A DNA stretch of 64,000 bases from Nonlabens ulvanivorans (lineage in GTDB: Bacteria; Bacteroidota; Bacteroidia; Flavobacteriales; Flavobacteriaceae): the NCBI RefSeq assembly GCF_000732625.1, contig NZ_JPJI01000032.1, forward strand, positions 682,001 through 746,000, read 5' to 3'. Below are positions 1 through 64,000 of the stretch, in pieces. Numbering within the stretch: the first letter of the stretch is position 1; every line of letters begins with the position of its first letter. The notes below the pieces were generated by a model. The model was not told the origin of the DNA, did not search any database, and was given only the letters and a program-made list of their open reading frames with translations. Position numbers and translations under genes: made by a program.

Positions 1-72
1 ATAGGAAATCACGTAAAGTATAATGCAAACTATAACAAGGTGAGCATCGGTGATTACACAGTAATGGAATAA
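1..72 (+). CDS. 3' end of a probable sugar nucleotidyltransferase (partial)
   Basis: The first 23 codons visible are open and end in TAA at 70-72; the start lies left of the window. The residues include a short IGNHVK...VSIGDY pattern that resembles the hexapeptide turns of left-handed beta-helix tails of sugar-1-phosphate nucleotidyltransferases. In related flavobacteria such a gene often precedes the TPR/DUF4292/EnvC genes found here. The identity is inferred from this short tail and the neighbourhood, so it is tentative; that a coding region ends here is better supported. Confidence 0.45.
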   Translation: MGNHVKYNANYNKVSIGDYTVME

Positions 73-91
73 TTATTGAACTTAAAACAGA

Positions 92-1471
92 ATGAAAAAA
101 CACTTATCAATTATTTTGATAGCTACTGCCCTATCCTGGAGCACGACTACATATGCTCAAGAAGAAGTAGAAGCAGTAGAAGTGAATCAAGATGATCTAG
201 GTGACGTTTCTAATGGTTTTAAAGATGCATTTTTTAACGCTCTTGCAGAAAAAGCTAAAGGGAATCATGATCGTGCCATAGTATTGTTAGAAAACTGTGC
301 AAAAAATGAACCTACTTCTGGAGCAGTACAATTTGAACTAGCAAAAAATCATTTTGCAAATAAGGATTTTAATAAAGCAGAACAATCTGTTAGAAAAGGA
401 ATAGAACTATCTGGTAACAATGAGTGGATGCTCGATATGCTTTTTGACATATATGATGAGCAAAAGCAATATGATAAAGCAGTTCCCGTAATGGAACAAC
501 TAGTAAAAATCAATGATAACTATGTTGAGTTTTTACCAACCTTATATTACCGTACTGGCCAGTATGATAAAGCTTTAAAATCCCTTAATGATATAGATGC
601 TAGACAAGGTAACGATGATCCACGCAGGAATGCTCTACGTCGCAGTCTCGAAAGTAGACAGCAACAAGAAGTACGTAATGAAAATAATATAGAGTCATTA
701 GAGGCAGAAATCGCAAAGAATCCTAAAAATGAACAAGCCTATATAAACTTAATTTACATGCATAGTCGCAATGGAGATCAGGATGCTGTTTTTGAAGTAG
801 CTCAAGATTTTGAGCGTAATTTACCAGATAGTGATGCTGCCCATTTAGCCCTTTATAAAATATACTTTGAAAACGATCGTATAGAAGAAGGCGTGGCTAG
901 TTTAGAAAAAGTATTGACATCAAATAAGATTGATCGAGAAACTAAAATGAAGGTTCTACAAGACTTCATAAGTATGTCAGACGGTCGTGTAGAACTAGAG
1001 AAAGCAGTAAACCAAGCGATCGATTGGTTATCTGATGATATTGAAGACCCTAATGCTTATCGTGCCATGGGTGATTTTTATCTTAAGAAAAAGGACCCTA
1101 TACAAGCTATTGCTTTTTATGAAAAAGGTCTTGAGCTAGATGGTAATGATATTGATATTATAAAGAGCATAGCTTTGTTGAGTATTGATGTAAAAGATTA
1201 TAAGAAAACGCTAGCGATAACAATTTCTGCCATAGAAAAGTTCCCAGCGCAGCCATTATTTTATCTATTAAATGGTGTGGCTCATAATAGTTTAAATGCT
1301 CCAGATAAGGCTATTGAAATTATAGAATTGGGACAAAGCTATTTACTAGATGAATTTAAATTAGAGCAGGATATGTACCAGCAGCTCGCTATCTCTTATG
1401 ATAAAAAAGGAGACACAGCTCGTGCTTCTAAAATGAGAGCCAAAGCTCAAGAACTTTCTAAAAAGTTATAA
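92..1471 (+). CDS. Periplasmic tetratricopeptide-repeat protein
   Basis: 459 residues with a signal peptide (about 1-22, cleavage after TYA) and TPR-like helical pairs through the rest, seen as repeated A..Y...G.Y..A patterns around 55-110, 120-165 and 320-450. No catalytic motif is visible. It probably acts as a protein-protein scaffold in the periplasm. It lies 19 bases after the preceding gene and its stop directly abuts the ATG of the DUF4292 lipoprotein, so all are probably co-transcribed with the EnvC-like gene. The family role is not established; the TPR assignment is firm, the function is not. Confidence 0.85.
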   Translation: MKKHLSIILIATALSWSTTTYAQEEVEAVEVNQDDLGDVSNGFKDAFFNALAEKAKGNHDRAIVLLENCAKNEPTSGAVQFELAKNHFANKDFNKAEQSVRKGIELSGNNEWMLDMLFDIYDEQKQYDKAVPVMEQLVKINDNYVEFLPTLYYRTGQYDKALKSLNDIDARQGNDDPRRNALRRSLESRQQQEVRNENNIESLEAEIAKNPKNEQAYINLIYMHSRNGDQDAVFEVAQDFERNLPDSDAAHLALYKIYFENDRIEEGVASLEKVLTSNKIDRETKMKVLQDFISMSDGRVELEKAVNQAIDWLSDDIEDPNAYRAMGDFYLKKKDPIQAIAFYEKGLELDGNDIDIIKSIALLSIDVKDYKKTLAITISAIEKFPAQPLFYLLNGVAHNSLNAPDKAIEIIELGQSYLLDEFKLEQDMYQQLAISYDKKGDTARASKMRAKAQELSKKL

Positions 1472-2227
1472 ATGAAAGCATACCGAATTATATACATCTT
1501 TCTTGCGTTAGTTATTACAAGTTGTGGTAGTGTACAAAAAGCTGCAAATAACGCTAGTGCCACGGCAAAAAAGGCAAGTGTAGTAAAGGCTCATACAGCT
1601 GCTCGCACAGACTTTAAAACTATGAAATCCAGACTTTCTGTAAGTTATAAAGACGAGAAGCAATCGCGTAATGTGACGGTAGATTTACGTATTGAAAAAG
1701 GAAAACAAATCTGGATGAGTGCAAAGTTCCTAGGCTTTACAGCAGCAAAAATTTATATTACTCCAGATCGTGTACAGTTTTATGAAAAACTAAAAGGAAG
1801 ATCCTTTGATGGTGATTTTTCATTAATAAGTGACTTTTTAGGTGAGCCACTAGAATATCAACAGCTGGAGGATTTATTATTAGGCCAGGCAGTTGAATCG
1901 TTACAGCCTCATGATTTCTCTATCGTTGATAATCAGTATCAATTTAAACAAGGACAGCTTATTGAAAAGCTATTTAAATTACGTCCATCAGACTTTAAAT
2001 TAAGCCAGCAATCTATAAGAAAACCTGCAGATGACAGTTTTCTAGTCATTACTTATCCAGACTATCAGGTAGTGGACAAGCGCATTATTCCGCTAGAGGT
2101 AAAAGTCGATGCAAAACGTGGTAAACGTCTTTCTCAAGTCATATTAGAATTTAAAAATATAGAGTTCAATCAGGACCTATCATTTCCATTTTCAATTCCG
2201 TCTAATAGCAAACCCATGAATCTATAA
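1472..2227 (+). CDS. DUF4292 family lipoprotein
   Basis: 251 residues. The N-terminus is a lipoprotein signal with lipobox VITSC, the acylated Cys being residue 18. The remainder is a beta-rich fold of the DUF4292 family, related in overall look to LolA-like lipoprotein carriers. It sits between a TPR protein (no gap) and an EnvC-like protein (TAATG, one-base overlap), an order common in flavobacteria, which points to envelope or cell-wall work. A function in lipoprotein or peptidoglycan handling is inference only. Confidence 0.85.
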   Translation: MKAYRIIYIFLALVITSCGSVQKAANNASATAKKASVVKAHTAARTDFKTMKSRLSVSYKDEKQSRNVTVDLRIEKGKQIWMSAKFLGFTAAKIYITPDRVQFYEKLKGRSFDGDFSLISDFLGEPLEYQQLEDLLLGQAVESLQPHDFSIVDNQYQFKQGQLIEKLFKLRPSDFKLSQQSIRKPADDSFLVITYPDYQVVDKRIIPLEVKVDAKRGKRLSQVILEFKNIEFNQDLSFPFSIPSNSKPMNL

Positions 2228-3432
2228 TGGGAAGAAAGAGTTTGTTATTTACGATTTTGTTTTTGAGTTTCGCTTTCGCGAAAGCGCAGTCAGAAAAAGC
2301 ACAGCTAGAAGCTAAAAAGGCAAGGATACAGGCCGAAATCAATCAGTTCTCAAGGTTACTTTCTAATGTTAAGAAAGAAAGTAAAACGATGGTATTGCTC
2401 GTGGAGACTATCGACAAAAAAATAGCCAGCACCCAAGAATTAATAAACATTACAAATAAACAGGCTAATTTAATCACGCGCAGTATTAAGAAAAATACGG
2501 ACGAGAATACCAAGCTCAAAAAAGAAATCAAAACTCAAAAAGAAGAATATGCTCGCATGATTGTCAAAGCATATAAATCAAAAAATGAGCAAAGTAGATT
2601 AATGTTCTTACTATCATCTGAAGATTTTTTACAGGCCTACAAAAGAGTACAGTACTTAAAATCATATGCAGATTATCGTAAAAAGCAGGCAGATGAAATC
2701 ACTGCTAAATCCATGCGACTAGAACAGATTAATAAAGACCTGCAAGAAGAAAAAAAGCAAAAGCAAGAGGTTTTAAAAATTAATAAACAACAACGTATTG
2801 CATTACAAAAAGATAAGCAAGAGCAAGAAAATTTACTAGCTGTTGTAAAACAAGACGAGAAGAAATACTCTAAAGAGATAAGAGAAGCCAGTAAAGAACG
2901 TGCGATAATTAATAGACAAATTCAAAAGCTTATTGAGGCCGATATCGCAGCGTCTAATAAAGGTAAAACCGGTGCGGTAAAAGGAAAGTTTTATTTATCA
3001 CCAGAGGCAAAAGTACTCGCAAATAACTTTAAGTCCAACAAGGGAAAATTGCCCTATCCAGTAGATGAGTTTATCATCTCAAGAAAATATGGTGATCAAC
3101 CACATCCTGTACTTGCCGGAATTAAAATTGCTTCCAATGGATTGCGATTTCAAGCGCCATCTAACTCACCAGCAAAAGCAATTTTTACTGGTGAAGTGGT
3201 AAGAGTGCAAAAGGCAGCAAACGGTATTTTATCTGTTTATATAAGACATGGTAATTACACGTCTGTCTATGGTAACTTAAAAAGTGTTGTCGTACAAAAA
3301 GGTGATCAAATTAAAACGGAAGACATTATAGGAACTGTTTTCACAGACAATTCTGGTGTAACAGAGCTACGTTTCGTACTTATGGAAGATAGCCACACAG
3401 TTGATCCTGCTGGGTGGTTATTGAGGTTTTAA
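2227..3432 (+). CDS. EnvC-like murein hydrolase activator (degenerate M23/LytM)
   Basis: 401 residues: signal peptide 1-20, long coiled coil about 25-245, C-terminal LytM domain about 275-400. The zinc ligands of active M23 peptidases are missing: the usual HLHF motif reads ELRF, and the first His/Asp pair is not recognisable, while the RHGNYTSVYGNL strand is kept. This is the EnvC/NlpD pattern, in which the domain activates an amidase instead of cutting peptidoglycan. A copy of the 16-bp palindrome encodes the AFAKA that forms the signal-peptidase site (A-K-A before Q21). Start fixed by the one-base overlap with the upstream stop. Confidence 0.88.
   Translation: MGRKSLLFTILFLSFAFAKAQSEKAQLEAKKARIQAEINQFSRLLSNVKKESKTMVLLVETIDKKIASTQELINITNKQANLITRSIKKNTDENTKLKKEIKTQKEEYARMIVKAYKSKNEQSRLMFLLSSEDFLQAYKRVQYLKSYADYRKKQADEITAKSMRLEQINKDLQEEKKQKQEVLKINKQQRIALQKDKQEQENLLAVVKQDEKKYSKEIREASKERAIINRQIQKLIEADIAASNKGKTGAVKGKFYLSPEAKVLANNFKSNKGKLPYPVDEFIISRKYGDQPHPVLAGIKIASNGLRFQAPSNSPAKAIFTGEVVRVQKAANGILSVYIRHGNYTSVYGNLKSVVVQKGDQIKTEDIIGTVFTDNSGVTELRFVLMEDSHTVDPAGWLLRF
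2271..2286. repeat. Iterated palindrome, exact copy 1
   Basis: CGCTTTCGCGAAAGCG inside the EnvC-like gene; encodes AFAKA at the signal-peptidase site. Confidence 0.95.
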
Positions 3433-3444
3433 TAACCTGATTTA

Positions 3445-3954
3445 CTACTCAAACAATGCTTTCAATTCTGTAGCGTCCTTTGCTTTCATTTTACCTGCAA
3501 GAACTAGGCTCAATTGCTTGCGACGCAATGCTGCATCGTATTTTGATTTCTCATCCTCGGTTTCTGGTAAAATAGCAGGTACTTGTACTGGACGACCGGT
3601 TTCATCCACAGCAACAAAGGTGTATATAGCCTCGTTTGCTTGGGTTTTTTCACCACTCTCACGATCTTCTATCCATACGTTCATATGAACTTCCATAGAT
3701 GATGTAAATGCTCTTGAAACCTTAGCCTCTATTGTCACAACACTTCCTAATGGCACCATTCTATTAAACGCGACATGATTTACAGATGCTGTTACAACGA
3801 TACGTCTGGAGTGTCTTCTCGCGGCAATACTGGCTGCACGGTCCATACGTGCTAGTAACTCACCACCAAATAGATTATTCAATGGGTTGGTCTCACTAGG
3901 CAAGACCATATCTGTAACAGTGGTAAAAGATTGTGAAGGCGTTTTGGCTTCCAT
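3445..3954 (-). CDS. Acyl-CoA thioesterase (hotdog fold, cytosolic type)
   Basis: 169 residues from the chosen start. The sequence has the hotdog thioesterase motif ETNPLNNLFGGELLARMD near the N-terminus, followed by the RHSRRIVVTASVNHVAF strand, as in the YciA/acyl-CoA hydrolase group that cleaves fatty acyl-CoA to free acid and CoA. A longer reading from 4041 adds 29 basic residues absent from the family and would place a good -7 box (3970-3977) inside the gene, so the ATG at 3954 is preferred. It stands alone, convergent with the EnvC-like gene. Confidence 0.87.
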   Translation of the reverse strand: MEAKTPSQSFTTVTDMVLPSETNPLNNLFGGELLARMDRAASIAARRHSRRIVVTASVNHVAFNRMVPLGSVVTIEAKVSRAFTSSMEVHMNVWIEDRESGEKTQANEAIYTFVAVDETGRPVQVPAILPETEDEKSKYDAALRRKQLSLVLAGKMKAKDATELKALFE

Positions 3955-3969
3955 TTTAATAATTTTTTG

Positions 3970-3977
3970 CAAAGGTA
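3970..3977 (-). promoter_or_regulatory. Bacteroidota -7 box for the thioesterase gene
   Basis: On the minus strand the sequence reads TACCTTTG, matching TAnnTTTG, 16 bases before the ATG at 3954. No clear -33 TTG was found at 17-23 bases further upstream. Confidence 0.5.
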
Positions 3978-4035
3978 AGGTTGTACCTATTCTAAATAAT
4001 TTAAAAATTTCATTAATTTTTTTCTTTAAAACTTT

Positions 4036-4539
4036 ATGCATAGCTTTTGCAAAATTTTTAAAGTGAAAAAACTGACAATTATATTTTTATTGCTTTTAGG
4101 TAGTTTTTGTGTCGGGCAAGAAAATGAATCTTCAATAGGTCTGCATATAGGCTACCCAATAGATACTGAGGTATCACAATACAATTTTGGAATCTTTATA
4201 AATCCTATGTGGGAACTCTCAGAAGATAGTTACTTAGGTGGTTATCTAGGATTAAATTATATCGTTTTACAAACTGAAGATGCAGGTGGAGCAGAGTTAC
4301 CGCTTGCAGATTTTGGAGCTTCTTATAAATACTACTTTTTGGAGTTTGTTTATGCTCAAGTAAATGGAGGAATAAGTTATAATGGTCCCGAAGGTTTCTT
4401 TACAGTAACAGGATTTGCAAATCCCACTATAGGATATTCTTTTAATAAAACAAACGTGTTTGTAGGCTATCGCAAACTTTTCTTTAACGACGCTAACCTA
4501 GATAGTATAGAAGCTGGCATCTCATTTAAATTTTTCTAA
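4036..4539 (+). CDS. Small outer-membrane beta-barrel-like protein
   Basis: 167 residues from the ATG at 4036; an in-frame GTG at 4063 would give a shorter, more typical signal peptide (VKKLTIIFLLLLGSFCVGQ) and may be the true start. After the signal the chain alternates polar and hydrophobic residues with frequent Gly/Tyr/Phe, and ends in FKFF, the aromatic C-terminus typical of outer-membrane barrels. No enzyme motif. It is followed after one base by another secreted protein, so the two are probably co-transcribed. Confidence 0.7.
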   Translation: MHSFCKIFKVKKLTIIFLLLLGSFCVGQENESSIGLHIGYPIDTEVSQYNFGIFINPMWELSEDSYLGGYLGLNYIVLQTEDAGGAELPLADFGASYKYYFLEFVYAQVNGGISYNGPEGFFTVTGFANPTIGYSFNKTNVFVGYRKLFFNDANLDSIEAGISFKFF

Positions 4540-4540
4540 A

Positions 4541-6088
4541 ATGAAAAAAACAATTACAATTTTAACCATGTCTTTATGTTCCATAATGGCATTTTCACAA
4601 ATCGCACCAGAGGTGATTGTTAGTAAACCTGTGGAAGTCAAAAAGTCCACCAATCAAATTGCTTACGGCACAGAAGATGATCAAGGGAATACCATAGTAT
4701 TGATGAATAACTTTGAAGGTGGAGTTCAATTTATGGCAAAGCTTGATGAGAACATGAATGTCATTAAAGCTGACGCTATTAAAGCAAGCAGAAAAGAGAA
4801 TGCAATTAGTTCAATTAAAGTTGATGATGGTAATCTTGTAGCAATTGTGGACACTGGTGAAAGTTTTGAAACGGCTTCTTTTAATACTGCAAAAAATGAG
4901 TTTGATATGCCTAAATTCAAAACTTATAAAATAAAAGTAAATCCGTATAAGACCGATTACTCTCCAAATAAAAGCATTTTACTAAAAACAAATAGACAGG
5001 GAAAATATAATAAGACAGGAAAGGACAAAAGAACTTTTATTATTGGTGATAAAGATGGAAATGTTCTAGAAACAAAAACTCATACTGGAGAACTTCCTCA
5101 AATGCTATATGAAGATTTTTATTTTCATATATCTTCTCCTGGAATCTTAGATGATGGAACTGTAATAATGCAAACTCTTCCACATTGGGTAAAGAAAAAA
5201 GAAGGTAAGGCATCCCGTAAAAATAGAAGTGTCCAAAAAAACCTTCCTAGGGAAATAAAATTCTATTTTTTTCCACCTAATAGTGATAAGGCATCAGAAA
5301 CTCTTTATTTAGGAAGCGATTCAAGAGCCATTGTTAGTTCAAATTATGTGTCTGATAAAGATCATTTATATGTTGTTTCTGTTACTGAAGAGTTTTCTTT
5401 TGAAGAAGGAGTTTCTGATAAATCTTTTATTCAAGTAGATAAGATTTCTTTTTCTTCAAAAAAGGTCGTTGAGACAAATGAATACGAATTAGCTAAAAGT
5501 ACTGATGAGTTTTATATCAATTTGATTAAAACTGTAACTATTGATGATTCGGGTGCAATTAGGTTTGTTGGTGAAAATGTTAATCTAGGTAACTTTATGA
5601 ATGACGCGATTTATGATAATTTGAGTTATGCAGGCCACGGAGATGTGTTAATAGGTGAAATAACTAATAATAAATCTAATTTTTATTACCTAGATAGAAA
5701 AATGAAAAATGAGGTCATCCAAAAAATAAAAGGTGCTGGATCGAGATTTAGCACTGGTGTGTTTTCATTTGAGAAAAACAATGAATTATTTGTGTTATTC
5801 AATAGTGGAGATTTCAGTGAAATTGATAAGAATAATTTCACAGCTAATTACTTAGATAGCGCCAGTCAAAAGATAAGAGATAAAAAAGGCATAGGTGCGG
5901 TATTAAAAAATATTAAATCTCAAGCATATATTTTTAAATTAGGTGCTAATGGTTTGGAATATGAAGCAATTGAGAAAGCATATGATAATCCTTTAGCTTT
6001 TGAAAAAGCCTATTTAAATGAAAAAGGAGAGGTAATCGTAGCTACTGGAGAATGGGATTCCAAGCAGTTTGTAAAGATGAAATTCTAA
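4541..6088 (+). CDS. Secreted protein of unknown function
   Basis: 515 residues with signal peptide MKKTITILTMSLCSIMAFSQ. The mature part is beta-rich with many short D/N-G turns, as seen in propeller-like folds, but I recognise no family and no catalytic motif. It begins one base after the stop of the barrel-like protein and is closed by a strong terminator at 6115-6146, so the two genes form one unit. A cell-surface or periplasmic role is all that the sequence supports. Confidence 0.65.
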   Translation: MKKTITILTMSLCSIMAFSQIAPEVIVSKPVEVKKSTNQIAYGTEDDQGNTIVLMNNFEGGVQFMAKLDENMNVIKADAIKASRKENAISSIKVDDGNLVAIVDTGESFETASFNTAKNEFDMPKFKTYKIKVNPYKTDYSPNKSILLKTNRQGKYNKTGKDKRTFIIGDKDGNVLETKTHTGELPQMLYEDFYFHISSPGILDDGTVIMQTLPHWVKKKEGKASRKNRSVQKNLPREIKFYFFPPNSDKASETLYLGSDSRAIVSSNYVSDKDHLYVVSVTEEFSFEEGVSDKSFIQVDKISFSSKKVVETNEYELAKSTDEFYINLIKTVTIDDSGAIRFVGENVNLGNFMNDAIYDNLSYAGHGDVLIGEITNNKSNFYYLDRKMKNEVIQKIKGAGSRFSTGVFSFEKNNELFVLFNSGDFSEIDKNNFTANYLDSASQKIRDKKGIGAVLKNIKSQAYIFKLGANGLEYEAIEKAYDNPLAFEKAYLNEKGEVIVATGEWDSKQFVKMKF

Positions 6089-6114
6089 GTAAAATCAATA
6101 AGTTGATATTAAAA

Positions 6115-6146
6115 AATCCTCATCTTTAAGATGAGGATTTTGTGTT
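6115..6146 (+). terminator. Rho-independent terminator after the 4541 gene
   Basis: Perfect inverted repeat AATCCTCATCT / AGATGAGGATT (6115-6139) with a 3-base loop, followed by TTGTGTTT. Confidence 0.8.
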
Positions 6147-6207
6147 TATAATATTTTTGAAACCGGTCTTAGATTGCCTTAGGCCTCGCTAAATTACTCT
6201 AATAGGT

Positions 6208-6779
6208 TTAGTTTTTGAAAATTAATAGCTGCTTTTTTTGTTCCCATTCCTCACGAGTCTGCTTATAAATGATAAAATCCTTCTCTGCAGGATAAGAACC
6301 ATAAACGGTCATTTGATTATTCAAAGCTACTTTTTGAGAACCTATATTATCTTTATGAATAACTGAGATAAGCGCATTACCAAAATCCTTATCATAACCC
6401 TTTTCAAATCCTATATTCTTAATAAATTGAGCTGCTTCACTGGTATATCCTTGCTGCCAGTATTCGGGTAAAATGGAGTAGCCTACTTCGAGTTGTTTGT
6501 ATTGTCAACATCTTGAACAAGCAGTCCAGCCTGACCTATCATTTTGCCCGTTTCTTTATGAATCAACACATTCATGCCACCGGATTGCTCTTCATAACGA
6601 GTGAGTGCTTTATCAAACCATTTTTCACAGCGTTGCTGCTGGTTGAAATTCTCATCCATAGAGAGATAAGTGCCTACTTCTGGAAAAGCAAAAAGTGGCA
6701 ACCATTCCTCAAAGTCATTTTCTTGCAGTAATCTAAAGGTTAACCGCTCGGTTTGTAAGTTGGGTAAGTGGTATTTCAT
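6208..6779 (-). pseudogene. GNAT acetyltransferase, frameshifted duplicate
   Basis: Read from ATG at 6779, the first part matches the upstream neighbour residue for residue (for example GGMNVLIHKETGKMIGQAG against GGLNALIDKTTGKMIGQCG) and then hits a TAG at 6485-6483. In the next frame the match resumes at LEVGYSILPEYWQQGY and continues to a TAA ending at 6208. Adding one A in the short A run at about 6496-6498 restores a 190-residue protein against 187 in the neighbour. It is therefore a tandem copy broken by a one-base loss, or a sequencing error. The start overlaps the neighbour's stop as TGATG. Confidence 0.82.
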
Positions 6780-7342
6780 CAGTTGCCATTCTTTTTCAAC
6801 CACTCATCCCTAGATTGACTATAAACGTGAAATCGATTATCGCCAAAATCAGTAAAAGTTTTTTCTAATGTCATTCCGTTTGCTATAGCTACTTTTTCTG
6901 AATCGTGATTATCTACATGAATCATGGAAACCATTGTATTATTAAAATCTAGATCCATTTTGTGTTCAAAGGCATAATTTTTTGCAGCAACAGCAGCCTC
7001 AGTAGCATATCCTTTGTTGCGGTGACCTGGCAGTATCGAATAACCTACTTCTAGACGTGGTTCACCATCTATGTGTTGTACAAGAATGCCGCACTGACCT
7101 ATCATTTTACCTGTTGTTTTATCAATAAGCGCATTAAGTCCGCCACGATTTTCTTCATATCGCAACAAGCATTTTTCAAACCAAAATGCACATAATTCAA
7201 GTGCTGTTTTATCTGCATCTAAAAAAAGAAAATGCCGATTCAAGTCAGGACTGAAAAAGGGTAGCCATGCTTCAAAATCGCTTTTTGTAATCAAGCGAAA
7301 TCTCAATCGGTCTGTTTCTAGATTTACAGGAATGTACTTCAT
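6779..7342 (-). CDS. GNAT family N-acetyltransferase (RimJ/RimL type)
   Basis: 187 residues. N-terminal ETDRLRFRLI strand and the acetyl-CoA-binding motif GHRNKGYATEA mark a RimJ/RimL-like acetyltransferase, which moves an acetyl group from acetyl-CoA to an amine; the substrate cannot be told. The C-terminal part about NGMTLEKTF fits the family. It is the intact upstream member of a tandem duplication; the downstream copy is frameshifted. The genes share a one-base TGATG junction, so they were one transcription unit. Confidence 0.87.
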   Translation of the reverse strand: MKYIPVNLETDRLRFRLITKSDFEAWLPFFSPDLNRHFLFLDADKTALELCAFWFEKCLLRYEENRGGLNALIDKTTGKMIGQCGILVQHIDGEPRLEVGYSILPGHRNKGYATEAAVAAKNYAFEHKMDLDFNNTMVSMIHVDNHDSEKVAIANGMTLEKTFTDFGDNRFHVYSQSRDEWLKKNGN

Positions 7343-7493
7343 GAGATGAAGTTAATGAAAATAGACTTAAGAATCTGTTTTCATCTTAGTTCAAAGGATA
7401 AGCCTTTAATGCTGGATAAAGTGATGAGGTATCAATCTGTGCACTATTTAAAATCATTTAAGTTTTTAAAGTCAAACGTTATAAAATGAAATC

Positions 7494-8477
7494 TTATTTA
7501 GAAAGAGAACCAGTAAGTAACCAGGCACCTGTAAAGCCTTGCTTTCTTAAACGATACAATTCGTTAATCGCGTCATTACGATCTGCATGACTAGAGAAAG
7601 CCACATTATGTAACCCATACTTGTTCACACCTATACGTTGTGAATCATAGCCATTACGTTTAAGTTGTGCTACTTTTTTATCAGCATTTGCAGGATCTCT
7701 AAAAGCGCCAGCAACAATATGATAATTTTTAACTACAGGCGCTACTTCTAGCTCTATACTAGGCAACGGATTGCTTATCATAAAGGTAGCCTCTTGAATT
7801 TCGCGAGTAAATTCTTCATCTGCCATTTCTTGAACTGCAATATCGTTCTGAGCTTCTTGAGTGGTGTAAGTATTAAAACCTACATAGCTCAATCCTATTA
7901 ATACTGCTCCTATCGCTGCATAACGCAACCACGGTGTTTTACTTGCCGCAGGAACGTGTAAAGGAACTACTGGAGTTTCTTCAACTTCTTCTTTTTGAAC
8001 CGGTGGTAATTCTATAGTTGCCGCTGCAGGAACTGGAATCTTAGTTTCTACAGGTGTTCTATCCACTGCATAGGTTTCATGCGCAGTAAGCCCAAAAGCC
8101 TCTGGTAGATAATTCACTAAATACATAGGCGTAAACTGTAATGATTGTTCATCATTACGTGTAAAACGGCCTATTTTATGGATCGTTACTACTCCATTGG
8201 TATCTAGTTCGTGATCTAAAAATCGCACATAATTGCGCACTTCTTGTACCGCTTGTTGATATGGAATAGATTCTACAGTCGCTACATAATTTACTAATAA
8301 TCCATCGTTTTGCTGGATTTGAGCATTAAAGCTCAGTCCTTTTTTAGGTGGATAGATGGTATGACTGCTCGCAAAATGTTGGGCTGGTACACGGCGCGAT
8401 ATAAACGCACCATAACCTGGCAGCACCACACACTCGTGGCGATATAATAAGTCTGATATGTAAGTAGCGATTTGCAT
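7494..8477 (-). CDS. HU-domain and SPOR-domain membrane protein
   Basis: 327 residues. Residues 1-120 resemble the paired HU-like domains of the CCDC81 type (ISDLLYRHECVVLPGYGAF). A Pro/Glu-rich linker leads to one membrane helix at about 186-205, and a C-terminal SPOR domain (about 250-325, YHIVAGAFRDPANADKK) that binds denuded peptidoglycan at division sites. The arrangement suggests a cytosolic HU part and a periplasmic SPOR part, linking something inside to septal peptidoglycan; the partner is unknown. Promoter at 8482-8511. Confidence 0.87.
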   Translation of the reverse strand: MQIATYISDLLYRHECVVLPGYGAFISRRVPAQHFASSHTIYPPKKGLSFNAQIQQNDGLLVNYVATVESIPYQQAVQEVRNYVRFLDHELDTNGVVTIHKIGRFTRNDEQSLQFTPMYLVNYLPEAFGLTAHETYAVDRTPVETKIPVPAAATIELPPVQKEEVEETPVVPLHVPAASKTPWLRYAAIGAVLIGLSYVGFNTYTTQEAQNDIAVQEMADEEFTREIQEATFMISNPLPSIELEVAPVVKNYHIVAGAFRDPANADKKVAQLKRNGYDSQRIGVNKYGLHNVAFSSHADRNDAINELYRLRKQGFTGAWLLTGSLSK

Positions 8478-8481
8478 ATGA

Positions 8482-8511
8482 CAAACCTAAAAAAATAATC
8501 AAAACCATCAA
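8482..8511 (-). promoter_or_regulatory. Promoter of the HU/SPOR gene
   Basis: On the minus strand: TTG (8511-8509), 19-base spacer, TAGGTTTG (8489-8482). This fits the Bacteroidota consensus TTTG-N17-23-TAnnTTTG. The -7 box ends only 4 bases before the ATG at 8477, so the transcript would have almost no leader. Confidence 0.62.
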
Positions 8512-8579
8512 GCGCTACCGGCAACTAGTTATTAAGAAAATGAATCGTTGATGGCTAAGTGTATAATTTTGAGGAATTA

Positions 8580-8595
8580 CGCTTTCGCGAAAGCG
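8580..8595. repeat. Iterated palindrome, exact copy 2
   Basis: CGCTTTCGCGAAAGCG in the divergent gap between the HU/SPOR gene and pheS, outside the promoter boxes. Confidence 0.95.
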
Positions 8596-8671
8596 TGTTA
8601 TTTAAAATCATTACAAATCTGTTAACGGCTATATTGCTGTTTCTACTGGTTAGTTTCCGTACTAAAATAAC

Positions 8672-8679
8672 TAAATTTG
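8672..8679 (+). promoter_or_regulatory. -7 box upstream of pheS
   Basis: TAAATTTG matches TAnnTTTG and lies 19 bases before the pheS ATG at 8699. No good -33 element seen. Confidence 0.45.
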
Positions 8680-8698
8680 CAACCATATAATATACACC

Positions 8699-9718
8699 AT
8701 GCTGGACCGAGTTAAGGAACATATTGAGAAAGTAAAAAGTTTTAAGGCAGATTCTAAAGAAGCTATTGAGGCTTTTAGAATTGAATATCTAGGTAAAAAA
8801 GGTTTGTTAAATGACTTTTTTGCTGCATTTAGAGAAGTGCCTAATGAGCAAAAGAAAGATTTTGGCCAGGCGATTAATGAGCTCAAGCAAAAAGCGACTG
8901 ATAAGGTAAATGCCCTAAAGGAATCTATAGAATCCAAGCAAGAAGAAGCTGGTATTTATGGTGACTTAACGCGCACAGGTTATCCTATGGAGATAGGTTC
9001 ACGCCATCCTATATCGCTGGTTAAGAATCAAATTATAGAGGTGTTTTCACGTATAGGCTTTAATGTGAGTGAAGGTCCAGAAATTGAAGATGACTGGCAC
9101 AATTTTACCGCATTAAACTTACCAGAACATCATCCAGCACGTGATATGCAAGACACGTTCTTTATACAGACTAATCCAGATGTGTTATTGAGAACGCACA
9201 CCTCTAGCGTGCAAGTGCGTTATATGGAAAATAATAAACCGCCGATTAGAACGATATCTCCAGGTCGCGTTTTCCGTAATGAGGCTATAAGTGCTCGTGC
9301 ACACTGTATTTTTCATCAAGTAGAAGGTCTTTATATTGATAAGGATGTGAGTTTTGCAGACATGAAACAGACGCTTTTGCATTTTACTCAAGAGATGTTT
9401 GGTAAGTCTAAAATCAGATTGCGACCATCATATTTCCCGTTTACAGAGCCTAGTGCAGAGATTGACATTTATTGGGGTCTTGAAAACGAGACCGATTATA
9501 GAATTACCAAAGGTACTGGATGGTTAGAGATAGGTGGATGTGGTATGGTAGATCCTGCGGTACTTACTAACTGTGGAATTGATCCAGAGGAATACAGTGG
9601 TTTTGCCTTTGGAATGGGTGTGGAACGTATTGCGATGTTGTTATACGGTATAGGTGATATTCGCATGTTTTTTGAAAACGATGTGCGTTTCTTAAAACAA
9701 TTTTCTAGTACCATTTAA
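8699..9718 (+). CDS. pheS: Phenylalanine--tRNA ligase alpha subunit
   Basis: 339 residues, the usual length. N-terminal coiled coil (about 1-85), then the class II core: motif 2 FRNEAISARAHCIFHQVEG and motif 3 GFAFGMGVERIAMLLYG are both intact. With the beta subunit (not in this window) it charges tRNA-Phe with phenylalanine using ATP. It is followed after 3 bases by two small conserved genes that probably share its transcript. No leader-peptide attenuator was seen upstream; the 220-base gap holds a palindrome copy and a -7 box. Confidence 0.98.
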   Translation: MLDRVKEHIEKVKSFKADSKEAIEAFRIEYLGKKGLLNDFFAAFREVPNEQKKDFGQAINELKQKATDKVNALKESIESKQEEAGIYGDLTRTGYPMEIGSRHPISLVKNQIIEVFSRIGFNVSEGPEIEDDWHNFTALNLPEHHPARDMQDTFFIQTNPDVLLRTHTSSVQVRYMENNKPPIRTISPGRVFRNEAISARAHCIFHQVEGLYIDKDVSFADMKQTLLHFTQEMFGKSKIRLRPSYFPFTEPSAEIDIYWGLENETDYRITKGTGWLEIGGCGMVDPAVLTNCGIDPEEYSGFAFGMGVERIAMLLYGIGDIRMFFENDVRFLKQFSSTI

Positions 9719-9721
9719 AAA

Positions 9722-10138
9722 GTGATTACTAAACTTATTTTTGTGTACAACGCAAACTCTGGTAAAATTAACTCCTTACTAGATAGTGCACATAAAATAG
9801 TGAGTCCAGACACCTATGATTGCAAATTGTGCGATCTCACTTATGGCGTTTTTAAAGAAAATGAGAAATGGTCACGCTTCCGCAAAAACTTGCTTGATAC
9901 GAACCCTAATTTACAATTAGAATTTCTACATAAAGACGAGTTTGCAAAACAATACTGGTCTAAGTGGTTGCCTAAGTACAAGTTCCCAGTTGTTTTAAGT
10001 ATTAGTGATGCTGTGCAAGATTACAATGATGGATTTGGTACAAACTCTGGATTAGATATATTTATAAGTACAGCAGTTTTGAATGAGCAGGAAACTATAG
10101 ATCAACTTAAAGTAACGATTGAAAAACGATTAAAATAG
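9722..10138 (+). CDS. Conserved hypothetical protein with a CxxC motif
   Basis: 138 residues from a GTG start three bases after pheS. It opens with a beta strand (KLIFVYNANSGK) and carries CKLCDLTYG, a CxxC motif that could bind metal or be redox-active. I do not recognise a described function. The tight spacing to pheS and to the next gene (2 bases) indicates co-transcription. Confidence 0.7.
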   Translation: MITKLIFVYNANSGKINSLLDSAHKIVSPDTYDCKLCDLTYGVFKENEKWSRFRKNLLDTNPNLQLEFLHKDEFAKQYWSKWLPKYKFPVVLSISDAVQDYNDGFGTNSGLDIFISTAVLNEQETIDQLKVTIEKRLK

Positions 10139-10140
10139 TC

Positions 10141-10539
10141 ATGAAAAAAGACATCATTATACCAGAAGTAAATGACGTTCACATTGCCATAATGAAAGAA
10201 TGGAATGAGGACTTCTCTTCAAATGATTGGAATATTTACCTCATTAATAATAGTAAAGAAGCTATTGAATCTGTAATGGTCATGAGTCGTGGTAAGCATA
10301 GTGATGGGCGCAAGACGACTACCTTTAGGCAAGCGTTTCCTGTAGTGGCTGCAAAAAGCGCCATTAAAGTAGAGCTTATCATGGAAGAGGTTTTTTCATT
10401 TACAAATGAAATTATATTGACCTATTTTAAGGACAATAAACTTTATGATAAAACCTTTACCGCTGCACCGCATACTATTAAAGAAGATAATTTTGAAGAT
10501 GTACCTATAATGGGGCAAAAAGGCATCTTGTTGAATTAA
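10141..10539 (+). CDS. Conserved hypothetical protein of the pheS operon
   Basis: 132 residues, no signal peptide, a mostly beta protein (NWNIYLINNSKEAIESVMVM) reminiscent of an immunoglobulin-like fold. It lies 2 bases after the CxxC gene. Relatives in flavobacteria are sometimes named after the neighbouring phenylalanyl-tRNA synthetase, but no synthetase motif is present. Function unknown. Confidence 0.68.
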   Translation: MKKDIIIPEVNDVHIAIMKEWNEDFSSNDWNIYLINNSKEAIESVMVMSRGKHSDGRKTTTFRQAFPVVAAKSAIKVELIMEEVFSFTNEIILTYFKDNKLYDKTFTAAPHTIKEDNFEDVPIMGQKGILLN

Positions 10540-10642
10540 ATTACATAGTTTAAAAGCTGGACCTTATCCAGTTGCCTAATTTTCACTGGTTTTCCCAAAC
10601 TCTCTTAAAATGAGCTGTTTTAGGTTAATACTGAGTTAAAAC

Positions 10643-10675
10643 GCGTTAGTTGAAAAACCAAATCGACACTAACGC
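10643..10675 (+). promoter_or_regulatory. Inverted repeat upstream of the fasciclin gene
   Basis: GCGTTAGT (10643-10650) and ACTAACGC (10668-10675) are perfect complements 17 bases apart, 43 bases before the ATG. It could be an operator or a leader stem. Confidence 0.35.
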
Positions 10676-10718
10676 AGTATATCAAGCAGTATAACACATT
10701 AACTAAAACAAAAAAACT

Positions 10719-11300
10719 ATGAAAAAGTCAAAATTTTTTAGCCTTGCGCTCGTAGCTGTAGCCCTATTTATCGGTCAGAACTCTGTTGCCCAAGACGGAA
10801 TGATGAAAAAAGAAAAAACGGTAATGGTAGGTGGAGCTGAGATGTATCCTTCTAAAAACATCGTAGAGAATGCAGTAAACTCAAAAGATCACACCACTCT
10901 TGTTGCAGCAGTTAAAGCGGCAGACCTTGTAGAAACATTATCTAGTGAAGGACCTTTCACGGTTTTTGCACCTACTAACGCAGCATTTGATGCTTTACCA
11001 GCAGGAACAGTAGATACGTTATTGAAGCCAGAAAATAAAAAAGCATTAACAGGCGTGCTTACTTACCATGTAATCGCTGGAAAATTTAGCGCTGCAGATG
11101 TAATCGCTTTAATCAAAAAGAATAACGGTAAAGCAGTAGTAACAACTGTAGCTGGAGCTGATCTAACTTTAACCATTAAAGATGGTAAAGTAGTAATCAC
11201 AGACGCAAATGGTGGAATGGCTACCGTAACGATAGCAGACGTTAACCAATCTAATGGAGTAATCCACGTAGTGGACGCAGTACTACTTCCTAAAATGTAA
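10719..11300 (+). CDS. Fasciclin (FAS1) domain secreted protein
   Basis: 193 residues: signal peptide about 1-24, then one FAS1 domain (about 45-190) with both conserved segments, FTVFAPTNAAFDALP and LTYHVIAGKF. FAS1 proteins are adhesion or matrix proteins at the cell surface. The gene stands alone, with a 180-base upstream gap holding an 8-bp inverted repeat (10643-10675) and a strong terminator downstream. The codons are regular and GC slightly higher than neighbours, as expected of a highly expressed gene. Confidence 0.92.
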   Translation: MKKSKFFSLALVAVALFIGQNSVAQDGMMKKEKTVMVGGAEMYPSKNIVENAVNSKDHTTLVAAVKAADLVETLSSEGPFTVFAPTNAAFDALPAGTVDTLLKPENKKALTGVLTYHVIAGKFSAADVIALIKKNNGKAVVTTVAGADLTLTIKDGKVVITDANGGMATVTIADVNQSNGVIHVVDAVLLPKM

Positions 11301-11323
11301 TCCCTAACTACATTTTAAGAATA

Positions 11324-11356
11324 AAAAACCCCAAGTGCGAGCTTGGGGTTTTTGTT
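11324..11356 (+). terminator. Terminator after the fasciclin gene
   Basis: AAAAACCCCAAG / CTTGGGGTTTTT stem of 12 bp with a 6-base loop and a T run. The A run on the left lets it serve the convergent dioxygenase gene as well. Confidence 0.88.
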
Positions 11357-11379
11357 GTTTTAAATATAGTCGCTGGAGA

Positions 11380-11913
11380 TTACCCCACAAATCGCTCATC
11401 CATTTCCATAGTAGTGCCACAATTATCGCAAGTGCGCAACTCTTTACTAGTGTAAAACTCTTTAAAGCGTGGCAAGAAGTCCTTCTCTATGTTATCTAGT
11501 TTAAAGTATGTCTCATGTAGCTTGTTATTGCAGTTATCACAAAACCATAGTAATCCATCAACATCATCTTTACTAGTACGTTTGCGCTCAATAACTAGTC
11601 CTATAGAATTCTCGTGACGTACAGGAGAATGCGGTACTTTACCAGGATGCAAGTACATGTCACCAGGACCTAACTTCATGGTTTTTTTCTCGCCATCTTC
11701 TTGTATGTGAACTTCTATGTTTCCTTCTAGTTGATAGAAAAGTTCTTCAGTCTCGTTGTAGTGATAATCTTTGCGAGCATTAGGTCCAGCAACGATCATG
11801 ACTATATAATCACCAGCATCTTTATATAAATTCTTATTCCCTACAGGTGGTTTTAAAGAGTCTCTATTTTCTTCAATCCACTGGTTAAGGTTAAAAGGTT
11901 TTGCAATTGCCAT
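11380..11913 (-). CDS. nbaC: 3-hydroxyanthranilate 3,4-dioxygenase
   Basis: 177 residues, the length of the bacterial dimeric enzyme. It opens the ring of 3-hydroxyanthranilate to the semialdehyde that gives quinolinate, in the kynurenine route from tryptophan to NAD. The cupin iron ligands are H51, E57 and H95 and the C-terminal rubredoxin-like site has C125, C128, C162 and C165, the same positions as in the characterised Cupriavidus metallidurans enzyme. No other kynurenine gene lies beside it here. It converges on the fasciclin gene. Confidence 0.95.
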   Translation of the reverse strand: MAIAKPFNLNQWIEENRDSLKPPVGNKNLYKDAGDYIVMIVAGPNARKDYHYNETEELFYQLEGNIEVHIQEDGEKKTMKLGPGDMYLHPGKVPHSPVRHENSIGLVIERKRTSKDDVDGLLWFCDNCNNKLHETYFKLDNIEKDFLPRFKEFYTSKELRTCDNCGTTMEMDERFVG

Positions 11914-12044
11914 GTCAGTTTATTTTAAAGTATAAAGTTACAGTTTTAAGGTCGGCTTTACAATCAGTACCGGACTACATTCAACAAATTCTTAACTACC
12001 TACATCACGGCTTTTTCAGTAACTTGTAACTCAAATTACAAATC

Positions 12045-13124
12045 ATGAAAAAAATCTTTTTTTTAATAGTAGCTATAGTTTTAATTGCCTGTCAAGAAAC
12101 AGCAACAAAATCTGAAGAAGTTGTAATTCCTGAAACCCAAAAACAAACTAGTGAATTTGCCATAGTGATTCATGGTGGTGCAGGAACGATTAAAAAAGAG
12201 AACATGACACCAGAGCTGGAAAGACAGTATAACGATAAACTCACAGAAGCTGTAAAAGCAGGACATGATATTCTTAAAAATGGAGGCGATGCTATGGATG
12301 CTGTTGAGGCGAGCATACGCATCATGGAGGACTCGCCGTTATTCAACTCTGGAAAAGGAGCGGTATTTACACACGATGGTATCAACTCACTTGACGCTAG
12401 TTTTATGGATGGAAAAACACTTAATGCTGGTGCGGTCGCAGGTATTACTACGGTTAAAAACCCTATTTCGCTAGCCCGTAAAGTGATGACAGATTCTGAG
12501 CATGTGTTACTAAGTGGTAGTGGTGGAGACGCTTTCGCGAAAGCGTTACAAGATCCCAACATAGAGATTGTACCTAACAGTTATTTCTATACCGAGAACC
12601 GTTACCAGTCCTTGCAACGTGTTCTAAAAAGAGAAGCCGAAAAGGATGCGCAAAATGATAAAAAAGTAGCTCAGTTAGTACTAGAAGATCCATTTATCAA
12701 GGATTCTAAATACGGAACCGTAGGTTGTGTAGCGCTAGATAAAAATGGCAATATCGCTGCCGGAACTAGTACTGGCGGAATGACCAACAAGAAATATGGC
12801 CGCATAGGTGATTCACCCATTATAGGTAGTGGAACTTATGCAAATAATGCCACTTGCGGTGTCTCAAGCACTGGACATGGTGAGTATTTTATACGTGCGC
12901 AAGTCGCTTATGACATCAGCGCCATGATGGAATATAAAGGCATGACATTGAAAGAAGCAACTGATGCTGTGGTCCAGAAAAAGCTTGTCGATTTAGGCGG
13001 TACTGGCGGAATCGTAGCCTTAGATCATCTAGGGAACATATCCATGGAATTCAATACCGCAGGAATGTATCGTGCGACTATGAATGATAAGGATGAGTTA
13101 ATTGTAGGAATGTATAAGGAATAA
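12045..13124 (+). CDS. Isoaspartyl peptidase / L-asparaginase, lipoprotein form
   Basis: 359 residues. Lipobox LIAC gives an acylated Cys16. The rest is a plant-type Ntn-hydrolase that cleaves beta-aspartyl peptides or asparagine: HGGAG near the N-terminus, and the self-cleavage site with nucleophile Thr225 in SKYGTVG, followed by AAGTSTGG. Being exported and self-processing, it probably works in the periplasm on damaged peptides. A palindrome copy (12530-12545) encodes AFAKA at 163-167, before the cleavage site. Single gene. Confidence 0.93.
   Translation: MKKIFFLIVAIVLIACQETATKSEEVVIPETQKQTSEFAIVIHGGAGTIKKENMTPELERQYNDKLTEAVKAGHDILKNGGDAMDAVEASIRIMEDSPLFNSGKGAVFTHDGINSLDASFMDGKTLNAGAVAGITTVKNPISLARKVMTDSEHVLLSGSGGDAFAKALQDPNIEIVPNSYFYTENRYQSLQRVLKREAEKDAQNDKKVAQLVLEDPFIKDSKYGTVGCVALDKNGNIAAGTSTGGMTNKKYGRIGDSPIIGSGTYANNATCGVSSTGHGEYFIRAQVAYDISAMMEYKGMTLKEATDAVVQKKLVDLGGTGGIVALDHLGNISMEFNTAGMYRATMNDKDELIVGMYKE
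12530..12545. repeat. Iterated palindrome, exact copy 3
   Basis: In the isoaspartyl peptidase gene; encodes AFAKA. Confidence 0.95.
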
Positions 13125-13209
13125 GTGAGATTCCGTACTTGATGCGGAATCTATTAACCCAACCAAAATGCCATTCAATTATTACCTTCGTAAAAATTAA
13201 AACTCACCT

Positions 13210-13971
13210 ATGAAAATCATATCCTATAACGTCAACGGAATTCGTGCGGCGATGAAAAAAGATTTTATCACTTGGCTTAAAGCTGCAAATCCAGACGTGT
13301 TATGCTTGCAAGAAATAAAAGCCAATGAGGATCAAGTAGATACGGAGGCTTTTAAAGAAGCTGGATATGAATATCAATACTATTATAGTGCTCAAAAAAA
13401 GGGTTATAGTGGTGTGGCTATTATTTCTAAAACAAAACCAGATCATGTGGAATATGGAACTGGTATAGAGTCTATGGACTTTGAAGGAAGAAATTTACGA
13501 GTAGATTTTGGCGATGTGTCTATCATGAGCATGTATTTGCCTAGTGGTACAAATGATGATCGACTAAGTTTTAAGTTCAAGTACATGGAAGAGTTTCTAG
13601 AATATTCTAAAGAACTGCGTAAAGAACGACCGAACCTTATTGTTTGTGGCGATTATAATATCTGTCACAAAGCCATAGACATTCATAATCCTAAAGGACT
13701 TAAAAACACCTCTGGTTTCTTACCAGAAGAACGTGAGTGGATGGATCGATTTGTTGCTAGTGGTTTTATAGATACGTTTAGAATGTTCAACGATGAGCCA
13801 GATCAGTACAGTTGGTGGAGTTACCGTGGTGGTTCTCGCGCACGTAATAAAGGATGGCGTTTAGATTATCATATGGCTAGTGAACCATTACGTGACCGTA
13901 TTCAACGAGCAGTAATTCTACAAAGTGCAGTGCATAGCGATCACTGTCCTGTTGTGGTCGAAATAGATTAA
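13210..13971 (+). CDS. xth: Exodeoxyribonuclease III
   Basis: 253 residues, complete. AP endonuclease/exonuclease family motifs are all seen: [16 protein letters not shown] with the metal-binding Glu, [15 protein letters not shown], and the C-terminal SDHCPVVVE with the catalytic Asp-His. It nicks DNA at abasic sites and removes 3' blocking groups in base-excision repair. Single gene in a plus-strand run, spaced 85 bases from the upstream gene. Confidence 0.96.
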
Positions 13972-14035
13972 AAGAGATTGTAAGTAATAAACGCAACCTT
14001 TTAAAGTAATGAGCATCTACTTTAAAAGCAATATT

Positions 14036-14482
14036 ATGAAATCAATAAATACAATACTTTTAATTTTATGTGTGACTTTGTTGTCATGCGATGTAGGTGA
14101 TGAAGATATTAATACTAATCAGCAGGTTTGTATTAATGCATCAGACGTGATTATAGATGCCAGTAGATACGGTAACCTTAATGAAAATGTATCTATTACA
14201 GGATTATCACTTTCAGGTGATTGTTTAACCATAATAATTAGTGGTAGTGGATGTGATGGATCGTCATGGACACTAGATCTTGTAGATTCTGATGTGGTCT
14301 CTTTTTCAAGTCCTCCAGAAAGAAATCTAATTCTTGAATTCACCAATACAGAGCTGTGTACCGCAGTTTTTGAGAAGAGTTTTACTTTTGATATTTCCAG
14401 TTTACAAGTTTCAGGAAATGAAGTCCAGTTGAATTTTAATAATTCTAACACCTCATTAACGACCATAAATTACATGTATTAA
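14036..14482 (+). CDS. Hypothetical lipoprotein
   Basis: 148 residues from ATG 14036; an upstream in-frame ATG at 14009 only adds nine residues in front of a complete lipoprotein signal, so the later start is chosen. Lipobox LLSC with Cys18. The mature part is beta-rich and of unknown family. Terminator-like hairpins follow. Confidence 0.65.
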   Translation: MKSINTILLILCVTLLSCDVGDEDINTNQQVCINASDVIIDASRYGNLNENVSITGLSLSGDCLTIIISGSGCDGSSWTLDLVDSDVVSFSSPPERNLILEFTNTELCTAVFEKSFTFDISSLQVSGNEVQLNFNNSNTSLTTINYMY

Positions 14483-14521
14483 AAAACGACCTCTTTTTCA
14501 AAAGGCCGTTTCCCAAACATC

Positions 14522-14555
14522 AAAACAGGCTTATGCGATTGCATAAGCCTGTTTT
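14522..14555. terminator. Bidirectional terminator between convergent genes
   Basis: Perfect 15-bp stem AAAACAGGCTTATGC / GCATAAGCCTGTTTT with loop GATT, between the stop of the lipoprotein gene and the stop of the minus-strand membrane protein gene. A weaker stem (14484-14511) precedes it. Confidence 0.88.
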
Positions 14556-14556
14556 G

Positions 14557-14877
14557 TTAGTTAAGATTACCAATTAATAGGAGTATTAACATTACTAAAT
14601 AAAAAAGGAATAAAGGAGAGCATAAAATTAATCCGGCAATTACGTTTCCATTTTTTGCACTCTTTTTTTTACTAAGAATATACAGTGATATTGTGAAGCC
14701 TATAATTGTAGAGCCAACCTGAATAATCATAACTGGCAACCGTATAGAATCGGTTATAATACTTTTAGTTTTCACAACGCCATATATTGCAATATCAATC
14801 AAACCTATAAATACTATACTAACTGATAAAAGTCCCAACAAGACCAGATAACCTCTTTTTTCAACTAACCAATCCAT
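14557..14877 (-). CDS. Small three-helix membrane protein, unknown
   Basis: 106 residues with three hydrophobic stretches at about 9-32, 46-67 and 80-104. No family recognised. It starts 5 bases after the end of the YiaA-like gene on the same strand, so the two are probably co-transcribed. Confidence 0.6.
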   Translation of the reverse strand: MDWLVEKRGYLVLLGLLSVSIVFIGLIDIAIYGVVKTKSIITDSIRLPVMIIQVGSTIIGFTISLYILSKKKSAKNGNVIAGLILCSPLFLFYLVMLILLLIGNLN

Positions 14878-14882
14878 AATTT

Positions 14883-15344
14883 CTACTTCTCTTTATCATC
14901 AATAAATTTTACATCTCTCGTGTTTTTTTGTACCGCAATGGCAGCAAATAAACTAAGCGCAAATGACATCCCGTAAAAACCTTTCTCACTCAATAGTAAG
15001 TCTGCATTCCATAGTCCTATGACTAGCAACACTAACGAGGCTATGGTTACAAACCATGCAATTCCATAATACATATCTGTCACAGCCACGCCTTCTTGCT
15101 TATCTCTCACAGCCTTTTGCACTGATATGACAGAGAATAGACCAAAGAGCAAGATGACAAAATAATAGCCTTTCTCATTAAGAAGCATGTCTGCGTTCCA
15201 TAACCCTATACAATAGGATACCATTCCTATAAGCAATGCGCTCCACGATGCAGCAATAAATGCTGGTGTAGGTTTGCCATTAAATGCCTCTTTTTCTTTC
15301 TTTTCAGTCTTTACGTTTACTGGATTAAATGTTTGATTTTCCAT
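14883..15344 (-). CDS. yiaA: YiaA/YiaB two-helix-domain inner membrane protein
   Basis: 153 residues from ATG 15344; an upstream ATG at 15374 adds ten residues with no family match. Two copies of a two-helix unit are visible, each with the same signature (GLWNADMLLNEKGYY and GLWNADLLLSEKGFY), as in the YiaAB family. Four membrane helices in total. The physiological role of the family is unknown. It shares an operon with the small membrane protein downstream. Confidence 0.85.
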   Translation of the reverse strand: MENQTFNPVNVKTEKKEKEAFNGKPTPAFIAASWSALLIGMVSYCIGLWNADMLLNEKGYYFVILLFGLFSVISVQKAVRDKQEGVAVTDMYYGIAWFVTIASLVLLVIGLWNADLLLSEKGFYGMSFALSLFAAIAVQKNTRDVKFIDDKEK

Positions 15345-15494
15345 GTTGTTTGTTTTGATTGTTTGATGGTACAAATGTGCGATATATGTTCAATCGATAT
15401 GAGTCAATATATTTTAGTTTCTTATGATTAAGAATATTAATTTATAATATAATACTTTTATTTACTGTATATTGGATTTATATATTCTTACGAT

Positions 15495-16952
15495 ATGAAA
15501 GAGCTTATTTTGCTAATTGATAGTATGACTAATGAAGAAAGGTTGGCTTTCTACGCTTTCGCGAAAGCGAGAAATAGAAGATCTGACGTTAAAAACATTA
15601 AGCTTTTTCAGCTTATAGAAAATGGCGTGACTACTGATCTGGCAACCCGATTATATGGTGACGAGAATCAAAATGCACTCTATGCATTAACTAAAAGACT
15701 GCGTGACAATCTGATAGATTTTACTGCGTCGCACGGTCTAGAAACAGAAAGCGATGAAGAGATGCAACTATTAAAAAATCTACTAGCTTCAAGAATATTT
15801 TTTGAGAAAGGCCTGCATAAATTAGGCTTTAAAATTCTAAAAAAGGCAATTCAAAAGGCCCATAAACTTGAGTTATATGCGTTACTTAATGAAATGTACC
15901 ACACCTTATTACAACATGTTCATAAGAATCCATCAGTCCAGTTAGATCTAGTGGTTGAAGAGTACCAGAGTAACTTGAAAAACCAGCTTGCAGAGGCGCA
16001 TTTAATGACGGCCTATGCGTTTATAAAAGAAGATTTACAGACTGGTGATCAAGATGTAGAAGAAGTGATAGATCGTCATTTAAAAACCTATGGAATTAAG
16101 CTAAATGCCGCTTTTGGGTTTAAGTCTTTGTATACTTTAATGACCATCGCGGTAGAGACAGCTACTATAAAAAGTGATTATTACAGCGCAGCACACTTTA
16201 TGGAAGAGGCCTATCATATTGTAAATACTAAGAAAGACCTCGCTACACGTCATTTGTATTATCACATAGCTATTTTAAAGTTGATGAGTATGACATATTT
16301 CAGAAACAAAAACTTTGACAAAGCACAAGAGTTTTTAAGTTTAATGGGATCGCAATTAAAATTAGAGAATGGGAAATACATGAAAACGATGGGTGATGAT
16401 TATTATCATCTAAAAGCATTAATAGAGATTTATACTGGTGAGTTGGTAAATGGTATGAAGACTTTAAGTCATATCAATCACTCAACTCCAGAGAGCGAAT
16501 TGACTTCTATAATGGCGTATTTTCAAAAAGAAGATTATGCGAAGTGCAGTTTAATCATGCGCGGCCTTTCTCATAGCGATGACTTTTATGAAAAACGAGC
16601 AGGATTCAATTGGGTGATAAAACGCAATATCATAGAAATTCTCATTCTTATAGAACGTAACCAGCCTGATTTAGTAGAATCCAGAATGCGTAGTTTCAAT
16701 AAAAGATATCGCAAGAGATTAATAGAGAAGAAGGAAAAGCGAGTGCTTTCTTATCTCAAATTACTACGTTTATACTATGACACACCACATCAAGTAACTA
16801 CAGAAGCTTTCTATAACAAGGTAGAGAAATCATTTGACTGGATAGGAGCAGACAGAGAAGATATTTTTGTCATGAGTTTCTATGCATGGCTCAAAGCAAA
16901 GATGCAATCCAGGCCGCTATATGAAGTCACACTAGAGTTGACTAATCTATAA
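15495..16952 (+). CDS. Conserved helical hypothetical protein
   Basis: 485 residues, no signal peptide, predicted all-helical with TPR-like packing (for example FRNKNFDKAQEFLSLMG around 285). No catalytic motif and no family I can name; long helical proteins of this kind are found widely in Bacteroidota. A palindrome copy (15554-15569) encodes AFAKA at residues 21-25. Its stop abuts the stop of the convergent M23 gene with no gap and no visible terminator. Confidence 0.68.
   Translation: MKELILLIDSMTNEERLAFYAFAKARNRRSDVKNIKLFQLIENGVTTDLATRLYGDENQNALYALTKRLRDNLIDFTASHGLETESDEEMQLLKNLLASRIFFEKGLHKLGFKILKKAIQKAHKLELYALLNEMYHTLLQHVHKNPSVQLDLVVEEYQSNLKNQLAEAHLMTAYAFIKEDLQTGDQDVEEVIDRHLKTYGIKLNAAFGFKSLYTLMTIAVETATIKSDYYSAAHFMEEAYHIVNTKKDLATRHLYYHIAILKLMSMTYFRNKNFDKAQEFLSLMGSQLKLENGKYMKTMGDDYYHLKALIEIYTGELVNGMKTLSHINHSTPESELTSIMAYFQKEDYAKCSLIMRGLSHSDDFYEKRAGFNWVIKRNIIEILILIERNQPDLVESRMRSFNKRYRKRLIEKKEKRVLSYLKLLRLYYDTPHQVTTEAFYNKVEKSFDWIGADREDIFVMSFYAWLKAKMQSRPLYEVTLELTNL
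15554..15569. repeat. Iterated palindrome, exact copy 4
   Basis: In the helical hypothetical gene; encodes AFAKA near the N-terminus. Confidence 0.95.
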
Positions 16953-18071
16953 TTATTGTTCTACTAACACACTTTTATGCATATAGCCGCTTAAACCGGC
17001 TGAGGTTCTAACATGATACCAGTTTCCGGTATTACCTATTATGGTTACAGGTGCTGTTTTTAAATCTTGAAGAATGTCACTAGAGCTTGATGGTTCAGTA
17101 CGTAGATTTGCGGCAAAACCGTTTGCACGTGGATTGATGAGTTGAGGTAAGGAAATCGCGTTTGCTGGAACTTGGGTTTTCCAAATAAATGGTTTTGGAT
17201 CTACAGCACTGCCGTTTTTATAGATTCCAAAATGTAAGTGTGGTGGTGTGTTTTTTGCATTTCCTGTATTCCCTACATATCCTAGTGTGTCGCCAGACCA
17301 GACCATGTCGCCTTCATTTACTATCCAATCGTCTAGGTGAGCATAATAATGTAAATAACCATTATCATAATCTTTAACCCAAACCTGTTTACCGCCTAAT
17401 CCACGATTTCTGATGCTAGAAATTGTTCCATAAGTAATAGCAACTACTGGATGACCTTTAGATGCAAAAATATCATTTCCTTCATGACTACGACTGCCGC
17501 CACCTCTTGAAGCACCCCAGAAACTTTGTATAGCAGTATTATCTTTTCCTGCTACTGGAAAATTATATTGTGGTAAAGTATAAATTTTAAAATCTGTTGT
17601 GGATTCTGTTTCTAGTTTTGCCTGAAGAATGATACGGACTTTAATATTTTTATCTGATTTATAGTTTAAGATCAGACTGTCATTTTGTAATTGTGCATCT
17701 TGAAGTAAATCGCCGTCTAGATCTCTAGCTTCAAGTATCCATGAATCTTGTGAGTCGACTGTACTCATTAATACTTCACCTAGTTGTAGGTTGATAAGAT
17801 AGCCTGCAGTAAATGGTTTTTGAGAAGTGGTCACAACACGTTCTGCAGTAGACTCATTAATGGTTACTTGATCTTTTGAAGCAATAGATAAAAGATTATT
17901 CCAGCGTTTTAATTTTTCCGGATTATCGTTAAAATTGCGCTCGTAAATAGTTCGTTGTGATGGTTTTAATATAAAATCAAACAATGCTGGCTTTACTGCA
18001 TAGGTAATTATTACAGCTATTACAGCAATAAGGATACTTGCATAAAGCCAGTATTTTTTAATGAACTGCAA
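16953..18071 (-). CDS. Membrane-anchored M23 peptidase with SH3 domain
   Basis: 372 residues. One membrane helix at about 8-26 anchors it in the inner membrane. The peptidase domain (about 170-295) keeps all zinc ligands and catalytic His: H196 and D200 in SHEGNDIF, H245 and HLH at 278-280. The last 60 residues form a bacterial SH3 domain (ANLRTEPSSSSD) that likely binds cell-wall peptides. Expected to cut peptidoglycan cross-links, unlike the degenerate EnvC-like protein at 2227. It is 1 base from the thioredoxin-like gene upstream, in an operon with radA. Confidence 0.93.
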   Translation of the reverse strand: MQFIKKYWLYASILIAVIAVIITYAVKPALFDFILKPSQRTIYERNFNDNPEKLKRWNNLLSIASKDQVTINESTAERVVTTSQKPFTAGYLINLQLGEVLMSTVDSQDSWILEARDLDGDLLQDAQLQNDSLILNYKSDKNIKVRIILQAKLETESTTDFKIYTLPQYNFPVAGKDNTAIQSFWGASRGGGSRSHEGNDIFASKGHPVVAITYGTISSIRNRGLGGKQVWVKDYDNGYLHYYAHLDDWIVNEGDMVWSGDTLGYVGNTGNAKNTPPHLHFGIYKNGSAVDPKPFIWKTQVPANAISLPQLINPRANGFAANLRTEPSSSSDILQDLKTAPVTIIGNTGNWYHVRTSAGLSGYMHKSVLVEQ

Positions 18072-18072
18072 A

Positions 18073-18606
18073 CTATAAAGATAGTAAACCGTCTATTGCA
18101 GTTATAAGATTTGGCTGTACGGGACGCATAGCGTTATCATCTATCATGCGGCCGTTCTTATCATATAACATATATCTAGGGATGCTACTTACATTTCTAA
18201 GCTGAAAAATCTTTGCTTTAGGATAATTAGTAGCAATGTAACTATGCTCAGTAAATCCTTCTTCTTGATTTGCTTTTTCCCAGGCATTTCTTTTTGTGTC
18301 AATAGATATGTAAAGAAATACGACATCTTTACCTTTATAACGCTCTTTTAGTTTTGCAGATGCTGGCATCATGACGCGACATGGTTTACACCAGCTAGCC
18401 CAATAGTCCACATAGACTACCTTTCCCTTATGCTCTTCTAGTAATGCAGCAAGATTAGTATAGGTCCCATCAGGTGACTCAAGATGTAAAATATCGTTGT
18501 CAGTTTTATCAACCTCGGTTGTTTTTACTGTTTCAACTTCCTTATCGGCAGATTTACAAGATGCAAAACTGACTAGTGTGATTAAACATAATATTCTTAA
18601 AAACAT
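18073..18606 (-). CDS. Thioredoxin-like lipoprotein (TlpA type)
   Basis: 177 residues. Lipobox FASC gives acylated Cys17; the thioredoxin fold follows with active site WCKPC (C73, C76) and the cis-Pro segment SSIPRYML. It is probably a periplasmic thiol-disulfide reductase or oxidase attached to a membrane. It lies between radA (14 bases) and the M23 peptidase (1 base) on the same strand. Confidence 0.92.
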   Translation of the reverse strand: MFLRILCLITLVSFASCKSADKEVETVKTTEVDKTDNDILHLESPDGTYTNLAALLEEHKGKVVYVDYWASWCKPCRVMMPASAKLKERYKGKDVVFLYISIDTKRNAWEKANQEEGFTEHSYIATNYPKAKIFQLRNVSSIPRYMLYDKNGRMIDDNAMRPVQPNLITAIDGLLSL

Positions 18607-18620
18607 ATACTTATAATTAA

Positions 18621-19988
18621 TTATGAAAATAAATATTTAATTAAATCTTCAATTTTTGAAAAAGCTTGTACATCGGTACCTACTTCTTTAAACTTTTGTT
18701 TTGCCGGTGCAATAAACACTTTCTCAAATCCTAGTTTTGCGGCTTCATTAACACGCTGTTCCATGCGTGAAACAGGTCTTATTTCTCCACCTAGACCTAC
18801 CTCTGCACTGAAACAATGTTGTGAAGAAAGTTCAATATCAAAGTTAGATGAAAGAATAGCGGCCACTACAGCAAGATCAATCGCTGGATCGTCTACAGTG
18901 ATACCACCCGTTATATTTAAGAATACATCTTTTTGGCCTAGTTTAAAGCCAGCTCTTTTTTCTAATACGGCTAGAATCATGTTGAGACGCTTTAAGTTAT
19001 ATCCTGTAGCACTACGTTGAGGTGTTCCATATACAGCCGTACTCACTAATGCTTGAACTTCTATCATTAAAGGACGCATACCTTCCATAGTGGCAGCGAT
19101 TGCAGTACCACTCAAACTAGTACCGCGTTGTGATATTAAGATTTCGCTAGGATTGATAACTTCACGTAAACCGTGACCCAACATTTCATAAATACCGATT
19201 TCATGTGTGCTTCCAAAGCGGTTTTTTAACGCGCGTAAAATTCTATAAGTATGATTGCGATCGCCTTCAAATTGCAATACTGTATCTACCATGTGCTCTA
19301 GTATTTTAGGTCCAGCGATGTTACCATCTTTAGTAATATGACCTATCAAAAGCACTGGTGTATTGGTCTCTTTGGCAAATTTTATAAGCTCGCTAGTACA
19401 TTCCCTGATTTGAGATACGCTACCAGCGGTACTTTCTATAATCTCGGTTTGCAGAGTTTGTATAGAATCTATAATAAGTACCTCAGGTTGCATTTCTGTA
19501 ATCTGACGGAAAATATTTTGAGTCTTAGTTTCAGTTAAAATGTAGCAGTTGGTCGCATCTTGTTTGATGCGATCTGCTCTCATTTTTATTTGCTGTGCAC
19601 TTTCTTCTCCACTTACATATAACGTCTTATAAGGTAAATTAAGGCAAACTTGAAGCAATAAAGTTGATTTACCTATTCCAGGTTCACCACCTAATAAGGT
19701 TACAGAGCCAGGTACTAGTCCACCACCTAATACTCTATTAAACTCTGCATTTGTTGTATCTAAACGTGGCGTTTCAGTCACATCTATTTGAGTGATAAGT
19801 TGTGGTTGTGGAGTACGCTTTCGCGAAAGCGTATCGCCGCTAGTAGCATCCCAAGAAGGTTTCTTTTCTTTTTGAACAACCTCTTCAACTAGTGTGTTCC
19901 ATTCCTTACACGTGGTACATTGTCCTTGCCAGCGTGCGTGTTGAGCGCCACAATTCTGGCAAAACCATGTTGTCTTTACTTTGGCCAT
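18621..19988 (-). CDS. radA: DNA repair protein RadA
   Basis: 455 residues, the usual length. Order: C4 zinc finger (C10, C13, C24, C27), RecA-like ATPase with Walker A GGEPGIGKST at about 100-109, the RadA signature KNRFGS, and a Lon-protease-like C-terminal domain. It drives branch migration in recombination. A palindrome copy (19816-19831) encodes TLSRKR in the linker between zinc finger and ATPase at about 53-58, a place where insertions should be tolerated. Abuts the esterase-like gene upstream with no gap. Confidence 0.98.
   Translation of the reverse strand: MAKVKTTWFCQNCGAQHARWQGQCTTCKEWNTLVEEVVQKEKKPSWDATSGDTLSRKRTPQPQLITQIDVTETPRLDTTNAEFNRVLGGGLVPGSVTLLGGEPGIGKSTLLLQVCLNLPYKTLYVSGEESAQQIKMRADRIKQDATNCYILTETKTQNIFRQITEMQPEVLIIDSIQTLQTEIIESTAGSVSQIRECTSELIKFAKETNTPVLLIGHITKDGNIAGPKILEHMVDTVLQFEGDRNHTYRILRALKNRFGSTHEIGIYEMLGHGLREVINPSEILISQRGTSLSGTAIAATMEGMRPLMIEVQALVSTAVYGTPQRSATGYNLKRLNMILAVLEKRAGFKLGQKDVFLNITGGITVDDPAIDLAVVAAILSSNFDIELSSQHCFSAEVGLGGEIRPVSRMEQRVNEAAKLGFEKVFIAPAKQKFKEVGTDVQAFSKIEDLIKYLFS
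19816..19831. repeat. Iterated palindrome, exact copy 5
   Basis: In radA, between zinc finger and ATPase; encodes TLSRKR. Confidence 0.95.
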
Positions 19989-21155
19989 TTATTTTTTTTC
20001 CTGAAGCATTTCTACCTTGTCCAGCACATCATCTTTTGTAATTCCTACAGCAGGTTCTAATGCATATGCTGCATTATATGATTTTATGGCGCGCTCTGGT
20101 CTACCTATTCCTTCATAACCTATTCCTTCTATAAAGCGACCATAAAGTTTTTCTGGATATTCTTTCATAGCAAGGTCTGCTACATCTATTAGTTCATCGT
20201 ACTTCTTGTTGTCTATAAGGTGTTCTGCTACAGTTACGATATCTATTAGTCTGACTCTCATGTCGATACCGTAGACTTCCTTAATGTATTTGTATTTTTC
20301 AATTAGTGTTTCTATAGCATTTGCAGCGTTTTTAGTTTCTTTACCTTCTGCAGCCATATCAGCCGCTACAGCTTTATTTACTAAGGCGTCTTCATCGATA
20401 AGTTTATACTCTTCAAAAATATAATTCAGCCCGCGTGGTATGGCATGTGCGCCTAGTCCGTATTTATCAACGCCTTCTATCTTCTCATATAGCAAATGCA
20501 CGTTTTTACGGTTTTCTAGTAATGAGTCCACTTGTGTGGTAAACATATTATCGGTTGTGCTTAGCTTTTCTGGTGTGGCAACATAGTAGTAATTATAGCT
20601 TTCTAATTGTGAAATTTTACTCACCAGATTATCTGTTATTAAAGTTGAGTAATCTGGATCTATATTGAGGTAAGCGTCAAAAGCAACTTTTTTACGCATT
20701 AAAAAATAGGTAGCTAGATTTGCAGTGACATCTTTACCTATAATTACTGTAAATGGTGCGATACGATATTCTTCTTTCATAGTTTCAACAACCTCCATGA
20801 TAAAGTCCATAAAGTCTGCGCTTTGTGATTCTGGCAAGCCACTTTCGCGATTGATTGCGGTTTCATCATAACGACTTTTACGCTGGTTAATTCCTAAAAC
20901 AAAACTTTCTGGTATTTGATCCCAATAGGATAGGTAATCTACATTACCTGCAACAGGTTCAAAAAGATAATCACCATCTAGGACCACAATTAATGGATAT
21001 GTTTTTTCAGGATTCTCAGCATAGTTACGTGGTTTAAGCACCTTAATATTGCGTTCCGTACCTAACACATCGCTAGGGTATGCTCTATAAAAAGCTTGTG
21101 AGAATAGAGTATTGCAGGTAAATAACAATATGATGAAAGCGATAAAATGTTTCAT
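19989..21155 (-). CDS. Secreted esterase-fold protein, nucleophile missing
   Basis: 388 residues from ATG 21155, the start of a good signal peptide (KHFIAFIILLFTCNTLFSQ); the ATG at 21203 would add 16 residues and overlap the upstream gene. It matches the esterase D / ferri-enterobactin esterase type of alpha/beta hydrolase (KTYPLIVVLDGDYLFEP), with a C-terminal TPR-like tail. At the nucleophile elbow, where G-H-S-x-G/A is expected, it reads G-K-D-V-T (residues 140-144), so the catalytic Ser appears replaced by Asp. It may be inactive or act differently. Continuous with radA downstream. Confidence 0.78.
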   Translation of the reverse strand: MKHFIAFIILLFTCNTLFSQAFYRAYPSDVLGTERNIKVLKPRNYAENPEKTYPLIVVLDGDYLFEPVAGNVDYLSYWDQIPESFVLGINQRKSRYDETAINRESGLPESQSADFMDFIMEVVETMKEEYRIAPFTVIIGKDVTANLATYFLMRKKVAFDAYLNIDPDYSTLITDNLVSKISQLESYNYYYVATPEKLSTTDNMFTTQVDSLLENRKNVHLLYEKIEGVDKYGLGAHAIPRGLNYIFEEYKLIDEDALVNKAVAADMAAEGKETKNAANAIETLIEKYKYIKEVYGIDMRVRLIDIVTVAEHLIDNKKYDELIDVADLAMKEYPEKLYGRFIEGIGYEGIGRPERAIKSYNAAYALEPAVGITKDDVLDKVEMLQEKK

Positions 21156-21186
21156 TGTAAGAAAATTTTTGGAACGGAATTTACAA

Positions 21187-22170
21187 TTATTTAGCCGAAA
21201 CACTATTTTTTATAGAAAGCATTACAAATGATACTATACCGTAAACTAGAACTAGTACTGTTTGTGAGGTCCACAGGATCCAACCTAGTGACGTTCCTAA
21301 GGTGTCTGCCACGTCAAATAGCAAAAGGACCTGTGCTATAAAATAGGGATAAGCACCAAAACCGCCGTTTGTAAACGCGACGGCAAAACTACCTGCTACG
21401 AATGCACTTAAAATTCCGCTAATAGGTATAGAGGTTGTGCCTGGAATGGCAAAAATACTGACGTAAAACATTAATAAATACATGGTCCATATAAATAATG
21501 TATGAGCTAGGTAAAGCCATTTTTGCTGCATGGTCCATATCGTATTAAAACCATCTTTAAGACCGCTGATAAAGTTTTTTAGTTTTTGAAATGGTTTTAT
21601 GTATCTAAATAATACAACTACAATGACGGTAAAGATTAGCGCAATTATTCCATAGATAATAATTGTTGAAGATTCTGCTTTCGCGAAAGCAGTATTTAAA
21701 CGTTCTTTAAAGAAGTCAATGATAACAGTGCCTGACACTAATAAAGCGGTAGCTGTGATGATTAATAGAATAATAAAATCGAGAACACGCTCTGCTATTA
21801 TAGTACCTATAGCTTTATCTACTGGTACGTTATCTACTCTATTTACAACAACTGCACGAGCTACTTCACCACTGCGAGGTATTATTAAATTCATAGCATA
21901 TCCTGTGCCAATAGCCATCACATTAGTAAGAAAAGCTGGTTGATGCCCTATTGCTTTAAGCATATAGTTCCATCGCCATGCTCTAGATAGGTGACTCAAA
22001 AAGGATAGTGAAACTCCTAGAACAATCCAGCTATAGTTTGCATCAATCAAATAAGATTTTATCTCTTCAATTTGATTTTCAGTAAACTGAGTGTAAGAGA
22101 TATAAATTAAAAATATACCTAGCGCAAGCGGTAATACTATTTTTAATGCTTTGAGAGATGCTTTTTTCAA
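21187..22170 (-). CDS. Flippase-like membrane protein (LPG synthase TM / UPF0104 family)
   Basis: 327 residues with about eight membrane helices. The sequence SFLSHLSRAWRWNYML and a Gly-rich stretch FTNGGFGAYPYFIAQ fit the lysylphosphatidylglycerol-synthase transmembrane family, whose stand-alone members are thought to move lipids. The soluble aminoacyl-transferase domain of MprF is absent. It follows panD by 6 bases, so it belongs to the panC-panD transcript. A 14-bp core of the palindrome (21676-21691) encodes AFAKA in a loop. Confidence 0.83.
   Translation of the reverse strand: MKKASLKALKIVLPLALGIFLIYISYTQFTENQIEEIKSYLIDANYSWIVLGVSLSFLSHLSRAWRWNYMLKAIGHQPAFLTNVMAIGTGYAMNLIIPRSGEVARAVVVNRVDNVPVDKAIGTIIAERVLDFIILLIITATALLVSGTVIIDFFKERLNTAFAKAESSTIIIYGIIALIFTVIVVVLFRYIKPFQKLKNFISGLKDGFNTIWTMQQKWLYLAHTLFIWTMYLLMFYVSIFAIPGTTSIPISGILSAFVAGSFAVAFTNGGFGAYPYFIAQVLLLFDVADTLGTSLGWILWTSQTVLVLVYGIVSFVMLSIKNSVSAK
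21676..21691. repeat. Iterated palindrome, near copy (14-bp core)
   Basis: TGCTTTCGCGAAAGCA: still a perfect palindrome, with outer C/G changed to T/A on both sides. In the flippase-like gene; encodes AFAKA. Confidence 0.88.
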
Positions 22171-22176
22171 GCTGAT

Positions 22177-22527
22177 TTATGATAAGGTGTTATCCTCTTC
22201 ATTAGGGAAAAGTAGTGTTGGTTTAAAAGCACGAGCTTCTTCCATCGTCATTTGAGCATAACAGATAAGGATAAGCACATCACCAGGAGCTACTTTTCTT
22301 GCTGCTGCTCCATTAAGAGTGATTTCTCCGCTACCTCTCGGCCCAGGAATGGCATAGGTCTCTAAGCGGTTACCGTTATTATTATTAACAATTTGAACTT
22401 TTTCACCTTCAACTATATTTGCACCATCCATTAGATCTTCATCAATGGTGATACTGCCTATGTAATTTAGGTCTGCACCGGTTACTTTAACTCGGTGAAT
22501 TTTGGATTTTACTACTGTAATTAACAT
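22177..22527 (-). CDS. panD: Aspartate 1-decarboxylase
   Basis: 116 residues. It makes beta-alanine from aspartate for pantothenate and CoA. The self-cleavage site is YIGS with Gly24-Ser25; Ser25 becomes the pyruvoyl group. Conserved [12 protein letters not shown] and CYA segments are present. panC lies 39 bases upstream on the same strand; a -7 box in that gap could give panD its own promoter. Confidence 0.97.
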
Positions 22528-22531
22528 GTTG

Positions 22532-22539
22532 CAAAGATA
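22532..22539 (-). promoter_or_regulatory. -7 box upstream of panD
   Basis: Minus strand TATCTTTG, ending 4 bases before the ATG at 22527. No -33 TTG at the expected distance; if used, the mRNA would be nearly leaderless. Confidence 0.42.
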
Positions 22540-22566
22540 CGATTTGTAATTATTTAAAAATCATTA

Positions 22567-23418
22567 TTATGATAAACGCATATTATCAATTAATCTTACA
22601 CCTTCTAAATGGGCAACTATAAAAGCTCTATAGGTGTGTTTATGGTATTTACGTTTTACAGGGACTAGAGTTTCTTCACTTGCGATAGTAAAATATTCTA
22701 ATTCTAGATTTTTATTTTCTGTATACAACTTTTGTACCATTTCAACAGTATCATTAATACTGTGGTTTTTGAAATGTTCTTTAGCTTTTTCTAGAGATTG
22801 TATAATGAAAATTGCTTCTTTCCTGGCTTTAGGACTTAATCTTTCATTGCGAGAGCTCATTGCTAGTCCGTTCATTTCTCTTTTTATGGGGCAGCCTATG
22901 ATTTGAATAGGTAAATGGAGTTTTTCTACTAGTTTCTTGACTATTTGTAACTGTTGAAAGTCTTTCTCGCCAAAATAAGCATGATCTGGTTGTACTTTTT
23001 GAAATAAGAATTCTAGAATGGTTCCTACTCCATCAAAATGACCTGGTCTATTAGCACCTTCCATTACCTGCTCTAATCCATCATATTTATAAGATTTTGC
23101 GACTGTGCTATTACCATATATATCCTCAACGTGAGGAGTGTATATAATTACCTTGGATTTATCAAAATGTTTATAGATTAGATCGATATCATTATCAACC
23201 GTTCTAGGATACTTACTTAAATCGCTGGCATTATCAAACTGGGTAGGGTTTACAAAAATAGACACAACGAGAACGTCGTTAGATTTCATTGCTTCCTGCA
23301 TTAAAGAAATATGTCCAGCATGAAGAGCTCCCATGGTAGGAACAAATCCGATTCTAAGACTTTCATTTTTAAGGCTTTCAATCTGTGAGCTTAATTCTTT
23401 ATGGGTTTGAAGTACCAT
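22567..23418 (-). CDS. panC: Pantothenate synthetase
   Basis: 283 residues, full length. It joins pantoate and beta-alanine using ATP. Nucleotidyl-transfer motifs are intact: PTMGALHAGH at 27-36 (HxGH), VVSIFVNPTQF, GEKDFQQLQIV and MSSRNERL. It is the first gene of the panC-panD-flippase unit, with a well-formed promoter at 23444-23473. Its product and that of panD meet in the same reaction. Confidence 0.97.
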   Translation of the reverse strand: MVLQTHKELSSQIESLKNESLRIGFVPTMGALHAGHISLMQEAMKSNDVLVVSIFVNPTQFDNASDLSKYPRTVDNDIDLIYKHFDKSKVIIYTPHVEDIYGNSTVAKSYKYDGLEQVMEGANRPGHFDGVGTILEFLFQKVQPDHAYFGEKDFQQLQIVKKLVEKLHLPIQIIGCPIKREMNGLAMSSRNERLSPKARKEAIFIIQSLEKAKEHFKNHSINDTVEMVQKLYTENKNLELEYFTIASEETLVPVKRKYHKHTYRAFIVAHLEGVRLIDNMRLS

Positions 23419-23443
23419 AGGGATATAGGTTTGGACAATGCTA

Positions 23444-23473
23444 CAAACATAAGGTTAAACCATGAAAGTGCAA
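23444..23473 (-). promoter_or_regulatory. panC promoter
   Basis: Minus strand TTG (23473-23471), 19-base spacer, TATGTTTG (23451-23444), 25 bases before the panC ATG. Matches the Bacteroidota sigma consensus. Confidence 0.62.
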
Positions 23474-23482
23474 GAAATTGTG

Positions 23483-23490
23483 TATTTTTG
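23483..23490 (+). promoter_or_regulatory. -7 box for the divergent glycogen-synthase-like gene
   Basis: TATTTTTG, 36 bases before the ATG at 23527. It lies back to back with the panC promoter, so the two units are divergently transcribed from about 50 bases. Confidence 0.48.
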
Positions 23491-23526
23491 CAACTTGCTA
23501 AAAGTTAGGCATCAATAAAACAATTT

Positions 23527-24354
23527 ATGAAGGAAAAAAGAGTCCTGTACGTATCCTCAGAAGTTATCCCTTATTTACCAGAAACTGAAGCATCCTCGAT
23601 GTCCTATTTTAGTCCTAAAATGGTGAATGATCGTGGAGGTCAGATCAGAATATTTACACCTCGTTTCGGAAATATTAACGAGCGCAGACACCAATTGCAT
23701 GAAGTAATCCGTTTAAGTGGAATGAATCTAATCATTAATGATTTAGATATGCCACTAATCATTAAAGTGGCTTCTATTCCTAAGGAAAGAATGCAGGTTT
23801 ACTTTATAGATAATGAAGATTATTTTAAGCGTAAGGCGACGCTTACAGATGAGGATGGTAACATGTTTGATGATAATGATGAGCGTGCTATCTTTTTTGC
23901 CAAAGGAGTCATTGAAACAGTTAAGAAATTAAATTGGGCGCCAGATATTATTCACGTGCACGGATGGTTAGCCGGACTACTGCCATTGTACATAAAGAAT
24001 TATTATGGTAATGATCCATTATTTGAAGATAGTAAAATAGTTACCTCGGTATATAATCAATCCTTTGAAGGAACGTTAGATACTGAAATGATAGATAAAC
24101 TAAGATTTGATGCATTGGATGATGATGCTGTAACTGAGTTTGAGGAGCCTTCATATGTTAATATAATGAAGAATGCTGTTAGGTTTAGTGATGGGATTAT
24201 TAAAGCTAGTGAGGATTTAGGCGAGGAGTTAGATTCTTATATCGACTCTGTTGATAAGCCTGTTTTGGAATTCCATTCTCATGAAGAATTTGCAGATGCT
24301 TATGAAGGATTCTATCTTAACGATATTTTAAATGAAAAAGAAAATGATGAGTAA
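23527..24354 (+). CDS. Glycogen/starch synthase N-terminal-domain protein
   Basis: 275 residues matching only the N-terminal GT5 domain of ADP-glucose glycogen synthases (KRVLYVSSEVIPYLPETE, then PDIIHVHGWLAGLLPLY). Complete enzymes have about 470 residues with a second GT1-type nucleotide-sugar domain, which is absent. The KxGG loop that binds ADP-glucose is replaced by LPETEASS. The stop is followed by the DUF4270 gene with one base between them, so it is not a recent truncation with debris. Likely a non-canonical or regulatory relative. Confidence 0.8.
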   Translation: MKEKRVLYVSSEVIPYLPETEASSMSYFSPKMVNDRGGQIRIFTPRFGNINERRHQLHEVIRLSGMNLIINDLDMPLIIKVASIPKERMQVYFIDNEDYFKRKATLTDEDGNMFDDNDERAIFFAKGVIETVKKLNWAPDIIHVHGWLAGLLPLYIKNYYGNDPLFEDSKIVTSVYNQSFEGTLDTEMIDKLRFDALDDDAVTEFEEPSYVNIMKNAVRFSDGIIKASEDLGEELDSYIDSVDKPVLEFHSHEEFADAYEGFYLNDILNEKENDE

Positions 24355-24355
24355 A

Positions 24356-25933
24356 ATGAAACGTGTTGCTATGAACGTTTCAATTGTTGCAGGTTTAATT
24401 TTAGGATTAGCTGCGTGTGATAACGAGTTAAATACAATCGGGAGTGACATACTAGGAGCAGATCAGTTAAATGATCGAATCAAAAAACAAGAATTTGATG
24501 TAGTTGCATTTAATGAGTTATTAGGCCCTGTACAGACTAATAATTTTGGATCTTTTCCTTTTGGAGTCTATAATGACCCAGTTTATGGAAGAACTAGTTA
24601 CGACTTTGTTAGTCAGGTTAATTTAGCTTTTACCGATCCAGATTTTGGTGATAATATTGTATTAGATAGTGTTGTGCTTCAAATACCATATTATTCTACA
24701 ATAGAAACTGTTGTAGGTGAGGTAACTACTTATAGTATTGATTCATTATATGGTACGATGGAAAATGGATTGGAAATTTATGAAAATAAATATTTCTTAA
24801 ATAGTTTTGATGTAGATGACGTTACCAATCCTGCGGTGTATTATTCGGATCTTAAGCCTACCATAGAGTCTAATTTAGGACCTCTGATTTATTCTGATGA
24901 CAATTTTTTTCCGAATGAAGAAGAATCAATAGAGTTAGCATTAGATGACGTTGTTAGCAGTAGGTCTGCTCCAAGGTTAAGGGAGCGTATTGATCTAACA
25001 CCAGCTAGTTCAGCATACTGGAGGTCTTTAATAATAGATCAGGAAGGTCAACCAGCTCTTCAGAGCGCTAGTGATTTTCAAAATTACTTTAGAGGATTGT
25101 ATTTTAAATTATCTGGATTTACCGGTAATGGTCATATGGTTCATTTTAACCTAAACGATGCTGATATCAAACTGTATATAAGATCAGAATTTGATGATGA
25201 TAGTGATATAGATAACGACCCTACTACAACGACCATAGAAATTGAAAGTATCGTTGAATTAAATTTTGATGGTAATAAAGTAGGTTTTATAAACAACGAG
25301 TTAGATCCAGCAATCGTTTCGTCAATACAATCAGCAAATGATAACGTTAGTGGTGAAGAGAGATTATATCTAAAAGGTGGTGAAGGTTCAGTAGTTTTAA
25401 TTGATTTATTTGGGCCTGATGTAGATATGAATGGAGAAGCAGATGCTTTAACTCAGGTAATAGCTGATGATTGGATTATTAATGATGCCTCACTTACATT
25501 CTATGTAGATCAGTCAGAGGTTGTTGCTGGTAGTACTGAACCGGAGCGTATTATACTTTATAATTATGATGACAAAACTGTGCTTATAGATTATGTTCTT
25601 GATAATTCATCCTTAAGGACTAATCATTTAGGTGTTTTAGAAAGAGTTGATGAAGATGACGATACTTCTCAAGGTATTCAATATAAGATAAGATTGACAG
25701 AACACATTAATAGTATTATTAGTGGTGATATAGAGAATGTTCGTCTTGGTCTAGCTGTGACACAAAATGTTAGTTCAATTTCTGGTGCTCAAGTAAAAAA
25801 TCCTAATGTAGTAGAAGAAATCCTGACTGGATCTGCTATATCTCATGAGGGAACAGTTTTGCATGGTAATCTTTCAAATGATGCTGATAAGCGTCTTAAA
25901 TTAGAGATTTACTATTCAGAAACAATCAATTAA
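24356..25933 (+). CDS. DUF4270 family lipoprotein
   Basis: 525 residues from ATG 24356, one base after the previous stop; an upstream in-frame ATG at 24332 overlaps that gene and is less likely. Lipobox LAAC (Cys21) is followed by DNELNTIGSDILG, the start typical of DUF4270 outer-surface proteins of Bacteroidota. Beta-rich, acidic, no catalytic motif. In other flavobacteria it also follows a glycogen-synthase-like gene. glmS starts 10 bases downstream, so this trio probably forms an operon. Confidence 0.85.
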   Translation: MKRVAMNVSIVAGLILGLAACDNELNTIGSDILGADQLNDRIKKQEFDVVAFNELLGPVQTNNFGSFPFGVYNDPVYGRTSYDFVSQVNLAFTDPDFGDNIVLDSVVLQIPYYSTIETVVGEVTTYSIDSLYGTMENGLEIYENKYFLNSFDVDDVTNPAVYYSDLKPTIESNLGPLIYSDDNFFPNEEESIELALDDVVSSRSAPRLRERIDLTPASSAYWRSLIIDQEGQPALQSASDFQNYFRGLYFKLSGFTGNGHMVHFNLNDADIKLYIRSEFDDDSDIDNDPTTTTIEIESIVELNFDGNKVGFINNELDPAIVSSIQSANDNVSGEERLYLKGGEGSVVLIDLFGPDVDMNGEADALTQVIADDWIINDASLTFYVDQSEVVAGSTEPERIILYNYDDKTVLIDYVLDNSSLRTNHLGVLERVDEDDDTSQGIQYKIRLTEHINSIISGDIENVRLGLAVTQNVSSISGAQVKNPNVVEEILTGSAISHEGTVLHGNLSNDADKRLKLEIYYSETIN

Positions 25934-25943
25934 ATAGAAAATT

Positions 25944-27791
25944 ATGTGTGGAATCGTAGGTTACATAGGACATCGTGACGCTTATCCTATTGTTTTAAAT
26001 GGTCTTAAAAGACTTGAATATAGAGGTTATGATAGTGCTGGGATTGCTATTTATGATGGTACAGATCTTAAGTTTTCAAAAACCAAAGGTAAAGTTGCTG
26101 ATCTAGAGGCAAAGTTAGAATCAGAGGTTAGTACTAATGGTACTATCGCAATAGGTCATACACGATGGGCTACACATGGTGTGCCTAATGATGTTAATTC
26201 TCATCCTCATTTTTCTAATAGTGGTGACCTTGTAATTATACACAATGGTATAATTGAAAACTATCAACCTCTTAAGACAGAGTTGATGAATAGAGGATTT
26301 ACTTTTCAATCAGATACAGATACAGAGGTATTAGTAAATCTAATAGAGGATGTAAAGACTAAAGAAAAAGTAAAATTAGGTAAGGCGGTTCAAATAGCTT
26401 TAAATCAGACTATAGGAGCTTATGCAATTGCCGTGTTTGATCGTAATAAGCCTAATGAGATTGTAGTAGCTCGCTTAGGGTCTCCTCTTGCAATAGGAGT
26501 CGGTGAAAACGAATTCTTCATAGCTAGTGACGCGTCTCCTTTTATTGAGTTTACTAAAGAAGCTATTTATTTAGAAGACGGTGAGATGGCTGTTGTGCGT
26601 ACTCACAAGGATATGAAAATCCGTAAAATACATGATGACTCATTAGTAGATCCGTACATACAGGAATTACAAATGAATCTTGAGCAGATTGAAAAAGGTG
26701 GTTACGATCACTTTATGCTTAAAGAAATTTATGAGCAACCTCAGGCTATTAGAGATACCTTCAGAGGTAGAATGTTAGTAGATCAAGGCCTAATTAAGAT
26801 GGCTGGTATTGATGATCATATAGATAAGTTTTTAAATGCTAGGCGTATATTGATTGTAGCTTGTGGTACATCATGGCACGCAGGTCTTGTGGCAGAATAT
26901 ATCTTTGAAGATCTTGCAAGAATACCTGTAGAAGTAGAATACGCGTCAGAGTTTAGGTATAGGAATCCTGTTATTGATAAGGATGATATATTAATTGCTA
27001 TTTCTCAAAGTGGAGAAACAGCAGATACAATGGCTGCTATAAAGATGGCTAAAGATAAAGGAGCTTTCGTTTTTGGAGTTTGTAATGTGGTAGGTAGTTC
27101 CATCTCTCGTGAGGCGCATGCAGGAGCTTATACTCATGCAGGACCAGAAATAGGTGTTGCTTCTACTAAGGCTTTTACAACTCAAATTACGGTCCTAACA
27201 CTTATCGCATTACAGTTAGCAAAGAAAAAAGGTAAGATTTCGACTAGTGACTTCCATAGATATCTACAAGAATTAGATACAATTCCTGAAAAAGTAGAAA
27301 AAGCTCTCGGTTCTAACGATCATATCGAGAAAATAGCTGCGATATATAAAGATGCACCTAATTGTTTATACTTAGGACGTGGATTTAACTTTCCAGTTGC
27401 GCTAGAAGGAGCTCTTAAGCTTAAAGAGATCAGTTATATTCATGCAGAAGGTTATCCAGCTGCAGAGATGAAACATGGGCCTATTGCTTTGATTGATGAG
27501 CAAATGCCAGTTGTTGTAATCGCGACCCGTAAAGGGCATTATGAAAAGGTGGTCAGTAATATTCAGGAAATTAAATCTCGTAGCGGTAAGATAATAGGTA
27601 TCGTTACAGAAGGAGATGTTGATGTGCGTGATCTTGCAGATCACGTAATAGAGGTGCCTGATACTATAGAGTTTATGACACCTTTATTAACCACTATACC
27701 ATTACAATTATTATCTTATCATATAGCAGTAATGTTAGATAAAAACGTGGATCAACCACGTAATCTAGCGAAATCTGTTACGGTAGAATAG
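25944..27791 (+). CDS. glmS: Glutamine--fructose-6-phosphate aminotransferase
   Basis: 615 residues, complete. The N-terminal glutaminase has its nucleophile Cys2 (MCGIVGYIGHR) and HTRWATHG; two SIS isomerase domains follow (CGTSWHAG, ISQSGETADT), ending in RNLAKSVTVE. It makes glucosamine-6-phosphate, the first step to UDP-GlcNAc for peptidoglycan and LPS. No glmS ribozyme is expected or visible because only 10 bases separate it from the DUF4270 gene. A terminator follows. Confidence 0.98.
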   Translation: MCGIVGYIGHRDAYPIVLNGLKRLEYRGYDSAGIAIYDGTDLKFSKTKGKVADLEAKLESEVSTNGTIAIGHTRWATHGVPNDVNSHPHFSNSGDLVIIHNGIIENYQPLKTELMNRGFTFQSDTDTEVLVNLIEDVKTKEKVKLGKAVQIALNQTIGAYAIAVFDRNKPNEIVVARLGSPLAIGVGENEFFIASDASPFIEFTKEAIYLEDGEMAVVRTHKDMKIRKIHDDSLVDPYIQELQMNLEQIEKGGYDHFMLKEIYEQPQAIRDTFRGRMLVDQGLIKMAGIDDHIDKFLNARRILIVACGTSWHAGLVAEYIFEDLARIPVEVEYASEFRYRNPVIDKDDILIAISQSGETADTMAAIKMAKDKGAFVFGVCNVVGSSISREAHAGAYTHAGPEIGVASTKAFTTQITVLTLIALQLAKKKGKISTSDFHRYLQELDTIPEKVEKALGSNDHIEKIAAIYKDAPNCLYLGRGFNFPVALEGALKLKEISYIHAEGYPAAEMKHGPIALIDEQMPVVVIATRKGHYEKVVSNIQEIKSRSGKIIGIVTEGDVDVRDLADHVIEVPDTIEFMTPLLTTIPLQLLSYHIAVMLDKNVDQPRNLAKSVTVE

Positions 27792-27818
27792 TAGGTAGAT
27801 GACCAAAGATATAAGTAG

Positions 27819-27847
27819 AAACCACCTAAGAGATTAGGTGGTTTTTT
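27819..27847 (+). terminator. Terminator after glmS
   Basis: AAACCACCTAA / TTAGGTGGTTT stem of 11 bp with loop GAGA and a T run. Confidence 0.87.
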
Positions 27848-27851
27848 ATTA

Positions 27852-27867
27852 CGCTTTCGCGTAAGCG
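27852..27867. repeat. Iterated palindrome, near copy (one mismatch)
   Basis: CGCTTTCGCGTAAGCG, between the glmS terminator and the atpD promoter. Confidence 0.85.
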
Positions 27868-27955
27868 TGATTCAACAATCCTAGTTGTAATCCAATAGAT
27901 TTTTGAGCTTATAAAAAAATTGAAAATTCTGATGTCTATATAATTAGGAAAGCAG

Positions 27956-27963
27956 TATCTTTG
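27956..27963 (+). promoter_or_regulatory. -7 box upstream of atpD
   Basis: TATCTTTG, 58 bases before the atpD ATG. The intervening leader holds a small hairpin GGCTT/AAGCC (27978-27991) followed by a T-rich stretch. Confidence 0.48.
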
Positions 27964-28009
27964 CGCCACTGAAAAAAGGCTTTTTGAAGCCGTATCTTTT
28001 TAAGTTTAA

Positions 28010-29533
<1,524 letters not shown>

Positions 29534-29545
29534 ATCAAACAATGG

Positions 29546-29584
29546 CAGTCGCGGTAATTAAAGGATTATCGCGACTGTTTTATT
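29546..29584 (+). terminator. Terminator-like hairpin between atpD and atpC
   Basis: Twelve-pair stem with one G-U pair (CAGTCGCG at 29546-29553 against CGCGACTG at 29570-29577, extended by four pairs) and an 8-base loop, followed by TTTTATT. It lies 12 bases after the atpD stop and 22 before the atpC start. Confidence 0.75.
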
Positions 29585-29605
29585 GTAATTGAAAAGTAAA
29601 CAAAG

Positions 29606-29881
29606 ATGATTTTAGAAATAGTAACACCAGAGCAAACTCTTTTTAGCGGTACTGTTGAATCTGTATCGGTTCCTGGTATAAGTGGACAATTCCAAATGCT
29701 GGATAATCACGCACCTGTTGTTTCATTATTAGTAAAAGGAGCTGTAAAGATTTTTGGTAAAGTAGAACTAGAAGAGACGGTTGCGTCTTTATTTACCAAA
29801 GAAGATGGAACTACTAATTTTCACATCACTGGTGGAGTTATAGAAATGAAAGATAATAAAGCAATCGTATTAGCTGACTAA
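29606..29881 (+). CDS. atpC: ATP synthase F1 subunit epsilon (short form)
   Basis: 91 residues: only the N-terminal beta-sandwich (ILEIVTPEQTLFSGTVESVSVPG... FQMLDNHAPVVSLL). The C-terminal helical domain that inhibits ATP hydrolysis in proteins of about 135 residues is missing. The short form is found in other Bacteroidota, so this is a lineage trait, not damage. Terminators lie on both sides. Confidence 0.95.
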   Translation: MILEIVTPEQTLFSGTVESVSVPGISGQFQMLDNHAPVVSLLVKGAVKIFGKVELEETVASLFTKEDGTTNFHITGGVIEMKDNKAIVLAD

Positions 29882-29902
29882 TACTTTACTTTATAAGATA
29901 TT

Positions 29903-29938
29903 AAAAAAGCCTCGATTCTTATGAATCGAGGCTTTTTT
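29903..29938. terminator. Bidirectional terminator between atpC and the ankyrin gene
   Basis: Perfect 16-bp stem (AAAAAAGCCTCGATTC and its complement) with a 4-base loop and T run on either strand. Confidence 0.9.
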
Positions 29939-29967
29939 AGTTTAACACCAGTAAGTACTAAACTCTT

Positions 29968-30393
29968 TTATTTCAAAAGCTTTTGTATAGCTGCTGCATT
30001 ATTTCCAGTTGCATAATCCATTGCAGTTTTTCCGTCTAATTTTAAAGACTTATCAGCTCCAGCGTCTAATAACATAGACACTAAGTGTGGACGTCCCATT
30101 TGAACAGCGGTCATTAAGGGCGTCATATTATTACATGTATTGTTAATATCGATATTCTTTTGAGTAATTAAAAACTGTAAAACATCTGCACTGTCCATTT
30201 GAATGGCTAGTTGAGCAAGTGAAGAAGTGGATTTACCAACCTCATAACAAGTATCCTTGTTACTGTCTGTAACTAAGCTATTAATGGCTGTGGTGTCGTC
30301 GTTCTTAAGAGCTTTGGTAAGATCCATGCTCAATGTTTGTGCACTTGCTAGAGTTCCTAAACATAATGCCACTATAAATATTGCTTTTTTCAT
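29968..30393 (-). CDS. Secreted ankyrin-repeat protein
   Basis: 141 residues: signal peptide MKKAIFIVALCLGTLASAQ, then about three ankyrin repeats (TPLMTAVQMGRPHLVSMLLD, AGADKSLKLDGKTAMDYA). A small periplasmic binding module with unknown partner. Single gene facing away from bioF. Confidence 0.85.
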   Translation of the reverse strand: MKKAIFIVALCLGTLASAQTLSMDLTKALKNDDTTAINSLVTDSNKDTCYEVGKSTSSLAQLAIQMDSADVLQFLITQKNIDINNTCNNMTPLMTAVQMGRPHLVSMLLDAGADKSLKLDGKTAMDYATGNNAAAIQKLLK

Positions 30394-30595
30394 CGTGTTG
30401 TTATTAATGTGATGCTAATATAAGATTTTTTTAAAGGACACAAAATCAATTAGCTCTGTACTCAAGATTATCAATAGGTTCAAATGTATAGCATTGAATA
30501 GCTAGACTAGTGCAGTTAAGTAATGTCTAGTAAAAAGATGGACTGTCTATGGTTCATATTCCATAATAACTATGATTCGATAACAGATTACTCCT

Positions 30596-30603
30596 TACTT
30601 TTG
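30596..30603 (+). promoter_or_regulatory. -7 box upstream of the biotin operon
   Basis: TACTTTTG, 4 bases before the bioF ATG at 30608. No -33 TTG and no BirA-type operator were seen in the 214-base gap upstream, which holds only weak short inverted repeats. Confidence 0.42.
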
Positions 30604-30607
30604 CCAC

Positions 30608-31732
30608 ATGCTACCAGATAAACTCATACGCAAACTAGGCATGCGACACTTCTCAGGAAATATGCGCAGACTTAAATCGCACAACAATCTTATAGATTTT
30701 GCATCTAATGATTACCTGGGTTTTTCAAAAATCCCTATGGTTGAGGAGTCTACCTTACTACATGGCGCCACCGGTTCTAGATTGTTATCTGGACATAGTA
30801 AAGCATTTGATACATTAGAAAATCGTATCGCTCATTTTCATAAATCAGAAAATGCACTCATTTTTAACTCTGGTTATGACGCAAATCTAGGTTTAATAAG
30901 TAGTGTTGCGCAGCGTGGCGATTTAATTTTATATGATGAGTTAGTACATGCCAGTATTAGGGATGGTATTCAACTTTCGATGGCACGTTCCCTTAAATTT
31001 CGACATAATGATATTGATCACTTAAAAATATTACTAGATAAATTCGGAAAAGGTGAACAACTAGAGGTTTATGTGATCACTGAATCTGTTTTTTCAATGG
31101 ATGGTGATCAAGCACCACTAGAAGAATTAACTCAGCTTACTAAAAAAATGAATAATGCTTATCTTATTGTTGATGAGGCACACGCTTTAGGTGTTATAGG
31201 TCATAATGGTGAAGGTCTCGTACAGTATTTAGGATTAGAAGATCAAGTTTTTGCTAGGGTTGTGACATATGGTAAGGCGTTAGGTTGTCATGGTGCTTCC
31301 ATATTAGGTAGTAGTGATTTAGTACAATACTTGATTAATTTTTGTCGCACATTCATTTATACCACAGCATTACCGCCACATGCTCTTTTAACTATTAATG
31401 CTGGTTATGAGCATCTCGAGAATCAGCATGTACATATAAAAAAATTACAAATTTTAATACAGCAGTTCAATAAACTAGTGGTGCAAAGTGGATTGCGATT
31501 ACGCTTTCGCGAAAGCGAGACCGCCATACAAGTTTGTATTATACCAGGTAACAAGAATGTAAGAAAAGTGGCTGGTCAATTGCAACACAAAGGATATGAT
31601 GTAAGAGCCATTTTATCACCTACTGTACCAGAAGGTCAAGAGCGATTAAGGTTATGTCTACATAGTTATAACACTATTGATGACTGTGAATATGTCCTTG
31701 AAACCATTGCAAAATCTCTGAAAAAGAAATGA
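30608..31732 (+). CDS. bioF: 8-amino-7-oxononanoate synthase
   Basis: 374 residues. PLP enzyme that joins pimeloyl thioester and alanine in biotin synthesis. The PLP Lys is K223 (VTYGKALGCHGA); DEAH (189-192) and FNSGYDANLG are conserved. First gene of a packed operon: it overlaps the next gene by ATGA. A palindrome copy (31502-31517) encodes RFRES near residue 300, in the C-terminal domain. Confidence 0.95.
   Translation: MLPDKLIRKLGMRHFSGNMRRLKSHNNLIDFASNDYLGFSKIPMVEESTLLHGATGSRLLSGHSKAFDTLENRIAHFHKSENALIFNSGYDANLGLISSVAQRGDLILYDELVHASIRDGIQLSMARSLKFRHNDIDHLKILLDKFGKGEQLEVYVITESVFSMDGDQAPLEELTQLTKKMNNAYLIVDEAHALGVIGHNGEGLVQYLGLEDQVFARVVTYGKALGCHGASILGSSDLVQYLINFCRTFIYTTALPPHALLTINAGYEHLENQHVHIKKLQILIQQFNKLVVQSGLRLRFRESETAIQVCIIPGNKNVRKVAGQLQHKGYDVRAILSPTVPEGQERLRLCLHSYNTIDDCEYVLETIAKSLKKK
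31502..31517. repeat. Iterated palindrome, exact copy 6
   Basis: In bioF; encodes RFRES. Confidence 0.95.
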
Positions 31733-32142
31733 GCAAATTTAGAACAATAGCTGTATTTGCTTATCCTGCAGAGGCTGCAGTCATTAAATCTAAACTAGAA
31801 AGCGAAAATATCTCAGTTTTTTTAAGAGATGAGTTTACCATTGCTACAGATCCGTTTGCCACTAATGCGATAGGTGGTGTAAAAATGGATGTATACAAAG
31901 AAGATTATATTAAAGCTATAGGGCTTATTGAAAAATCAAACCCTGAAATTACACAACGTATTACTCATCTGGTAATATGTCCTAAATGTAAAAAAAGAGC
32001 CGTAAGAGAACAAGGTGATGTGATGACAGCAACTACCTTTGCAGAACGATTAAAAGCAGTGCTCTTAAGCATTTTTCCTTTCTCAAGCGATAAGCATTAT
32101 AAATGTATGAACTGCTCCCATAAATTTGATCTTAATGAATAG
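31729..32142 (+). CDS. DUF2007 protein with zinc ribbon, in the biotin operon
   Basis: 137 residues. Residues 1-70 form the ACT-like DUF2007 domain (RTIAVFAYPAEAAVIKSKLE). The C-terminal part carries C84, C87, C126 and C129, a probable zinc ribbon. DUF2007 proteins are annotated as putative signal transducers without known ligand. It overlaps bioF by 4 bases and bioD by 8, so it is translated with the biotin enzymes. Confidence 0.83.
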   Translation: MSKFRTIAVFAYPAEAAVIKSKLESENISVFLRDEFTIATDPFATNAIGGVKMDVYKEDYIKAIGLIEKSNPEITQRITHLVICPKCKKRAVREQGDVMTATTFAERLKAVLLSIFPFSSDKHYKCMNCSHKFDLNE

Positions 32143-32755
32143 TTATTTTATAACAGGAATAAGTACAGATGTAGGTAAAACGCTGGTGGCGGCTGCAATT
32201 ACTCAAGCGTTAGAGGCAGACTATTGGAAACCTATACAAAGCGGTGGAATAGAGCATTCGGACCGTATGGAAGTGCAGCGATTGATCTCAAATAATGATA
32301 CTGTGTTTCATAAAGAGCGGTATTTTTTAGAAACACCTATGAGTCCGCATGAAGCTGCTGCTATTGATGGTATTACGATAGAATTAGAAGAGATTAAAAG
32401 ACCGCAAACGGAAAACAATATGGTCATTGAAGGCGCTGGCGGACTGTTAGTTCCTTTAAATGATAAACACACGATTATAGATTTAATTCAGCCATCGGAT
32501 AAGGTAATTCTAGTTAGTTCTGGTTATTTAGGTAGTATCAATCATACCTTATTGAGTATTGAAGTTTTAAGGTCTCGTGGTCTATCGTGTGCTGGTATAA
32601 TTTATAATCAGGTTGAGTTATCAGGAACTATAGAGATTATTGAAAAAATGACTGGTGTTCCTACTATTGCTCATTTATCTTATATAGACTCATTAAATAA
32701 TGATAGTGTTGCAGCAGTTGCCAGTACGATGAGAGAAAAGCTATTAGCATTATGA
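32135..32755 (+). CDS. bioD: Dethiobiotin synthetase
   Basis: 206 residues from ATG 32135; a TTG three codons earlier is also in frame but the ATG matches the family start. P-loop GISTDVGKT at 8-16, then KPIQSG and EGAGGLLVPL with the catalytic residues. It closes the ureido ring of dethiobiotin from diaminopelargonate, CO2 and ATP. It overlaps DUF2007 by 8 bases and bioA by 4. Confidence 0.94.
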   Translation: MNSYFITGISTDVGKTLVAAAITQALEADYWKPIQSGGIEHSDRMEVQRLISNNDTVFHKERYFLETPMSPHEAAAIDGITIELEEIKRPQTENNMVIEGAGGLLVPLNDKHTIIDLIQPSDKVILVSSGYLGSINHTLLSIEVLRSRGLSCAGIIYNQVELSGTIEIIEKMTGVPTIAHLSYIDSLNNDSVAAVASTMREKLLAL

Positions 32756-34050
32756 CATTAGAAGAGCTTCAAAAACTAGATGCCCAGCATATATGGCATC
32801 CATTAACACAGCACAAAACTGCAAATAGTCCTCTTGCGATAAAAAAGGCGCAAGGGAACTATCTGTTTGATATGGCTGGTAAGACCTATTTTGATGCGAT
32901 TTCAAGTTGGTATACTTGTAGCTATGGTCATACTAATCCAGTGCTAACTCAAGCAATTAAAAAACAAGTTGATGAATTACATCATGTTGTATTTGCAGGA
33001 ATGACTCACGAACCTGCTGCGCAGTTATCTAAGAAACTGATCGGTATCTTACCGGATAATCAACAGAAATTATTCTTTTCAGAGAATGGTTCTACTAGTG
33101 TAGAGATTGCTCTAAAGATGGCTTTTCAATATCATTTCAACCGTGGAGAAAAACGTAATGTAGTAATAGCCTTAGAAAATGGCTTTCACGGCGATACTTT
33201 TGGAGCTATGAGCGCCAGTGGCTTATCTGTTTATAATGGACCATTTGAAGATTTTTTTATAGATGTTAAACGCATACCAGTCCCTACAGAGGAAAATTTA
33301 AGCGAAGTTCTCTACCTAATTGATGAACTGACAACTCAAAATCAAGTAGCCTCTTTTATATATGAACCATTAGTACAAGGTGCTGCTGCCATGCAAATGC
33401 ACCAGCCAGAACATCTTTGTCAAGTCTTAAAATGTTTCCAAGAAAAAGGAGTTTTAACAATTGCAGATGAAGTGATGACTGGTTTTGGTAAAACAGGCTA
33501 CAATTTTGCAAGTGAAGCGATGCTTAACAAGCCAGACATGATGTGCCTTTCTAAAGCACTAACTGGCGGTATTATGCCTATGGCTATTACCACTTGTACA
33601 AAAAAGGTTTATGATGCCTTTTATGATGATGAGCTAGCGCGTGGTTTTTTTCATGGGCATACTTATTCAGGGAATCCTCTGGGATGTGCTGTTGCCGCCG
33701 CCGCTATCGACCTCTTAACATCTGATGCTATTCAAGAGAACATTCAATTAATCACTCAATCTCATAAAAAACATATTAAGGTTTATCAATCACATAACGC
33801 AGTTGATTCAGTACGTTCATGTGGTGTCATTTTAGCAATTGATCTTGCTATAGAAATGGAACGTTATGGAAGTAAACGTAATGAGATTTTTCAATGGTTT
33901 ATGAATCATGGAATTTTCTTGAGGCCATTAGGGAAGACCATTTACATTGTGCCTCCATTTACAACATCACCGCAAGAGTTAGAGTTACTTTATAAAGCCC
34001 TACTGGTATTCCTGGATGAAATGACTTCAAAAAAAGCCCAATTTTTATAG
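32752..34050 (+). CDS. bioA: Adenosylmethionine--8-amino-7-oxononanoate aminotransferase
   Basis: 432 residues, full length. Class III aminotransferase with PLP Lys268 (CLSKALTGG), IADEVMTGFGKTG, and the BioA N-terminus HIWHPLTQ. It makes diaminopelargonate from KAPA with SAM as amino donor. ATGA overlap with bioD; the KAS gene follows after 57 bases. Confidence 0.96.
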   Translation: MTLEELQKLDAQHIWHPLTQHKTANSPLAIKKAQGNYLFDMAGKTYFDAISSWYTCSYGHTNPVLTQAIKKQVDELHHVVFAGMTHEPAAQLSKKLIGILPDNQQKLFFSENGSTSVEIALKMAFQYHFNRGEKRNVVIALENGFHGDTFGAMSASGLSVYNGPFEDFFIDVKRIPVPTEENLSEVLYLIDELTTQNQVASFIYEPLVQGAAAMQMHQPEHLCQVLKCFQEKGVLTIADEVMTGFGKTGYNFASEAMLNKPDMMCLSKALTGGIMPMAITTCTKKVYDAFYDDELARGFFHGHTYSGNPLGCAVAAAAIDLLTSDAIQENIQLITQSHKKHIKVYQSHNAVDSVRSCGVILAIDLAIEMERYGSKRNEIFQWFMNHGIFLRPLGKTIYIVPPFTTSPQELELLYKALLVFLDEMTSKKAQFL

Positions 34051-34107
34051 CCTTTTACTCGGTTTTAAACTTAAGTATGGGCATTTTTGCAATAGAATAA
34101 AATAAGA

Positions 34108-35238
34108 TTGAAAAACCCAATTTATATTAACGGATCTGGTGTGGTATCACCATTATCTTCCGCAGGTTTTAGTAGTGATTCTTCTGCTATTTTAGTTTCC
34201 GGTAATGATCTTGTTGCGCCTATTAGCGATTTACATGATGTTAGAATAAAAGAACTTCAGGCAGAATCTAAATGGTATAGTCAATTAGATCGATCTGTTT
34301 TATTGGCCATTTTAGCCGCTAGAGAATTTAAAGTTCCTGTAGGTAAGATAGGAATCAATATAGGTTCTTCTCGCGGTGCTACTCGTGTCTGGGAAGAAAG
34401 TTATACACGCTTTCGCGAAAGCGGAATAGCAACAACACAATCCTCTCCATTAACCACATTAGGAAATATATCTACATGGATAGCACAAGACCTAGGAGTG
34501 GACGCTACTGCGTTTTCACATTCTATAACCTGTGCTACGGCATCACATGCAGTACTTAATGCTATCGCATGGATAGAAAGTGATATGGTAGATCAATTTA
34601 TAGTAGGTGGATCAGAAGCTCCTTTAACGCCGTTTACCATAGCGCAAATGAAAGCGTTACGTATTTATGCCACTCAAGAAAGTGCTTATCCTTGTAAAGC
34701 ATTAGATTTAGACAAGACTGGTAATACTATGGTATTGGGAGAAGCTGCTGCTTGTTATTTGCTTTCTAGAAAAGTTACTGAAAATACACAGGCAAAAATA
34801 ATAGGTTACGGAGCAGCTATTGAAAAATTGAGTAGTGCAACATCAGTTTCTATGAATGGTCTGTGTTTACAAGAGTCCATGAAACGAGCGATGGGTGATA
34901 TAGCTCTAGAAGAAGTTGATGCAATTGTCACGCACTCACCAGGTACCATAAAGGGTGATATGGCTGAGTTTGCTGCAATACAAGAGGTTTTTGGAGATGA
35001 CTATCCAACATTGTGTAATAATAAATGGCAGTTAGGTCATTCACTAGGTGCTAGTAGTGCGTTAAGTATAGCTATGGCGCTTGAAATGTTTGATAAATCA
35101 ACCTTATTTACTATTCCTTACTTAGAATCTACCTTTACAAATCCTAGAGGCAAAGAGGTGAATCCACAAAAAATATTGATTAATGCAACAGGTTTTGGCG
35201 GTAATGCGGTGAGCCTATTGTTAGAAAAACATATATAA
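34108..35238 (+). CDS. Beta-ketoacyl-ACP synthase in the biotin operon
   Basis: 376 residues from a TTG start; no nearby ATG exists and the chain begins with the family strand YINGSGVVSPL. KAS I/II fold with catalytic Cys142 (SITCATASHA), His276 (THSPGTIKGD) and His311 (LGHSLGAS), so it should be active, though about 30 residues shorter than FabF. Placed between bioA and bioB, it may help build the pimeloyl precursor in place of a visible bioC/bioH pair; this is inference. A palindrome copy (34408-34423) encodes RFRES at 101-105. Confidence 0.87.
   Translation: MKNPIYINGSGVVSPLSSAGFSSDSSAILVSGNDLVAPISDLHDVRIKELQAESKWYSQLDRSVLLAILAAREFKVPVGKIGINIGSSRGATRVWEESYTRFRESGIATTQSSPLTTLGNISTWIAQDLGVDATAFSHSITCATASHAVLNAIAWIESDMVDQFIVGGSEAPLTPFTIAQMKALRIYATQESAYPCKALDLDKTGNTMVLGEAAACYLLSRKVTENTQAKIIGYGAAIEKLSSATSVSMNGLCLQESMKRAMGDIALEEVDAIVTHSPGTIKGDMAEFAAIQEVFGDDYPTLCNNKWQLGHSLGASSALSIAMALEMFDKSTLFTIPYLESTFTNPRGKEVNPQKILINATGFGGNAVSLLLEKHI
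34408..34423. repeat. Iterated palindrome, exact copy 7
   Basis: In the biotin-operon KAS gene; encodes RFRES. Confidence 0.95.
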
Positions 35239-35303
35239 ATAAAAGGCGTTGGGTAGGTAAGTAAGATTGACTTTTCTATTTTTACGCTGTATATAGAACG
35301 ATT

Positions 35304-36392
35304 ATGAGACACGACTGGACTAAAGAAGAAGTTTTAGAAATATATAACAAGCCATTAATGCACCTTTTATATGAGGCGGCAACAATTCATAGAGAATCAC
35401 ATAACCCTAACCAGGTACAGGTCTCTACATTATTATCTATAAAAACGGGTGGATGTCCTGAAGATTGTGGTTATTGCCCACAAGCAGCTCGCTATCATAC
35501 TGATGTAGAAGGAAATGACTTGATGTCTGTTCAACAGGTAAAAGCACAAGCTTTACGCGCTAAATCTAGTGGTAGTTCTCGTGTATGTATGGGAGCAGCA
35601 TGGAGAAATGTAAAGGATGGACCAGAATTTGACCAAGTATTGGAAATGGTGCGTACAATTAACAAACTAGACATGGAAGTTTGTTGTACACTAGGAATGA
35701 TTACAGAAAATCAAGCTCACAGACTTGCTGAGGCTGGATTATATGCATATAATCACAACTTAGATAGTAGTGAAGAGTATTATAAAGAAGTGATCTCTAC
35801 ACGAGGTTATCAAGATCGTCTAGATACTATCGATAACGTGCGTAAAACTAACGTAACGGTTTGTAGTGGTGGAATTATAGGGATGGGAGAAAGTGCTGAA
35901 GATCGTGCAGGAATGTTAGTGGCATTAGCAAGCTTAAGTCCGCAACCAGAAAGTACTCCTATCAATGCATTAGTCGCTGTAGAAGGAACGCCGCTAGAAG
36001 AACAACAACCAGTTTCTATATGGGATATGGTACGCATGGTAGCTACTACTCGTATTGTAATGCCGCAAACGCAGGTTCGTTTAAGCGCTGGACGTACACA
36101 AATGACTAGAGAAGGACAGGCAATGTGTTTCTTTGCAGGTGCTAACTCCATATTTGCTGGTGATAAATTATTAACGACGCCTAATCCTGATGTAAATGAG
36201 GATATGGAAATGTTTAAGCTTCTAGGTTTAGAACCTATGAAACCTTTTGTGAAAAAAGCACAACCAGAAACAGTGGAAGCTCAATATTCTGAATATAAAG
36301 CATTAGGTGAAAAGCCTAAATGGACGCGCCCAGATCATAAAATAGAGCGTAATGAAGAGGCAAAACTCGCTGCAAAAGCAGCAAAAAGCTAG
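35304..36392 (+). CDS. bioB: Biotin synthase
   Basis: 362 residues. Radical SAM enzyme that inserts sulfur into dethiobiotin. The SAM-binding cluster is C51, C55 and C58 (CPEDCGYC), and the YNHNLD and SAGRTQM segments with the second-cluster ligands are present. Last recognised gene of the bio unit, 65 bases after KAS. It has a longer, Lys/Ala-rich tail than E. coli BioB. Confidence 0.97.
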   Translation: MRHDWTKEEVLEIYNKPLMHLLYEAATIHRESHNPNQVQVSTLLSIKTGGCPEDCGYCPQAARYHTDVEGNDLMSVQQVKAQALRAKSSGSSRVCMGAAWRNVKDGPEFDQVLEMVRTINKLDMEVCCTLGMITENQAHRLAEAGLYAYNHNLDSSEEYYKEVISTRGYQDRLDTIDNVRKTNVTVCSGGIIGMGESAEDRAGMLVALASLSPQPESTPINALVAVEGTPLEEQQPVSIWDMVRMVATTRIVMPQTQVRLSAGRTQMTREGQAMCFFAGANSIFAGDKLLTTPNPDVNEDMEMFKLLGLEPMKPFVKKAQPETVEAQYSEYKALGEKPKWTRPDHKIERNEEAKLAAKAAKS

Positions 36393-36456
36393 TTCTGCCA
36401 GTATTTTAAGTGCTATTTCCATAAACTGGATAGATTAATTTTACGTTATATCTTCT

Positions 36457-37332
36457 ATGCAGCAATTGAATTTGAAAGACATACCTCGAGTTAGGACAAT
36501 GAGTAAAGAAGATTTTGTTAAAAATCATCTCAAACCTCAGCGTCCTGTTGTCATAGAAAAACTAACAGAAGACTGGCCAGCTTATCAAAAATGGAATCTA
36601 GAATATATCAAGGAAGTTGCAGGAGATAAAACAGTGCCGCTGTATGATGACAGACCAGTAAAGCATGATGAAGGTTTTAATCAGGCTCATGCAGAAATGA
36701 AAATGGCAGATTATGTGGACCTGCTTAAAAGCAAGCCTACTAACTTCAGGATTTTCTTGTATAATATATTAAGTGAGGTTCCTATTCTTCAAGGTGATTT
36801 TAAGTTCCCAAAACTAGGCATGAGGTTAATTAAAGGCTTGCCTATGATGTTCTTTGGTGGTACAGATTCAAGAGTCTTTATGCACTATGATATTGATTTT
36901 ACTAACATATTGCATTTTCACTTTCATGGTAAAAAGCGCTGTATCATTTTTCCACCAGATCAGAGTAAGTTTCTTTATCGAGTGCCACACTCATTAATAG
37001 CACGAGAAGATATAAATTTTACTGATCCAGATTTTGAAAAGTGGCCTGCTTTAAAACAAGCACAAGGTTATGTATGTGAATTAAATCATGGTGAAATGCT
37101 CTATATGCCAGAAGGTTACTGGCATTTTATGCATTATCTAACGCCAGGTTTTTCTATAAGTTTGCGCAGCTATCCACGCAAGTTAAAAAATCTAGGGAAG
37201 GCATTATATAATTTAGGATTCATGAGGTATTATGATAACTACATGCGTCGTAAAAAAGGACAAGACTGGATTGATTATAAAAATGAGCAAGCTGTAACAC
37301 GTACTCATAAAAAGCTAAATATTAAGAAATAA
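36457..37332 (+). CDS. Cupin-like / JmjC-type 2-oxoglutarate oxygenase
   Basis: 291 residues of the cupin_8/JmjC-like group. The iron facial triad is H143, D145 (MHYDID) and H223 (EGYWHFMHYL). Such enzymes hydroxylate proteins or other targets using Fe(II), 2-oxoglutarate and O2; the target here is unknown. The N-terminus DIPRVRTMSKEDF and PVVIEKL fits the family. It follows bioB by 64 bases and runs into recX on the other strand, with an 11-base overlap of the 3' ends. Confidence 0.85.
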   Translation: MQQLNLKDIPRVRTMSKEDFVKNHLKPQRPVVIEKLTEDWPAYQKWNLEYIKEVAGDKTVPLYDDRPVKHDEGFNQAHAEMKMADYVDLLKSKPTNFRIFLYNILSEVPILQGDFKFPKLGMRLIKGLPMMFFGGTDSRVFMHYDIDFTNILHFHFHGKKRCIIFPPDQSKFLYRVPHSLIAREDINFTDPDFEKWPALKQAQGYVCELNHGEMLYMPEGYWHFMHYLTPGFSISLRSYPRKLKNLGKALYNLGFMRYYDNYMRRKKGQDWIDYKNEQAVTRTHKKLNIKK

Positions 37333-37795
37333 GCTCTTTTACCTTATCATACACTAAATCTCCTTCCCAACCTCTGTATAAAAGATAGTCGGCTAGTTTC
37401 TTACGTTTGCGATATTTATCTTTTTCACTATGTAGTTGTTCATAACGCTTTCGCGAAAGCGTATCAAATGAAACCTCATATTCTTCAGGAGTAATTTCTT
37501 GTAAAGCAATTTTGATATTACGTTCTCCTATTTTGCGCAATTTGAGTTCGCGTATAATTCTATTACGTCCCCAATGTTTATAGCGAAATTTTCCTCTCGC
37601 ATAGCTTTGAGAGAAACGAGTTTCGTTTAAAAAATTATGCTGTATCAGATGTGGTATGATTTCATCTATCGCGAGTTGAATCATTCCCATCTTACGCAAT
37701 TTATCTTCTACCTCTTTATGACAGCGTTCTTGATAGACACAATAGCGTTCTATAGCACGAGTGGCTTGTTCAACGGTAAAAGTTTCTTGTTGCAT
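37322..37795 (-). CDS. recX: Regulatory protein RecX
   Basis: 157 residues. Three-helix repeat protein that modulates RecA. Conserved segments: RYCVYQERCHKEVEDKL, FLNETRFSQSYARGKFR, WGRNRIIRELKLRKI. A palindrome copy (37446-37461) encodes TLSRKR in the third repeat. No recA nearby. It overlaps the end of the JmjC gene and has its own -7 box. Confidence 0.92.
   Translation of the reverse strand: MQQETFTVEQATRAIERYCVYQERCHKEVEDKLRKMGMIQLAIDEIIPHLIQHNFLNETRFSQSYARGKFRYKHWGRNRIIRELKLRKIGERNIKIALQEITPEEYEVSFDTLSRKRYEQLHSEKDKYRKRKKLADYLLYRGWEGDLVYDKVKELIS
37446..37461. repeat. Iterated palindrome, exact copy 8
   Basis: In recX; encodes TLSRKR. Confidence 0.95.
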
Positions 37796-37799
37796 ATTG

Positions 37800-37807
37800 C
37801 AAAGATA
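37800..37807 (-). promoter_or_regulatory. -7 box of recX
   Basis: Minus strand TATCTTTG, 4 bases before the ATG. No clear -33. Confidence 0.45.
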
Positions 37808-37847
37808 GTATTATGTAAATAGTATCTAAGTAGCTGTGTTATATAAA

Positions 37848-37883
37848 AAAAACGCCTATAAACTTGCGTCTATAGGCGTTTTT
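37848..37883. terminator. Terminator after the RNase G gene
   Basis: AAAAACGCCTATA / TATAGGCGTTTTT stem of 13 bp with a 10-base loop, A/T tracts on both sides; placed 8 bases after the minus-strand stop at 37891. Confidence 0.87.
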
Positions 37884-37890
37884 AAAAGGT

Positions 37891-39429
37891 TTAGAGTACT
37901 TTACCATCCTTATCTGTGAAATTGTATTCTAGATAAGTGTAAGCATCTCTAGGCGATACTTTAATCCATTTTTTGTGATTCATAAACCATTTAGAACGTA
38001 TGGAAGGATAGCCTTTAGTTATAAATGCCGCAACAAAAGGATGCGCATTAAGCGTCACTTTTTTGTGTCCATTTTTTAAATGTTTTTCTAACTCTTCTTT
38101 TATCTTATCGATAACAAGAATGGGAGCTTGAATTTCATTTCCATTGCCATCAGGATTCTCTTCACGAGTCTTGATATTCATTTCTTGCCTTACACGTTGT
38201 CTAGTGATTTGAATTAATCCAAATTTACTAGGAGGAAGTATTTTGTGTTTAGCACGATCTTCAGACATTTCATCTCGCATGTGTTCATAGAGTTTTTTTC
38301 TATTTTCTGCCTGGCGCATGTCTATAAAGTCAACAACTATAATACCACCCATGTCTCTTAATCTTAATTGTCGCGCTATTTCACTAGCGGCGATAAGATT
38401 AGTTTCTAGAGCAGTGTCTTCTTGACTATTTGCTTTGTTAGATCTATTTCCAGAGTTAACATCAATAACGTGCATAGCCTCAGTATGTTCAATGATAAGG
38501 TAAGCACCTTTGCTCATTGAAACCGTACGGCCAAATGACGTTTTTATTTGTCTCTCAATACCATATTTTTCAAAAACAGGTGTGCGAGGATTGTGATATT
38601 TAACGATGGACTCCTTGTGAGGAGCGATAGTTTTAAGGTAATCTTTGATTTCAGAACATACTTCTTCATCGTCTACAACAATAGACGTGTAGGTGTCATT
38701 AAAAACATCTCTCATAATTGAATTAGTACGACTGACTTCAGTCATTACTTTAGAAGGGAAATTTGCTTTGTGCAATTTAGCACACATATTTTCCCATTTT
38801 GTGATAAGGTTCTGTAAGTCCTGATCCAGTTCTGCTACTAGTTTACCTTTTGCAACGGTACGTACTATAACGCCGAAGCCTGCAGGCTTAATACTTTTAA
38901 CAAGTCTTTTAAGTCGGCTCTTTTCTTCACGATCTTCTATTTTTTGAGAAATAGAAATACGATCTGAGAAAGGAACGAGAACTACATATCTACCAGGGAT
39001 AGAAAGCTCTGCGCTTAATCTAGGTCCTTTTGTGGAGATAGGTTCTTTAACTACTTGTACTAGAATAGGTTGGTTAGGTGCAACTACATCTGTAATGCTG
39101 CCTGATTTTTCTAATTCCTTTTCTAGTTTAATATCTTTTAATGCATAATTCTTGCGTCTACCGCTCAGAATTTGCTTCGTGAATTTAAATTGGGTAAGGT
39201 ATTGTGGTCCTAGATCATGATAGTGTAAAAAACCATCTTTTTCATAACCTACATTTACAAATGAGGCATTAAGACCAGATAAGACCTTGCGAGATTTGGC
39301 AATAAATATATCGCTTACCGCAAATTTATTTTCATCTTCATCTTGGTGTAGCTCGACTAACCTACCATTTTTAGTAAGTGCATAGTCGACCTTAGTAGAA
39401 CCGGAACGGATAATAATTTCTTTATCCAT
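37891..39429 (-). CDS. rng: Ribonuclease G
   Basis: 512 residues from ATG 39429 (MDKEIIIRSG); an ATG at 39456 would add nine residues. RNase E/G catalytic core: S1 domain about 40-130, then DVNSGN, VVDFIDM with the metal-binding Asp residues, and LIQITRQR. The scaffold tail of RNase E is absent. It processes rRNA ends and degrades mRNA. Upstream is a long leader with an 11-bp inverted repeat, of interest because related enzymes control their own mRNA through the leader. Confidence 0.96.
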   Translation of the reverse strand: MDKEIIIRSGSTKVDYALTKNGRLVELHQDEDENKFAVSDIFIAKSRKVLSGLNASFVNVGYEKDGFLHYHDLGPQYLTQFKFTKQILSGRRKNYALKDIKLEKELEKSGSITDVVAPNQPILVQVVKEPISTKGPRLSAELSIPGRYVVLVPFSDRISISQKIEDREEKSRLKRLVKSIKPAGFGVIVRTVAKGKLVAELDQDLQNLITKWENMCAKLHKANFPSKVMTEVSRTNSIMRDVFNDTYTSIVVDDEEVCSEIKDYLKTIAPHKESIVKYHNPRTPVFEKYGIERQIKTSFGRTVSMSKGAYLIIEHTEAMHVIDVNSGNRSNKANSQEDTALETNLIAASEIARQLRLRDMGGIIVVDFIDMRQAENRKKLYEHMRDEMSEDRAKHKILPPSKFGLIQITRQRVRQEMNIKTREENPDGNGNEIQAPILVIDKIKEELEKHLKNGHKKVTLNAHPFVAAFITKGYPSIRSKWFMNHKKWIKVSPRDAYTYLEYNFTDKDGKVL

Positions 39430-39673
39430 GATTCCAATTGTTAGTTCTATAATCACGTAAGGATTATAGAAAAAGTTATACTTTAAATAATGTTATAGAT
39501 ATCATACCTATAACGATACGAGTTATATCCCTATAACTCTATGTCAATGAACTTAAGGTTGTGTTTATATCAAAAGGTAAAGTGGTTCCTCATATAGTAC
39601 AAGGTACCAACACGACTTTTCTTAAAGTGTGCAATTTAAAAGGTGACAACTGTACCAGACTTTGATATAAAAA
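39430..39673 (-). promoter_or_regulatory. Leader of rng with inverted repeat
   Basis: About 245 bases without a gene between the small basic protein and rng. TTTATATCAAA (39564-39574) and TTTGATATAAA (39661-39671) are perfect complements flanking 86 bases. Near 39480-39535 there are several partly repeated TATAAC/GTTATA units. This may be a structured 5' leader or hold a promoter; no good TAnnTTTG box was found. Confidence 0.4.
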
Positions 39674-39701
39674 GAAAAAGTAGTGAAATACTACTTTTTC
39701 T
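39674..39701 (-). terminator. Terminator overlapping the end of the 30-residue gene
   Basis: GAAAAAGTAG (39674-39683) pairs perfectly with CTACTTTTTC (39691-39700); read on the minus strand the first arm contains the stop codon and a CTTTTTCTTTTT tract follows. Confidence 0.72.
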
Positions 39702-39783
39702 TCTTGTGACGGTTAGCGCGACGACGCTTTTTACGTTTGTGGGTTGCTACCTTATGTCTTTTTCTTTTTTTACCGCTTGGCAT
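39691..39783 (-). CDS. 30-residue basic protein, AURKAIP1/COX24-like (bacterial mS38-type)
   Basis: A complete short reading frame from ATG 39783 to TAG 39691: 30 residues, 20 of them Lys, Arg or His, beginning MPSGKKRKRHKVATHKRKK. I recognise the pattern of the AURKAIP1/COX24 C-terminal family, which in mitochondria is the small-subunit ribosomal protein mS38 and in Bacteroidota occurs as tiny ribosome-associated proteins. It lies 13 bases after the HU gene, and likely shares its transcript. The extreme basicity and the terminator at its end support a real gene; the exact ribosomal role is inferred. Confidence 0.8.
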   Translation of the reverse strand: MPSGKKRKRHKVATHKRKKRRRANRHKKKK

Positions 39784-39796
39784 ATCTCTTATATTT

Positions 39797-40087
39797 TTAC
39801 TTAACTTTTACTCTTGTTTTCACACCTTCTACAAATACTTTAGCAGGTTTAAATGCTGGTATATTGTGAGCTGGTATTTTAATCGTTGTATTCTTGGAAA
39901 TATTACGTCCAGTTTTCTCAGCTCTTGTCTTAACGATAAAGCTTCCGAAACCACGTAGATATACATTCTCTCCAGATTCTAAGGAACCTTTTACTTCATT
40001 CATGAAAGATTCTACAGCTGCCTGTACATCAGTCTTTTCCATTCCCAACTTATCTGAAATTTTAGATACGATATCTGCTTTAGTCAT
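39797..40087 (-). CDS. HU family DNA-binding protein
   Basis: 96 residues. HU/IHF fold: MTKADIVSKISDKLG helices, GSFIVKTRAEKTGRN at the start of the DNA-binding arm and IPAHNIPAFKPAK at its end. A nucleoid protein that bends DNA as a dimer. It has a good promoter and is followed by the small ribosomal-type gene. Confidence 0.95.
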   Translation of the reverse strand: MTKADIVSKISDKLGMEKTDVQAAVESFMNEVKGSLESGENVYLRGFGSFIVKTRAEKTGRNISKNTTIKIPAHNIPAFKPAKVFVEGVKTRVKVK

Positions 40088-40131
40088 GTTTAAATTGAAT
40101 AATTAATTAATAGGGTTTGTTAAACAGGGCG

Positions 40132-40159
40132 CAAATATACGGTAATAATACAAATACAA
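40132..40159 (-). promoter_or_regulatory. Promoter of the HU gene
   Basis: Minus strand TTG (40159-40157), 17-base spacer, TATATTTG (40139-40132), 44 bases before the ATG. Confidence 0.58.
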
Positions 40160-40218
40160 TTCTCTAATTGATTAAAATTTAAGAAGATATATCTTGCGCT
40201 CTCTTAAATAAATATGCA

Positions 40219-41265
40219 ATGAGTTTTCACCAACTACTTATAAAATGGTATGAAATACATAAAAGAGACTTACCATGGCGCGCTACTCAAGACCCTTATC
40301 GCATCTGGCTTAGTGAGGTTATATTACAGCAAACTCGTGTAAATCAAGGCTTACCATATTACGAGAATTTTGTTAATACCTATCCTACGGTTTATCAATT
40401 AGCCGCTGCTCCACAAGAAAATGTACTCAAATTATGGCAAGGATTGGGCTATTATTCTCGGGCTAGGAATTTACATATGGCAGCTCAACAGGTAGTTGAT
40501 ATGGGTGGTTTGTTCCCAGATTCTTATAAAGAGCTATTGAAATTAAAAGGTGTGGGCGATTATACAGCAGCAGCTATTGCAAGTTTTGCATATAAAGAGG
40601 TCGTCCCAGTGGTAGATGGTAATGTGTATAGGGTCTTATCTAGAATATATGGTATAAGTACTCCTATTAATGAGAGTGCTGGTATAAAAGAGTTTAAAAA
40701 ATTAGCGTCTCAGTTGATAGATCATAATCAGCCAGATGTATATAATCAGGCAATTATGGAATTTGGTGCATTACAATGTTTGCCTAGAAATCCTGACTGT
40801 GCTACTTGTCCATTTAGCGATGATTGTATCGCTTTAAGTGATAATCGTATTGATGAATTGCCTGTAAAAATTAAAAAGGCAAAAGTAAAAAATTTACATC
40901 ACCATTATATAGTACTACAAACACCTCAGGATAATACGATGCTTCAAGAGCGTCCGCAATCCGGTATCTGGGCAGGTTTGTTTGAGTTTCCCTTTATAGA
41001 AAGCGATGGAGCTCTATTATCAGTAGAATTTAGAGATAAACTACAACAACAGGAATGGTGGTCAGGATTCCGCTTTCGCGAAAGCGTATATAATCAAGAT
41101 CCCATTATCCACAAGCTATCGCATCGCAAGATTCATGCTTATTTCTGGATTGTTGAAATAGATCAAGAAATTGAAAATGGGATTACTATTCAACAAGCAT
41201 TTCAAAAACCACTACATATTTTAATGCATCGTTTTATGAGTTCGTTCTGGAATTCTTATCTTTAA
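40219..41265 (+). CDS. mutY: A/G-specific adenine glycosylase
   Basis: 348 residues. It removes adenine paired with 8-oxoguanine. Catalytic E33 (SEVILQQTR), helix-hairpin-helix LKGVGDYTAAAI with D133, 4Fe-4S ligands C187, C194, C197 and C203, and a C-terminal NUDIX-like domain that reads 8-oxoG. A palindrome copy (41071-41086) encodes RFRES in that last domain. It heads the mutY-ssb-gldE-gldD run. Confidence 0.96.
   Translation: MSFHQLLIKWYEIHKRDLPWRATQDPYRIWLSEVILQQTRVNQGLPYYENFVNTYPTVYQLAAAPQENVLKLWQGLGYYSRARNLHMAAQQVVDMGGLFPDSYKELLKLKGVGDYTAAAIASFAYKEVVPVVDGNVYRVLSRIYGISTPINESAGIKEFKKLASQLIDHNQPDVYNQAIMEFGALQCLPRNPDCATCPFSDDCIALSDNRIDELPVKIKKAKVKNLHHHYIVLQTPQDNTMLQERPQSGIWAGLFEFPFIESDGALLSVEFRDKLQQQEWWSGFRFRESVYNQDPIIHKLSHRKIHAYFWIVEIDQEIENGITIQQAFQKPLHILMHRFMSSFWNSYL
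41071..41086. repeat. Iterated palindrome, exact copy 9
   Basis: In mutY, NUDIX-like domain; encodes RFRES. Confidence 0.95.
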
Positions 41266-41310
41266 GATTAATTATCTTTACACGCTTGATATTAATCAAA
41301 AAAGTATAAA

Positions 41311-41802
41311 ATGGCAGGAACAGTAAACAAAGTGATTCTTATAGGACACACCGGTGATGAAGTGAAAATGAAGTATTTTGAAGGTGGTAACTGTATAGGT
41401 CGTTTCCCGCTGGCAACTAATGAAGAGTATGTTAATAGAAATACAGGTGAGCGTGTTTCTAACACAGAGTGGCACAATTGCGTAGTACGTAACAAAGCTG
41501 CCGAAGTTTGTGAAAAATACCTCAAAAAAGGAGATAAGGTCTATATTGAAGGTCGCATTAAAAACAGACAGTGGACTGGCGAGGATGGACAACAACGTTA
41601 CACGACTGAAATACAAGTTCAAGAATTCACGTTTTTAACTCCTAAAGGTGAGAACGCAGCACCTACTCAACAACAATCACAAAGACCAGTTCAACCACAA
41701 CAGGTTAGTCGCCCAGCACAACCACAACAGCAAGCTAACCAGAGTTATCAAAGTGCGCCAGCTCCTGCATCTAGCGATGACGATGATGATTTACCATTTT
41801 AA
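41311..41802 (+). CDS. ssb: Single-stranded DNA-binding protein
   Basis: 163 residues. OB fold about 1-110 (AGTVNKVILIGHTGDEVK; WHNCVVRNKAAEVCEKYLKKG), Gln/Pro-rich linker, and the acidic tail DDDDDLPF that recruits repair proteins. Between mutY and gldE. Confidence 0.97.
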   Translation: MAGTVNKVILIGHTGDEVKMKYFEGGNCIGRFPLATNEEYVNRNTGERVSNTEWHNCVVRNKAAEVCEKYLKKGDKVYIEGRIKNRQWTGEDGQQRYTTEIQVQEFTFLTPKGENAAPTQQQSQRPVQPQQVSRPAQPQQQANQSYQSAPAPASSDDDDDLPF

Positions 41803-41811
41803 TTACAAATA

Positions 41812-43116
41812 GTGGATCCCGACTCATCGCATTTATTGTTTGCAATACTTTCTGGCTCTAGTGAGCTGGTTTATTTTTTAGTCTTTATAATATTATTAAT
41901 CTTAAGCGCCATGGTCAGTGGTGCAGAGGTTGCTTTATTCTCGTTAGAAACTATAGATTTAGAAGATGAACATGTAGATTTCCCTAGACGTGAATTAGTA
42001 GCAAAACTTCTTGCTAGACCTAAAAAATTGCTTGCAACCATACTGATCGCAAACAATGCAATCAATATTACGACAGTTCTTATTTTTAGTATACTAGCAG
42101 ATAGTTGGTTAGACTCTATAGATACAGAGTGGTTAAGATTTGTTCTAGAGGTTGTTATCGCAACGTTTTTGATATTGTTGTTTGGTGAGATTTTACCTAA
42201 GGTTTATGCAAACCGTAATGCTATGCAGTTTGCAAATTTTATGGCTATACCGCTTAATATACTAGATAAGTTATTCAGCTTTTTAAGTCTACCCATGCGT
42301 TATGTGACCATTCAAATCCATGAACGATTAGGAAATAAAAAATCAAGTATTACAGTATCTCAATTATCACAGGCATTAGAGCTAACAGATCATCATGATA
42401 CTACTGATGAAGAGCAGCAATTGCTTCAAGGTATTGTAAGTTTTGGTAATACAGACACTAAAACGGTGATGCGCAATAGAACAGATGTTTTTGCGCTCGA
42501 TGAAAGCCTGCCGTTTAAAGATATTATTACAGAGGTTATATCTAATGGTTATTCTAGAATACCTGTTTTTAAAGAAAGTATAGATCAGATTACAGGTGTG
42601 CTTTATGTAAAAGACTTACTACCTTACATAGACCGTAAAAATTTTGAATGGACTAAACTTTTGCGCGAGGTTTACTTTGTGCCAGAGAATAAAAAACTTG
42701 ATGACTTACTTCAAGAATTTCAAGAGCAAAAAAAGCATCTTGCTATTGTAGTAGATGAATATGGAGGTACCAGTGGTTTAATCTCACTTGAAGATATTAT
42801 TGAGGAGATTGTAGGTGATATTAGTGATGAGTTTGATGATGAGAACCTAGTGTATTCAAAATTAGATGATAAGAATTTTGTTTTTGAGGGCAAAACACCT
42901 TTAAAAGATTTTTATCGCATCACAGAATTAGAAGAGTCACAACAAGAGCTATTTGATAATTCAAAAGGAGAATCAGAAACCGTTGCTGGATTTTTATTAG
43001 AGCAAACGGGATACTTTCCTCGCAAATTAGATAAAATAACCTTTGAAGGGTTTACGTTTGTAGTAGAGTCCATGGATAAGAAACGCATTAAACAAGTCAA
43101 ATGTACCAAGCCTTAA
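41812..43116 (+). CDS. gldE: Gliding motility-associated protein GldE
   Basis: 434 residues from GTG 41812. CNNM/CorC-type architecture: DUF21 membrane domain (about 15-180), paired CBS domains (about 205-325, RIPVFKESIDQITGVLYVKD), CorC_HlyC domain at the C-terminus. The link with gldD, overlapping by 16 bases, and the family identify it as GldE, which supports gliding and the type IX secretion machinery. A transport role for the domain family is known; that of GldE is not settled. Confidence 0.93.
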   Translation: MDPDSSHLLFAILSGSSELVYFLVFIILLILSAMVSGAEVALFSLETIDLEDEHVDFPRRELVAKLLARPKKLLATILIANNAINITTVLIFSILADSWLDSIDTEWLRFVLEVVIATFLILLFGEILPKVYANRNAMQFANFMAIPLNILDKLFSFLSLPMRYVTIQIHERLGNKKSSITVSQLSQALELTDHHDTTDEEQQLLQGIVSFGNTDTKTVMRNRTDVFALDESLPFKDIITEVISNGYSRIPVFKESIDQITGVLYVKDLLPYIDRKNFEWTKLLREVYFVPENKKLDDLLQEFQEQKKHLAIVVDEYGGTSGLISLEDIIEEIVGDISDEFDDENLVYSKLDDKNFVFEGKTPLKDFYRITELEESQQELFDNSKGESETVAGFLLEQTGYFPRKLDKITFEGFTFVVESMDKKRIKQVKCTKP

Positions 43117-43667
43117 AATTCCTTTTTATATTAATTACAATTATTGCTCTTGCTAGTTGTGGTAATGATGCGCTCCAGCCCAAGCCAGAAGCAAAGCTAG
43201 CTCTACAGTATCCATCACCTGAATATCAAAGACTTGATAAGGCTAATTGCCCTTTTACTTTTGAGGTGAATTCTTTTGCAAGAGTACTTTCTAAAGGCGA
43301 TTGTGCTATGAAAATAGAATATCCTTTTATGGATGCTACGGTATATATGGACTATGCGCCAGTTAAGGATAATATTAGAGAGTTATTAATAGATGGTCAG
43401 AAGCTATCATTCTCCCATAATCGTATGGCAGATGTTATAGACGATAAAATTTATCTTAATCCAGATAAATCTGTTTACGGAATGATGTATGCCATTGAAG
43501 GCAATGCTGCTTCAAACGTTCAATTCTACTTAACAGACAGTGTTCAAAACTTTATAACAGCATCTCTTTATTTTGACCGTACACCTAATTATGATTCTAT
43601 TTATCCAGCCGTTGATTATATCAAACTTGATATGCGTAAGATGATGGAGTCCATGGATTGGAAATAG
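43101..43667 (+). CDS. gldD: Gliding motility lipoprotein GldD
   Basis: 188 residues. Lipobox LASC, acylated Cys20. The sequence ANCPFTFEVNSFARV and YPFMDATVYMDYAPVKDN is characteristic of GldD, required for gliding in Flavobacterium johnsoniae. It overlaps gldE, as expected for the conserved pair. Its presence implies gliding and a type IX secretion system, though other parts lie outside the window. Confidence 0.95.
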   Translation: MYQALKFLFILITIIALASCGNDALQPKPEAKLALQYPSPEYQRLDKANCPFTFEVNSFARVLSKGDCAMKIEYPFMDATVYMDYAPVKDNIRELLIDGQKLSFSHNRMADVIDDKIYLNPDKSVYGMMYAIEGNAASNVQFYLTDSVQNFITASLYFDRTPNYDSIYPAVDYIKLDMRKMMESMDWK

Positions 43668-43752
43668 TATAAACACATAATTGTATTCCATTTAAGAAAT
43701 AACTTTGATTTAGTTTCTTAAAAAGAATGACCTTTGAGCTTTCAGCAATCAC

Positions 43753-44664
43753 ATGGATAATTCTAAGCTCAAGTACGTTTACCTCATCATTCTTAGTTTA
43801 ATATGGGGAACCTCATTTATACTTATTAAAAAAGCATTAGGAGATGACGGAACCGGTAATCTAGTACTACAACCATTGCAACTAGGTGCTGGAAGAACTA
43901 TTATATCTGGATGTATTTTAATAGCTATAGGTTGGAAATCATTTGCAGCTACAGATCGCAAGGATTGGAAATGGCTTTTTATCTCAGGACTTTTAGGTAC
44001 TTTTTTTCCAGCGTTTCTTTTTGCATATGCACAGACAGAAATAGATAGTGCTATAAGTGCGATTCTCAATTCTACAGTACCGTTAATTACTTTAATTATG
44101 GGTGCGGTTATATTTGGTATTGCTTTTTCTCGCACCCAATTATTAGGCGTTATCATCGGGCTTGCTGGTGCGATTGCTCTTGTCTTCTCAGGAATGAAAA
44201 ATAATCCAGAACAGAACTATCTTTTTGCTGGGCTAGTCTTTATAGCATGTACTTGTTATGCAAGTAATGTGAATATTATTAAAAGATATTTACAAAACAT
44301 AAAGCCGCTCGCTATTGCAACAGGGAATTTTATCTTTATACTGCCTCTAGCGATAATCGTATTTTTTAGTGCAGATGGCGGTTCTCTAGAGTTTACTAGT
44401 GAGCCAGTACTTAAAAGTCTAGGCTACATAATTGTACTGTGTATTTTTGGTACTGTTGCTGCAAAAATTATGTTCAACAAACTTGTTCAGATCACTTCTC
44501 CTGTATTTGCGAGTTCTGTCACATACCTTATGCCTGTTGTAGGTTTAACATGGGGAATGATGGATGGAGAGACCTTTAGTATCTGGCAAGTGCTAGCCAC
44601 TATGGTCATCATATTTGCTGTTGTACTGGTAACAAGAGATAAAAAAAAACCAGCAACTAATTAG
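43753..44664 (+). CDS. EamA (DMT) family transporter
   Basis: 303 residues with ten membrane helices in two EamA repeats (IILSLIWGTSFILIKKAL and the second beginning about 155). Drug/metabolite transporter superfamily; substrate unknown. Single gene. Its last codons and stop lie in the terminator stem. Confidence 0.9.
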   Translation: MDNSKLKYVYLIILSLIWGTSFILIKKALGDDGTGNLVLQPLQLGAGRTIISGCILIAIGWKSFAATDRKDWKWLFISGLLGTFFPAFLFAYAQTEIDSAISAILNSTVPLITLIMGAVIFGIAFSRTQLLGVIIGLAGAIALVFSGMKNNPEQNYLFAGLVFIACTCYASNVNIIKRYLQNIKPLAIATGNFIFILPLAIIVFFSADGGSLEFTSEPVLKSLGYIIVLCIFGTVAAKIMFNKLVQITSPVFASSVTYLMPVVGLTWGMMDGETFSIWQVLATMVIIFAVVLVTRDKKKPATN

Positions 44665-44676
44665 TTACTGGTTTTT
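44644..44676 (+). terminator. Terminator overlapping the end of the EamA gene
   Basis: AAAAACCAGCAACTA / TAGTTACTGGTTTTT stem with one A-C mismatch and a two-base loop region, T run at the end; the TAG stop lies in the right arm. Confidence 0.75.
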
Positions 44677-44698
44677 ATAATAAAATTTATGTTTTATA

Positions 44699-44714
44699 CG
44701 CTTTCGCGAAAGCG
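44699..44714. repeat. Iterated palindrome, exact copy 10
   Basis: Between the EamA terminator and the end of the M16 gene (convergent). Confidence 0.95.
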
Positions 44715-44731
44715 TAATAACAATACTCTTT

Positions 44732-46795
44732 CTAGAAATCTGAATCTTTCAATCCTGGATTTACTTTAAGGTCTTTTAATTCAAATGTAAGTTCACGTCC
44801 CATCATAGGAATAACCATTGATGTAGGGAATTTTACACCTGCATATTCTTTAAAGTCAGAGAATTGAGTTACAACTTTTGCCTCACCTTGCGGTGTCATA
44901 CTAGTCGTTTCAGTTCCTACTAGAAGTCCAGTTTCTGTGTCATAAAAAGATTTTTTAAGATCATTCCATTTGATAACAAAAACGTTGTGATCACCTAGTC
45001 TTTCTGCACCATCTAATGTGGCCATATCTGCATGGTACAATTCTGGGAAAAACATTGCTTCCGTCTTCACGACCTCTAGCATATCTCCAGAAAGTTCTTG
45101 AGTTTGTCCCATACCACTTATAGTACCTTTTCCATCTTTATAAACCTGCTTGTTTAATTCACGTCCACCCATTTTCATAACCATTACCCAGTTATCACCT
45201 TTTTGGCTTTTAGTATCCATGATTACTTCTCCCATAGGAGATGTAAAAGCAGAGAATTGAGAGATGTCATTAATTTTCATTACAGCATCTTTACCACCTA
45301 TAGCTTTGATATAGTTATCTAATACTGTTTGAGCTGTTAGACCTGCTGGGATTTCAATAGTAGAAGGACGCTCAGTTTCATTTGCATTTTTATCATAGAA
45401 TTTGATAGGTACTGGTTGCCCGTTAAGAGTCATTTTTTCAAGCGGTTCAAGAATATCTCCAGCTTTACCTACAACAACTATACGTATGTTATCTGGGCTC
45501 AAAAATCTGTTTGCAACACGTTTTATGTCTTCTTTAGTTACTTTATTGATATTAGCAATAAAATTCTTGTAGAAGTCATTGTCTAGTTCATTTTTCTGAA
45601 TTCTTATAGAGCGATCTGCAACTACAGATTTATCTTCTGAAGACATAATAAAGTTTCCTAAGAATTTAGCCTTGGCAGTTGCTAGCATCTCATCTTCTAC
45701 AAACTCAGTACGTATTCTATTTAACTCTTTAAAAGTTTCTACAATGGCGCTATCAGTTACTTCATTACGGATTTTTGCACTTGCAGTAAAAGTACCTTTG
45801 TAATTTCTACCAGTACCTATATTTGAGCGTGCTCCATAAGTGTATCCATTCTTTTCACGCAAGTTCATATTTAAATAAGAGCCAAAAGAACCACCGAAAA
45901 CATAGTTTGTTACTAAAGCCGCATAGTAATCTGGATCACTCATCTTCAAATCTGAAAGGCTGTAAATTGCCAGTTCTGTTTGAACCGCGTTAGGTACGTC
46001 AACTAAGTTAATTTGAGTTTGATCTACGTCGCTTAAAGTAGGTAATGTAGCTTCTGGAGCCATTCCTTTTTTCCATTTACCAAAGTATTTCTTAACCAGC
46101 TTTTTTGCTTCTTTTTTCTCAATATCTCCTGTGATTATTAAGTACCCGTTTGAAGGTTTGAAGTAAGCGGCATAGAAATTCTTAACATCATCAAGTGTTA
46201 CGTTGTTTACTGTTTCTTCGGTTGCAAATTCACCTGCTGGGTGATCTTTTCCATAAACTAATGCGCTACGTACCTTACCGGCTATAGCAGCAGCGCTGTT
46301 CTCACCAGATTTTAATCCTTCTAATAATTGAGATTTTTCAAAATCTAATTCTTCTTGAGTAAAATTAGGTTTAAAAGCAGCCTCTGCAAAAAGTCCAAAA
46401 ACGTCGTTCTTATACTTAGATAAACTAGCGGCAAAACCACCACCAGTTCCCACACTAATTCTTGCGCCTAAGAAATCTACTTGCTCGTTAAATTTCTCTT
46501 TAGCAGTTTCAGTAGATCCTTTTCCCATGATAGCTCCGGTTAAGGACTGTACACCAGCCTTATCACCTTCAAACACTGGTGGATTATTTAGGTCTAAACT
46601 CATACTGAAAGTAGGTAGCTTCTTGTCAGTTACTACAAGTACTTTTAAACCGTTTTTAAGTTCAAATGTATATGGCTTACCTAGGTTTATTTCTGGTGTT
46701 GGGCCAGAAGTAGGCATTTGAGATCGGTCTATTTGTGCAATGGCACCTGCTCCTGTAAGGAGTAATACCATTAAAAATATAAATTGCTTTTTCAT
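44732..46795 (-). CDS. M16 peptidase homologue lacking the zinc motif
   Basis: 687 residues from ATG 46795, where a signal peptide begins (KKQFIFLMVLLLTGAGAIAQ); a longer start at 46876 would overlap the neighbour and is unlikely. Two M16 domains fill about 45-450, but HxxEH is replaced by LTGAI in the expected place, so it is the non-catalytic partner typical of M16 pairs. The last 200 residues (from about 470, TVLDNYIKAIGGKDAVMKI) form a LolA-like domain seen in outer-membrane lipoprotein carriers. It follows the active M16 gene by 7 bases. Confidence 0.88.
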   Translation of the reverse strand: MKKQFIFLMVLLLTGAGAIAQIDRSQMPTSGPTPEINLGKPYTFELKNGLKVLVVTDKKLPTFSMSLDLNNPPVFEGDKAGVQSLTGAIMGKGSTETAKEKFNEQVDFLGARISVGTGGGFAASLSKYKNDVFGLFAEAAFKPNFTQEELDFEKSQLLEGLKSGENSAAAIAGKVRSALVYGKDHPAGEFATEETVNNVTLDDVKNFYAAYFKPSNGYLIITGDIEKKEAKKLVKKYFGKWKKGMAPEATLPTLSDVDQTQINLVDVPNAVQTELAIYSLSDLKMSDPDYYAALVTNYVFGGSFGSYLNMNLREKNGYTYGARSNIGTGRNYKGTFTASAKIRNEVTDSAIVETFKELNRIRTEFVEDEMLATAKAKFLGNFIMSSEDKSVVADRSIRIQKNELDNDFYKNFIANINKVTKEDIKRVANRFLSPDNIRIVVVGKAGDILEPLEKMTLNGQPVPIKFYDKNANETERPSTIEIPAGLTAQTVLDNYIKAIGGKDAVMKINDISQFSAFTSPMGEVIMDTKSQKGDNWVMVMKMGGRELNKQVYKDGKGTISGMGQTQELSGDMLEVVKTEAMFFPELYHADMATLDGAERLGDHNVFVIKWNDLKKSFYDTETGLLVGTETTSMTPQGEAKVVTQFSDFKEYAGVKFPTSMVIPMMGRELTFELKDLKVNPGLKDSDF

Positions 46796-46802
46796 TGTTA
46801 TA

Positions 46803-48524
46803 TTATTTTTTAGTAATGGTAAATTCAGTTCTTCTAGACTGCTTATATTCTTCATCAGAACATGTTTTGCTTTCACAATCTACTACTGGGTTTTCTTCTC
46901 CACGTCCTACAGCTTTTACTCTATTAGCAGTAACACCTTTTGAGATTAAGTATCCTTTAACTGCATCTGCACGTTTTTGAGATAAGGTTTTGTTGTAACT
47001 ATCGCTACCTCTTGTGTCAGTGTAAGTTTCTGCAAGAATTTCCATGGTAGAATTCTTCATCATCATATTAACGATGCGATCTAGCTCTTTTGCAGCACTT
47101 TCAGTAATTGCTGCTTTATCGTTGTCAAAATAGATTTTGTTGATTTGTAGTTTATTGTCTACAACCTTTACCTCATCTGTTGCGGCAGCCATTTCTTCTT
47201 CTGTCGGTGCGCTACCAGCTAGATAATCTAACTCTAGTCTTTGATTAGGTTTCAAATATTTATTTGCAACTCTCTTAATGTCTTCACGTGTGATGCTTCT
47301 ATAGATGTCTAATTCTTTATTGATTAAACCAGTATCGCCTTTTAACATATTGTAAGTGGCAAGTGAAGCTGCAATTCCTTCTACTCTGGAGTTTGAGCTT
47401 ACAAATCTAGTTTCGAATTGATTTTGAAGTTTTTGATATTCTCTTTCAGAGATTAATTCTGTCTGAAGTTTTACGATTTCTTCATCCATCACTTTTGCAA
47501 GTTGGTCTAAAGAAACATCACCTTTAGAAAGAGCTCCCATTGTATAAGTACCATAATCTTGGTTAGACTGTGCAAATGCTAATACTTGTAAAGCTATTTG
47601 CTCTTCTTCAACCATTCTTTTTTGCATTCTTGAGCTCGCTCCACCAGTTAAAACAGAAGAGATGTAATCAAGTACATATGCATCACGATCTATAGATTTA
47701 GGAGTAATGTAAGAGAAGATTTTTACCGGAATCTGAATGTTAGCATCATACTCAGTTGCATAACGAGTTTCAGTTATAGGTGCCTCAACGATTGTCTTAC
47801 GGACATTTCTTGGTGCTTTATTAGGAATAGGACCAAAATAGTCCTCAATCATTTTCTTAGTTTGATCGATATTGATATCACCAGCAACTACAAGAGTAGC
47901 ATTATTAGGGTTATAGTATTTATCATTAAAATCTTGAAATTCAGAAAGCTTTGCAGCATTTAGATCCTCCATAGATCCTATAACACTTTGTCCATATGGG
48001 TGTGTTTTAAATAAGTGCTTATCAATACCAGTTCTATAAAGAATTGCTCCATATGGTGCATTATCAATACGCTGGCGCTTCTCTTCTTTCACGACTTCAT
48101 TTTGAGTATCTACACCTATTTGCTCAATTTTAGGATGCAACATACGCTCGCTTTCCATCCATAGACCCATTTCTAAATTGTTAGAAGGGAACGTTTCGTA
48201 GTAGTAAGTACGATCTTGAGTTGTGTTAGCATTATTGCTTCCACCATTTGCGCTTACAATGTCAAACCATTTCCCACGCTCAATGTTCTCTGTTCCTTCA
48301 AATAAAAGGTGTTCAAAAAAGTGAGCAAATCCTGTTCTACCTGGGTCCTCGTCTTTTGCACCTACTTGATACATAACTCCAGTTGTTACAACTGGCGCAC
48401 TATTTTCTTGATGCAAGATTACATGCAATCCGTTAGGTAGATCATACTCAACGTACTCCACTTCTTGTGCAAATCCCGACACAGCCATAAAAGCTGCTGC
48501 AAGACTTAAAACAATTTTTTTCAT
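46803..48524 (-). CDS. M16 zinc peptidase fused to an OmpA domain
   Basis: 573 residues. Signal peptide 1-19; M16 domain with zinc site HFFEH at 68-72 and a third-ligand Glu in NEVVKEEKRQ near 143-148; second M16 half to about 430; then a complete OmpA-like peptidoglycan-binding domain from about 465 (INKIYFDNDKAAITESAA) to 570. M16 peptidases of flavobacteria usually end after the M16 repeats, so the OmpA part is an unusual fusion that would tie a peptidase to the cell wall. Forms a pair with the inactive M16 gene downstream. Confidence 0.93.
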   Translation of the reverse strand: MKKIVLSLAAAFMAVSGFAQEVEYVEYDLPNGLHVILHQENSAPVVTTGVMYQVGAKDEDPGRTGFAHFFEHLLFEGTENIERGKWFDIVSANGGSNNANTTQDRTYYYETFPSNNLEMGLWMESERMLHPKIEQIGVDTQNEVVKEEKRQRIDNAPYGAILYRTGIDKHLFKTHPYGQSVIGSMEDLNAAKLSEFQDFNDKYYNPNNATLVVAGDINIDQTKKMIEDYFGPIPNKAPRNVRKTIVEAPITETRYATEYDANIQIPVKIFSYITPKSIDRDAYVLDYISSVLTGGASSRMQKRMVEEEQIALQVLAFAQSNQDYGTYTMGALSKGDVSLDQLAKVMDEEIVKLQTELISEREYQKLQNQFETRFVSSNSRVEGIAASLATYNMLKGDTGLINKELDIYRSITREDIKRVANKYLKPNQRLELDYLAGSAPTEEEMAAATDEVKVVDNKLQINKIYFDNDKAAITESAAKELDRIVNMMMKNSTMEILAETYTDTRGSDSYNKTLSQKRADAVKGYLISKGVTANRVKAVGRGEENPVVDCESKTCSDEEYKQSRRTEFTITKK

Positions 48525-48703
48525 TTTGTGATTTTTACGATTGTTACTTTTAGTTAGTGTTTTTTCTATATGAAACGTTACAGGTTTCTTATAGAATTCT
48601 CAAAATTAGCCGTTAACTACCTATTTATGAGTTAAAGAAAGGTCAAATAGGCTGAGATATCTATGGAGTAGCCGTAATTTAAAATCAATCAAAATTTAAT
48701 AAC

Positions 48704-49186
48704 ATGTTATTTTCAAAAAACACACTCAAAATATCCCTCAGTATTATCTTTCTTTTAATTGCATATTTCTTACTCATCGCCTCTATAGGTGTTGCAGATA
48801 AGGTCTATTTAAGTTTCCTTAACGCGCCCATCATGGCGATAGGTTTGTATTTTATAATAAGGAGCGTTTTTAAGTCCCAGCCAAATGATTTTAAATACAT
48901 GGATGGTTTTTTATCTGGTCTAGCTAGTGGTTTTTTAATTTCTGTTGTATTCACAGTTTTTATGGCGATTTATCTTTTTGAGATTAATCCAGATTTAGTT
49001 CAAGAGATGAGCGCTTCAATACCTTTAGCTTCAGGAACTGATGAAGTGGGATTGTTACTATTTATCTTTTTATCAGGCGTCTCTACCGCTATTGTGAGTT
49101 CTTTACTTATTATACCTATTTTTAAGCAATCGTGGAATACAAGAGGAATGAGGAATTCTCAAAAGCCTCTAAATCAGAATTCTTAG
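48704..49186 (+). CDS. Four-helix membrane protein, DUF4199-like
   Basis: 160 residues with four membrane helices and the pattern YMDGFLSGLASGFLISVVFTVF, resembling DUF4199 proteins of Bacteroidota. Function unknown. Single gene, 112 bases before rplU, with a palindrome copy in that gap. Confidence 0.65.
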   Translation: MLFSKNTLKISLSIIFLLIAYFLLIASIGVADKVYLSFLNAPIMAIGLYFIIRSVFKSQPNDFKYMDGFLSGLASGFLISVVFTVFMAIYLFEINPDLVQEMSASIPLASGTDEVGLLLFIFLSGVSTAIVSSLLIIPIFKQSWNTRGMRNSQKPLNQNS

Positions 49187-49206
49187 TTAAATACTGGTGA
49201 GATTTA

Positions 49207-49222
49207 CGCTTTCGCGAAAGCG
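49207..49222. repeat. Iterated palindrome, exact copy 11
   Basis: 14 bases upstream of the -33 box of the rplU promoter. Confidence 0.95.
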
Positions 49223-49235
49223 AATTTTAAAAAAG

Positions 49236-49266
49236 TTTGCTAATTACCAGAATAGCAGTATATTTG
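49236..49266 (+). promoter_or_regulatory. Promoter of rplU-rpmA
   Basis: TTTG (49236-49239), 19-base spacer, TATATTTG (49259-49266), 32 bases before the ATG. The best match to the Bacteroidota consensus in the window, as expected for a ribosomal operon. Confidence 0.7.
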
Positions 49267-49298
49267 CGTCCATTTTTTAACAAAGTTAAATTACAATT

Positions 49299-49964
49299 AT
49301 GTACGCAATCGTAGAGATAGCAGGGCAACAATTCAAGATCGAGAAAGATCAGAAGTTGTTTGTACATCGTTTACAAGAAGACGAAGGAGCAACAGTTTCC
49401 ATCGATAAAGTTCTTCTTTTAGGCAATGACAACGACATCACTCTCGGCGCCCCAGCTATAGAAGGAGCATTTGCTGAAGCAAAAGTTCTGGGACACCTTA
49501 AAGGTGACAAAGTAATCGTTTTTAAGAAAAAACGTAGAAAAGGATACCGTAAGAAAAACGGACACCGTCAATCATTAACTGAAATTCAGATCTCTAGCAT
49601 TTCTGCTACAGGTGGTAAGAAATCTGCTCCAAAAGCAGAAAAGAAAGCACCTGCAAAGAAAGCAGCTCCTGCAAAAGAAGCGGCTCCTAAGGCAGCAAAG
49701 AAGGCAACTTCTAAAGCAGATGATCTTAAGAAAGTTGAAGGTATTGGACCTAAGATTGCAAGCACTCTTAATGAGGCAGGTATAACAACCTTTGCAGAAC
49801 TTGCAAAAACTGACGCTGCAAAGATTTCTGAAATCATAGCAGATGTACGTGGTAATCATATCACAGACTCATGGCCTATGCAAGCTCAAATGGCTGCAGA
49901 TGGTAAGTGGGATGAATTAAAAAAATGGCAAGACGAAGCTAACGGCGGAGTTATGCCAAGCTAA
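49299..49964 (+). CDS. rplU: 50S ribosomal protein L21 with C-terminal helix-hairpin-helix extension
   Basis: 221 residues, about twice the usual length. Residues 1-103 are a complete L21 ([35 protein letters not shown]). A Lys/Ala/Pro linker follows (about 107-140) and then a helix-hairpin-helix domain ([19 protein letters not shown], about 143-185) with a short tail. Long L21 proteins occur in flavobacteria, so this is lineage-specific. The function of the extra domain is unknown; such domains often bind nucleic acids. Operon with rpmA. Confidence 0.95.
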
Positions 49965-50012
49965 TTAAAGTAGAACACGATATTTTTATAAATATCCTTA
50001 AAATTTATAACC

Positions 50013-50273
50013 ATGGCTCACAAAAAAGGAGTAGGTAGTTCGAAAAACGGAAGAGAATCTCATTCAAAACGCTTAGGTGTTAAGATTTTTGGAGGACAAG
50101 CAGCAATTGCTGGTAACATTCTTATTCGTCAGCGCGGTATGGAGCACCATCCAGGTGAAAACGTATATGCTGGTAAGGACTTTACATTACATGCAAAAGT
50201 AGACGGATTAGTGAAGTTTACTAAAAAAAGAAATAATAGATCTTACGTTTCTATCGTTCAGGCAGAAGCTTAA
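50013..50273 (+). CDS. rpmA: 50S ribosomal protein L27
   Basis: 86 residues. [21 protein letters not shown] start and [22 protein letters not shown] are diagnostic. The N-terminus reaches the peptidyl-transferase centre; no processing extension as in Firmicutes. 48 bases after rplU, ended by a terminator. Confidence 0.98.
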
Positions 50274-50292
50274 AAACTATTTTTTTACATTA

Positions 50293-50330
50293 AAAAATCC
50301 CAAGTTGCTTAAAGTGACTTGGGATTTTTA
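50293..50330. terminator. Terminator after rpmA
   Basis: AAAAATCCCAAGT / ACTTGGGATTTTT stem of 13 bp, 11-base loop, T run; the left A run also serves the convergent minus-strand gene. Confidence 0.87.
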
Positions 50331-50363
50331 TGTTCAATAAGTTTTTAAAAACCGTTGCTTCGC

Positions 50364-50729
50364 CTATTTTATTAAGTCTTGTTTATTTAAAACAACAACT
50401 AATGAGTCGATAAATTCACGTTGTTTTAGTAATCCTTTATTTTCAATTTGTATGGTGTAAAAATCAGTAAGACTAGTTTTGTCTATCAAAGTAGTGTCTA
50501 ATAAAGCATTAAGGCTCGTGGTTAATCTAGATACAGGCCAGTCTGTCATTTGTATGGAGTCTTTAGTGATTTTAAGTCCAGCATCTCCATATATTCCGCC
50601 AGCATTACCACCTTCTATAAAGCCCGACAGATTTGCCGTTACAATCTCCTGACGCGGAAAATCTGTTGAACATGAAGTTATAACTATTGGTATAAGCAAT
50701 ATTGATAAATAGATACTTAAGTTTTTCAT
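50364..50729 (-). CDS. Hypothetical lipoprotein
   Basis: 121 residues with lipobox ITSC (acylated Cys20). The mature part has no recognised family. It converges on rpmA and lies downstream of another small minus-strand gene, with a hairpin between them. Confidence 0.65.
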   Translation of the reverse strand: MKNLSIYLSILLIPIVITSCSTDFPRQEIVTANLSGFIEGGNAGGIYGDAGLKITKDSIQMTDWPVSRLTTSLNALLDTTLIDKTSLTDFYTIQIENKGLLKQREFIDSLVVVLNKQDLIK

Positions 50730-50785
50730 AAGTAAAAGAGTTTAAATATAAACGATATGATTAATGGTAAAGTATTTAATGAAAA

Positions 50786-50830
50786 CAGCCAGTAAAAACA
50801 CACTCTTTAAGGAGTATACTTTACTGGCTG
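50786..50830. terminator. Terminator of the 71-residue protein gene
   Basis: CAGCCAGTAAA (50786-50796) pairs with TTTACTGGCTG (50820-50830); beyond the left arm the minus strand reads TTTTCATT. Confidence 0.65.
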
Positions 50831-50852
50831 CTATTTTATTGTCTAATAGGCC

Positions 50853-51068
50853 TTATGGTCTACCTTTCAATCTTTTCTCAATCTTCTGCTTTTTGGCAGT
50901 GAGACGTTTCATAAGATCCATGATCTCTTCGTCTTTGTTTTCCTTGTAAATATCATTTAAACCTAAGATTAGATCCTTTGCTCTTCTTGATGCGTGGACT
51001 CTATCGCTGGTTGACATATTACTCATTGTTTCAGTTTCAAAAGCTAATGCTTCTTCGATAATCTTCAT
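50853..51068 (-). CDS. Small conserved helical protein
   Basis: 71 residues, charged and helical (MKRLTAKKQKIEKRLKG at the end), no signal. I recognise no family. A terminator follows and a variant palindrome lies upstream, supporting a real independent gene. Confidence 0.6.
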   Translation of the reverse strand: MKIIEEALAFETETMSNMSTSDRVHASRRAKDLILGLNDIYKENKDEEIMDLMKRLTAKKQKIEKRLKGRP

Positions 51069-51083
51069 AAATTGTTATTAATA

Positions 51084-51099
51084 CGCTTTCGCAAAAGCG
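51084..51099. repeat. Iterated palindrome, near copy (one mismatch)
   Basis: CGCTTTCGCAAAAGCG, upstream of the 71-residue protein gene. Confidence 0.85.
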
Positions 51100-51177
51100 T
51101 AGTTACAATATCCGCGCCATTTGCAAAAAGTGTTAAGTTAAAAAATAAAACTTAATACCCAAGCAAAAGGTTAAATA

Positions 51178-52494
51178 TTAATATCTGTAATATTCTGGCT
51201 TGAAAGGTCCTTCAACCTCTACTCCTATATAATCTGCCTGATCTTTCTTAAGAACTGTAAGCTCTGCGCCCATTCTTGATAGATGTAATGCTGCTACTTT
51301 TTCATCAAGATGTTTAGGTAACATATAAACTTCATTTTTATATGCATCTGCGTTAGTCCATAATTCGATTTGAGCAAGAGTCTGATTTGTAAAAGAGTTG
51401 CTCATTACAAAACTAGGGTGACCTGTTGCACAACCTAAGTTTACCAAACGACCTTCAGCTAGTAAGATGATATCTTTACCATCAATCGTATACTTATCAA
51501 CTTGTGGTTTGATTTCTACCTTAGAACTACCGTAGTTCTCATTTAAGAAAGCAACGTCTATTTCATTATCAAAGTGACCGATGTTACAAACGATTACTTT
51601 ATCACGCATGCTTTTGAAATGCTCACCGCGTATAATATCTTTATTTCCTGTAGTTGTGATAACGATATCTGCGTTTCCTACTACATTCTCTAATTGTTTT
51701 ACTTCAAAACCATCCATTACGGCTTGTAATGCACAAATAGGATCGATTTCAGTTACTGTTACAATAGATCCTGCACCACGGAAAGAAGCTGCGGTACCTT
51801 TACCTACATCACCATATCCACAAACTACAACGCGCTTTCCAGCAAGCATCGTATCAGTTGCACGTCGTACAGCGTCTACAGCACTCTCGCGACAACCGTA
51901 TTTATTATCAAACTTAGACTTTGTTACAGAGTCATTTACATTGATAGCAGGCATAACCAGAGTACCATTCTTCATACGCTCATATAGTCTATGAACTCCA
52001 GTGGTTGTTTCCTCAGATAAACCATTAATTCCAGCTGCTAGTTCTGGGAATTCATCAAATACCATATTAGTTAAATCGCCACCATCATCTAGTATCATGT
52101 TTAGTGGCTTTCTATCTTCACCAAAGAATAGCGTTTGTTCAATACACCAGTTGAATTCTTCTTCACTCATTCCTTTCCAAGCATATACTGGTATACCAGC
52201 AGCAGCAATTGCAGCAGCAGCATGATCTTGAGTTGAGAATATGTTACATGATGACCATGTTACGTCTGCGCCTAATGCAACTAGAGTCTCAATTAGTACA
52301 GCAGTCTGTATAGTCATGTGTAAACATCCAGCGATACGTGATCCTTTAAGTGGTTGTGATTCTTTATATTCTTCACGTAATGCCATAAGACCTGGCATTT
52401 CAGCTTCTGCAAGCTCTATTTCTAATCTTCCGTACTCAGCAAGAGTGATATCTTTTACTTTGTATGGAACGTATGGAATTGTGTTTGTACTCAT
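51178..52494 (-). CDS. ahcY: Adenosylhomocysteinase
   Basis: 438 residues. It hydrolyses S-adenosylhomocysteine to adenosine and homocysteine, keeping methylation going. NAD-binding loop [33 protein letters not shown] and the C-terminal KPEYYRY are intact. Single gene, divergent from the PPTase gene. Confidence 0.98.
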
Positions 52495-52580
52495 AATGAA
52501 TTTTAATATGTTAGCTTTATGTCGTTGATATGTTTAAAAATCAACAAATTAAAAGCTGTTATTTGCTTAAATTGCGGCTG

Positions 52581-52588
52581 CAAATTTA
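52581..52588 (-). promoter_or_regulatory. -7 box upstream of ahcY
   Basis: Minus strand TAAATTTG, 86 bases before the ahcY ATG. No -33 TTG at standard distance. No SAH riboswitch fold was recognised in the leader. Confidence 0.4.
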
Positions 52589-52608
52589 CAAAAAACTAAT
52601 CGATTCTC

Positions 52609-53244
52609 GTGCCTCTTTACAAAACCCTAACAAATAGAGAAAATACTACCGTATATGTCTGGAAGATAACTGAGTCTGAGGCGTGGTTGCGTACTGGACT
52701 GGAACTCTCTGAGAACTCTATTAATAGATTATTTACTATGAGTTCTGAGTTGCACAGGCGTGGCTTCTTGAGTATAAGACATCTTTTGAGAGAAGCTGGT
52801 TACACAGATCAAAATCTGTATTACAATGTAGATGGTAAACCACACCTAGATGACGGTATGAATATATCCATCACGCATAGTTATGAATTCACGGCAATTA
52901 TCATAAGTAATGAACTTGTAGGGATAGATATTGAGAAGTTACGAGATAAAATTAAGCGTATCGCTCCAAAGTTTATAGGCTATGAGGAAGAGTTTGTTAC
53001 AGAATTAGAGGACGCTATAGAACCATTAACGGTAATTTGGGGTGCAAAAGAATCAATGTATAAACTTTATGGGACAAAAGGTCTTGGTTTTAAAGCGCAT
53101 TGTTATGTAGAGCCCTTTGAAATGGATTTAAACCACACGATATCTAGAATAGTCTATAACGGAGATAATTTTAAGTATGATGTATATTTCCAACGATTAG
53201 AAAACTTTATGATGGCATATATACTTCCTGCTCATAATGCATAA
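52609..53244 (+). CDS. 4'-phosphopantetheinyl transferase (Sfp type)
   Basis: 211 residues from GTG 52609. Moves phosphopantetheine from CoA to carrier proteins. Motifs: SITHS, VGIDIEKL with the metal-binding Asp/Glu, and WGAKESMYKLYG. Usual Sfp length. It overlaps the GGGP synthase gene by 8 bases and starts a dense seven-gene run. Confidence 0.94.
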   Translation: MPLYKTLTNRENTTVYVWKITESEAWLRTGLELSENSINRLFTMSSELHRRGFLSIRHLLREAGYTDQNLYYNVDGKPHLDDGMNISITHSYEFTAIIISNELVGIDIEKLRDKIKRIAPKFIGYEEEFVTELEDAIEPLTVIWGAKESMYKLYGTKGLGFKAHCYVEPFEMDLNHTISRIVYNGDNFKYDVYFQRLENFMMAYILPAHNA

Positions 53245-53965
53245 TGTTTTAAGAACGATAAAGGAAAGCCAGCGTACTATGGCATTCTTGTTAGATCCAG
53301 AAAAAACAAGGATTGAAGATTTAATAGAGACTTTTGATCACATTAATAATCTCAGAATTCTAATACAGACAGAGTTAAGTGTAGAGTACTTTGTACTTTT
53401 TGTAGGTGGTAGCACGATGATAAATGTAGATCTCGATAAATGGATACTCGCCGCAAAGGAAATTATAAAGATACCGATTGTTATCTTTCCTGGTTCACAT
53501 CACCAACTCACCGAAAATGCTGATGGCTTGTTGTTTCTCAATTTAATTTCTGGAGACAATCCTGATTATTTAATAAGACAACAACGGCAGGCTGCTGCCC
53601 AATTATTAAGAAGTCAGTTGGAAATCGTGCCCACAGGATATTTGTTAATCGATGGCGGTCATGAAAGTGCAGTACAACGCGTTTCTCAAACTCTGCCATT
53701 ATCTCAACATGATGCTGATTCTATAATTCATACAGCATTTGCTGGCCAGTTAATGGGTAATCAATTAATTTATTTAGAAGCTGGTAGTGGTGCTATTACA
53801 CCAGTAAATCCAGAAATCATAAAATCTGTAAAAAATCAGCTGGAGATTCCTTTAATAGTTGGCGGTGGCTTGCGATCTTTACAACAATTAAAATCTAGCT
53901 ATCTAGCTGGCGCTGATATGCTCGTTATCGGTACAGCAATTGAGCAAAAAATTAATTGGAATTAA
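53237..53965 (+). CDS. Geranylgeranylglyceryl phosphate synthase (group II)
   Basis: 242 residues. TIM barrel of the PcrB/GGGPS family: AFLLDPEKTR near the N-terminus, LLINGG-like IDGGHESAVQ, YLEAGSGA and the phosphate loop IVGGGLRS / VIGTAIEQ. It condenses glycerol-1-phosphate with a prenyl diphosphate, the archaeal type of ether lipid. Bacteroidota hold a group II form; what it does in these bacteria is little known. No G1P dehydrogenase lies alongside. Confidence 0.9.
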   Translation: MHNVLRTIKESQRTMAFLLDPEKTRIEDLIETFDHINNLRILIQTELSVEYFVLFVGGSTMINVDLDKWILAAKEIIKIPIVIFPGSHHQLTENADGLLFLNLISGDNPDYLIRQQRQAAAQLLRSQLEIVPTGYLLIDGGHESAVQRVSQTLPLSQHDADSIIHTAFAGQLMGNQLIYLEAGSGAITPVNPEIIKSVKNQLEIPLIVGGGLRSLQQLKSSYLAGADMLVIGTAIEQKINWN

Positions 53966-53974
53966 AAACTAATC

Positions 53975-54235
53975 ATGAAAGCATCTATTGAATTAACTAT
54001 GTCGCCATTACAAGACGATTATGAACAGCACATCATTGATTTCATAAAAACCCTACGCGAGTCTGAATTTACGGTATTAGAAAATCCGCTGGCGACTCAA
54101 ATTTATGGGGATTTTGTGCCATTAATGCAGTTTTTAACTCGAGAAATGTCGAAAAGTATGGAACAAACTAAAGCTGTTTTATTCTATATGAAAGTAGTAA
54201 AGACAGATCGTAGTGATTATGAACCATTTTTTTAG
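53975..54235 (+). CDS. YkoF/MTH1187-like thiamine-binding protein
   Basis: 86 residues in one domain (KASIELTMSPLQDDYEQ; ENPLATQIYGDFVPLMQFL), resembling the MTH1187/YkoF ferredoxin-like fold that binds thiamine or its precursor. It abuts the PnuC gene without a gap, which raises the possibility that the transporter handles thiamine, not nicotinamide riboside. Moderate certainty. Confidence 0.68.
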   Translation: MKASIELTMSPLQDDYEQHIIDFIKTLRESEFTVLENPLATQIYGDFVPLMQFLTREMSKSMEQTKAVLFYMKVVKTDRSDYEPFF

Positions 54236-54874
54236 ATGAGCGAGGTTATAGAATTCCTTTTTGGTCAGTATAGGGACTATAAAGTTTCTCATATATTGTT
54301 AGAGGTAGTTGCCATAATAGCTTCTATTATCAGTGTGATTTACTCTTTTAAGAATAAAATATGGGTGTTTCCCTTTGGTATTTTAAGCACTTTAATTTTT
54401 GTCTATTTATTGCTTCAATGGAATTTATTAGGCGATATGCTTATCAATGCTTACTATTTTATCATGAGTGTTTATGGCTGGTACATTTGGACACGCAAGG
54501 TAGATGCGACTCATGAAACACCTATAACTATTACTAGTGATAAAGAATGGATTCATAGCTTTCTATTATTACTGTCTACTGCTGTAGGTGTTTATGTGTT
54601 ATATTTTGTAACGAATCGTTTAGAAAGTATAGTATCCTACATCGATATGTTGACCACTGGGATATTTTTTGCTGGTATGTGGTTGATGGCACGTCGTAAA
54701 CTAGAACATTGGCTAGTTTTAATGGTAGGTAACGTTATTTCAGTACCGTTATATTTTTATAAAGGATACAGTTTCAGTGCACTACTTTATTTATTTCTCG
54801 CTATTATTGCTTACTACGGTTATTTAGAATGGAAAAAATACCTCAACAAGCAGCCTATTCTGGGAAAAGAATAG
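54236..54874 (+). CDS. pnuC: PnuC family vitamin transporter
   Basis: 212 residues with about seven membrane helices. WVFPFGILSTLIFVYLLLQWNLLGDMLIN and YYFIMSVYGWYIW carry the PnuC signature. Members move nicotinamide riboside (PnuC) or thiamine (PnuT) by facilitated diffusion followed by phosphorylation. The next gene encodes an NR-kinase-like protein (46-base overlap), favouring NR; the preceding gene looks thiamine-binding. No TPP riboswitch was recognised upstream. Confidence 0.9.
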   Translation: MSEVIEFLFGQYRDYKVSHILLEVVAIIASIISVIYSFKNKIWVFPFGILSTLIFVYLLLQWNLLGDMLINAYYFIMSVYGWYIWTRKVDATHETPITITSDKEWIHSFLLLLSTAVGVYVLYFVTNRLESIVSYIDMLTTGIFFAGMWLMARRKLEHWLVLMVGNVISVPLYFYKGYSFSALLYLFLAIIAYYGYLEWKKYLNKQPILGKE

Positions 54875-55386
54875 TTTTATATGGACCAGAAAGCACTGGT
54901 AAGAGTACGCTTTCGCGAAAGCTAGCTCAACATTACAATACTGTCTTAATAGAAGAATTTGCTAGAGAATATCTGCAGGATAAATTTAACCATACTGGAG
55001 AAGTTTGTAGTTATGACGATATCTTACCTATTGCAATAGGTCAAAGAAATCTAGAAAACAAAGCAGTAAATAAAGCTCAGGATTATCTTTTTTGTGATAC
55101 AGATGTGTTAGAAACCTATGTGTATTGCATGGCATATTTCAATCAGGCGCCGCAAGAACTTATAAATGCTGTGGAAGAATCATCATATGAGTTATATTTA
55201 CTATTACAAGTAGACGTTCCATGGACTCCAGATGATTTGCGAGACCGGCCAGAACGTCGAGAAGAAATGTTTGAGTTGTTTCTAGCGGCACTCAATAAGT
55301 TTAATAAGCCTTATAAAATCGTGGATGGGTTAGATTCTCAAAGATTTGAAAATGCAATAAAGGCGATAGAAAATGAGTCTAAATGA
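54829..55386 (+). CDS. NadR-type ribosylnicotinamide kinase (AAA ATPase)
   Basis: 185 residues. P-loop GPESTGKS at 19-26, EEFAREYL, FCDTDVLETYVY and RDRPERREEM follow the C-terminal kinase domain of NadR. It would trap imported nicotinamide riboside as NMN. A near-exact palindrome (54908-54923, 15 of 16 bases) encodes TLSRKL directly after the P-loop Ser, the most conserved location among the copies. Overlaps pnuC by 46 bases and the next gene by 4. Confidence 0.9.
   Translation: MEKIPQQAAYSGKRIVLYGPESTGKSTLSRKLAQHYNTVLIEEFAREYLQDKFNHTGEVCSYDDILPIAIGQRNLENKAVNKAQDYLFCDTDVLETYVYCMAYFNQAPQELINAVEESSYELYLLLQVDVPWTPDDLRDRPERREEMFELFLAALNKFNKPYKIVDGLDSQRFENAIKAIENESK
54908..54923. repeat. Iterated palindrome, near copy (one mismatch)
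   Basis: CGCTTTCGCGAAAGCT in the NadR-type kinase gene; encodes TLSRKL. Confidence 0.88.
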
Positions 55387-56936
55387 TCAAGTTTACTAAA
55401 CAACAACTAGCGCAACTGGAAAGTAAAAATATCACTACAGATACGATCTTAAAGCAAATTGAGCGTTTTAAGATAGGATTTCCCGTTGTAAAGTTAGATC
55501 GACCAGCAGTGGTGTCAGATGGTATATTAAAACTTCATAATTCAGATCACTCTCGATATCAACGTTTGTATGAAGAAAGGCTTGATCATTTACAAATTCT
55601 CAAATTTGTTCCAGCTAGTGGTGCAGCAACTAGAATGTTTAAGTTTTTACACGAGTTTTTAAAGGATTTTGATCCGTGTGAGGATTCTATCAATTCTTTC
55701 ATTAATAAAAATAGAGCACAAGAATTATTCACATTTTTTATTGCTATAGAAAAATTCCCGTTTTATGATGAGGTAATGGCTTCATTAAGAACAACCTATA
55801 ATGAGTGGCATGCAAAAGCAGATCGAGAGAAGAAAATTTTGTTTGTGAAACAAATGCTAGAAATAAATGGCCTTAATTATGGGAACATGCCTAAAGGTCT
55901 CGTACCATTTCACAGATACAAGGACCACAACACAACTGCATTTGAAGAGCATTTGTTTGAAGCTAGTATCTATGCATCAACAAATAAACAGGCAAGACTG
56001 CACTTTACAATTGCCGAGGACTTTAAAGATCATTTCAACGCCGAATTTGACCGGATTGAAAAAATAGTAGAATCTAAAACAGGTACAGAATTTGAAATTG
56101 AGTTTTCGCATCAAAAGTCCTCTACAGATACCATAGCTGTAGATTATAATAATCAACCTATAGTTACTGAAACTGGTGATCTTTTCTTCAGGCCGTCTGG
56201 GCATGGAGCTTTATTAATGAATCTCAATGAACTTGATGCTGACATTATTTTTATAAAGAATATAGATAATGTTACTGTGTCATCGCTGGAGCAAGAGGTA
56301 GGCGATTATAAGAAATCACTAGCTGGTCTTTTATTAACCTTACAAGAGCAATGTTTTAAATATTTAAGACTTATCGATGAGAATAAAGTCGATGAAATTC
56401 TTAAAGCTGAGATAGAAGAGTTTTTAATGATACAATTAAGTGCTGTATTACCACCAGATTATAAAAAATATGCTAGAGAGTTTCAGCTTGAATATTTATT
56501 TAATCGTCTTAATCGACCATTAAGGGTTTGTGGGATGGTAAAAAATGAAGGTGAGCCTGGTGGTGGGCCTTTTTGGGTGTATAATCAGAAAGGCGAACTT
56601 TCTATAGAGATTATAGAAGGTGCACAAATAGACAAAAGCAATACGCAGCAAGTAGCCATAGTAAATAAAAGTACGCACTTTAATCCAGTAGATTTAGTAT
56701 GTGCCGTACGTGATTATAAAGGAGAGAAATTTAATCTGTTAGATTTTTGTGATGAGCAGACTGGCTTTATAACACATAAATCTAGATTAGGTATGGATAT
56801 TAAAGCACAAGAACTTCCTGGTTTATGGAATGGAGGAATGGCGTATTGGAACAGTGTTTTTGTTGAAGTTCCTTTAATTACTTTCAATCCCGTGAAAACA
56901 GTTAATGACTTATTGAAACCGGCACACCAAAATTAG
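55383..56936 (+). CDS. DUF4301 family protein
   Basis: 517 residues, matching DUF4301 (FVPASGAATRMFKFLHEFL near 75; VCGMVKNEGEPGGGPFWV near 380). The SGAATRMF segment resembles the Gly-rich loop of sugar nucleotidyltransferases, suggesting nucleotide-sugar chemistry, but this is inference. ATGA overlap with the kinase gene, and arfB follows with no gap. Confidence 0.87.
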   Translation: MIKFTKQQLAQLESKNITTDTILKQIERFKIGFPVVKLDRPAVVSDGILKLHNSDHSRYQRLYEERLDHLQILKFVPASGAATRMFKFLHEFLKDFDPCEDSINSFINKNRAQELFTFFIAIEKFPFYDEVMASLRTTYNEWHAKADREKKILFVKQMLEINGLNYGNMPKGLVPFHRYKDHNTTAFEEHLFEASIYASTNKQARLHFTIAEDFKDHFNAEFDRIEKIVESKTGTEFEIEFSHQKSSTDTIAVDYNNQPIVTETGDLFFRPSGHGALLMNLNELDADIIFIKNIDNVTVSSLEQEVGDYKKSLAGLLLTLQEQCFKYLRLIDENKVDEILKAEIEEFLMIQLSAVLPPDYKKYAREFQLEYLFNRLNRPLRVCGMVKNEGEPGGGPFWVYNQKGELSIEIIEGAQIDKSNTQQVAIVNKSTHFNPVDLVCAVRDYKGEKFNLLDFCDEQTGFITHKSRLGMDIKAQELPGLWNGGMAYWNSVFVEVPLITFNPVKTVNDLLKPAHQN

Positions 56937-57335
56937 ATGGATCTAGGTCAGCTACATAGAGAAGTAAATTACAAAGCTGTGGCGAGCAGTGGACCTGGTG
57001 GGCAACACGCTAATAAGGTTGCGACTAAAGTCTTGCTAGAATGGGATGCTGGTAAAAGCATTGCATTTACAGATGTAGAACATGAGCGTGTTTTATTAAA
57101 ATTACAAAACCGATTGACAAAGGATGGTATATTGCAATTGAGTTGTCAAGATTCTAGAAGTCAATCTAGTAACAAAGAATTAGTTTTTAAACGTTTTATC
57201 GGGTTGCTTAATGGAGCTTTAGTAGTGCAAAAACTAAGAAAGAAAAGAACCACACCTAAATCCGTAAAGCGTAAGCGTTTAAACGATAAGAAAAAGCATA
57301 GTGAAAAGAAAGAAAGTAGACGCTTTAAATATTAG
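56937..57335 (+). CDS. arfB: Ribosome-rescue peptidyl-tRNA hydrolase ArfB
   Basis: 132 residues. Catalytic GGQ at 21-23 in SSGPGGQHANK, followed by the basic C-terminal tail (KRKRLNDKKKHSEKKESRR) that enters the empty mRNA channel. It releases ribosomes stalled without a stop codon. Last gene of the dense run. Confidence 0.94.
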   Translation: MDLGQLHREVNYKAVASSGPGGQHANKVATKVLLEWDAGKSIAFTDVEHERVLLKLQNRLTKDGILQLSCQDSRSQSSNKELVFKRFIGLLNGALVVQKLRKKRTTPKSVKRKRLNDKKKHSEKKESRRFKY

Positions 57336-57392
57336 GGAATAATTTCACATAACCAGTGACATTTGTCATTTTATAGACCTTGTAAGCTGACT

Positions 57393-57400
57393 TACATTTG
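57393..57400 (+). promoter_or_regulatory. -7 box upstream of the thioredoxin-like gene
   Basis: TACATTTG, 4 bases before ATG 57405; it lies inside the reading frame that extends upstream, so it supports the later start. Confidence 0.5.
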
Positions 57401-57404
57401 TATT

Positions 57405-58010
57405 ATGGAATTACAACAGATAATAAAAGATGCCGCAGATAAGTCTATATCTTATGAGCAGTATAGAGCCTTTGTAGAGGCGCATACAGTTAATGGAACC
57501 AATAGTGGTAGTGAGGTAACTGAAGCGCTCGCAGAGTATACTAAGCTCAACAACCAGCGTATGAAACGGTTGGATAAGACTTTAAAAATCTTACCAGAAA
57601 ATCAAGAGTTTCTAAATTCTTTTGATAAAGATGTTTACTTTTTAATTATCACCGAAAGCTGGTGTGGTGATGCAGCCCAAACTATGCCCATGATGAATAA
57701 GGTAGCGCAAACTGCTTGTGTGGATTTTAAGGTGGTATTGCGTGACGAAAACCCGTTATTAATGGATCAGTTTTTAACAAATGGTGGTCGTGCTATTGCA
57801 AAACTTATTCTTGTAGATAAAAATACTGGCCTACCGGTGACAACCTGGGGTCCTAGACCTACTAAAGCGACTCAACTTGTTGCAGATGAAAAAGCTGCAA
57901 AAGGGGCACTTTCTCCTGAGTTTAAACAGGAACTTCAAAACTGGTATAATAAAGACAAAGGAAAGGATACTGAGAACGACTTGATAAACATGTTAAGAGA
58001 AGTGTTGTAG
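57405..58010 (+). CDS. Thioredoxin-family protein with one active-site Cys
   Basis: 201 residues from ATG 57405. A longer frame from 57363 would place a -7 box in the coding part. Thioredoxin fold with active site SWCGDA (C87), the resolving Cys being replaced by Ala-type residues; DKNTGLPVTTWGPRP holds the cis-Pro region. Related proteins in Bacteroidota are common. Without a CxxC pair it is unlikely to be a normal disulfide reductase. Confidence 0.83.
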   Translation: MELQQIIKDAADKSISYEQYRAFVEAHTVNGTNSGSEVTEALAEYTKLNNQRMKRLDKTLKILPENQEFLNSFDKDVYFLIITESWCGDAAQTMPMMNKVAQTACVDFKVVLRDENPLLMDQFLTNGGRAIAKLILVDKNTGLPVTTWGPRPTKATQLVADEKAAKGALSPEFKQELQNWYNKDKGKDTENDLINMLREVL

Positions 58011-58068
58011 TCCTGCCTTTTTATTATAAACCTATCTAAATTCTCATTATTTTAACAACTTAGCTGTT

Positions 58069-58076
58069 TACCTTTG
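58069..58076 (+). promoter_or_regulatory. -7 box of the dikinase-like gene
   Basis: TACCTTTG, 15 bases before ATG 58092. It contains the TTG at 58074 that would otherwise be a possible start codon. Confidence 0.5.
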
Positions 58077-58091
58077 AGTAAAACCAGCTAC

Positions 58092-61004
58092 ATGTTTATT
58101 AAATACTTTTATTTATTACTGTTATTTCCAGTTTTTTTATGGGGTCAACAATATGATGATGAAAAAATAACGAGCCTCATAGATACTTATAAGGATTTAG
58201 ATCGTGGTCCCTATAAAGAGATTAATTGGTTTTGCGAAGACGGAACAATTAGAGATGCAAAAGATCCATGTCCTGATGCCATAGGTGGTGGAATTCAACA
58301 TGCTAGTTATAAATCAGATATCATAAACCTAGCCAAAACTAGACACCTTTATTTAGGTGAAATACTAGCCTCAAACGATGTATGGGACTTTTGGGATGCT
58401 CCTTTCAACCACAGTAGAATAAAGCAATATCAATTACAGCGTTATTTAGAAAGCGTAGATAATGGATGGATTCAAGAAAAATCAAAATTTTATCGTGGTG
58501 CCAGGCAAATCGAAGACGAGGAAGAATGGGGACGCAAGTTTTACTATACTATTCTCTCTAGTAACCAGATTTTAGATCAAGACTTTTTTTTAATTAGAGA
58601 AAGCCTAAGAGATATACCACATGATGGAGATACTAATCTAGCTCAAGAGATCAGAAGCACTAGTAAAGTAATAGCAGACAAGTATCCTAAATTTATGGAT
58701 ATCAGGATTAAAATACATGGTAATCCAGAGTCTAGAGATATCCAACAGGTTCAAGAGTGGTATGATGCTAATAAATCTGACTTGAATGAGCAAACGCTGG
58801 CTGATTTCCAAAAACTTATAACTGACATGAAAGAGTTTTTTGAACCAGTAAGCATTAGTGAACTTGCACAAATGGTTTCTGATTGGGATAATGACAGTTA
58901 TATTAAAATGCAAACAGATTGGTTCTCTATGACCTATGCCCAAGAGACAGATCCTTCTATAATCATAACAGCAGCATCAGGATTGATGTGCGATATACGC
59001 TATAATATTCAAGAAGATAGAAGAGGAACCAGACGTACCAGTGCATTAGAACTTAGTTTACGACTAGAAGAATTGATATTTCAGAAGTCATCACAATGGA
59101 ATCCTGCAACAATAAGAGAACATATAGATAAAGTACATGCGCTCAGCGAGGCATTGGCTAGCTCTGGTTATGTAGAGAAATGGGAATGGGATGCCGTTGA
59201 GGATCAGTTACTGTTAAGTACTGATGCAACTATGACAGCAAACCGGTTGATGGATTTCATAAACGTAGCTCGCAATCAGGTCGCTTGGGGAACAGGTATG
59301 GTCAACAGTATTTATGGAGATGTTGTAGAGGAATATACCGGTTTTGAACCATTATCTTATGGATTTTATGATGACCGTATACGCAGTTCATTACTATTAC
59401 CTCTAGGTTCCTCAATAGGTGAGTTTTCTGGTTTAATCTCAAGACAGTTAGGTAGTTCAACTTACATTCCAGTACTGAGTAATATTAGTACTGTAAGAGG
59501 TCTTAATCCAGGATATACTCAAGGAGAATTAGTAGTCGTAACAGGTAATGCAGAAGGAATGACTGTAGACCCTAAAAAAATATATGTGTTTGACCATCCA
59601 CCTAGCGATTTAAAACCAGTCGCTGGTATCGCTACAGTATCAGAAGGTAATCTAGTTTCTCACGTTCAATTACTAGCGCGCAACTTGGGAATTCCTAATA
59701 GTGCCATCAGTGCAGATAATCTTTCAGACCTTAAGGATTATAATGGTAAACAGGTGTTTTATGCCGTAAGTGATCGTGGTGCAGTGGTTATAAAACCTGC
59801 AAACGAGATGGATAACGAAGAGCAATCATTATTCAATAAGAATCAACAGAAAGAGAAGAAAACCATCCGCATCTCTGAAGAAAAATTGAAGCTAGACATC
59901 GTTGAGCCCGTAGATATGGCTAGTGTTAATAGCGCAGACAGTGGAGTTTTATGTGGTCCTAAAGCTGCTAATCTTGGTCAATTGAAGCAGTTATTTCCTG
60001 ATCATGTTGTAAATGGTGTTATAATTCCTTTTGGAGTTTTTAGAAATCACATGTCTCAAAATATGCCTGAAACAGATGGTAGTTATTGGGATTTTCTGGA
60101 GTCCGCTTTCGCGAAAGCGAGACAATTAAAAGATAGTGGGTCCTCTACAGCAGATGTAGAAAAGTATCAATTGGATCAACTTGCGATTCTGAGGGAAGCC
60201 ATAGCTAGAATGCCTATTAAAGCAGAATTTATAAAAGAGTTAAAAAAGGATTTCAAAGGAATTCTAGGGGACGATATGGGTAAAGTTCCAGTTTTTTTAA
60301 GGAGTGATACAAACATGGAGGATCTCGAGGAATTTACCGGTGCAGGTTTAAACCTGACCGTTTTTAATGTGGTGAGCGAAGAAAAAATATTAAAAGGAAT
60401 AAGAGATGTGTGGGCTAGTCCTTATACAGACCGTAGTTTTAAATGGCGACAGGCATATCTAGAAAATCCAGAAAATGTATATCCATCTATTTTAATAATC
60501 CCAACAGTAGATGTGGATTATAGTGGTGTGTTGATTACTAAAGATTTTGTTCATCAAAATGCTGATGGTATCACGATTGCAATGAGTCGTGGCGCCGGTG
60601 GAGCGGTAGATGGGCAAAGTGCAGAAACTTTTATAGTCGATGGACAAGGAAATAGTCAACTAGTTGCACCGGCAAGAGAACGCTTGCAGCGTAAATTACC
60701 TGTTCAAGGTGGTTCTAAAATGGAATTTGTCAACTTTAATAATCCTATTATTACTGAAGATAATCTTAAGGAAATACGGCAGTTTGCCTTAAAGGCACAT
60801 CAAACCATGCCTAGTTCTAAAGATGGGTCCTATAATGGGGCATGGGATATTGAGTTAGGCTTTAAGGATAATAAATTATACCTATTTCAAATACGTCCAT
60901 TTGTGGAGAATAGTAATGCTATAACTAACTCTTATTTATTGAAATTGGATCAGAAAACAGACTATAATACTGAGTTACTTATTAATAAACAAATCGCATT
61001 ATAA
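58092..61004 (+). CDS. Secreted glucan, water dikinase-like protein (swivel + ATP-grasp)
   Basis: 970 residues from ATG 58092. Signal peptide (FIKYFYLLLLFPVFLWG), an unknown N-terminal half (about 20-450), a phosphohistidine swivel domain with the likely phospho-His524 (GNLVSHVQLLARNLGIPN), then a PPDK-type ATP-grasp (LCGPKAANLG about 620; LRSDTNMEDLEEFTGAG about 737; VWASPYTDRSF; end LFQIRPF). PEP synthases have ATP-grasp first; this order and FRSDxNxEDLxxxxGAG match glucan or phosphoglucan, water dikinases. Export of such an ATP-using enzyme is odd. A palindrome copy encodes AFAKA. One-base overlap with the next gene. Confidence 0.83.
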   Translation: MFIKYFYLLLLFPVFLWGQQYDDEKITSLIDTYKDLDRGPYKEINWFCEDGTIRDAKDPCPDAIGGGIQHASYKSDIINLAKTRHLYLGEILASNDVWDFWDAPFNHSRIKQYQLQRYLESVDNGWIQEKSKFYRGARQIEDEEEWGRKFYYTILSSNQILDQDFFLIRESLRDIPHDGDTNLAQEIRSTSKVIADKYPKFMDIRIKIHGNPESRDIQQVQEWYDANKSDLNEQTLADFQKLITDMKEFFEPVSISELAQMVSDWDNDSYIKMQTDWFSMTYAQETDPSIIITAASGLMCDIRYNIQEDRRGTRRTSALELSLRLEELIFQKSSQWNPATIREHIDKVHALSEALASSGYVEKWEWDAVEDQLLLSTDATMTANRLMDFINVARNQVAWGTGMVNSIYGDVVEEYTGFEPLSYGFYDDRIRSSLLLPLGSSIGEFSGLISRQLGSSTYIPVLSNISTVRGLNPGYTQGELVVVTGNAEGMTVDPKKIYVFDHPPSDLKPVAGIATVSEGNLVSHVQLLARNLGIPNSAISADNLSDLKDYNGKQVFYAVSDRGAVVIKPANEMDNEEQSLFNKNQQKEKKTIRISEEKLKLDIVEPVDMASVNSADSGVLCGPKAANLGQLKQLFPDHVVNGVIIPFGVFRNHMSQNMPETDGSYWDFLESAFAKARQLKDSGSSTADVEKYQLDQLAILREAIARMPIKAEFIKELKKDFKGILGDDMGKVPVFLRSDTNMEDLEEFTGAGLNLTVFNVVSEEKILKGIRDVWASPYTDRSFKWRQAYLENPENVYPSILIIPTVDVDYSGVLITKDFVHQNADGITIAMSRGAGGAVDGQSAETFIVDGQGNSQLVAPARERLQRKLPVQGGSKMEFVNFNNPIITEDNLKEIRQFALKAHQTMPSSKDGSYNGAWDIELGFKDNKLYLFQIRPFVENSNAITNSYLLKLDQKTDYNTELLINKQIAL
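60104..60119. repeat. Iterated palindrome, exact copy 12
   Basis: In the dikinase-like gene; encodes AFAKA between swivel and ATP-grasp motifs. Confidence 0.95.
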
Positions 61005-62302
61005 TGGATATTCTTAGGTATAGTATTTCAGTGTCTGCAGTATTAGTTTTAGCGATGTTTTATCCTATTGATGGTTATCAATCTACAGGGATTAAACGTC
61101 TTAAACGATTAGAGAAAACTATAGACAGTACTCTGGTAGAACGGTATTTAAAACCTGGCTCTTTTAAAAAAAGTGATGAAGTGAATTTATGGCTTTGTGA
61201 GGACACAAAATCAGTAGATTCTTTAATGGTTGTAGATAAAGATTTTCAATCTAAAATGCGCAAACTATTTCCTAATAGTTCAGGTTACGGTATTGCGGTT
61301 ATGGATATCAGTAATCTTAATAACCCCAAGTATGCACAGCTTAATGAGAATTCAGGTTTTCAACCAGGTAGTGTAGGTAAAATAGCTGTAGCGACTGCTT
61401 TTTTTAATGAATTACGCAATTTATGTCCTGAGGATTGGTCTGTGAGGCAACGATTATTAAAAAATAAAGTAGTGAAATCTGGTAATTGGGGTCTCTATGA
61501 TCACCATACTATACCAGTAGTAAATCTCGAATATGATAAGCTAGTAAAACGTACTGTAGTATTTAATGATCAGTTTAGTCTTTATGAATGGTTAGATCAT
61601 ATGTTGAGCGTTAGTAATAATGGTGCAGCAAGTATCGTCTGGCGTGAGGCTTTATTGATGCATGTTTTTGGAGACGCATATTTCGGTTTAACTCAAGAAG
61701 AGGCAGATGCCTATTTTAATAATGCTGATAAATCTGAATTAACCGATATCGCTATTAACTTAGTAAATCAACCATTAAGAAATATAGGTATTACCCATGA
61801 TGAATGGCGATTAGGTAGCTTTTTTACTAATGGGCCTGATCAATATGTAGGTAGTAAAGGTGGTAGTATAGGTACACCTAAAGGTCTCATGAAATTTATG
61901 GTACAATTAGAACAAGGTTGTGTTATTGATGAGGTGAGTAGTCTAGAAATAAAAAAACTACTCTATATGACCGATCGAAGAATAAGATACGCCTACAGTC
62001 CACAACTAGATACTGCAGCCGTATACTTTAAATCAGGTAGTTTATATAGTTGTGATCAATCTAAGTCCACACCTTGCGGTAAATACATGGGCAACAGGTA
62101 TAATTACATGAATAGTATTATAACTGTAGAACATGAAGATGGGACTAATTATATGGTCTGTTTAATGAGTAATATACTTAGTAAAAACTCTGCTGGTGAT
62201 CATATGTATTTAGCTAGTGCTATAGATAAAACTATCAGATCTATCAATAATACTAACCATGATTCACAAGCAGTAACTACTGATAATTCAGATGATATTT
62301 GA
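61004..62302 (+). CDS. Beta-lactamase-fold serine hydrolase
   Basis: 432 residues with a signal-anchor-like N-terminus (about 4-20). The three motifs of the penicillin-binding/class A beta-lactamase fold are present: SxxK at 123-126 (PGSVGK), SxN at 204-206 (SNN) and KSG at 343-345. Probably an envelope hydrolase or transpeptidase-like enzyme. TAATG one-base overlap with the dikinase-like gene makes the two a translationally coupled pair. Both have a related WxCED segment near the N-terminus. Not close to a known resistance enzyme. Confidence 0.85.
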   Translation: MDILRYSISVSAVLVLAMFYPIDGYQSTGIKRLKRLEKTIDSTLVERYLKPGSFKKSDEVNLWLCEDTKSVDSLMVVDKDFQSKMRKLFPNSSGYGIAVMDISNLNNPKYAQLNENSGFQPGSVGKIAVATAFFNELRNLCPEDWSVRQRLLKNKVVKSGNWGLYDHHTIPVVNLEYDKLVKRTVVFNDQFSLYEWLDHMLSVSNNGAASIVWREALLMHVFGDAYFGLTQEEADAYFNNADKSELTDIAINLVNQPLRNIGITHDEWRLGSFFTNGPDQYVGSKGGSIGTPKGLMKFMVQLEQGCVIDEVSSLEIKKLLYMTDRRIRYAYSPQLDTAAVYFKSGSLYSCDQSKSTPCGKYMGNRYNYMNSIITVEHEDGTNYMVCLMSNILSKNSAGDHMYLASAIDKTIRSINNTNHDSQAVTTDNSDDI

Positions 62303-64000
62303 TTAAGCAGTTTTAGTTTTACCATTATCCTTAGAAAGTAAAATATTTTTGATTTCTAAAGCTTTTGATGTAGGTAGATGTGATAATATACTGGTGATTA
62401 AATGCTCACCTTGCAAGTCGAGTAATTTAATACTCAATGAATGCACTTTTTTTTCTTGAATAAGAAGAAGTTTTTCTAGCATTTTACTGCGATCATATAG
62501 TTGTATTCGTTCTTGAAATTCAAAAGTTTCGCTGGATAAGGTATGTGATTCTAATTCAAATAGTGGAAAGAGCATATTTTTTAAGTCCCTACTCAATATA
62601 CCATTAAGATATTCCATAGAATGAAGCCTTGAAACAGTTTCTTTACTTATCATTCCCTTATAGGCTACATAGACATCCTCTGGATTATAACGTTGTGATA
62701 ACAGGTTAAAAATGATTTCTAGTTGATCAGAAATGCACTGATCAACATTAGTGATAAGTTGCTCTATTGTATTCTTTTCAAGTAAAGAGATAACACCATT
62801 AGTTCTTTTATCAGAGCGCTGGCTTATTTTTAATGACCAATATAATCTTACTAATTCTTTATACTTAGCAGACTCTTTATCTATAAATCTTATCAATTCC
62901 TTCTTTTTTAAAATCGATTTTCCTCCATCTATCCTAGATTTAAATAATAGTTCAAAAGCTCTTTTCTTAACAGAAATGTCGCTTCGATGGGTTAGTTGAA
63001 TAATTAAACGGTGTGATTTTTTAGTTTTTATATGGTATAATACATGAAGCAATTTTTTTCTGAAATCATTCTCTGTTTTTTTTCTAGAATAAATCTGACT
63101 TATGATTTTTAAAGATTTATTACCCATTTTTTGAATGGAAGAAATAATCGATTTTTTTAATTCATCGTCTATGAGTCCTTCAAGAAGAGTGTTTAAGAAA
63201 TAAACATCCTTAGTATGACCAGTAGCTTTAATCGCTGCAATTCTTAAAGTTTTATTATTGTGATTCAAATAGTTGTCAATTATTGAATAGTAGTTAGTCG
63301 TAGCAGCATATCCCAATGTTTCTATAAGTCGAGCAAGTTCTGCTATTTGCATGTTCTGGTCACCTATTTCACTAGAGAATAGTTCTATACGTAACTTCAG
63401 ATTATACTTTTCGGCTAGTAAAGGGTTTTCTTGAGAAATCGCAGCTAGAGCTAGCAGTGCAGCTGTTGCTATCATATCATCTTCGTCATCTAGATAATTT
63501 TCATAGAATTGATAAGAAATATGCTCGTGGCTCAATAAATAATTCATTGCTGCATTAATCAATTCACTGTCATCTGTATATATAAAATCTTGTACCTGTG
63601 CGACTGGTTCATTGATTACATAATCTAAATTATTAATTACCGCTGTAACGACCTTATTATTTTCATGATTAAGAAGTTGCAGAACTGGATCTCTTAAACT
63701 GGAATGACTTATTTCTGGTAGTTTTTGCAGCATCAATAATATATCCTCAGTTCCACCATTTTCAAAAATGATTTTCATATTACCGATAAGAGTTCCAACA
63801 TTATTTTTTTCTTTTCTTAACTTTTCTCTTTTTACAATACTTTGTTTAAAGATACTTAGATAGCTGTCTTTAACTTTAAAAATTAAATAAATCCAGAAAA
63901 TAGAAAGAATTGCAATCGATGCGGTAATAATGTGATTGGGAAGATTCAGTCCTTTTACAACAAAAATTATAACTAATCCAGCTAGTCCGGTAGCAACACT
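62303..64000 (-). CDS. Membrane protein with C-terminal HEAT repeats (5' end outside the window)
   Basis: The frame ending at 62303 stays open to the right edge: 565 codons are visible. Upstream of the ATG at 63778 it continues with two hydrophobic helices (LAGLVIIFVV and ASIAILSIFWIYLIF) and a basic stretch, so 63778 is not the true start. The rest is HEAT-like helical repeats (KTLRIAAIKATGHTKDVYFL). This layout recalls nucleotide-transporter (ATP/ADP carrier) proteins with HEAT tails in Bacteroidota, but the carrier part is not seen. Its stop abuts that of the serine hydrolase gene. Confidence 0.8.
   Translation of the reverse strand, partial: SVATGLAGLVIIFVVKGLNLPNHIITASIAILSIFWIYLIFKVKDSYLSIFKQSIVKREKLRKEKNNVGTLIGNMKIIFENGGTEDILLMLQKLPEISHSSLRDPVLQLLNHENNKVVTAVINNLDYVINEPVAQVQDFIYTDDSELINAAMNYLLSHEHISYQFYENYLDDEDDMIATAALLALAAISQENPLLAEKYNLKLRIELFSSEIGDQNMQIAELARLIETLGYAATTNYYSIIDNYLNHNNKTLRIAAIKATGHTKDVYFLNTLLEGLIDDELKKSIISSIQKMGNKSLKIISQIYSRKKTENDFRKKLLHVLYHIKTKKSHRLIIQLTHRSDISVKKRAFELLFKSRIDGGKSILKKKELIRFIDKESAKYKELVRLYWSLKISQRSDKRTNGVISLLEKNTIEQLITNVDQCISDQLEIIFNLLSQRYNPEDVYVAYKGMISKETVSRLHSMEYLNGILSRDLKNMLFPLFELESHTLSSETFEFQERIQLYDRSKMLEKLLLIQEKKVHSLSIKLLDLQGEHLITSILSHLPTSKALEIKNILLSKDNGKTKTA

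Follow-up and report, generated by a model that had tools for sequence, protein, structure and literature searches.

The stretch of the Nonlabens ulvanivorans genome analyzed here (64,000 nt, hereafter "the window"; G+C 35.5%) raises the question of why one 16-bp palindrome should recur along it, within genes as well as between them, and what reads it. The initial annotation had counted 12 exact and 4 near copies. A match scan at up to two mismatches gave the same tally between positions 2271 and 60119 (three near copies with one mismatch, one with two), against a mean of 0.00 matches and a maximum of 0 in 100 dinucleotide shuffles. Placement relative to open reading frames (ORFs) also reproduced the earlier count, with 11 copies inside ORFs and the other 5 between them:

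2271..2286, exact copy, inside ORF 2227-3432 (+), translated as AFAKA
8580..8595, exact copy, intergenic
12530..12545, exact copy, inside ORF 12045-13124 (+), AFAKA; in 11 aligned genomes including the window, 8 exact and 3 with one mismatch
15554..15569, exact copy, inside ORF 15495-16952 (+), AFAKA; in 6 aligned genomes, 3 exact and 3 with one mismatch
19816..19831, exact copy, inside radA (ORF 18621-19988, -), LSRKR
21676..21691, near copy TGCTTTCGCGAAAGCA, two compensating mismatches (T...A), still palindromic, inside ORF 21187-22170 (-), AFAKA
27852..27867, near copy with T for A11, intergenic
31502..31517, exact copy, inside ORF 30608-31732 (+), RFRES
34408..34423, exact copy, inside ORF 34108-35238 (+), RFRES
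37446..37461, exact copy, inside ORF 37322-37795 (-), LSRKR
41071..41086, exact copy, inside ORF 40219-41265 (+), RFRES
44699..44714, exact copy, intergenic
49207..49222, exact copy, intergenic
51084..51099, near copy with A for G10, intergenic
54908..54923, near copy with T for G16 (core of 14 bp unbroken), inside ORF 54829-55386 (+)
60104..60119, exact copy, inside ORF 58074-61004 (+), AFAKA
19799..19848, example of the full element of about 50 bp (core and arms), with arms G-poor and A/C-rich 3' of the core on each strand

Copy number, architecture and taxonomic range

The recurrence extends to the whole 3.21-Mb genome, which contains 436 exact copies of the 16-mer and 566 of the 14-mer. 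Markov models (orders 1 to 5) fitted to 464 kb of the same genome with the motif masked predicted about 6e-6 to 1e-4 and 2e-4 to 5e-3 copies, respectively. The proposal of a genome-wide iterated palindrome that is not due to chance is thereby confirmed, the counts being far from the Markov expectation and the copies abundant outside the window. The unit had been described as a 16-mer; it is indeed palindromic, but its size was understated. The core is a 14-bp sequence, GCTTTCGCGAAAGC, with an outer C/G preferred, and is flanked by two mirror-image arms, A/C-rich and G-poor out to about +18 on each side, giving a whole element of about 50 bp. At 19799..19848 the two arms (17 nt each, +3 to +19) together hold 13 C against 4 G. 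No T tract is present in the arms, which are weak in genome G211.

Within the samples, the motif is restricted to Nonlabens, where it was present in 23 of 23 genomes at 180-737 copies each, and to Dokdonia and one relative, its sister genus by RadA, whereas 291 of 299 genomes of a Flavobacteriaceae sample held four or fewer copies. A scan for iterated palindromes, which detected 7/7 motif-bearing control stretches, found three dispersed copies of any such word in none of 34 stretches of at least 15 kb from other genera (6 of the 40 fetched were too short and were left out). Among the top repeats of 65 loci from other organisms no comparable word was seen; at one locus, L145, an A/T-rich palindrome was present as two copies 200 bp apart. 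A literature search with the 12-mer core gave no occurrence among the matches listed.

Sharpness, spacing and positional conservation

Perfect 14-mers outnumbered those with a single mismatch in each of four samples, with 87 against 18 in G000, 97 against 10 in G006, 37 against 7 in Dokdonia and 59 against 27 in G211. A pool of Nonlabens copies comprised 171 exact, 46 one-mismatch and 8 two-mismatch sequences. G211 was less sharp, with 32 two-mismatch cores alongside its 59 exact ones, and there perfect copies were in the majority for the 14-mer only, the 16-mer giving 22 exact and 38 one-mismatch copies. Outside the motif, neither restriction-site avoidance nor half-site enrichment left a signal. 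The half-site GCGAAAGC occurred 18 times in 848 kb of Nonlabens sequence against 15.1 expected, with no clear enrichment, and the embedded TCGCGA and CGCG stood at 0.94 and 0.73 of expectation in Nonlabens. Most Nonlabens copies are genic despite an intergenic excess, as in G006, where 39 of 104 copies are intergenic although gaps make up about 9% of the sequence.

Copies sit about every 4,000 nt along Nonlabens and Dokdonia chromosomes, and the regularity of this spacing is a feature beyond the initial annotation. The coefficient of variation (CV) of the 15 intervals in the window was 0.33, a value as even as this being reached in 0 of 20,000 uniform placements, and in four samples the interval CV was 0.40, 0.46, 0.52 and 0.60 against null means of 0.86-0.89. 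Pairs closer than 1 kb numbered 0, 5, 3 and 2 in G000, G006, G211 and Dokdonia, against null means of 18.4, 23.6, 12.7 and 9.6, respectively. In a 484-kb stretch of G001 long gaps kept the CV from falling below chance (P 0.11), with intervals lacking exact copies reaching 34 kb (near copies left out of the count), yet intervals under 1 kb were still depleted (2 against 16.5). No gradient from origin to terminus was detected in 19 stretches of G006, where the origin was taken as the position of parS (Spearman 0.008, P 0.97; 51 sites in 9 origin-half stretches and 53 in 10 terminus-half stretches).

Codon and pairwise alignments within Nonlabens showed that copies stay at orthologous positions while their flanks diverge; the palindrome is maintained by selection, and this conservation suggests strong constraint on each site rather than weak drive alone. 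Counting the window, 21 genomes were compared at the radA copy (19816..19831), and 19 of them carried it exactly, over the same codons; the other two had 3 and 7 mismatches. At the position of the near copy, 21676..21691, 12 of 19 aligned genomes had the exact sequence; one mismatch was seen in 2, two in 4 and twelve in 1. The gene at 19989-21203 was not found in G006, G009, G001, G002, G015 and G016, nor in G014 (a short stretch), which explains why two conserved sites lie only about 700 bp apart in those genomes. Relocation of a site in one Nonlabens clade was considered and ruled out, the codon alignment placing the same site in the aligning clade members. The palindromes do not appear to be 16-bp insertions: within Nonlabens, gaps of at least 10 bases opposite the site occurred in 4 of 622 alignments and in 7 of 1088 controls. 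Small gaps of any kind near the site were commoner (80/622 against 43/1088), many of them alignment slips beside the masked site.

A proposed self-DNA signal and its alternatives

Comparison with described systems favors, at a probability of roughly 0.4, a genome-wide self-DNA or uptake-type recognition signal analogous to the DNA uptake signals (USS and DUS) of Pasteurellaceae and Neisseriaceae. Under this proposal a two-fold symmetric DNA-binding protein, located at the cell surface or along the uptake or recombination pathway, would read the element of about 50 bp, and DNA bearing it would be favored for uptake or incorporation. Biased recombination of such DNA, together with selection, would keep perfect copies, remove imperfect ones and set the copies at intervals of a few kilobases, short enough for most fragments to carry one. 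To our knowledge, self-DNA signals this sharp come from just two proteobacterial families, both with type IV pili.

An uptake-like signal was among the candidates first named, and the sharp consensus, even spacing and flanking segments now speak for it. Like USS and DUS, the palindrome has hundreds of perfect copies exceeding those with single mismatches, in genes and in gaps; one account of both signals calls this trait "puzzling" and unlike the relaxed consensus of regulatory sites, and also describes flanking segments 2 and 3 beyond the USS core (PMC1626085). The conserved flanks found here are A/C-rich rather than A/T-rich, lie on both sides and are weak in G211. Significant even spacing is likewise cited for USS and DUS (PMC1939737), and is shared here except for the CV over the 484-kb stretch of G001. 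The same source describes the cores of USS and DUS as oriented and not palindromic (PMC1939737), unlike the palindromic 14-16 bp core with its two mirror arms. Though palindromic, the element is closer to DNA-uptake signals than to HIP1 or to regulatory sites. The samples have 128-248 cores per Mb, a lower density than that of USS and DUS. Against the uptake reading, the usual pilus ATPase is scarce in motif carriers, unlike in carriers of USS and DUS: the only profile used, that of the type II/IV secretion-pilus ATPase PF00437, scored above its cut-off in 2 of 10 motif-bearing and 1 of 14 other genomes.

The main rival is a site for a chromosome-wide nucleoid or architectural homodimer that would anchor or loop DNA every few kilobases independently of the origin-terminus axis, a serious if somewhat doubtful explanation. 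The two-fold symmetry of the whole element, the evenness of the spacing, the scarcity of pairs under 1 kb, the conserved positions and the uniform distribution in G006 are all consistent with it. The consensus, however, is stricter than such proteins usually have (as in the Nonlabens pool of 171, 46 and 8 copies), stretches of G001 extend up to 34 kb without an exact copy (near copies uncounted), and no candidate protein emerged, ParB_N occurring in 24/24 genomes and parS being separate in Nonlabens. The sites of parS and Noc are 16-bp palindromes with a TTTC...GAAA frame, a length and frame that the present motif shares; it differs in having TTTC shifted by one base, hundreds of uniformly spread copies and no match to the canonical parS sequence, and in showing neither origin enrichment nor terminus avoidance in G006. 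Canonical parS was found once, separate from the motif, in 8/8 Nonlabens tested, and an exact 16-mer parS was not found in G227, G211 or 13 of 14 other genomes. The suggestion that the palindrome serves a nucleoid or segregation protein is thus weakened for proteins of the parS/Noc/MatP type, given the separate parS and the flat profile of G006, but not for a uniformly spread nucleoid protein, which stays a candidate.

A Chi-type recombination or repair hotspot for an AddAB/RecBCD-like enzyme, with the palindrome making it active from both sides, appears improbable. Chi sites described so far are short and asymmetric, have an orientation and occur every few kilobases genome-wide. The motif resembles them in its uniform occurrence at one per 3-4.5 kb and is lacking in two isolated phages, but it is long and palindromic, and a core so strict, flanked by symmetric arms, indicates recognition of the duplex rather than of an asymmetric site read on one strand. 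A strand-read signal should, moreover, permit enrichment of the half-site, which was not clear.

Even less credence is given to a HIP1-like palindrome upheld through DNA methylation, by an orphan methyltransferase and a mismatch or repair bias. HIP1 is an octamer of higher density than this motif. The initial annotation had noted HIP1-like behavior with a different sequence, and rightly so: both are iterated palindromes spread genome-wide over genes and gaps, but the present word differs from GCGATCGC, is longer, carries long arms and belongs to Flavobacteriaceae rather than cyanobacteria. Usual methyltransferase sites are shorter than this core, the arms reach +18, and the figures for TCGCGA and CGCG outside the motif show no shorter sub-site to be favored. 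The attraction of this explanation lies in the reported link between HIP1 and methyltransferases (PMC4390886).

A single-strand structural signal, in which the 3' half of each strand, CGCGAAAGCG, would form a mini-hairpin with a GAAA loop, present on both strands by virtue of the palindrome, is more improbable still. Of the 46 one-mismatch copies in the Nonlabens pool, 38 carry their change at 6/11, which would be the N of a GNRA-like loop, or at 1/16, where the stem would end; the folding energies are -2.0 kcal/mol for CGCGAAAGCG and -4.3 for the complete 16-mer. The same tolerance is nevertheless predicted by a symmetric protein site, fold z-scores are modest (-0.2 to -1.6), single hairpin halves lack clear enrichment, the loop's R (position 12, and 5 on the complementary strand) is invariant among one-mismatch copies, and deviations in G211 are scattered over more positions. 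Finally, a mobile repeat (REP/RAYT-like) or intrinsic terminator would agree with the high copy number, the small gaps near the site and the terminator-like score of the copy at 8580, but as a general explanation, to which we give almost no weight, it is already contradicted by genic, conserved copies, most Nonlabens copies being in genes, loss of 16 bp opposite the site staying at control level, no insertion of a repeat unit relative to orthologues being seen and the arms having no T tract. The earlier statement that the copies are not terminators therefore holds in general: a scan of 20 kb (2000-21999) gave 12 terminator-like sites, of which only one, 8580..8595, was a motif copy, and a hairpin with a T tract at gene ends is otherwise not the pattern of the copies.

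Candidate readers and copies in mobile DNA

A DNA-binding protein probably reads the element as a tag of self DNA. No such reader was found with the ParB_N, PF00437 and DUF5689 profiles or by ORF comparison. ParB/Noc was rejected, ParB_N occurring with or without the motif; no additional copy specific to carriers was seen among 20 genomes with one match or more, and a second, 616-aa type was present not only in G006 and G018 but in G122 and G241 as well. A type IV pilus receptor was set aside for the scarcity of its ATPase. In Riemerella anatipestifer, eight essential transformation genes are reported, namely ComEC, DprA, ComF and RecA and a further four that have no homologue in known machinery (PMC8459023). 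The family of one of these genes, the surface protein DUF5689, was present in 10/10 motif-bearing genomes tested but also in 13 of 14 motif-less or few-copy genomes (23/24 overall), so that it does not explain the distribution of the motif and is rejected as a specific reader; inspection by eye of part of its alignment gave no carrier-only feature. A comparison of 730 sampled Nonlabens ORFs with parts of the Dokdonia and G211 genomes yielded no candidate of unusual similarity. Riemerella columbina is reported to prefer its own DNA, and the k-mer table of that study, for words up to 10 bp, gives A/T-rich words only among the matches listed, which suggests that such a motif does not explain self-preference there (PMC7965970). 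No literature joining Nonlabens, Dokdonia and "natural transformation" was found.

If the element is an uptake signal, palindromic self-DNA recognition in marine Flavobacteriaceae would have evolved independently of pili; otherwise, it would belong to an architectural protein acting along the whole chromosome at a site of unusual strictness and even spacing. On either reading, a single oligonucleotide should identify the reader protein. A fuller and rather unlikely version of the self-DNA proposal is pilus-free recognition in Bacteroidota through a symmetric element of about 50 bp in two flavobacterial lineages (Nonlabens; Dokdonia with its sister genus), recognized by a novel dimer, either a DNA receptor or a processing protein, that would itself have moved between them.

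The palindrome is absent from two isolated Nonlabens phages, and phage-like contigs and metal-resistance islands bear copies with arms. The absence from the two phages was counted for the uptake reading; its presence on phage-like contigs was counted against it, as were the palindromic form, the conservation of individual sites at orthologous positions and the lower sharpness and weak arms of G211. Copies with G-poor arms offer a practical tracer of the DNA of these lineages in phages and metal-resistance islands.

Copy number and anatomy of the element

The iteration of the 16-bp palindrome CGCTTTCGCGAAAGCG reported in the initial annotation was reproduced, with 16 copies in the window at ≤2 mismatches (12 exact) and none in 100 shuffles. 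The division into 11 copies within ORFs and 5 in gaps also held, the ORF copies using all three frames (encoding AFAKA, RFRES and LSRKR). Genome-wide, 436 exact copies were present in 3.21 Mb (45 contigs) against a Markov expectation of 6e-6 to 1e-4, and the reversed control of the 16-mer gave no copy in the same sequence. By simple ORF calls, 65 of 104 sites were genic in Nonlabens genome G006, of whose sequence 91% is coding, and 16 of 37 in a small Dokdonia sample. Across G006 stretches L177-L196, 37 of the 65 genic sites were in the AFAKA frame and 14 in each of the other two.

In 848 kb of Nonlabens sequence, a pool containing orthologous stretches so that copies are partly non-independent, 171 exact copies were followed by 46, 8 and 9 at one, two and three mismatches, versus averages of 0, 0, 0.1 and 3.7 at zero to three mismatches for 20 shuffled palindromes. 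Positions 1, 16, 6 or 11 account for the deviation in 38 of the 46 one-mismatch copies. The strict part of the palindrome is the 14-mer. The outer pair was weaker in G211, the RadA sister of Dokdonia (16-mer, 22 exact vs 38 one-mismatch; 14-mer, 59 exact vs 27 one-mismatch and 32 two-mismatch).

Going away from the core along either strand (5' to 3'), the flanks between +2 and roughly +18 form arms in which G is depleted and A/C favored, most markedly at +3, +4, +7, +10 and +13. The pattern was similar in Nonlabens genomes G000 and G006 and in Dokdonia, and weak in G211. C minus G was equally strong at 77 intergenic (2.5 per arm) and 143 genic sites (2.75), the asymmetry exceeding all 5000 sign flips in each set. 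Seven copies in G+C-rich viral contigs (C 0.30, G 0.30), which are probably due to chance, had no arms, nor did twelve instances of a copy conserved in Flavobacterium (C 0.14, G 0.22); both sets serve as an internal negative control. The element is thus two-fold symmetric and about 50 bp long. By its arms and a terminator scan of 20 kb, the palindrome is not in general a terminator. The Flavobacterium copy lies 3' of radA at L118:12893, with equivalents in 16 other loci (one mismatch in 12 loci, two in 5); it lacks G-poor arms where counted and is perhaps merely the codons of a conserved peptide.

Spacing and conservation

Interval CVs were 0.40 in G000, 0.46 in G006 (one N-rich stretch left out), 0.52 in Dokdonia and 0.60 in G211, each under every one of 5000 uniform placements. 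None of 84 intervals in G000 was under 1 kb, against 18.4 expected. In Nonlabens G001, over the first 94 sites listed for one contig, gaps of up to 34 kb between exact copies kept the CV from falling below chance (P 0.11), yet only 2 intervals between exact copies were under 1 kb vs 16.5 expected. Site density in G006 showed no dependence on distance from parS (Spearman 0.008, 19 stretches). G001:C4:297970-352821, possibly a recent island, has exact copies solely at 297970, 332468 and 352821 and contains one of three above-cut-off PF00437 ATPases (336408-337520).

All 16 bases were identical in 117 of 266 site comparisons at 70-75% flank identity (1 of 262 random positions) and in 104 of 192 at 75-80% (1 of 412); these comparisons are non-independent, and only alignments that spanned the site with a margin of 20 bases were counted. 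The estimate is conservative, as many "changed" sites are alignment slips. The radA site was exact in 19 of 21 genomes amid variable adjacent codons. Gaps of any size were commoner opposite sites (80/622 vs 43/1088 controls), and those of ≥10 bases showed no excess (4/622 vs 7/1088). In the radA region of the clade G006, G009, G001, G002, G015 and G016 (L088-L093), the gene at window 19989-21203 was not found; two sites about 700 bp apart are a spacing exception in this clade, and G016 is without the radA site.

Likeness to uptake signals and other readings

PMC1626085 describes the sharp consensus of USS and DUS as puzzling and unlike that of regulatory sites, and also notes USS flanking segments outside the core; even spacing is reported for USS/DUS (PMC1939737). 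All three features are present in the element, and uptake signals are the best match for their combination; we put a self-DNA or uptake-type signal at a probability of about 0.4. The element differs in being palindromic and in the scarcity of pilus ATPases among motif carriers, and it is not filed as USS/DUS because two USS/DUS features that were tested were not found. According to PMC8459023, transformation in Riemerella anatipestifer depends on ComEC, DprA, ComF and RecA together with four proteins that do not resemble known transformation machinery, one being a DUF5689 protein of predicted fimbrial location; R. columbina favors its own DNA (PMC7965970). DUF5689 proteins occurred in 10 of 10 motif-bearing genomes and 13 of 14 others tested, so that machinery of the R. 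anatipestifer type may be available to carriers but does not explain the motif distribution. A literature search found no paper on transformation in Nonlabens or Dokdonia, which likewise counts against the uptake reading.

The main alternative, a site for a uniformly spread nucleoid protein, is rated somewhat less probable. Identity with parS was rejected in Nonlabens, since each of the 8 genomes tested has a single parS apart from the palindrome; Dokdonia G227 and G211 gave no exact parS. Also rejected were a half-site or restriction-site effect, by sub-site counts outside the motif, and REP-type insertion, by large gaps opposite the site remaining at control level. Among the matches listed, the 12-mer core was not found in the literature, and nothing relevant turned up on uptake sequences or on palindromes of flavobacteria, including Nonlabens and Dokdonia. 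The core and such palindromes being absent from these matches, the element is taken as a new form of the iterated-signal kind.

Taxonomic distribution and mobile DNA

All 23 Nonlabens genomes examined carry 180-737 exact copies. Any copy was present in 38 of 299 family genomes: five with ≥153 (three Nonlabens, G227 and G211), three with 11-13 each (G072, G097 and G307) and 30 with 1-4. No further rich genome appeared in the samples of the order and the phylum (395 genomes in each, with overlap): outside Nonlabens and G227, the highest 14-mer counts were 16 and 6, respectively. At 80 named RadA loci, the exact 16-mer occurred in 10/10 of the Nonlabens clade, 5/5 labelled Dokdonia and 0/65 others. 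The window RadA is 99% identical to that of N. ulvanivorans JCM 19298, and the G227 RadA is the same as that of Dokdonia sinensis. In the RadA tree, based on one gene, Nonlabens stands apart from Dokdonia and its sister G211 (whose genus is represented by one genome), and well-supported branches force two changes.

In many motif-poor genera of the family sample the few copies were clustered. At locus L016 they sit in a metal-resistance island encoding an RND (CusA-like) pump, an outer-membrane efflux protein, a multicopper oxidase, P-type ATPases and a CusB-like protein, and several other loci match by flanks or ORF sizes. The copies in the 14 such loci, amounting to 25 distinct sites, have the arms (C 0.24 and G 0.11), so that an origin of this DNA in motif-rich hosts is most likely; the metal-resistance island was apparently transferred from them. 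The island type of L016-L026 and G097:C3:32331-76110 recurs in several motif-poor flavobacterial genera, and the offsets of its copies are constant, with 933 bp between paired copies in G099, G108 and G122; the 44-kb G097 stretch holds at least 10 of that genome's 16 14-mers.

In the viral collection, the 16-mer occurred in 41 stretches; contigs with terminase, portal, head or tail genes reach 6 copies in 37 kb, and one motif-bearing contig has an integrase. Two phages isolated on Nonlabens, P12024S and P12024L, are lytic, with genomes of 35.6 kb each and no annotated integrase; they had no copies even at three mismatches, where about 8 were expected from general Nonlabens density. Among other observations, the RadA of L113 groups inside the Flavobacterium clade of the RadA tree although this MAG contig bears the label Candidatus Nitrotoga, probably a binning error, and L236 (G357:C1:1-20000) contains a dispersed repeat with AGCGGCATGGGCTAAAGCC in 4 copies in 20 kb.
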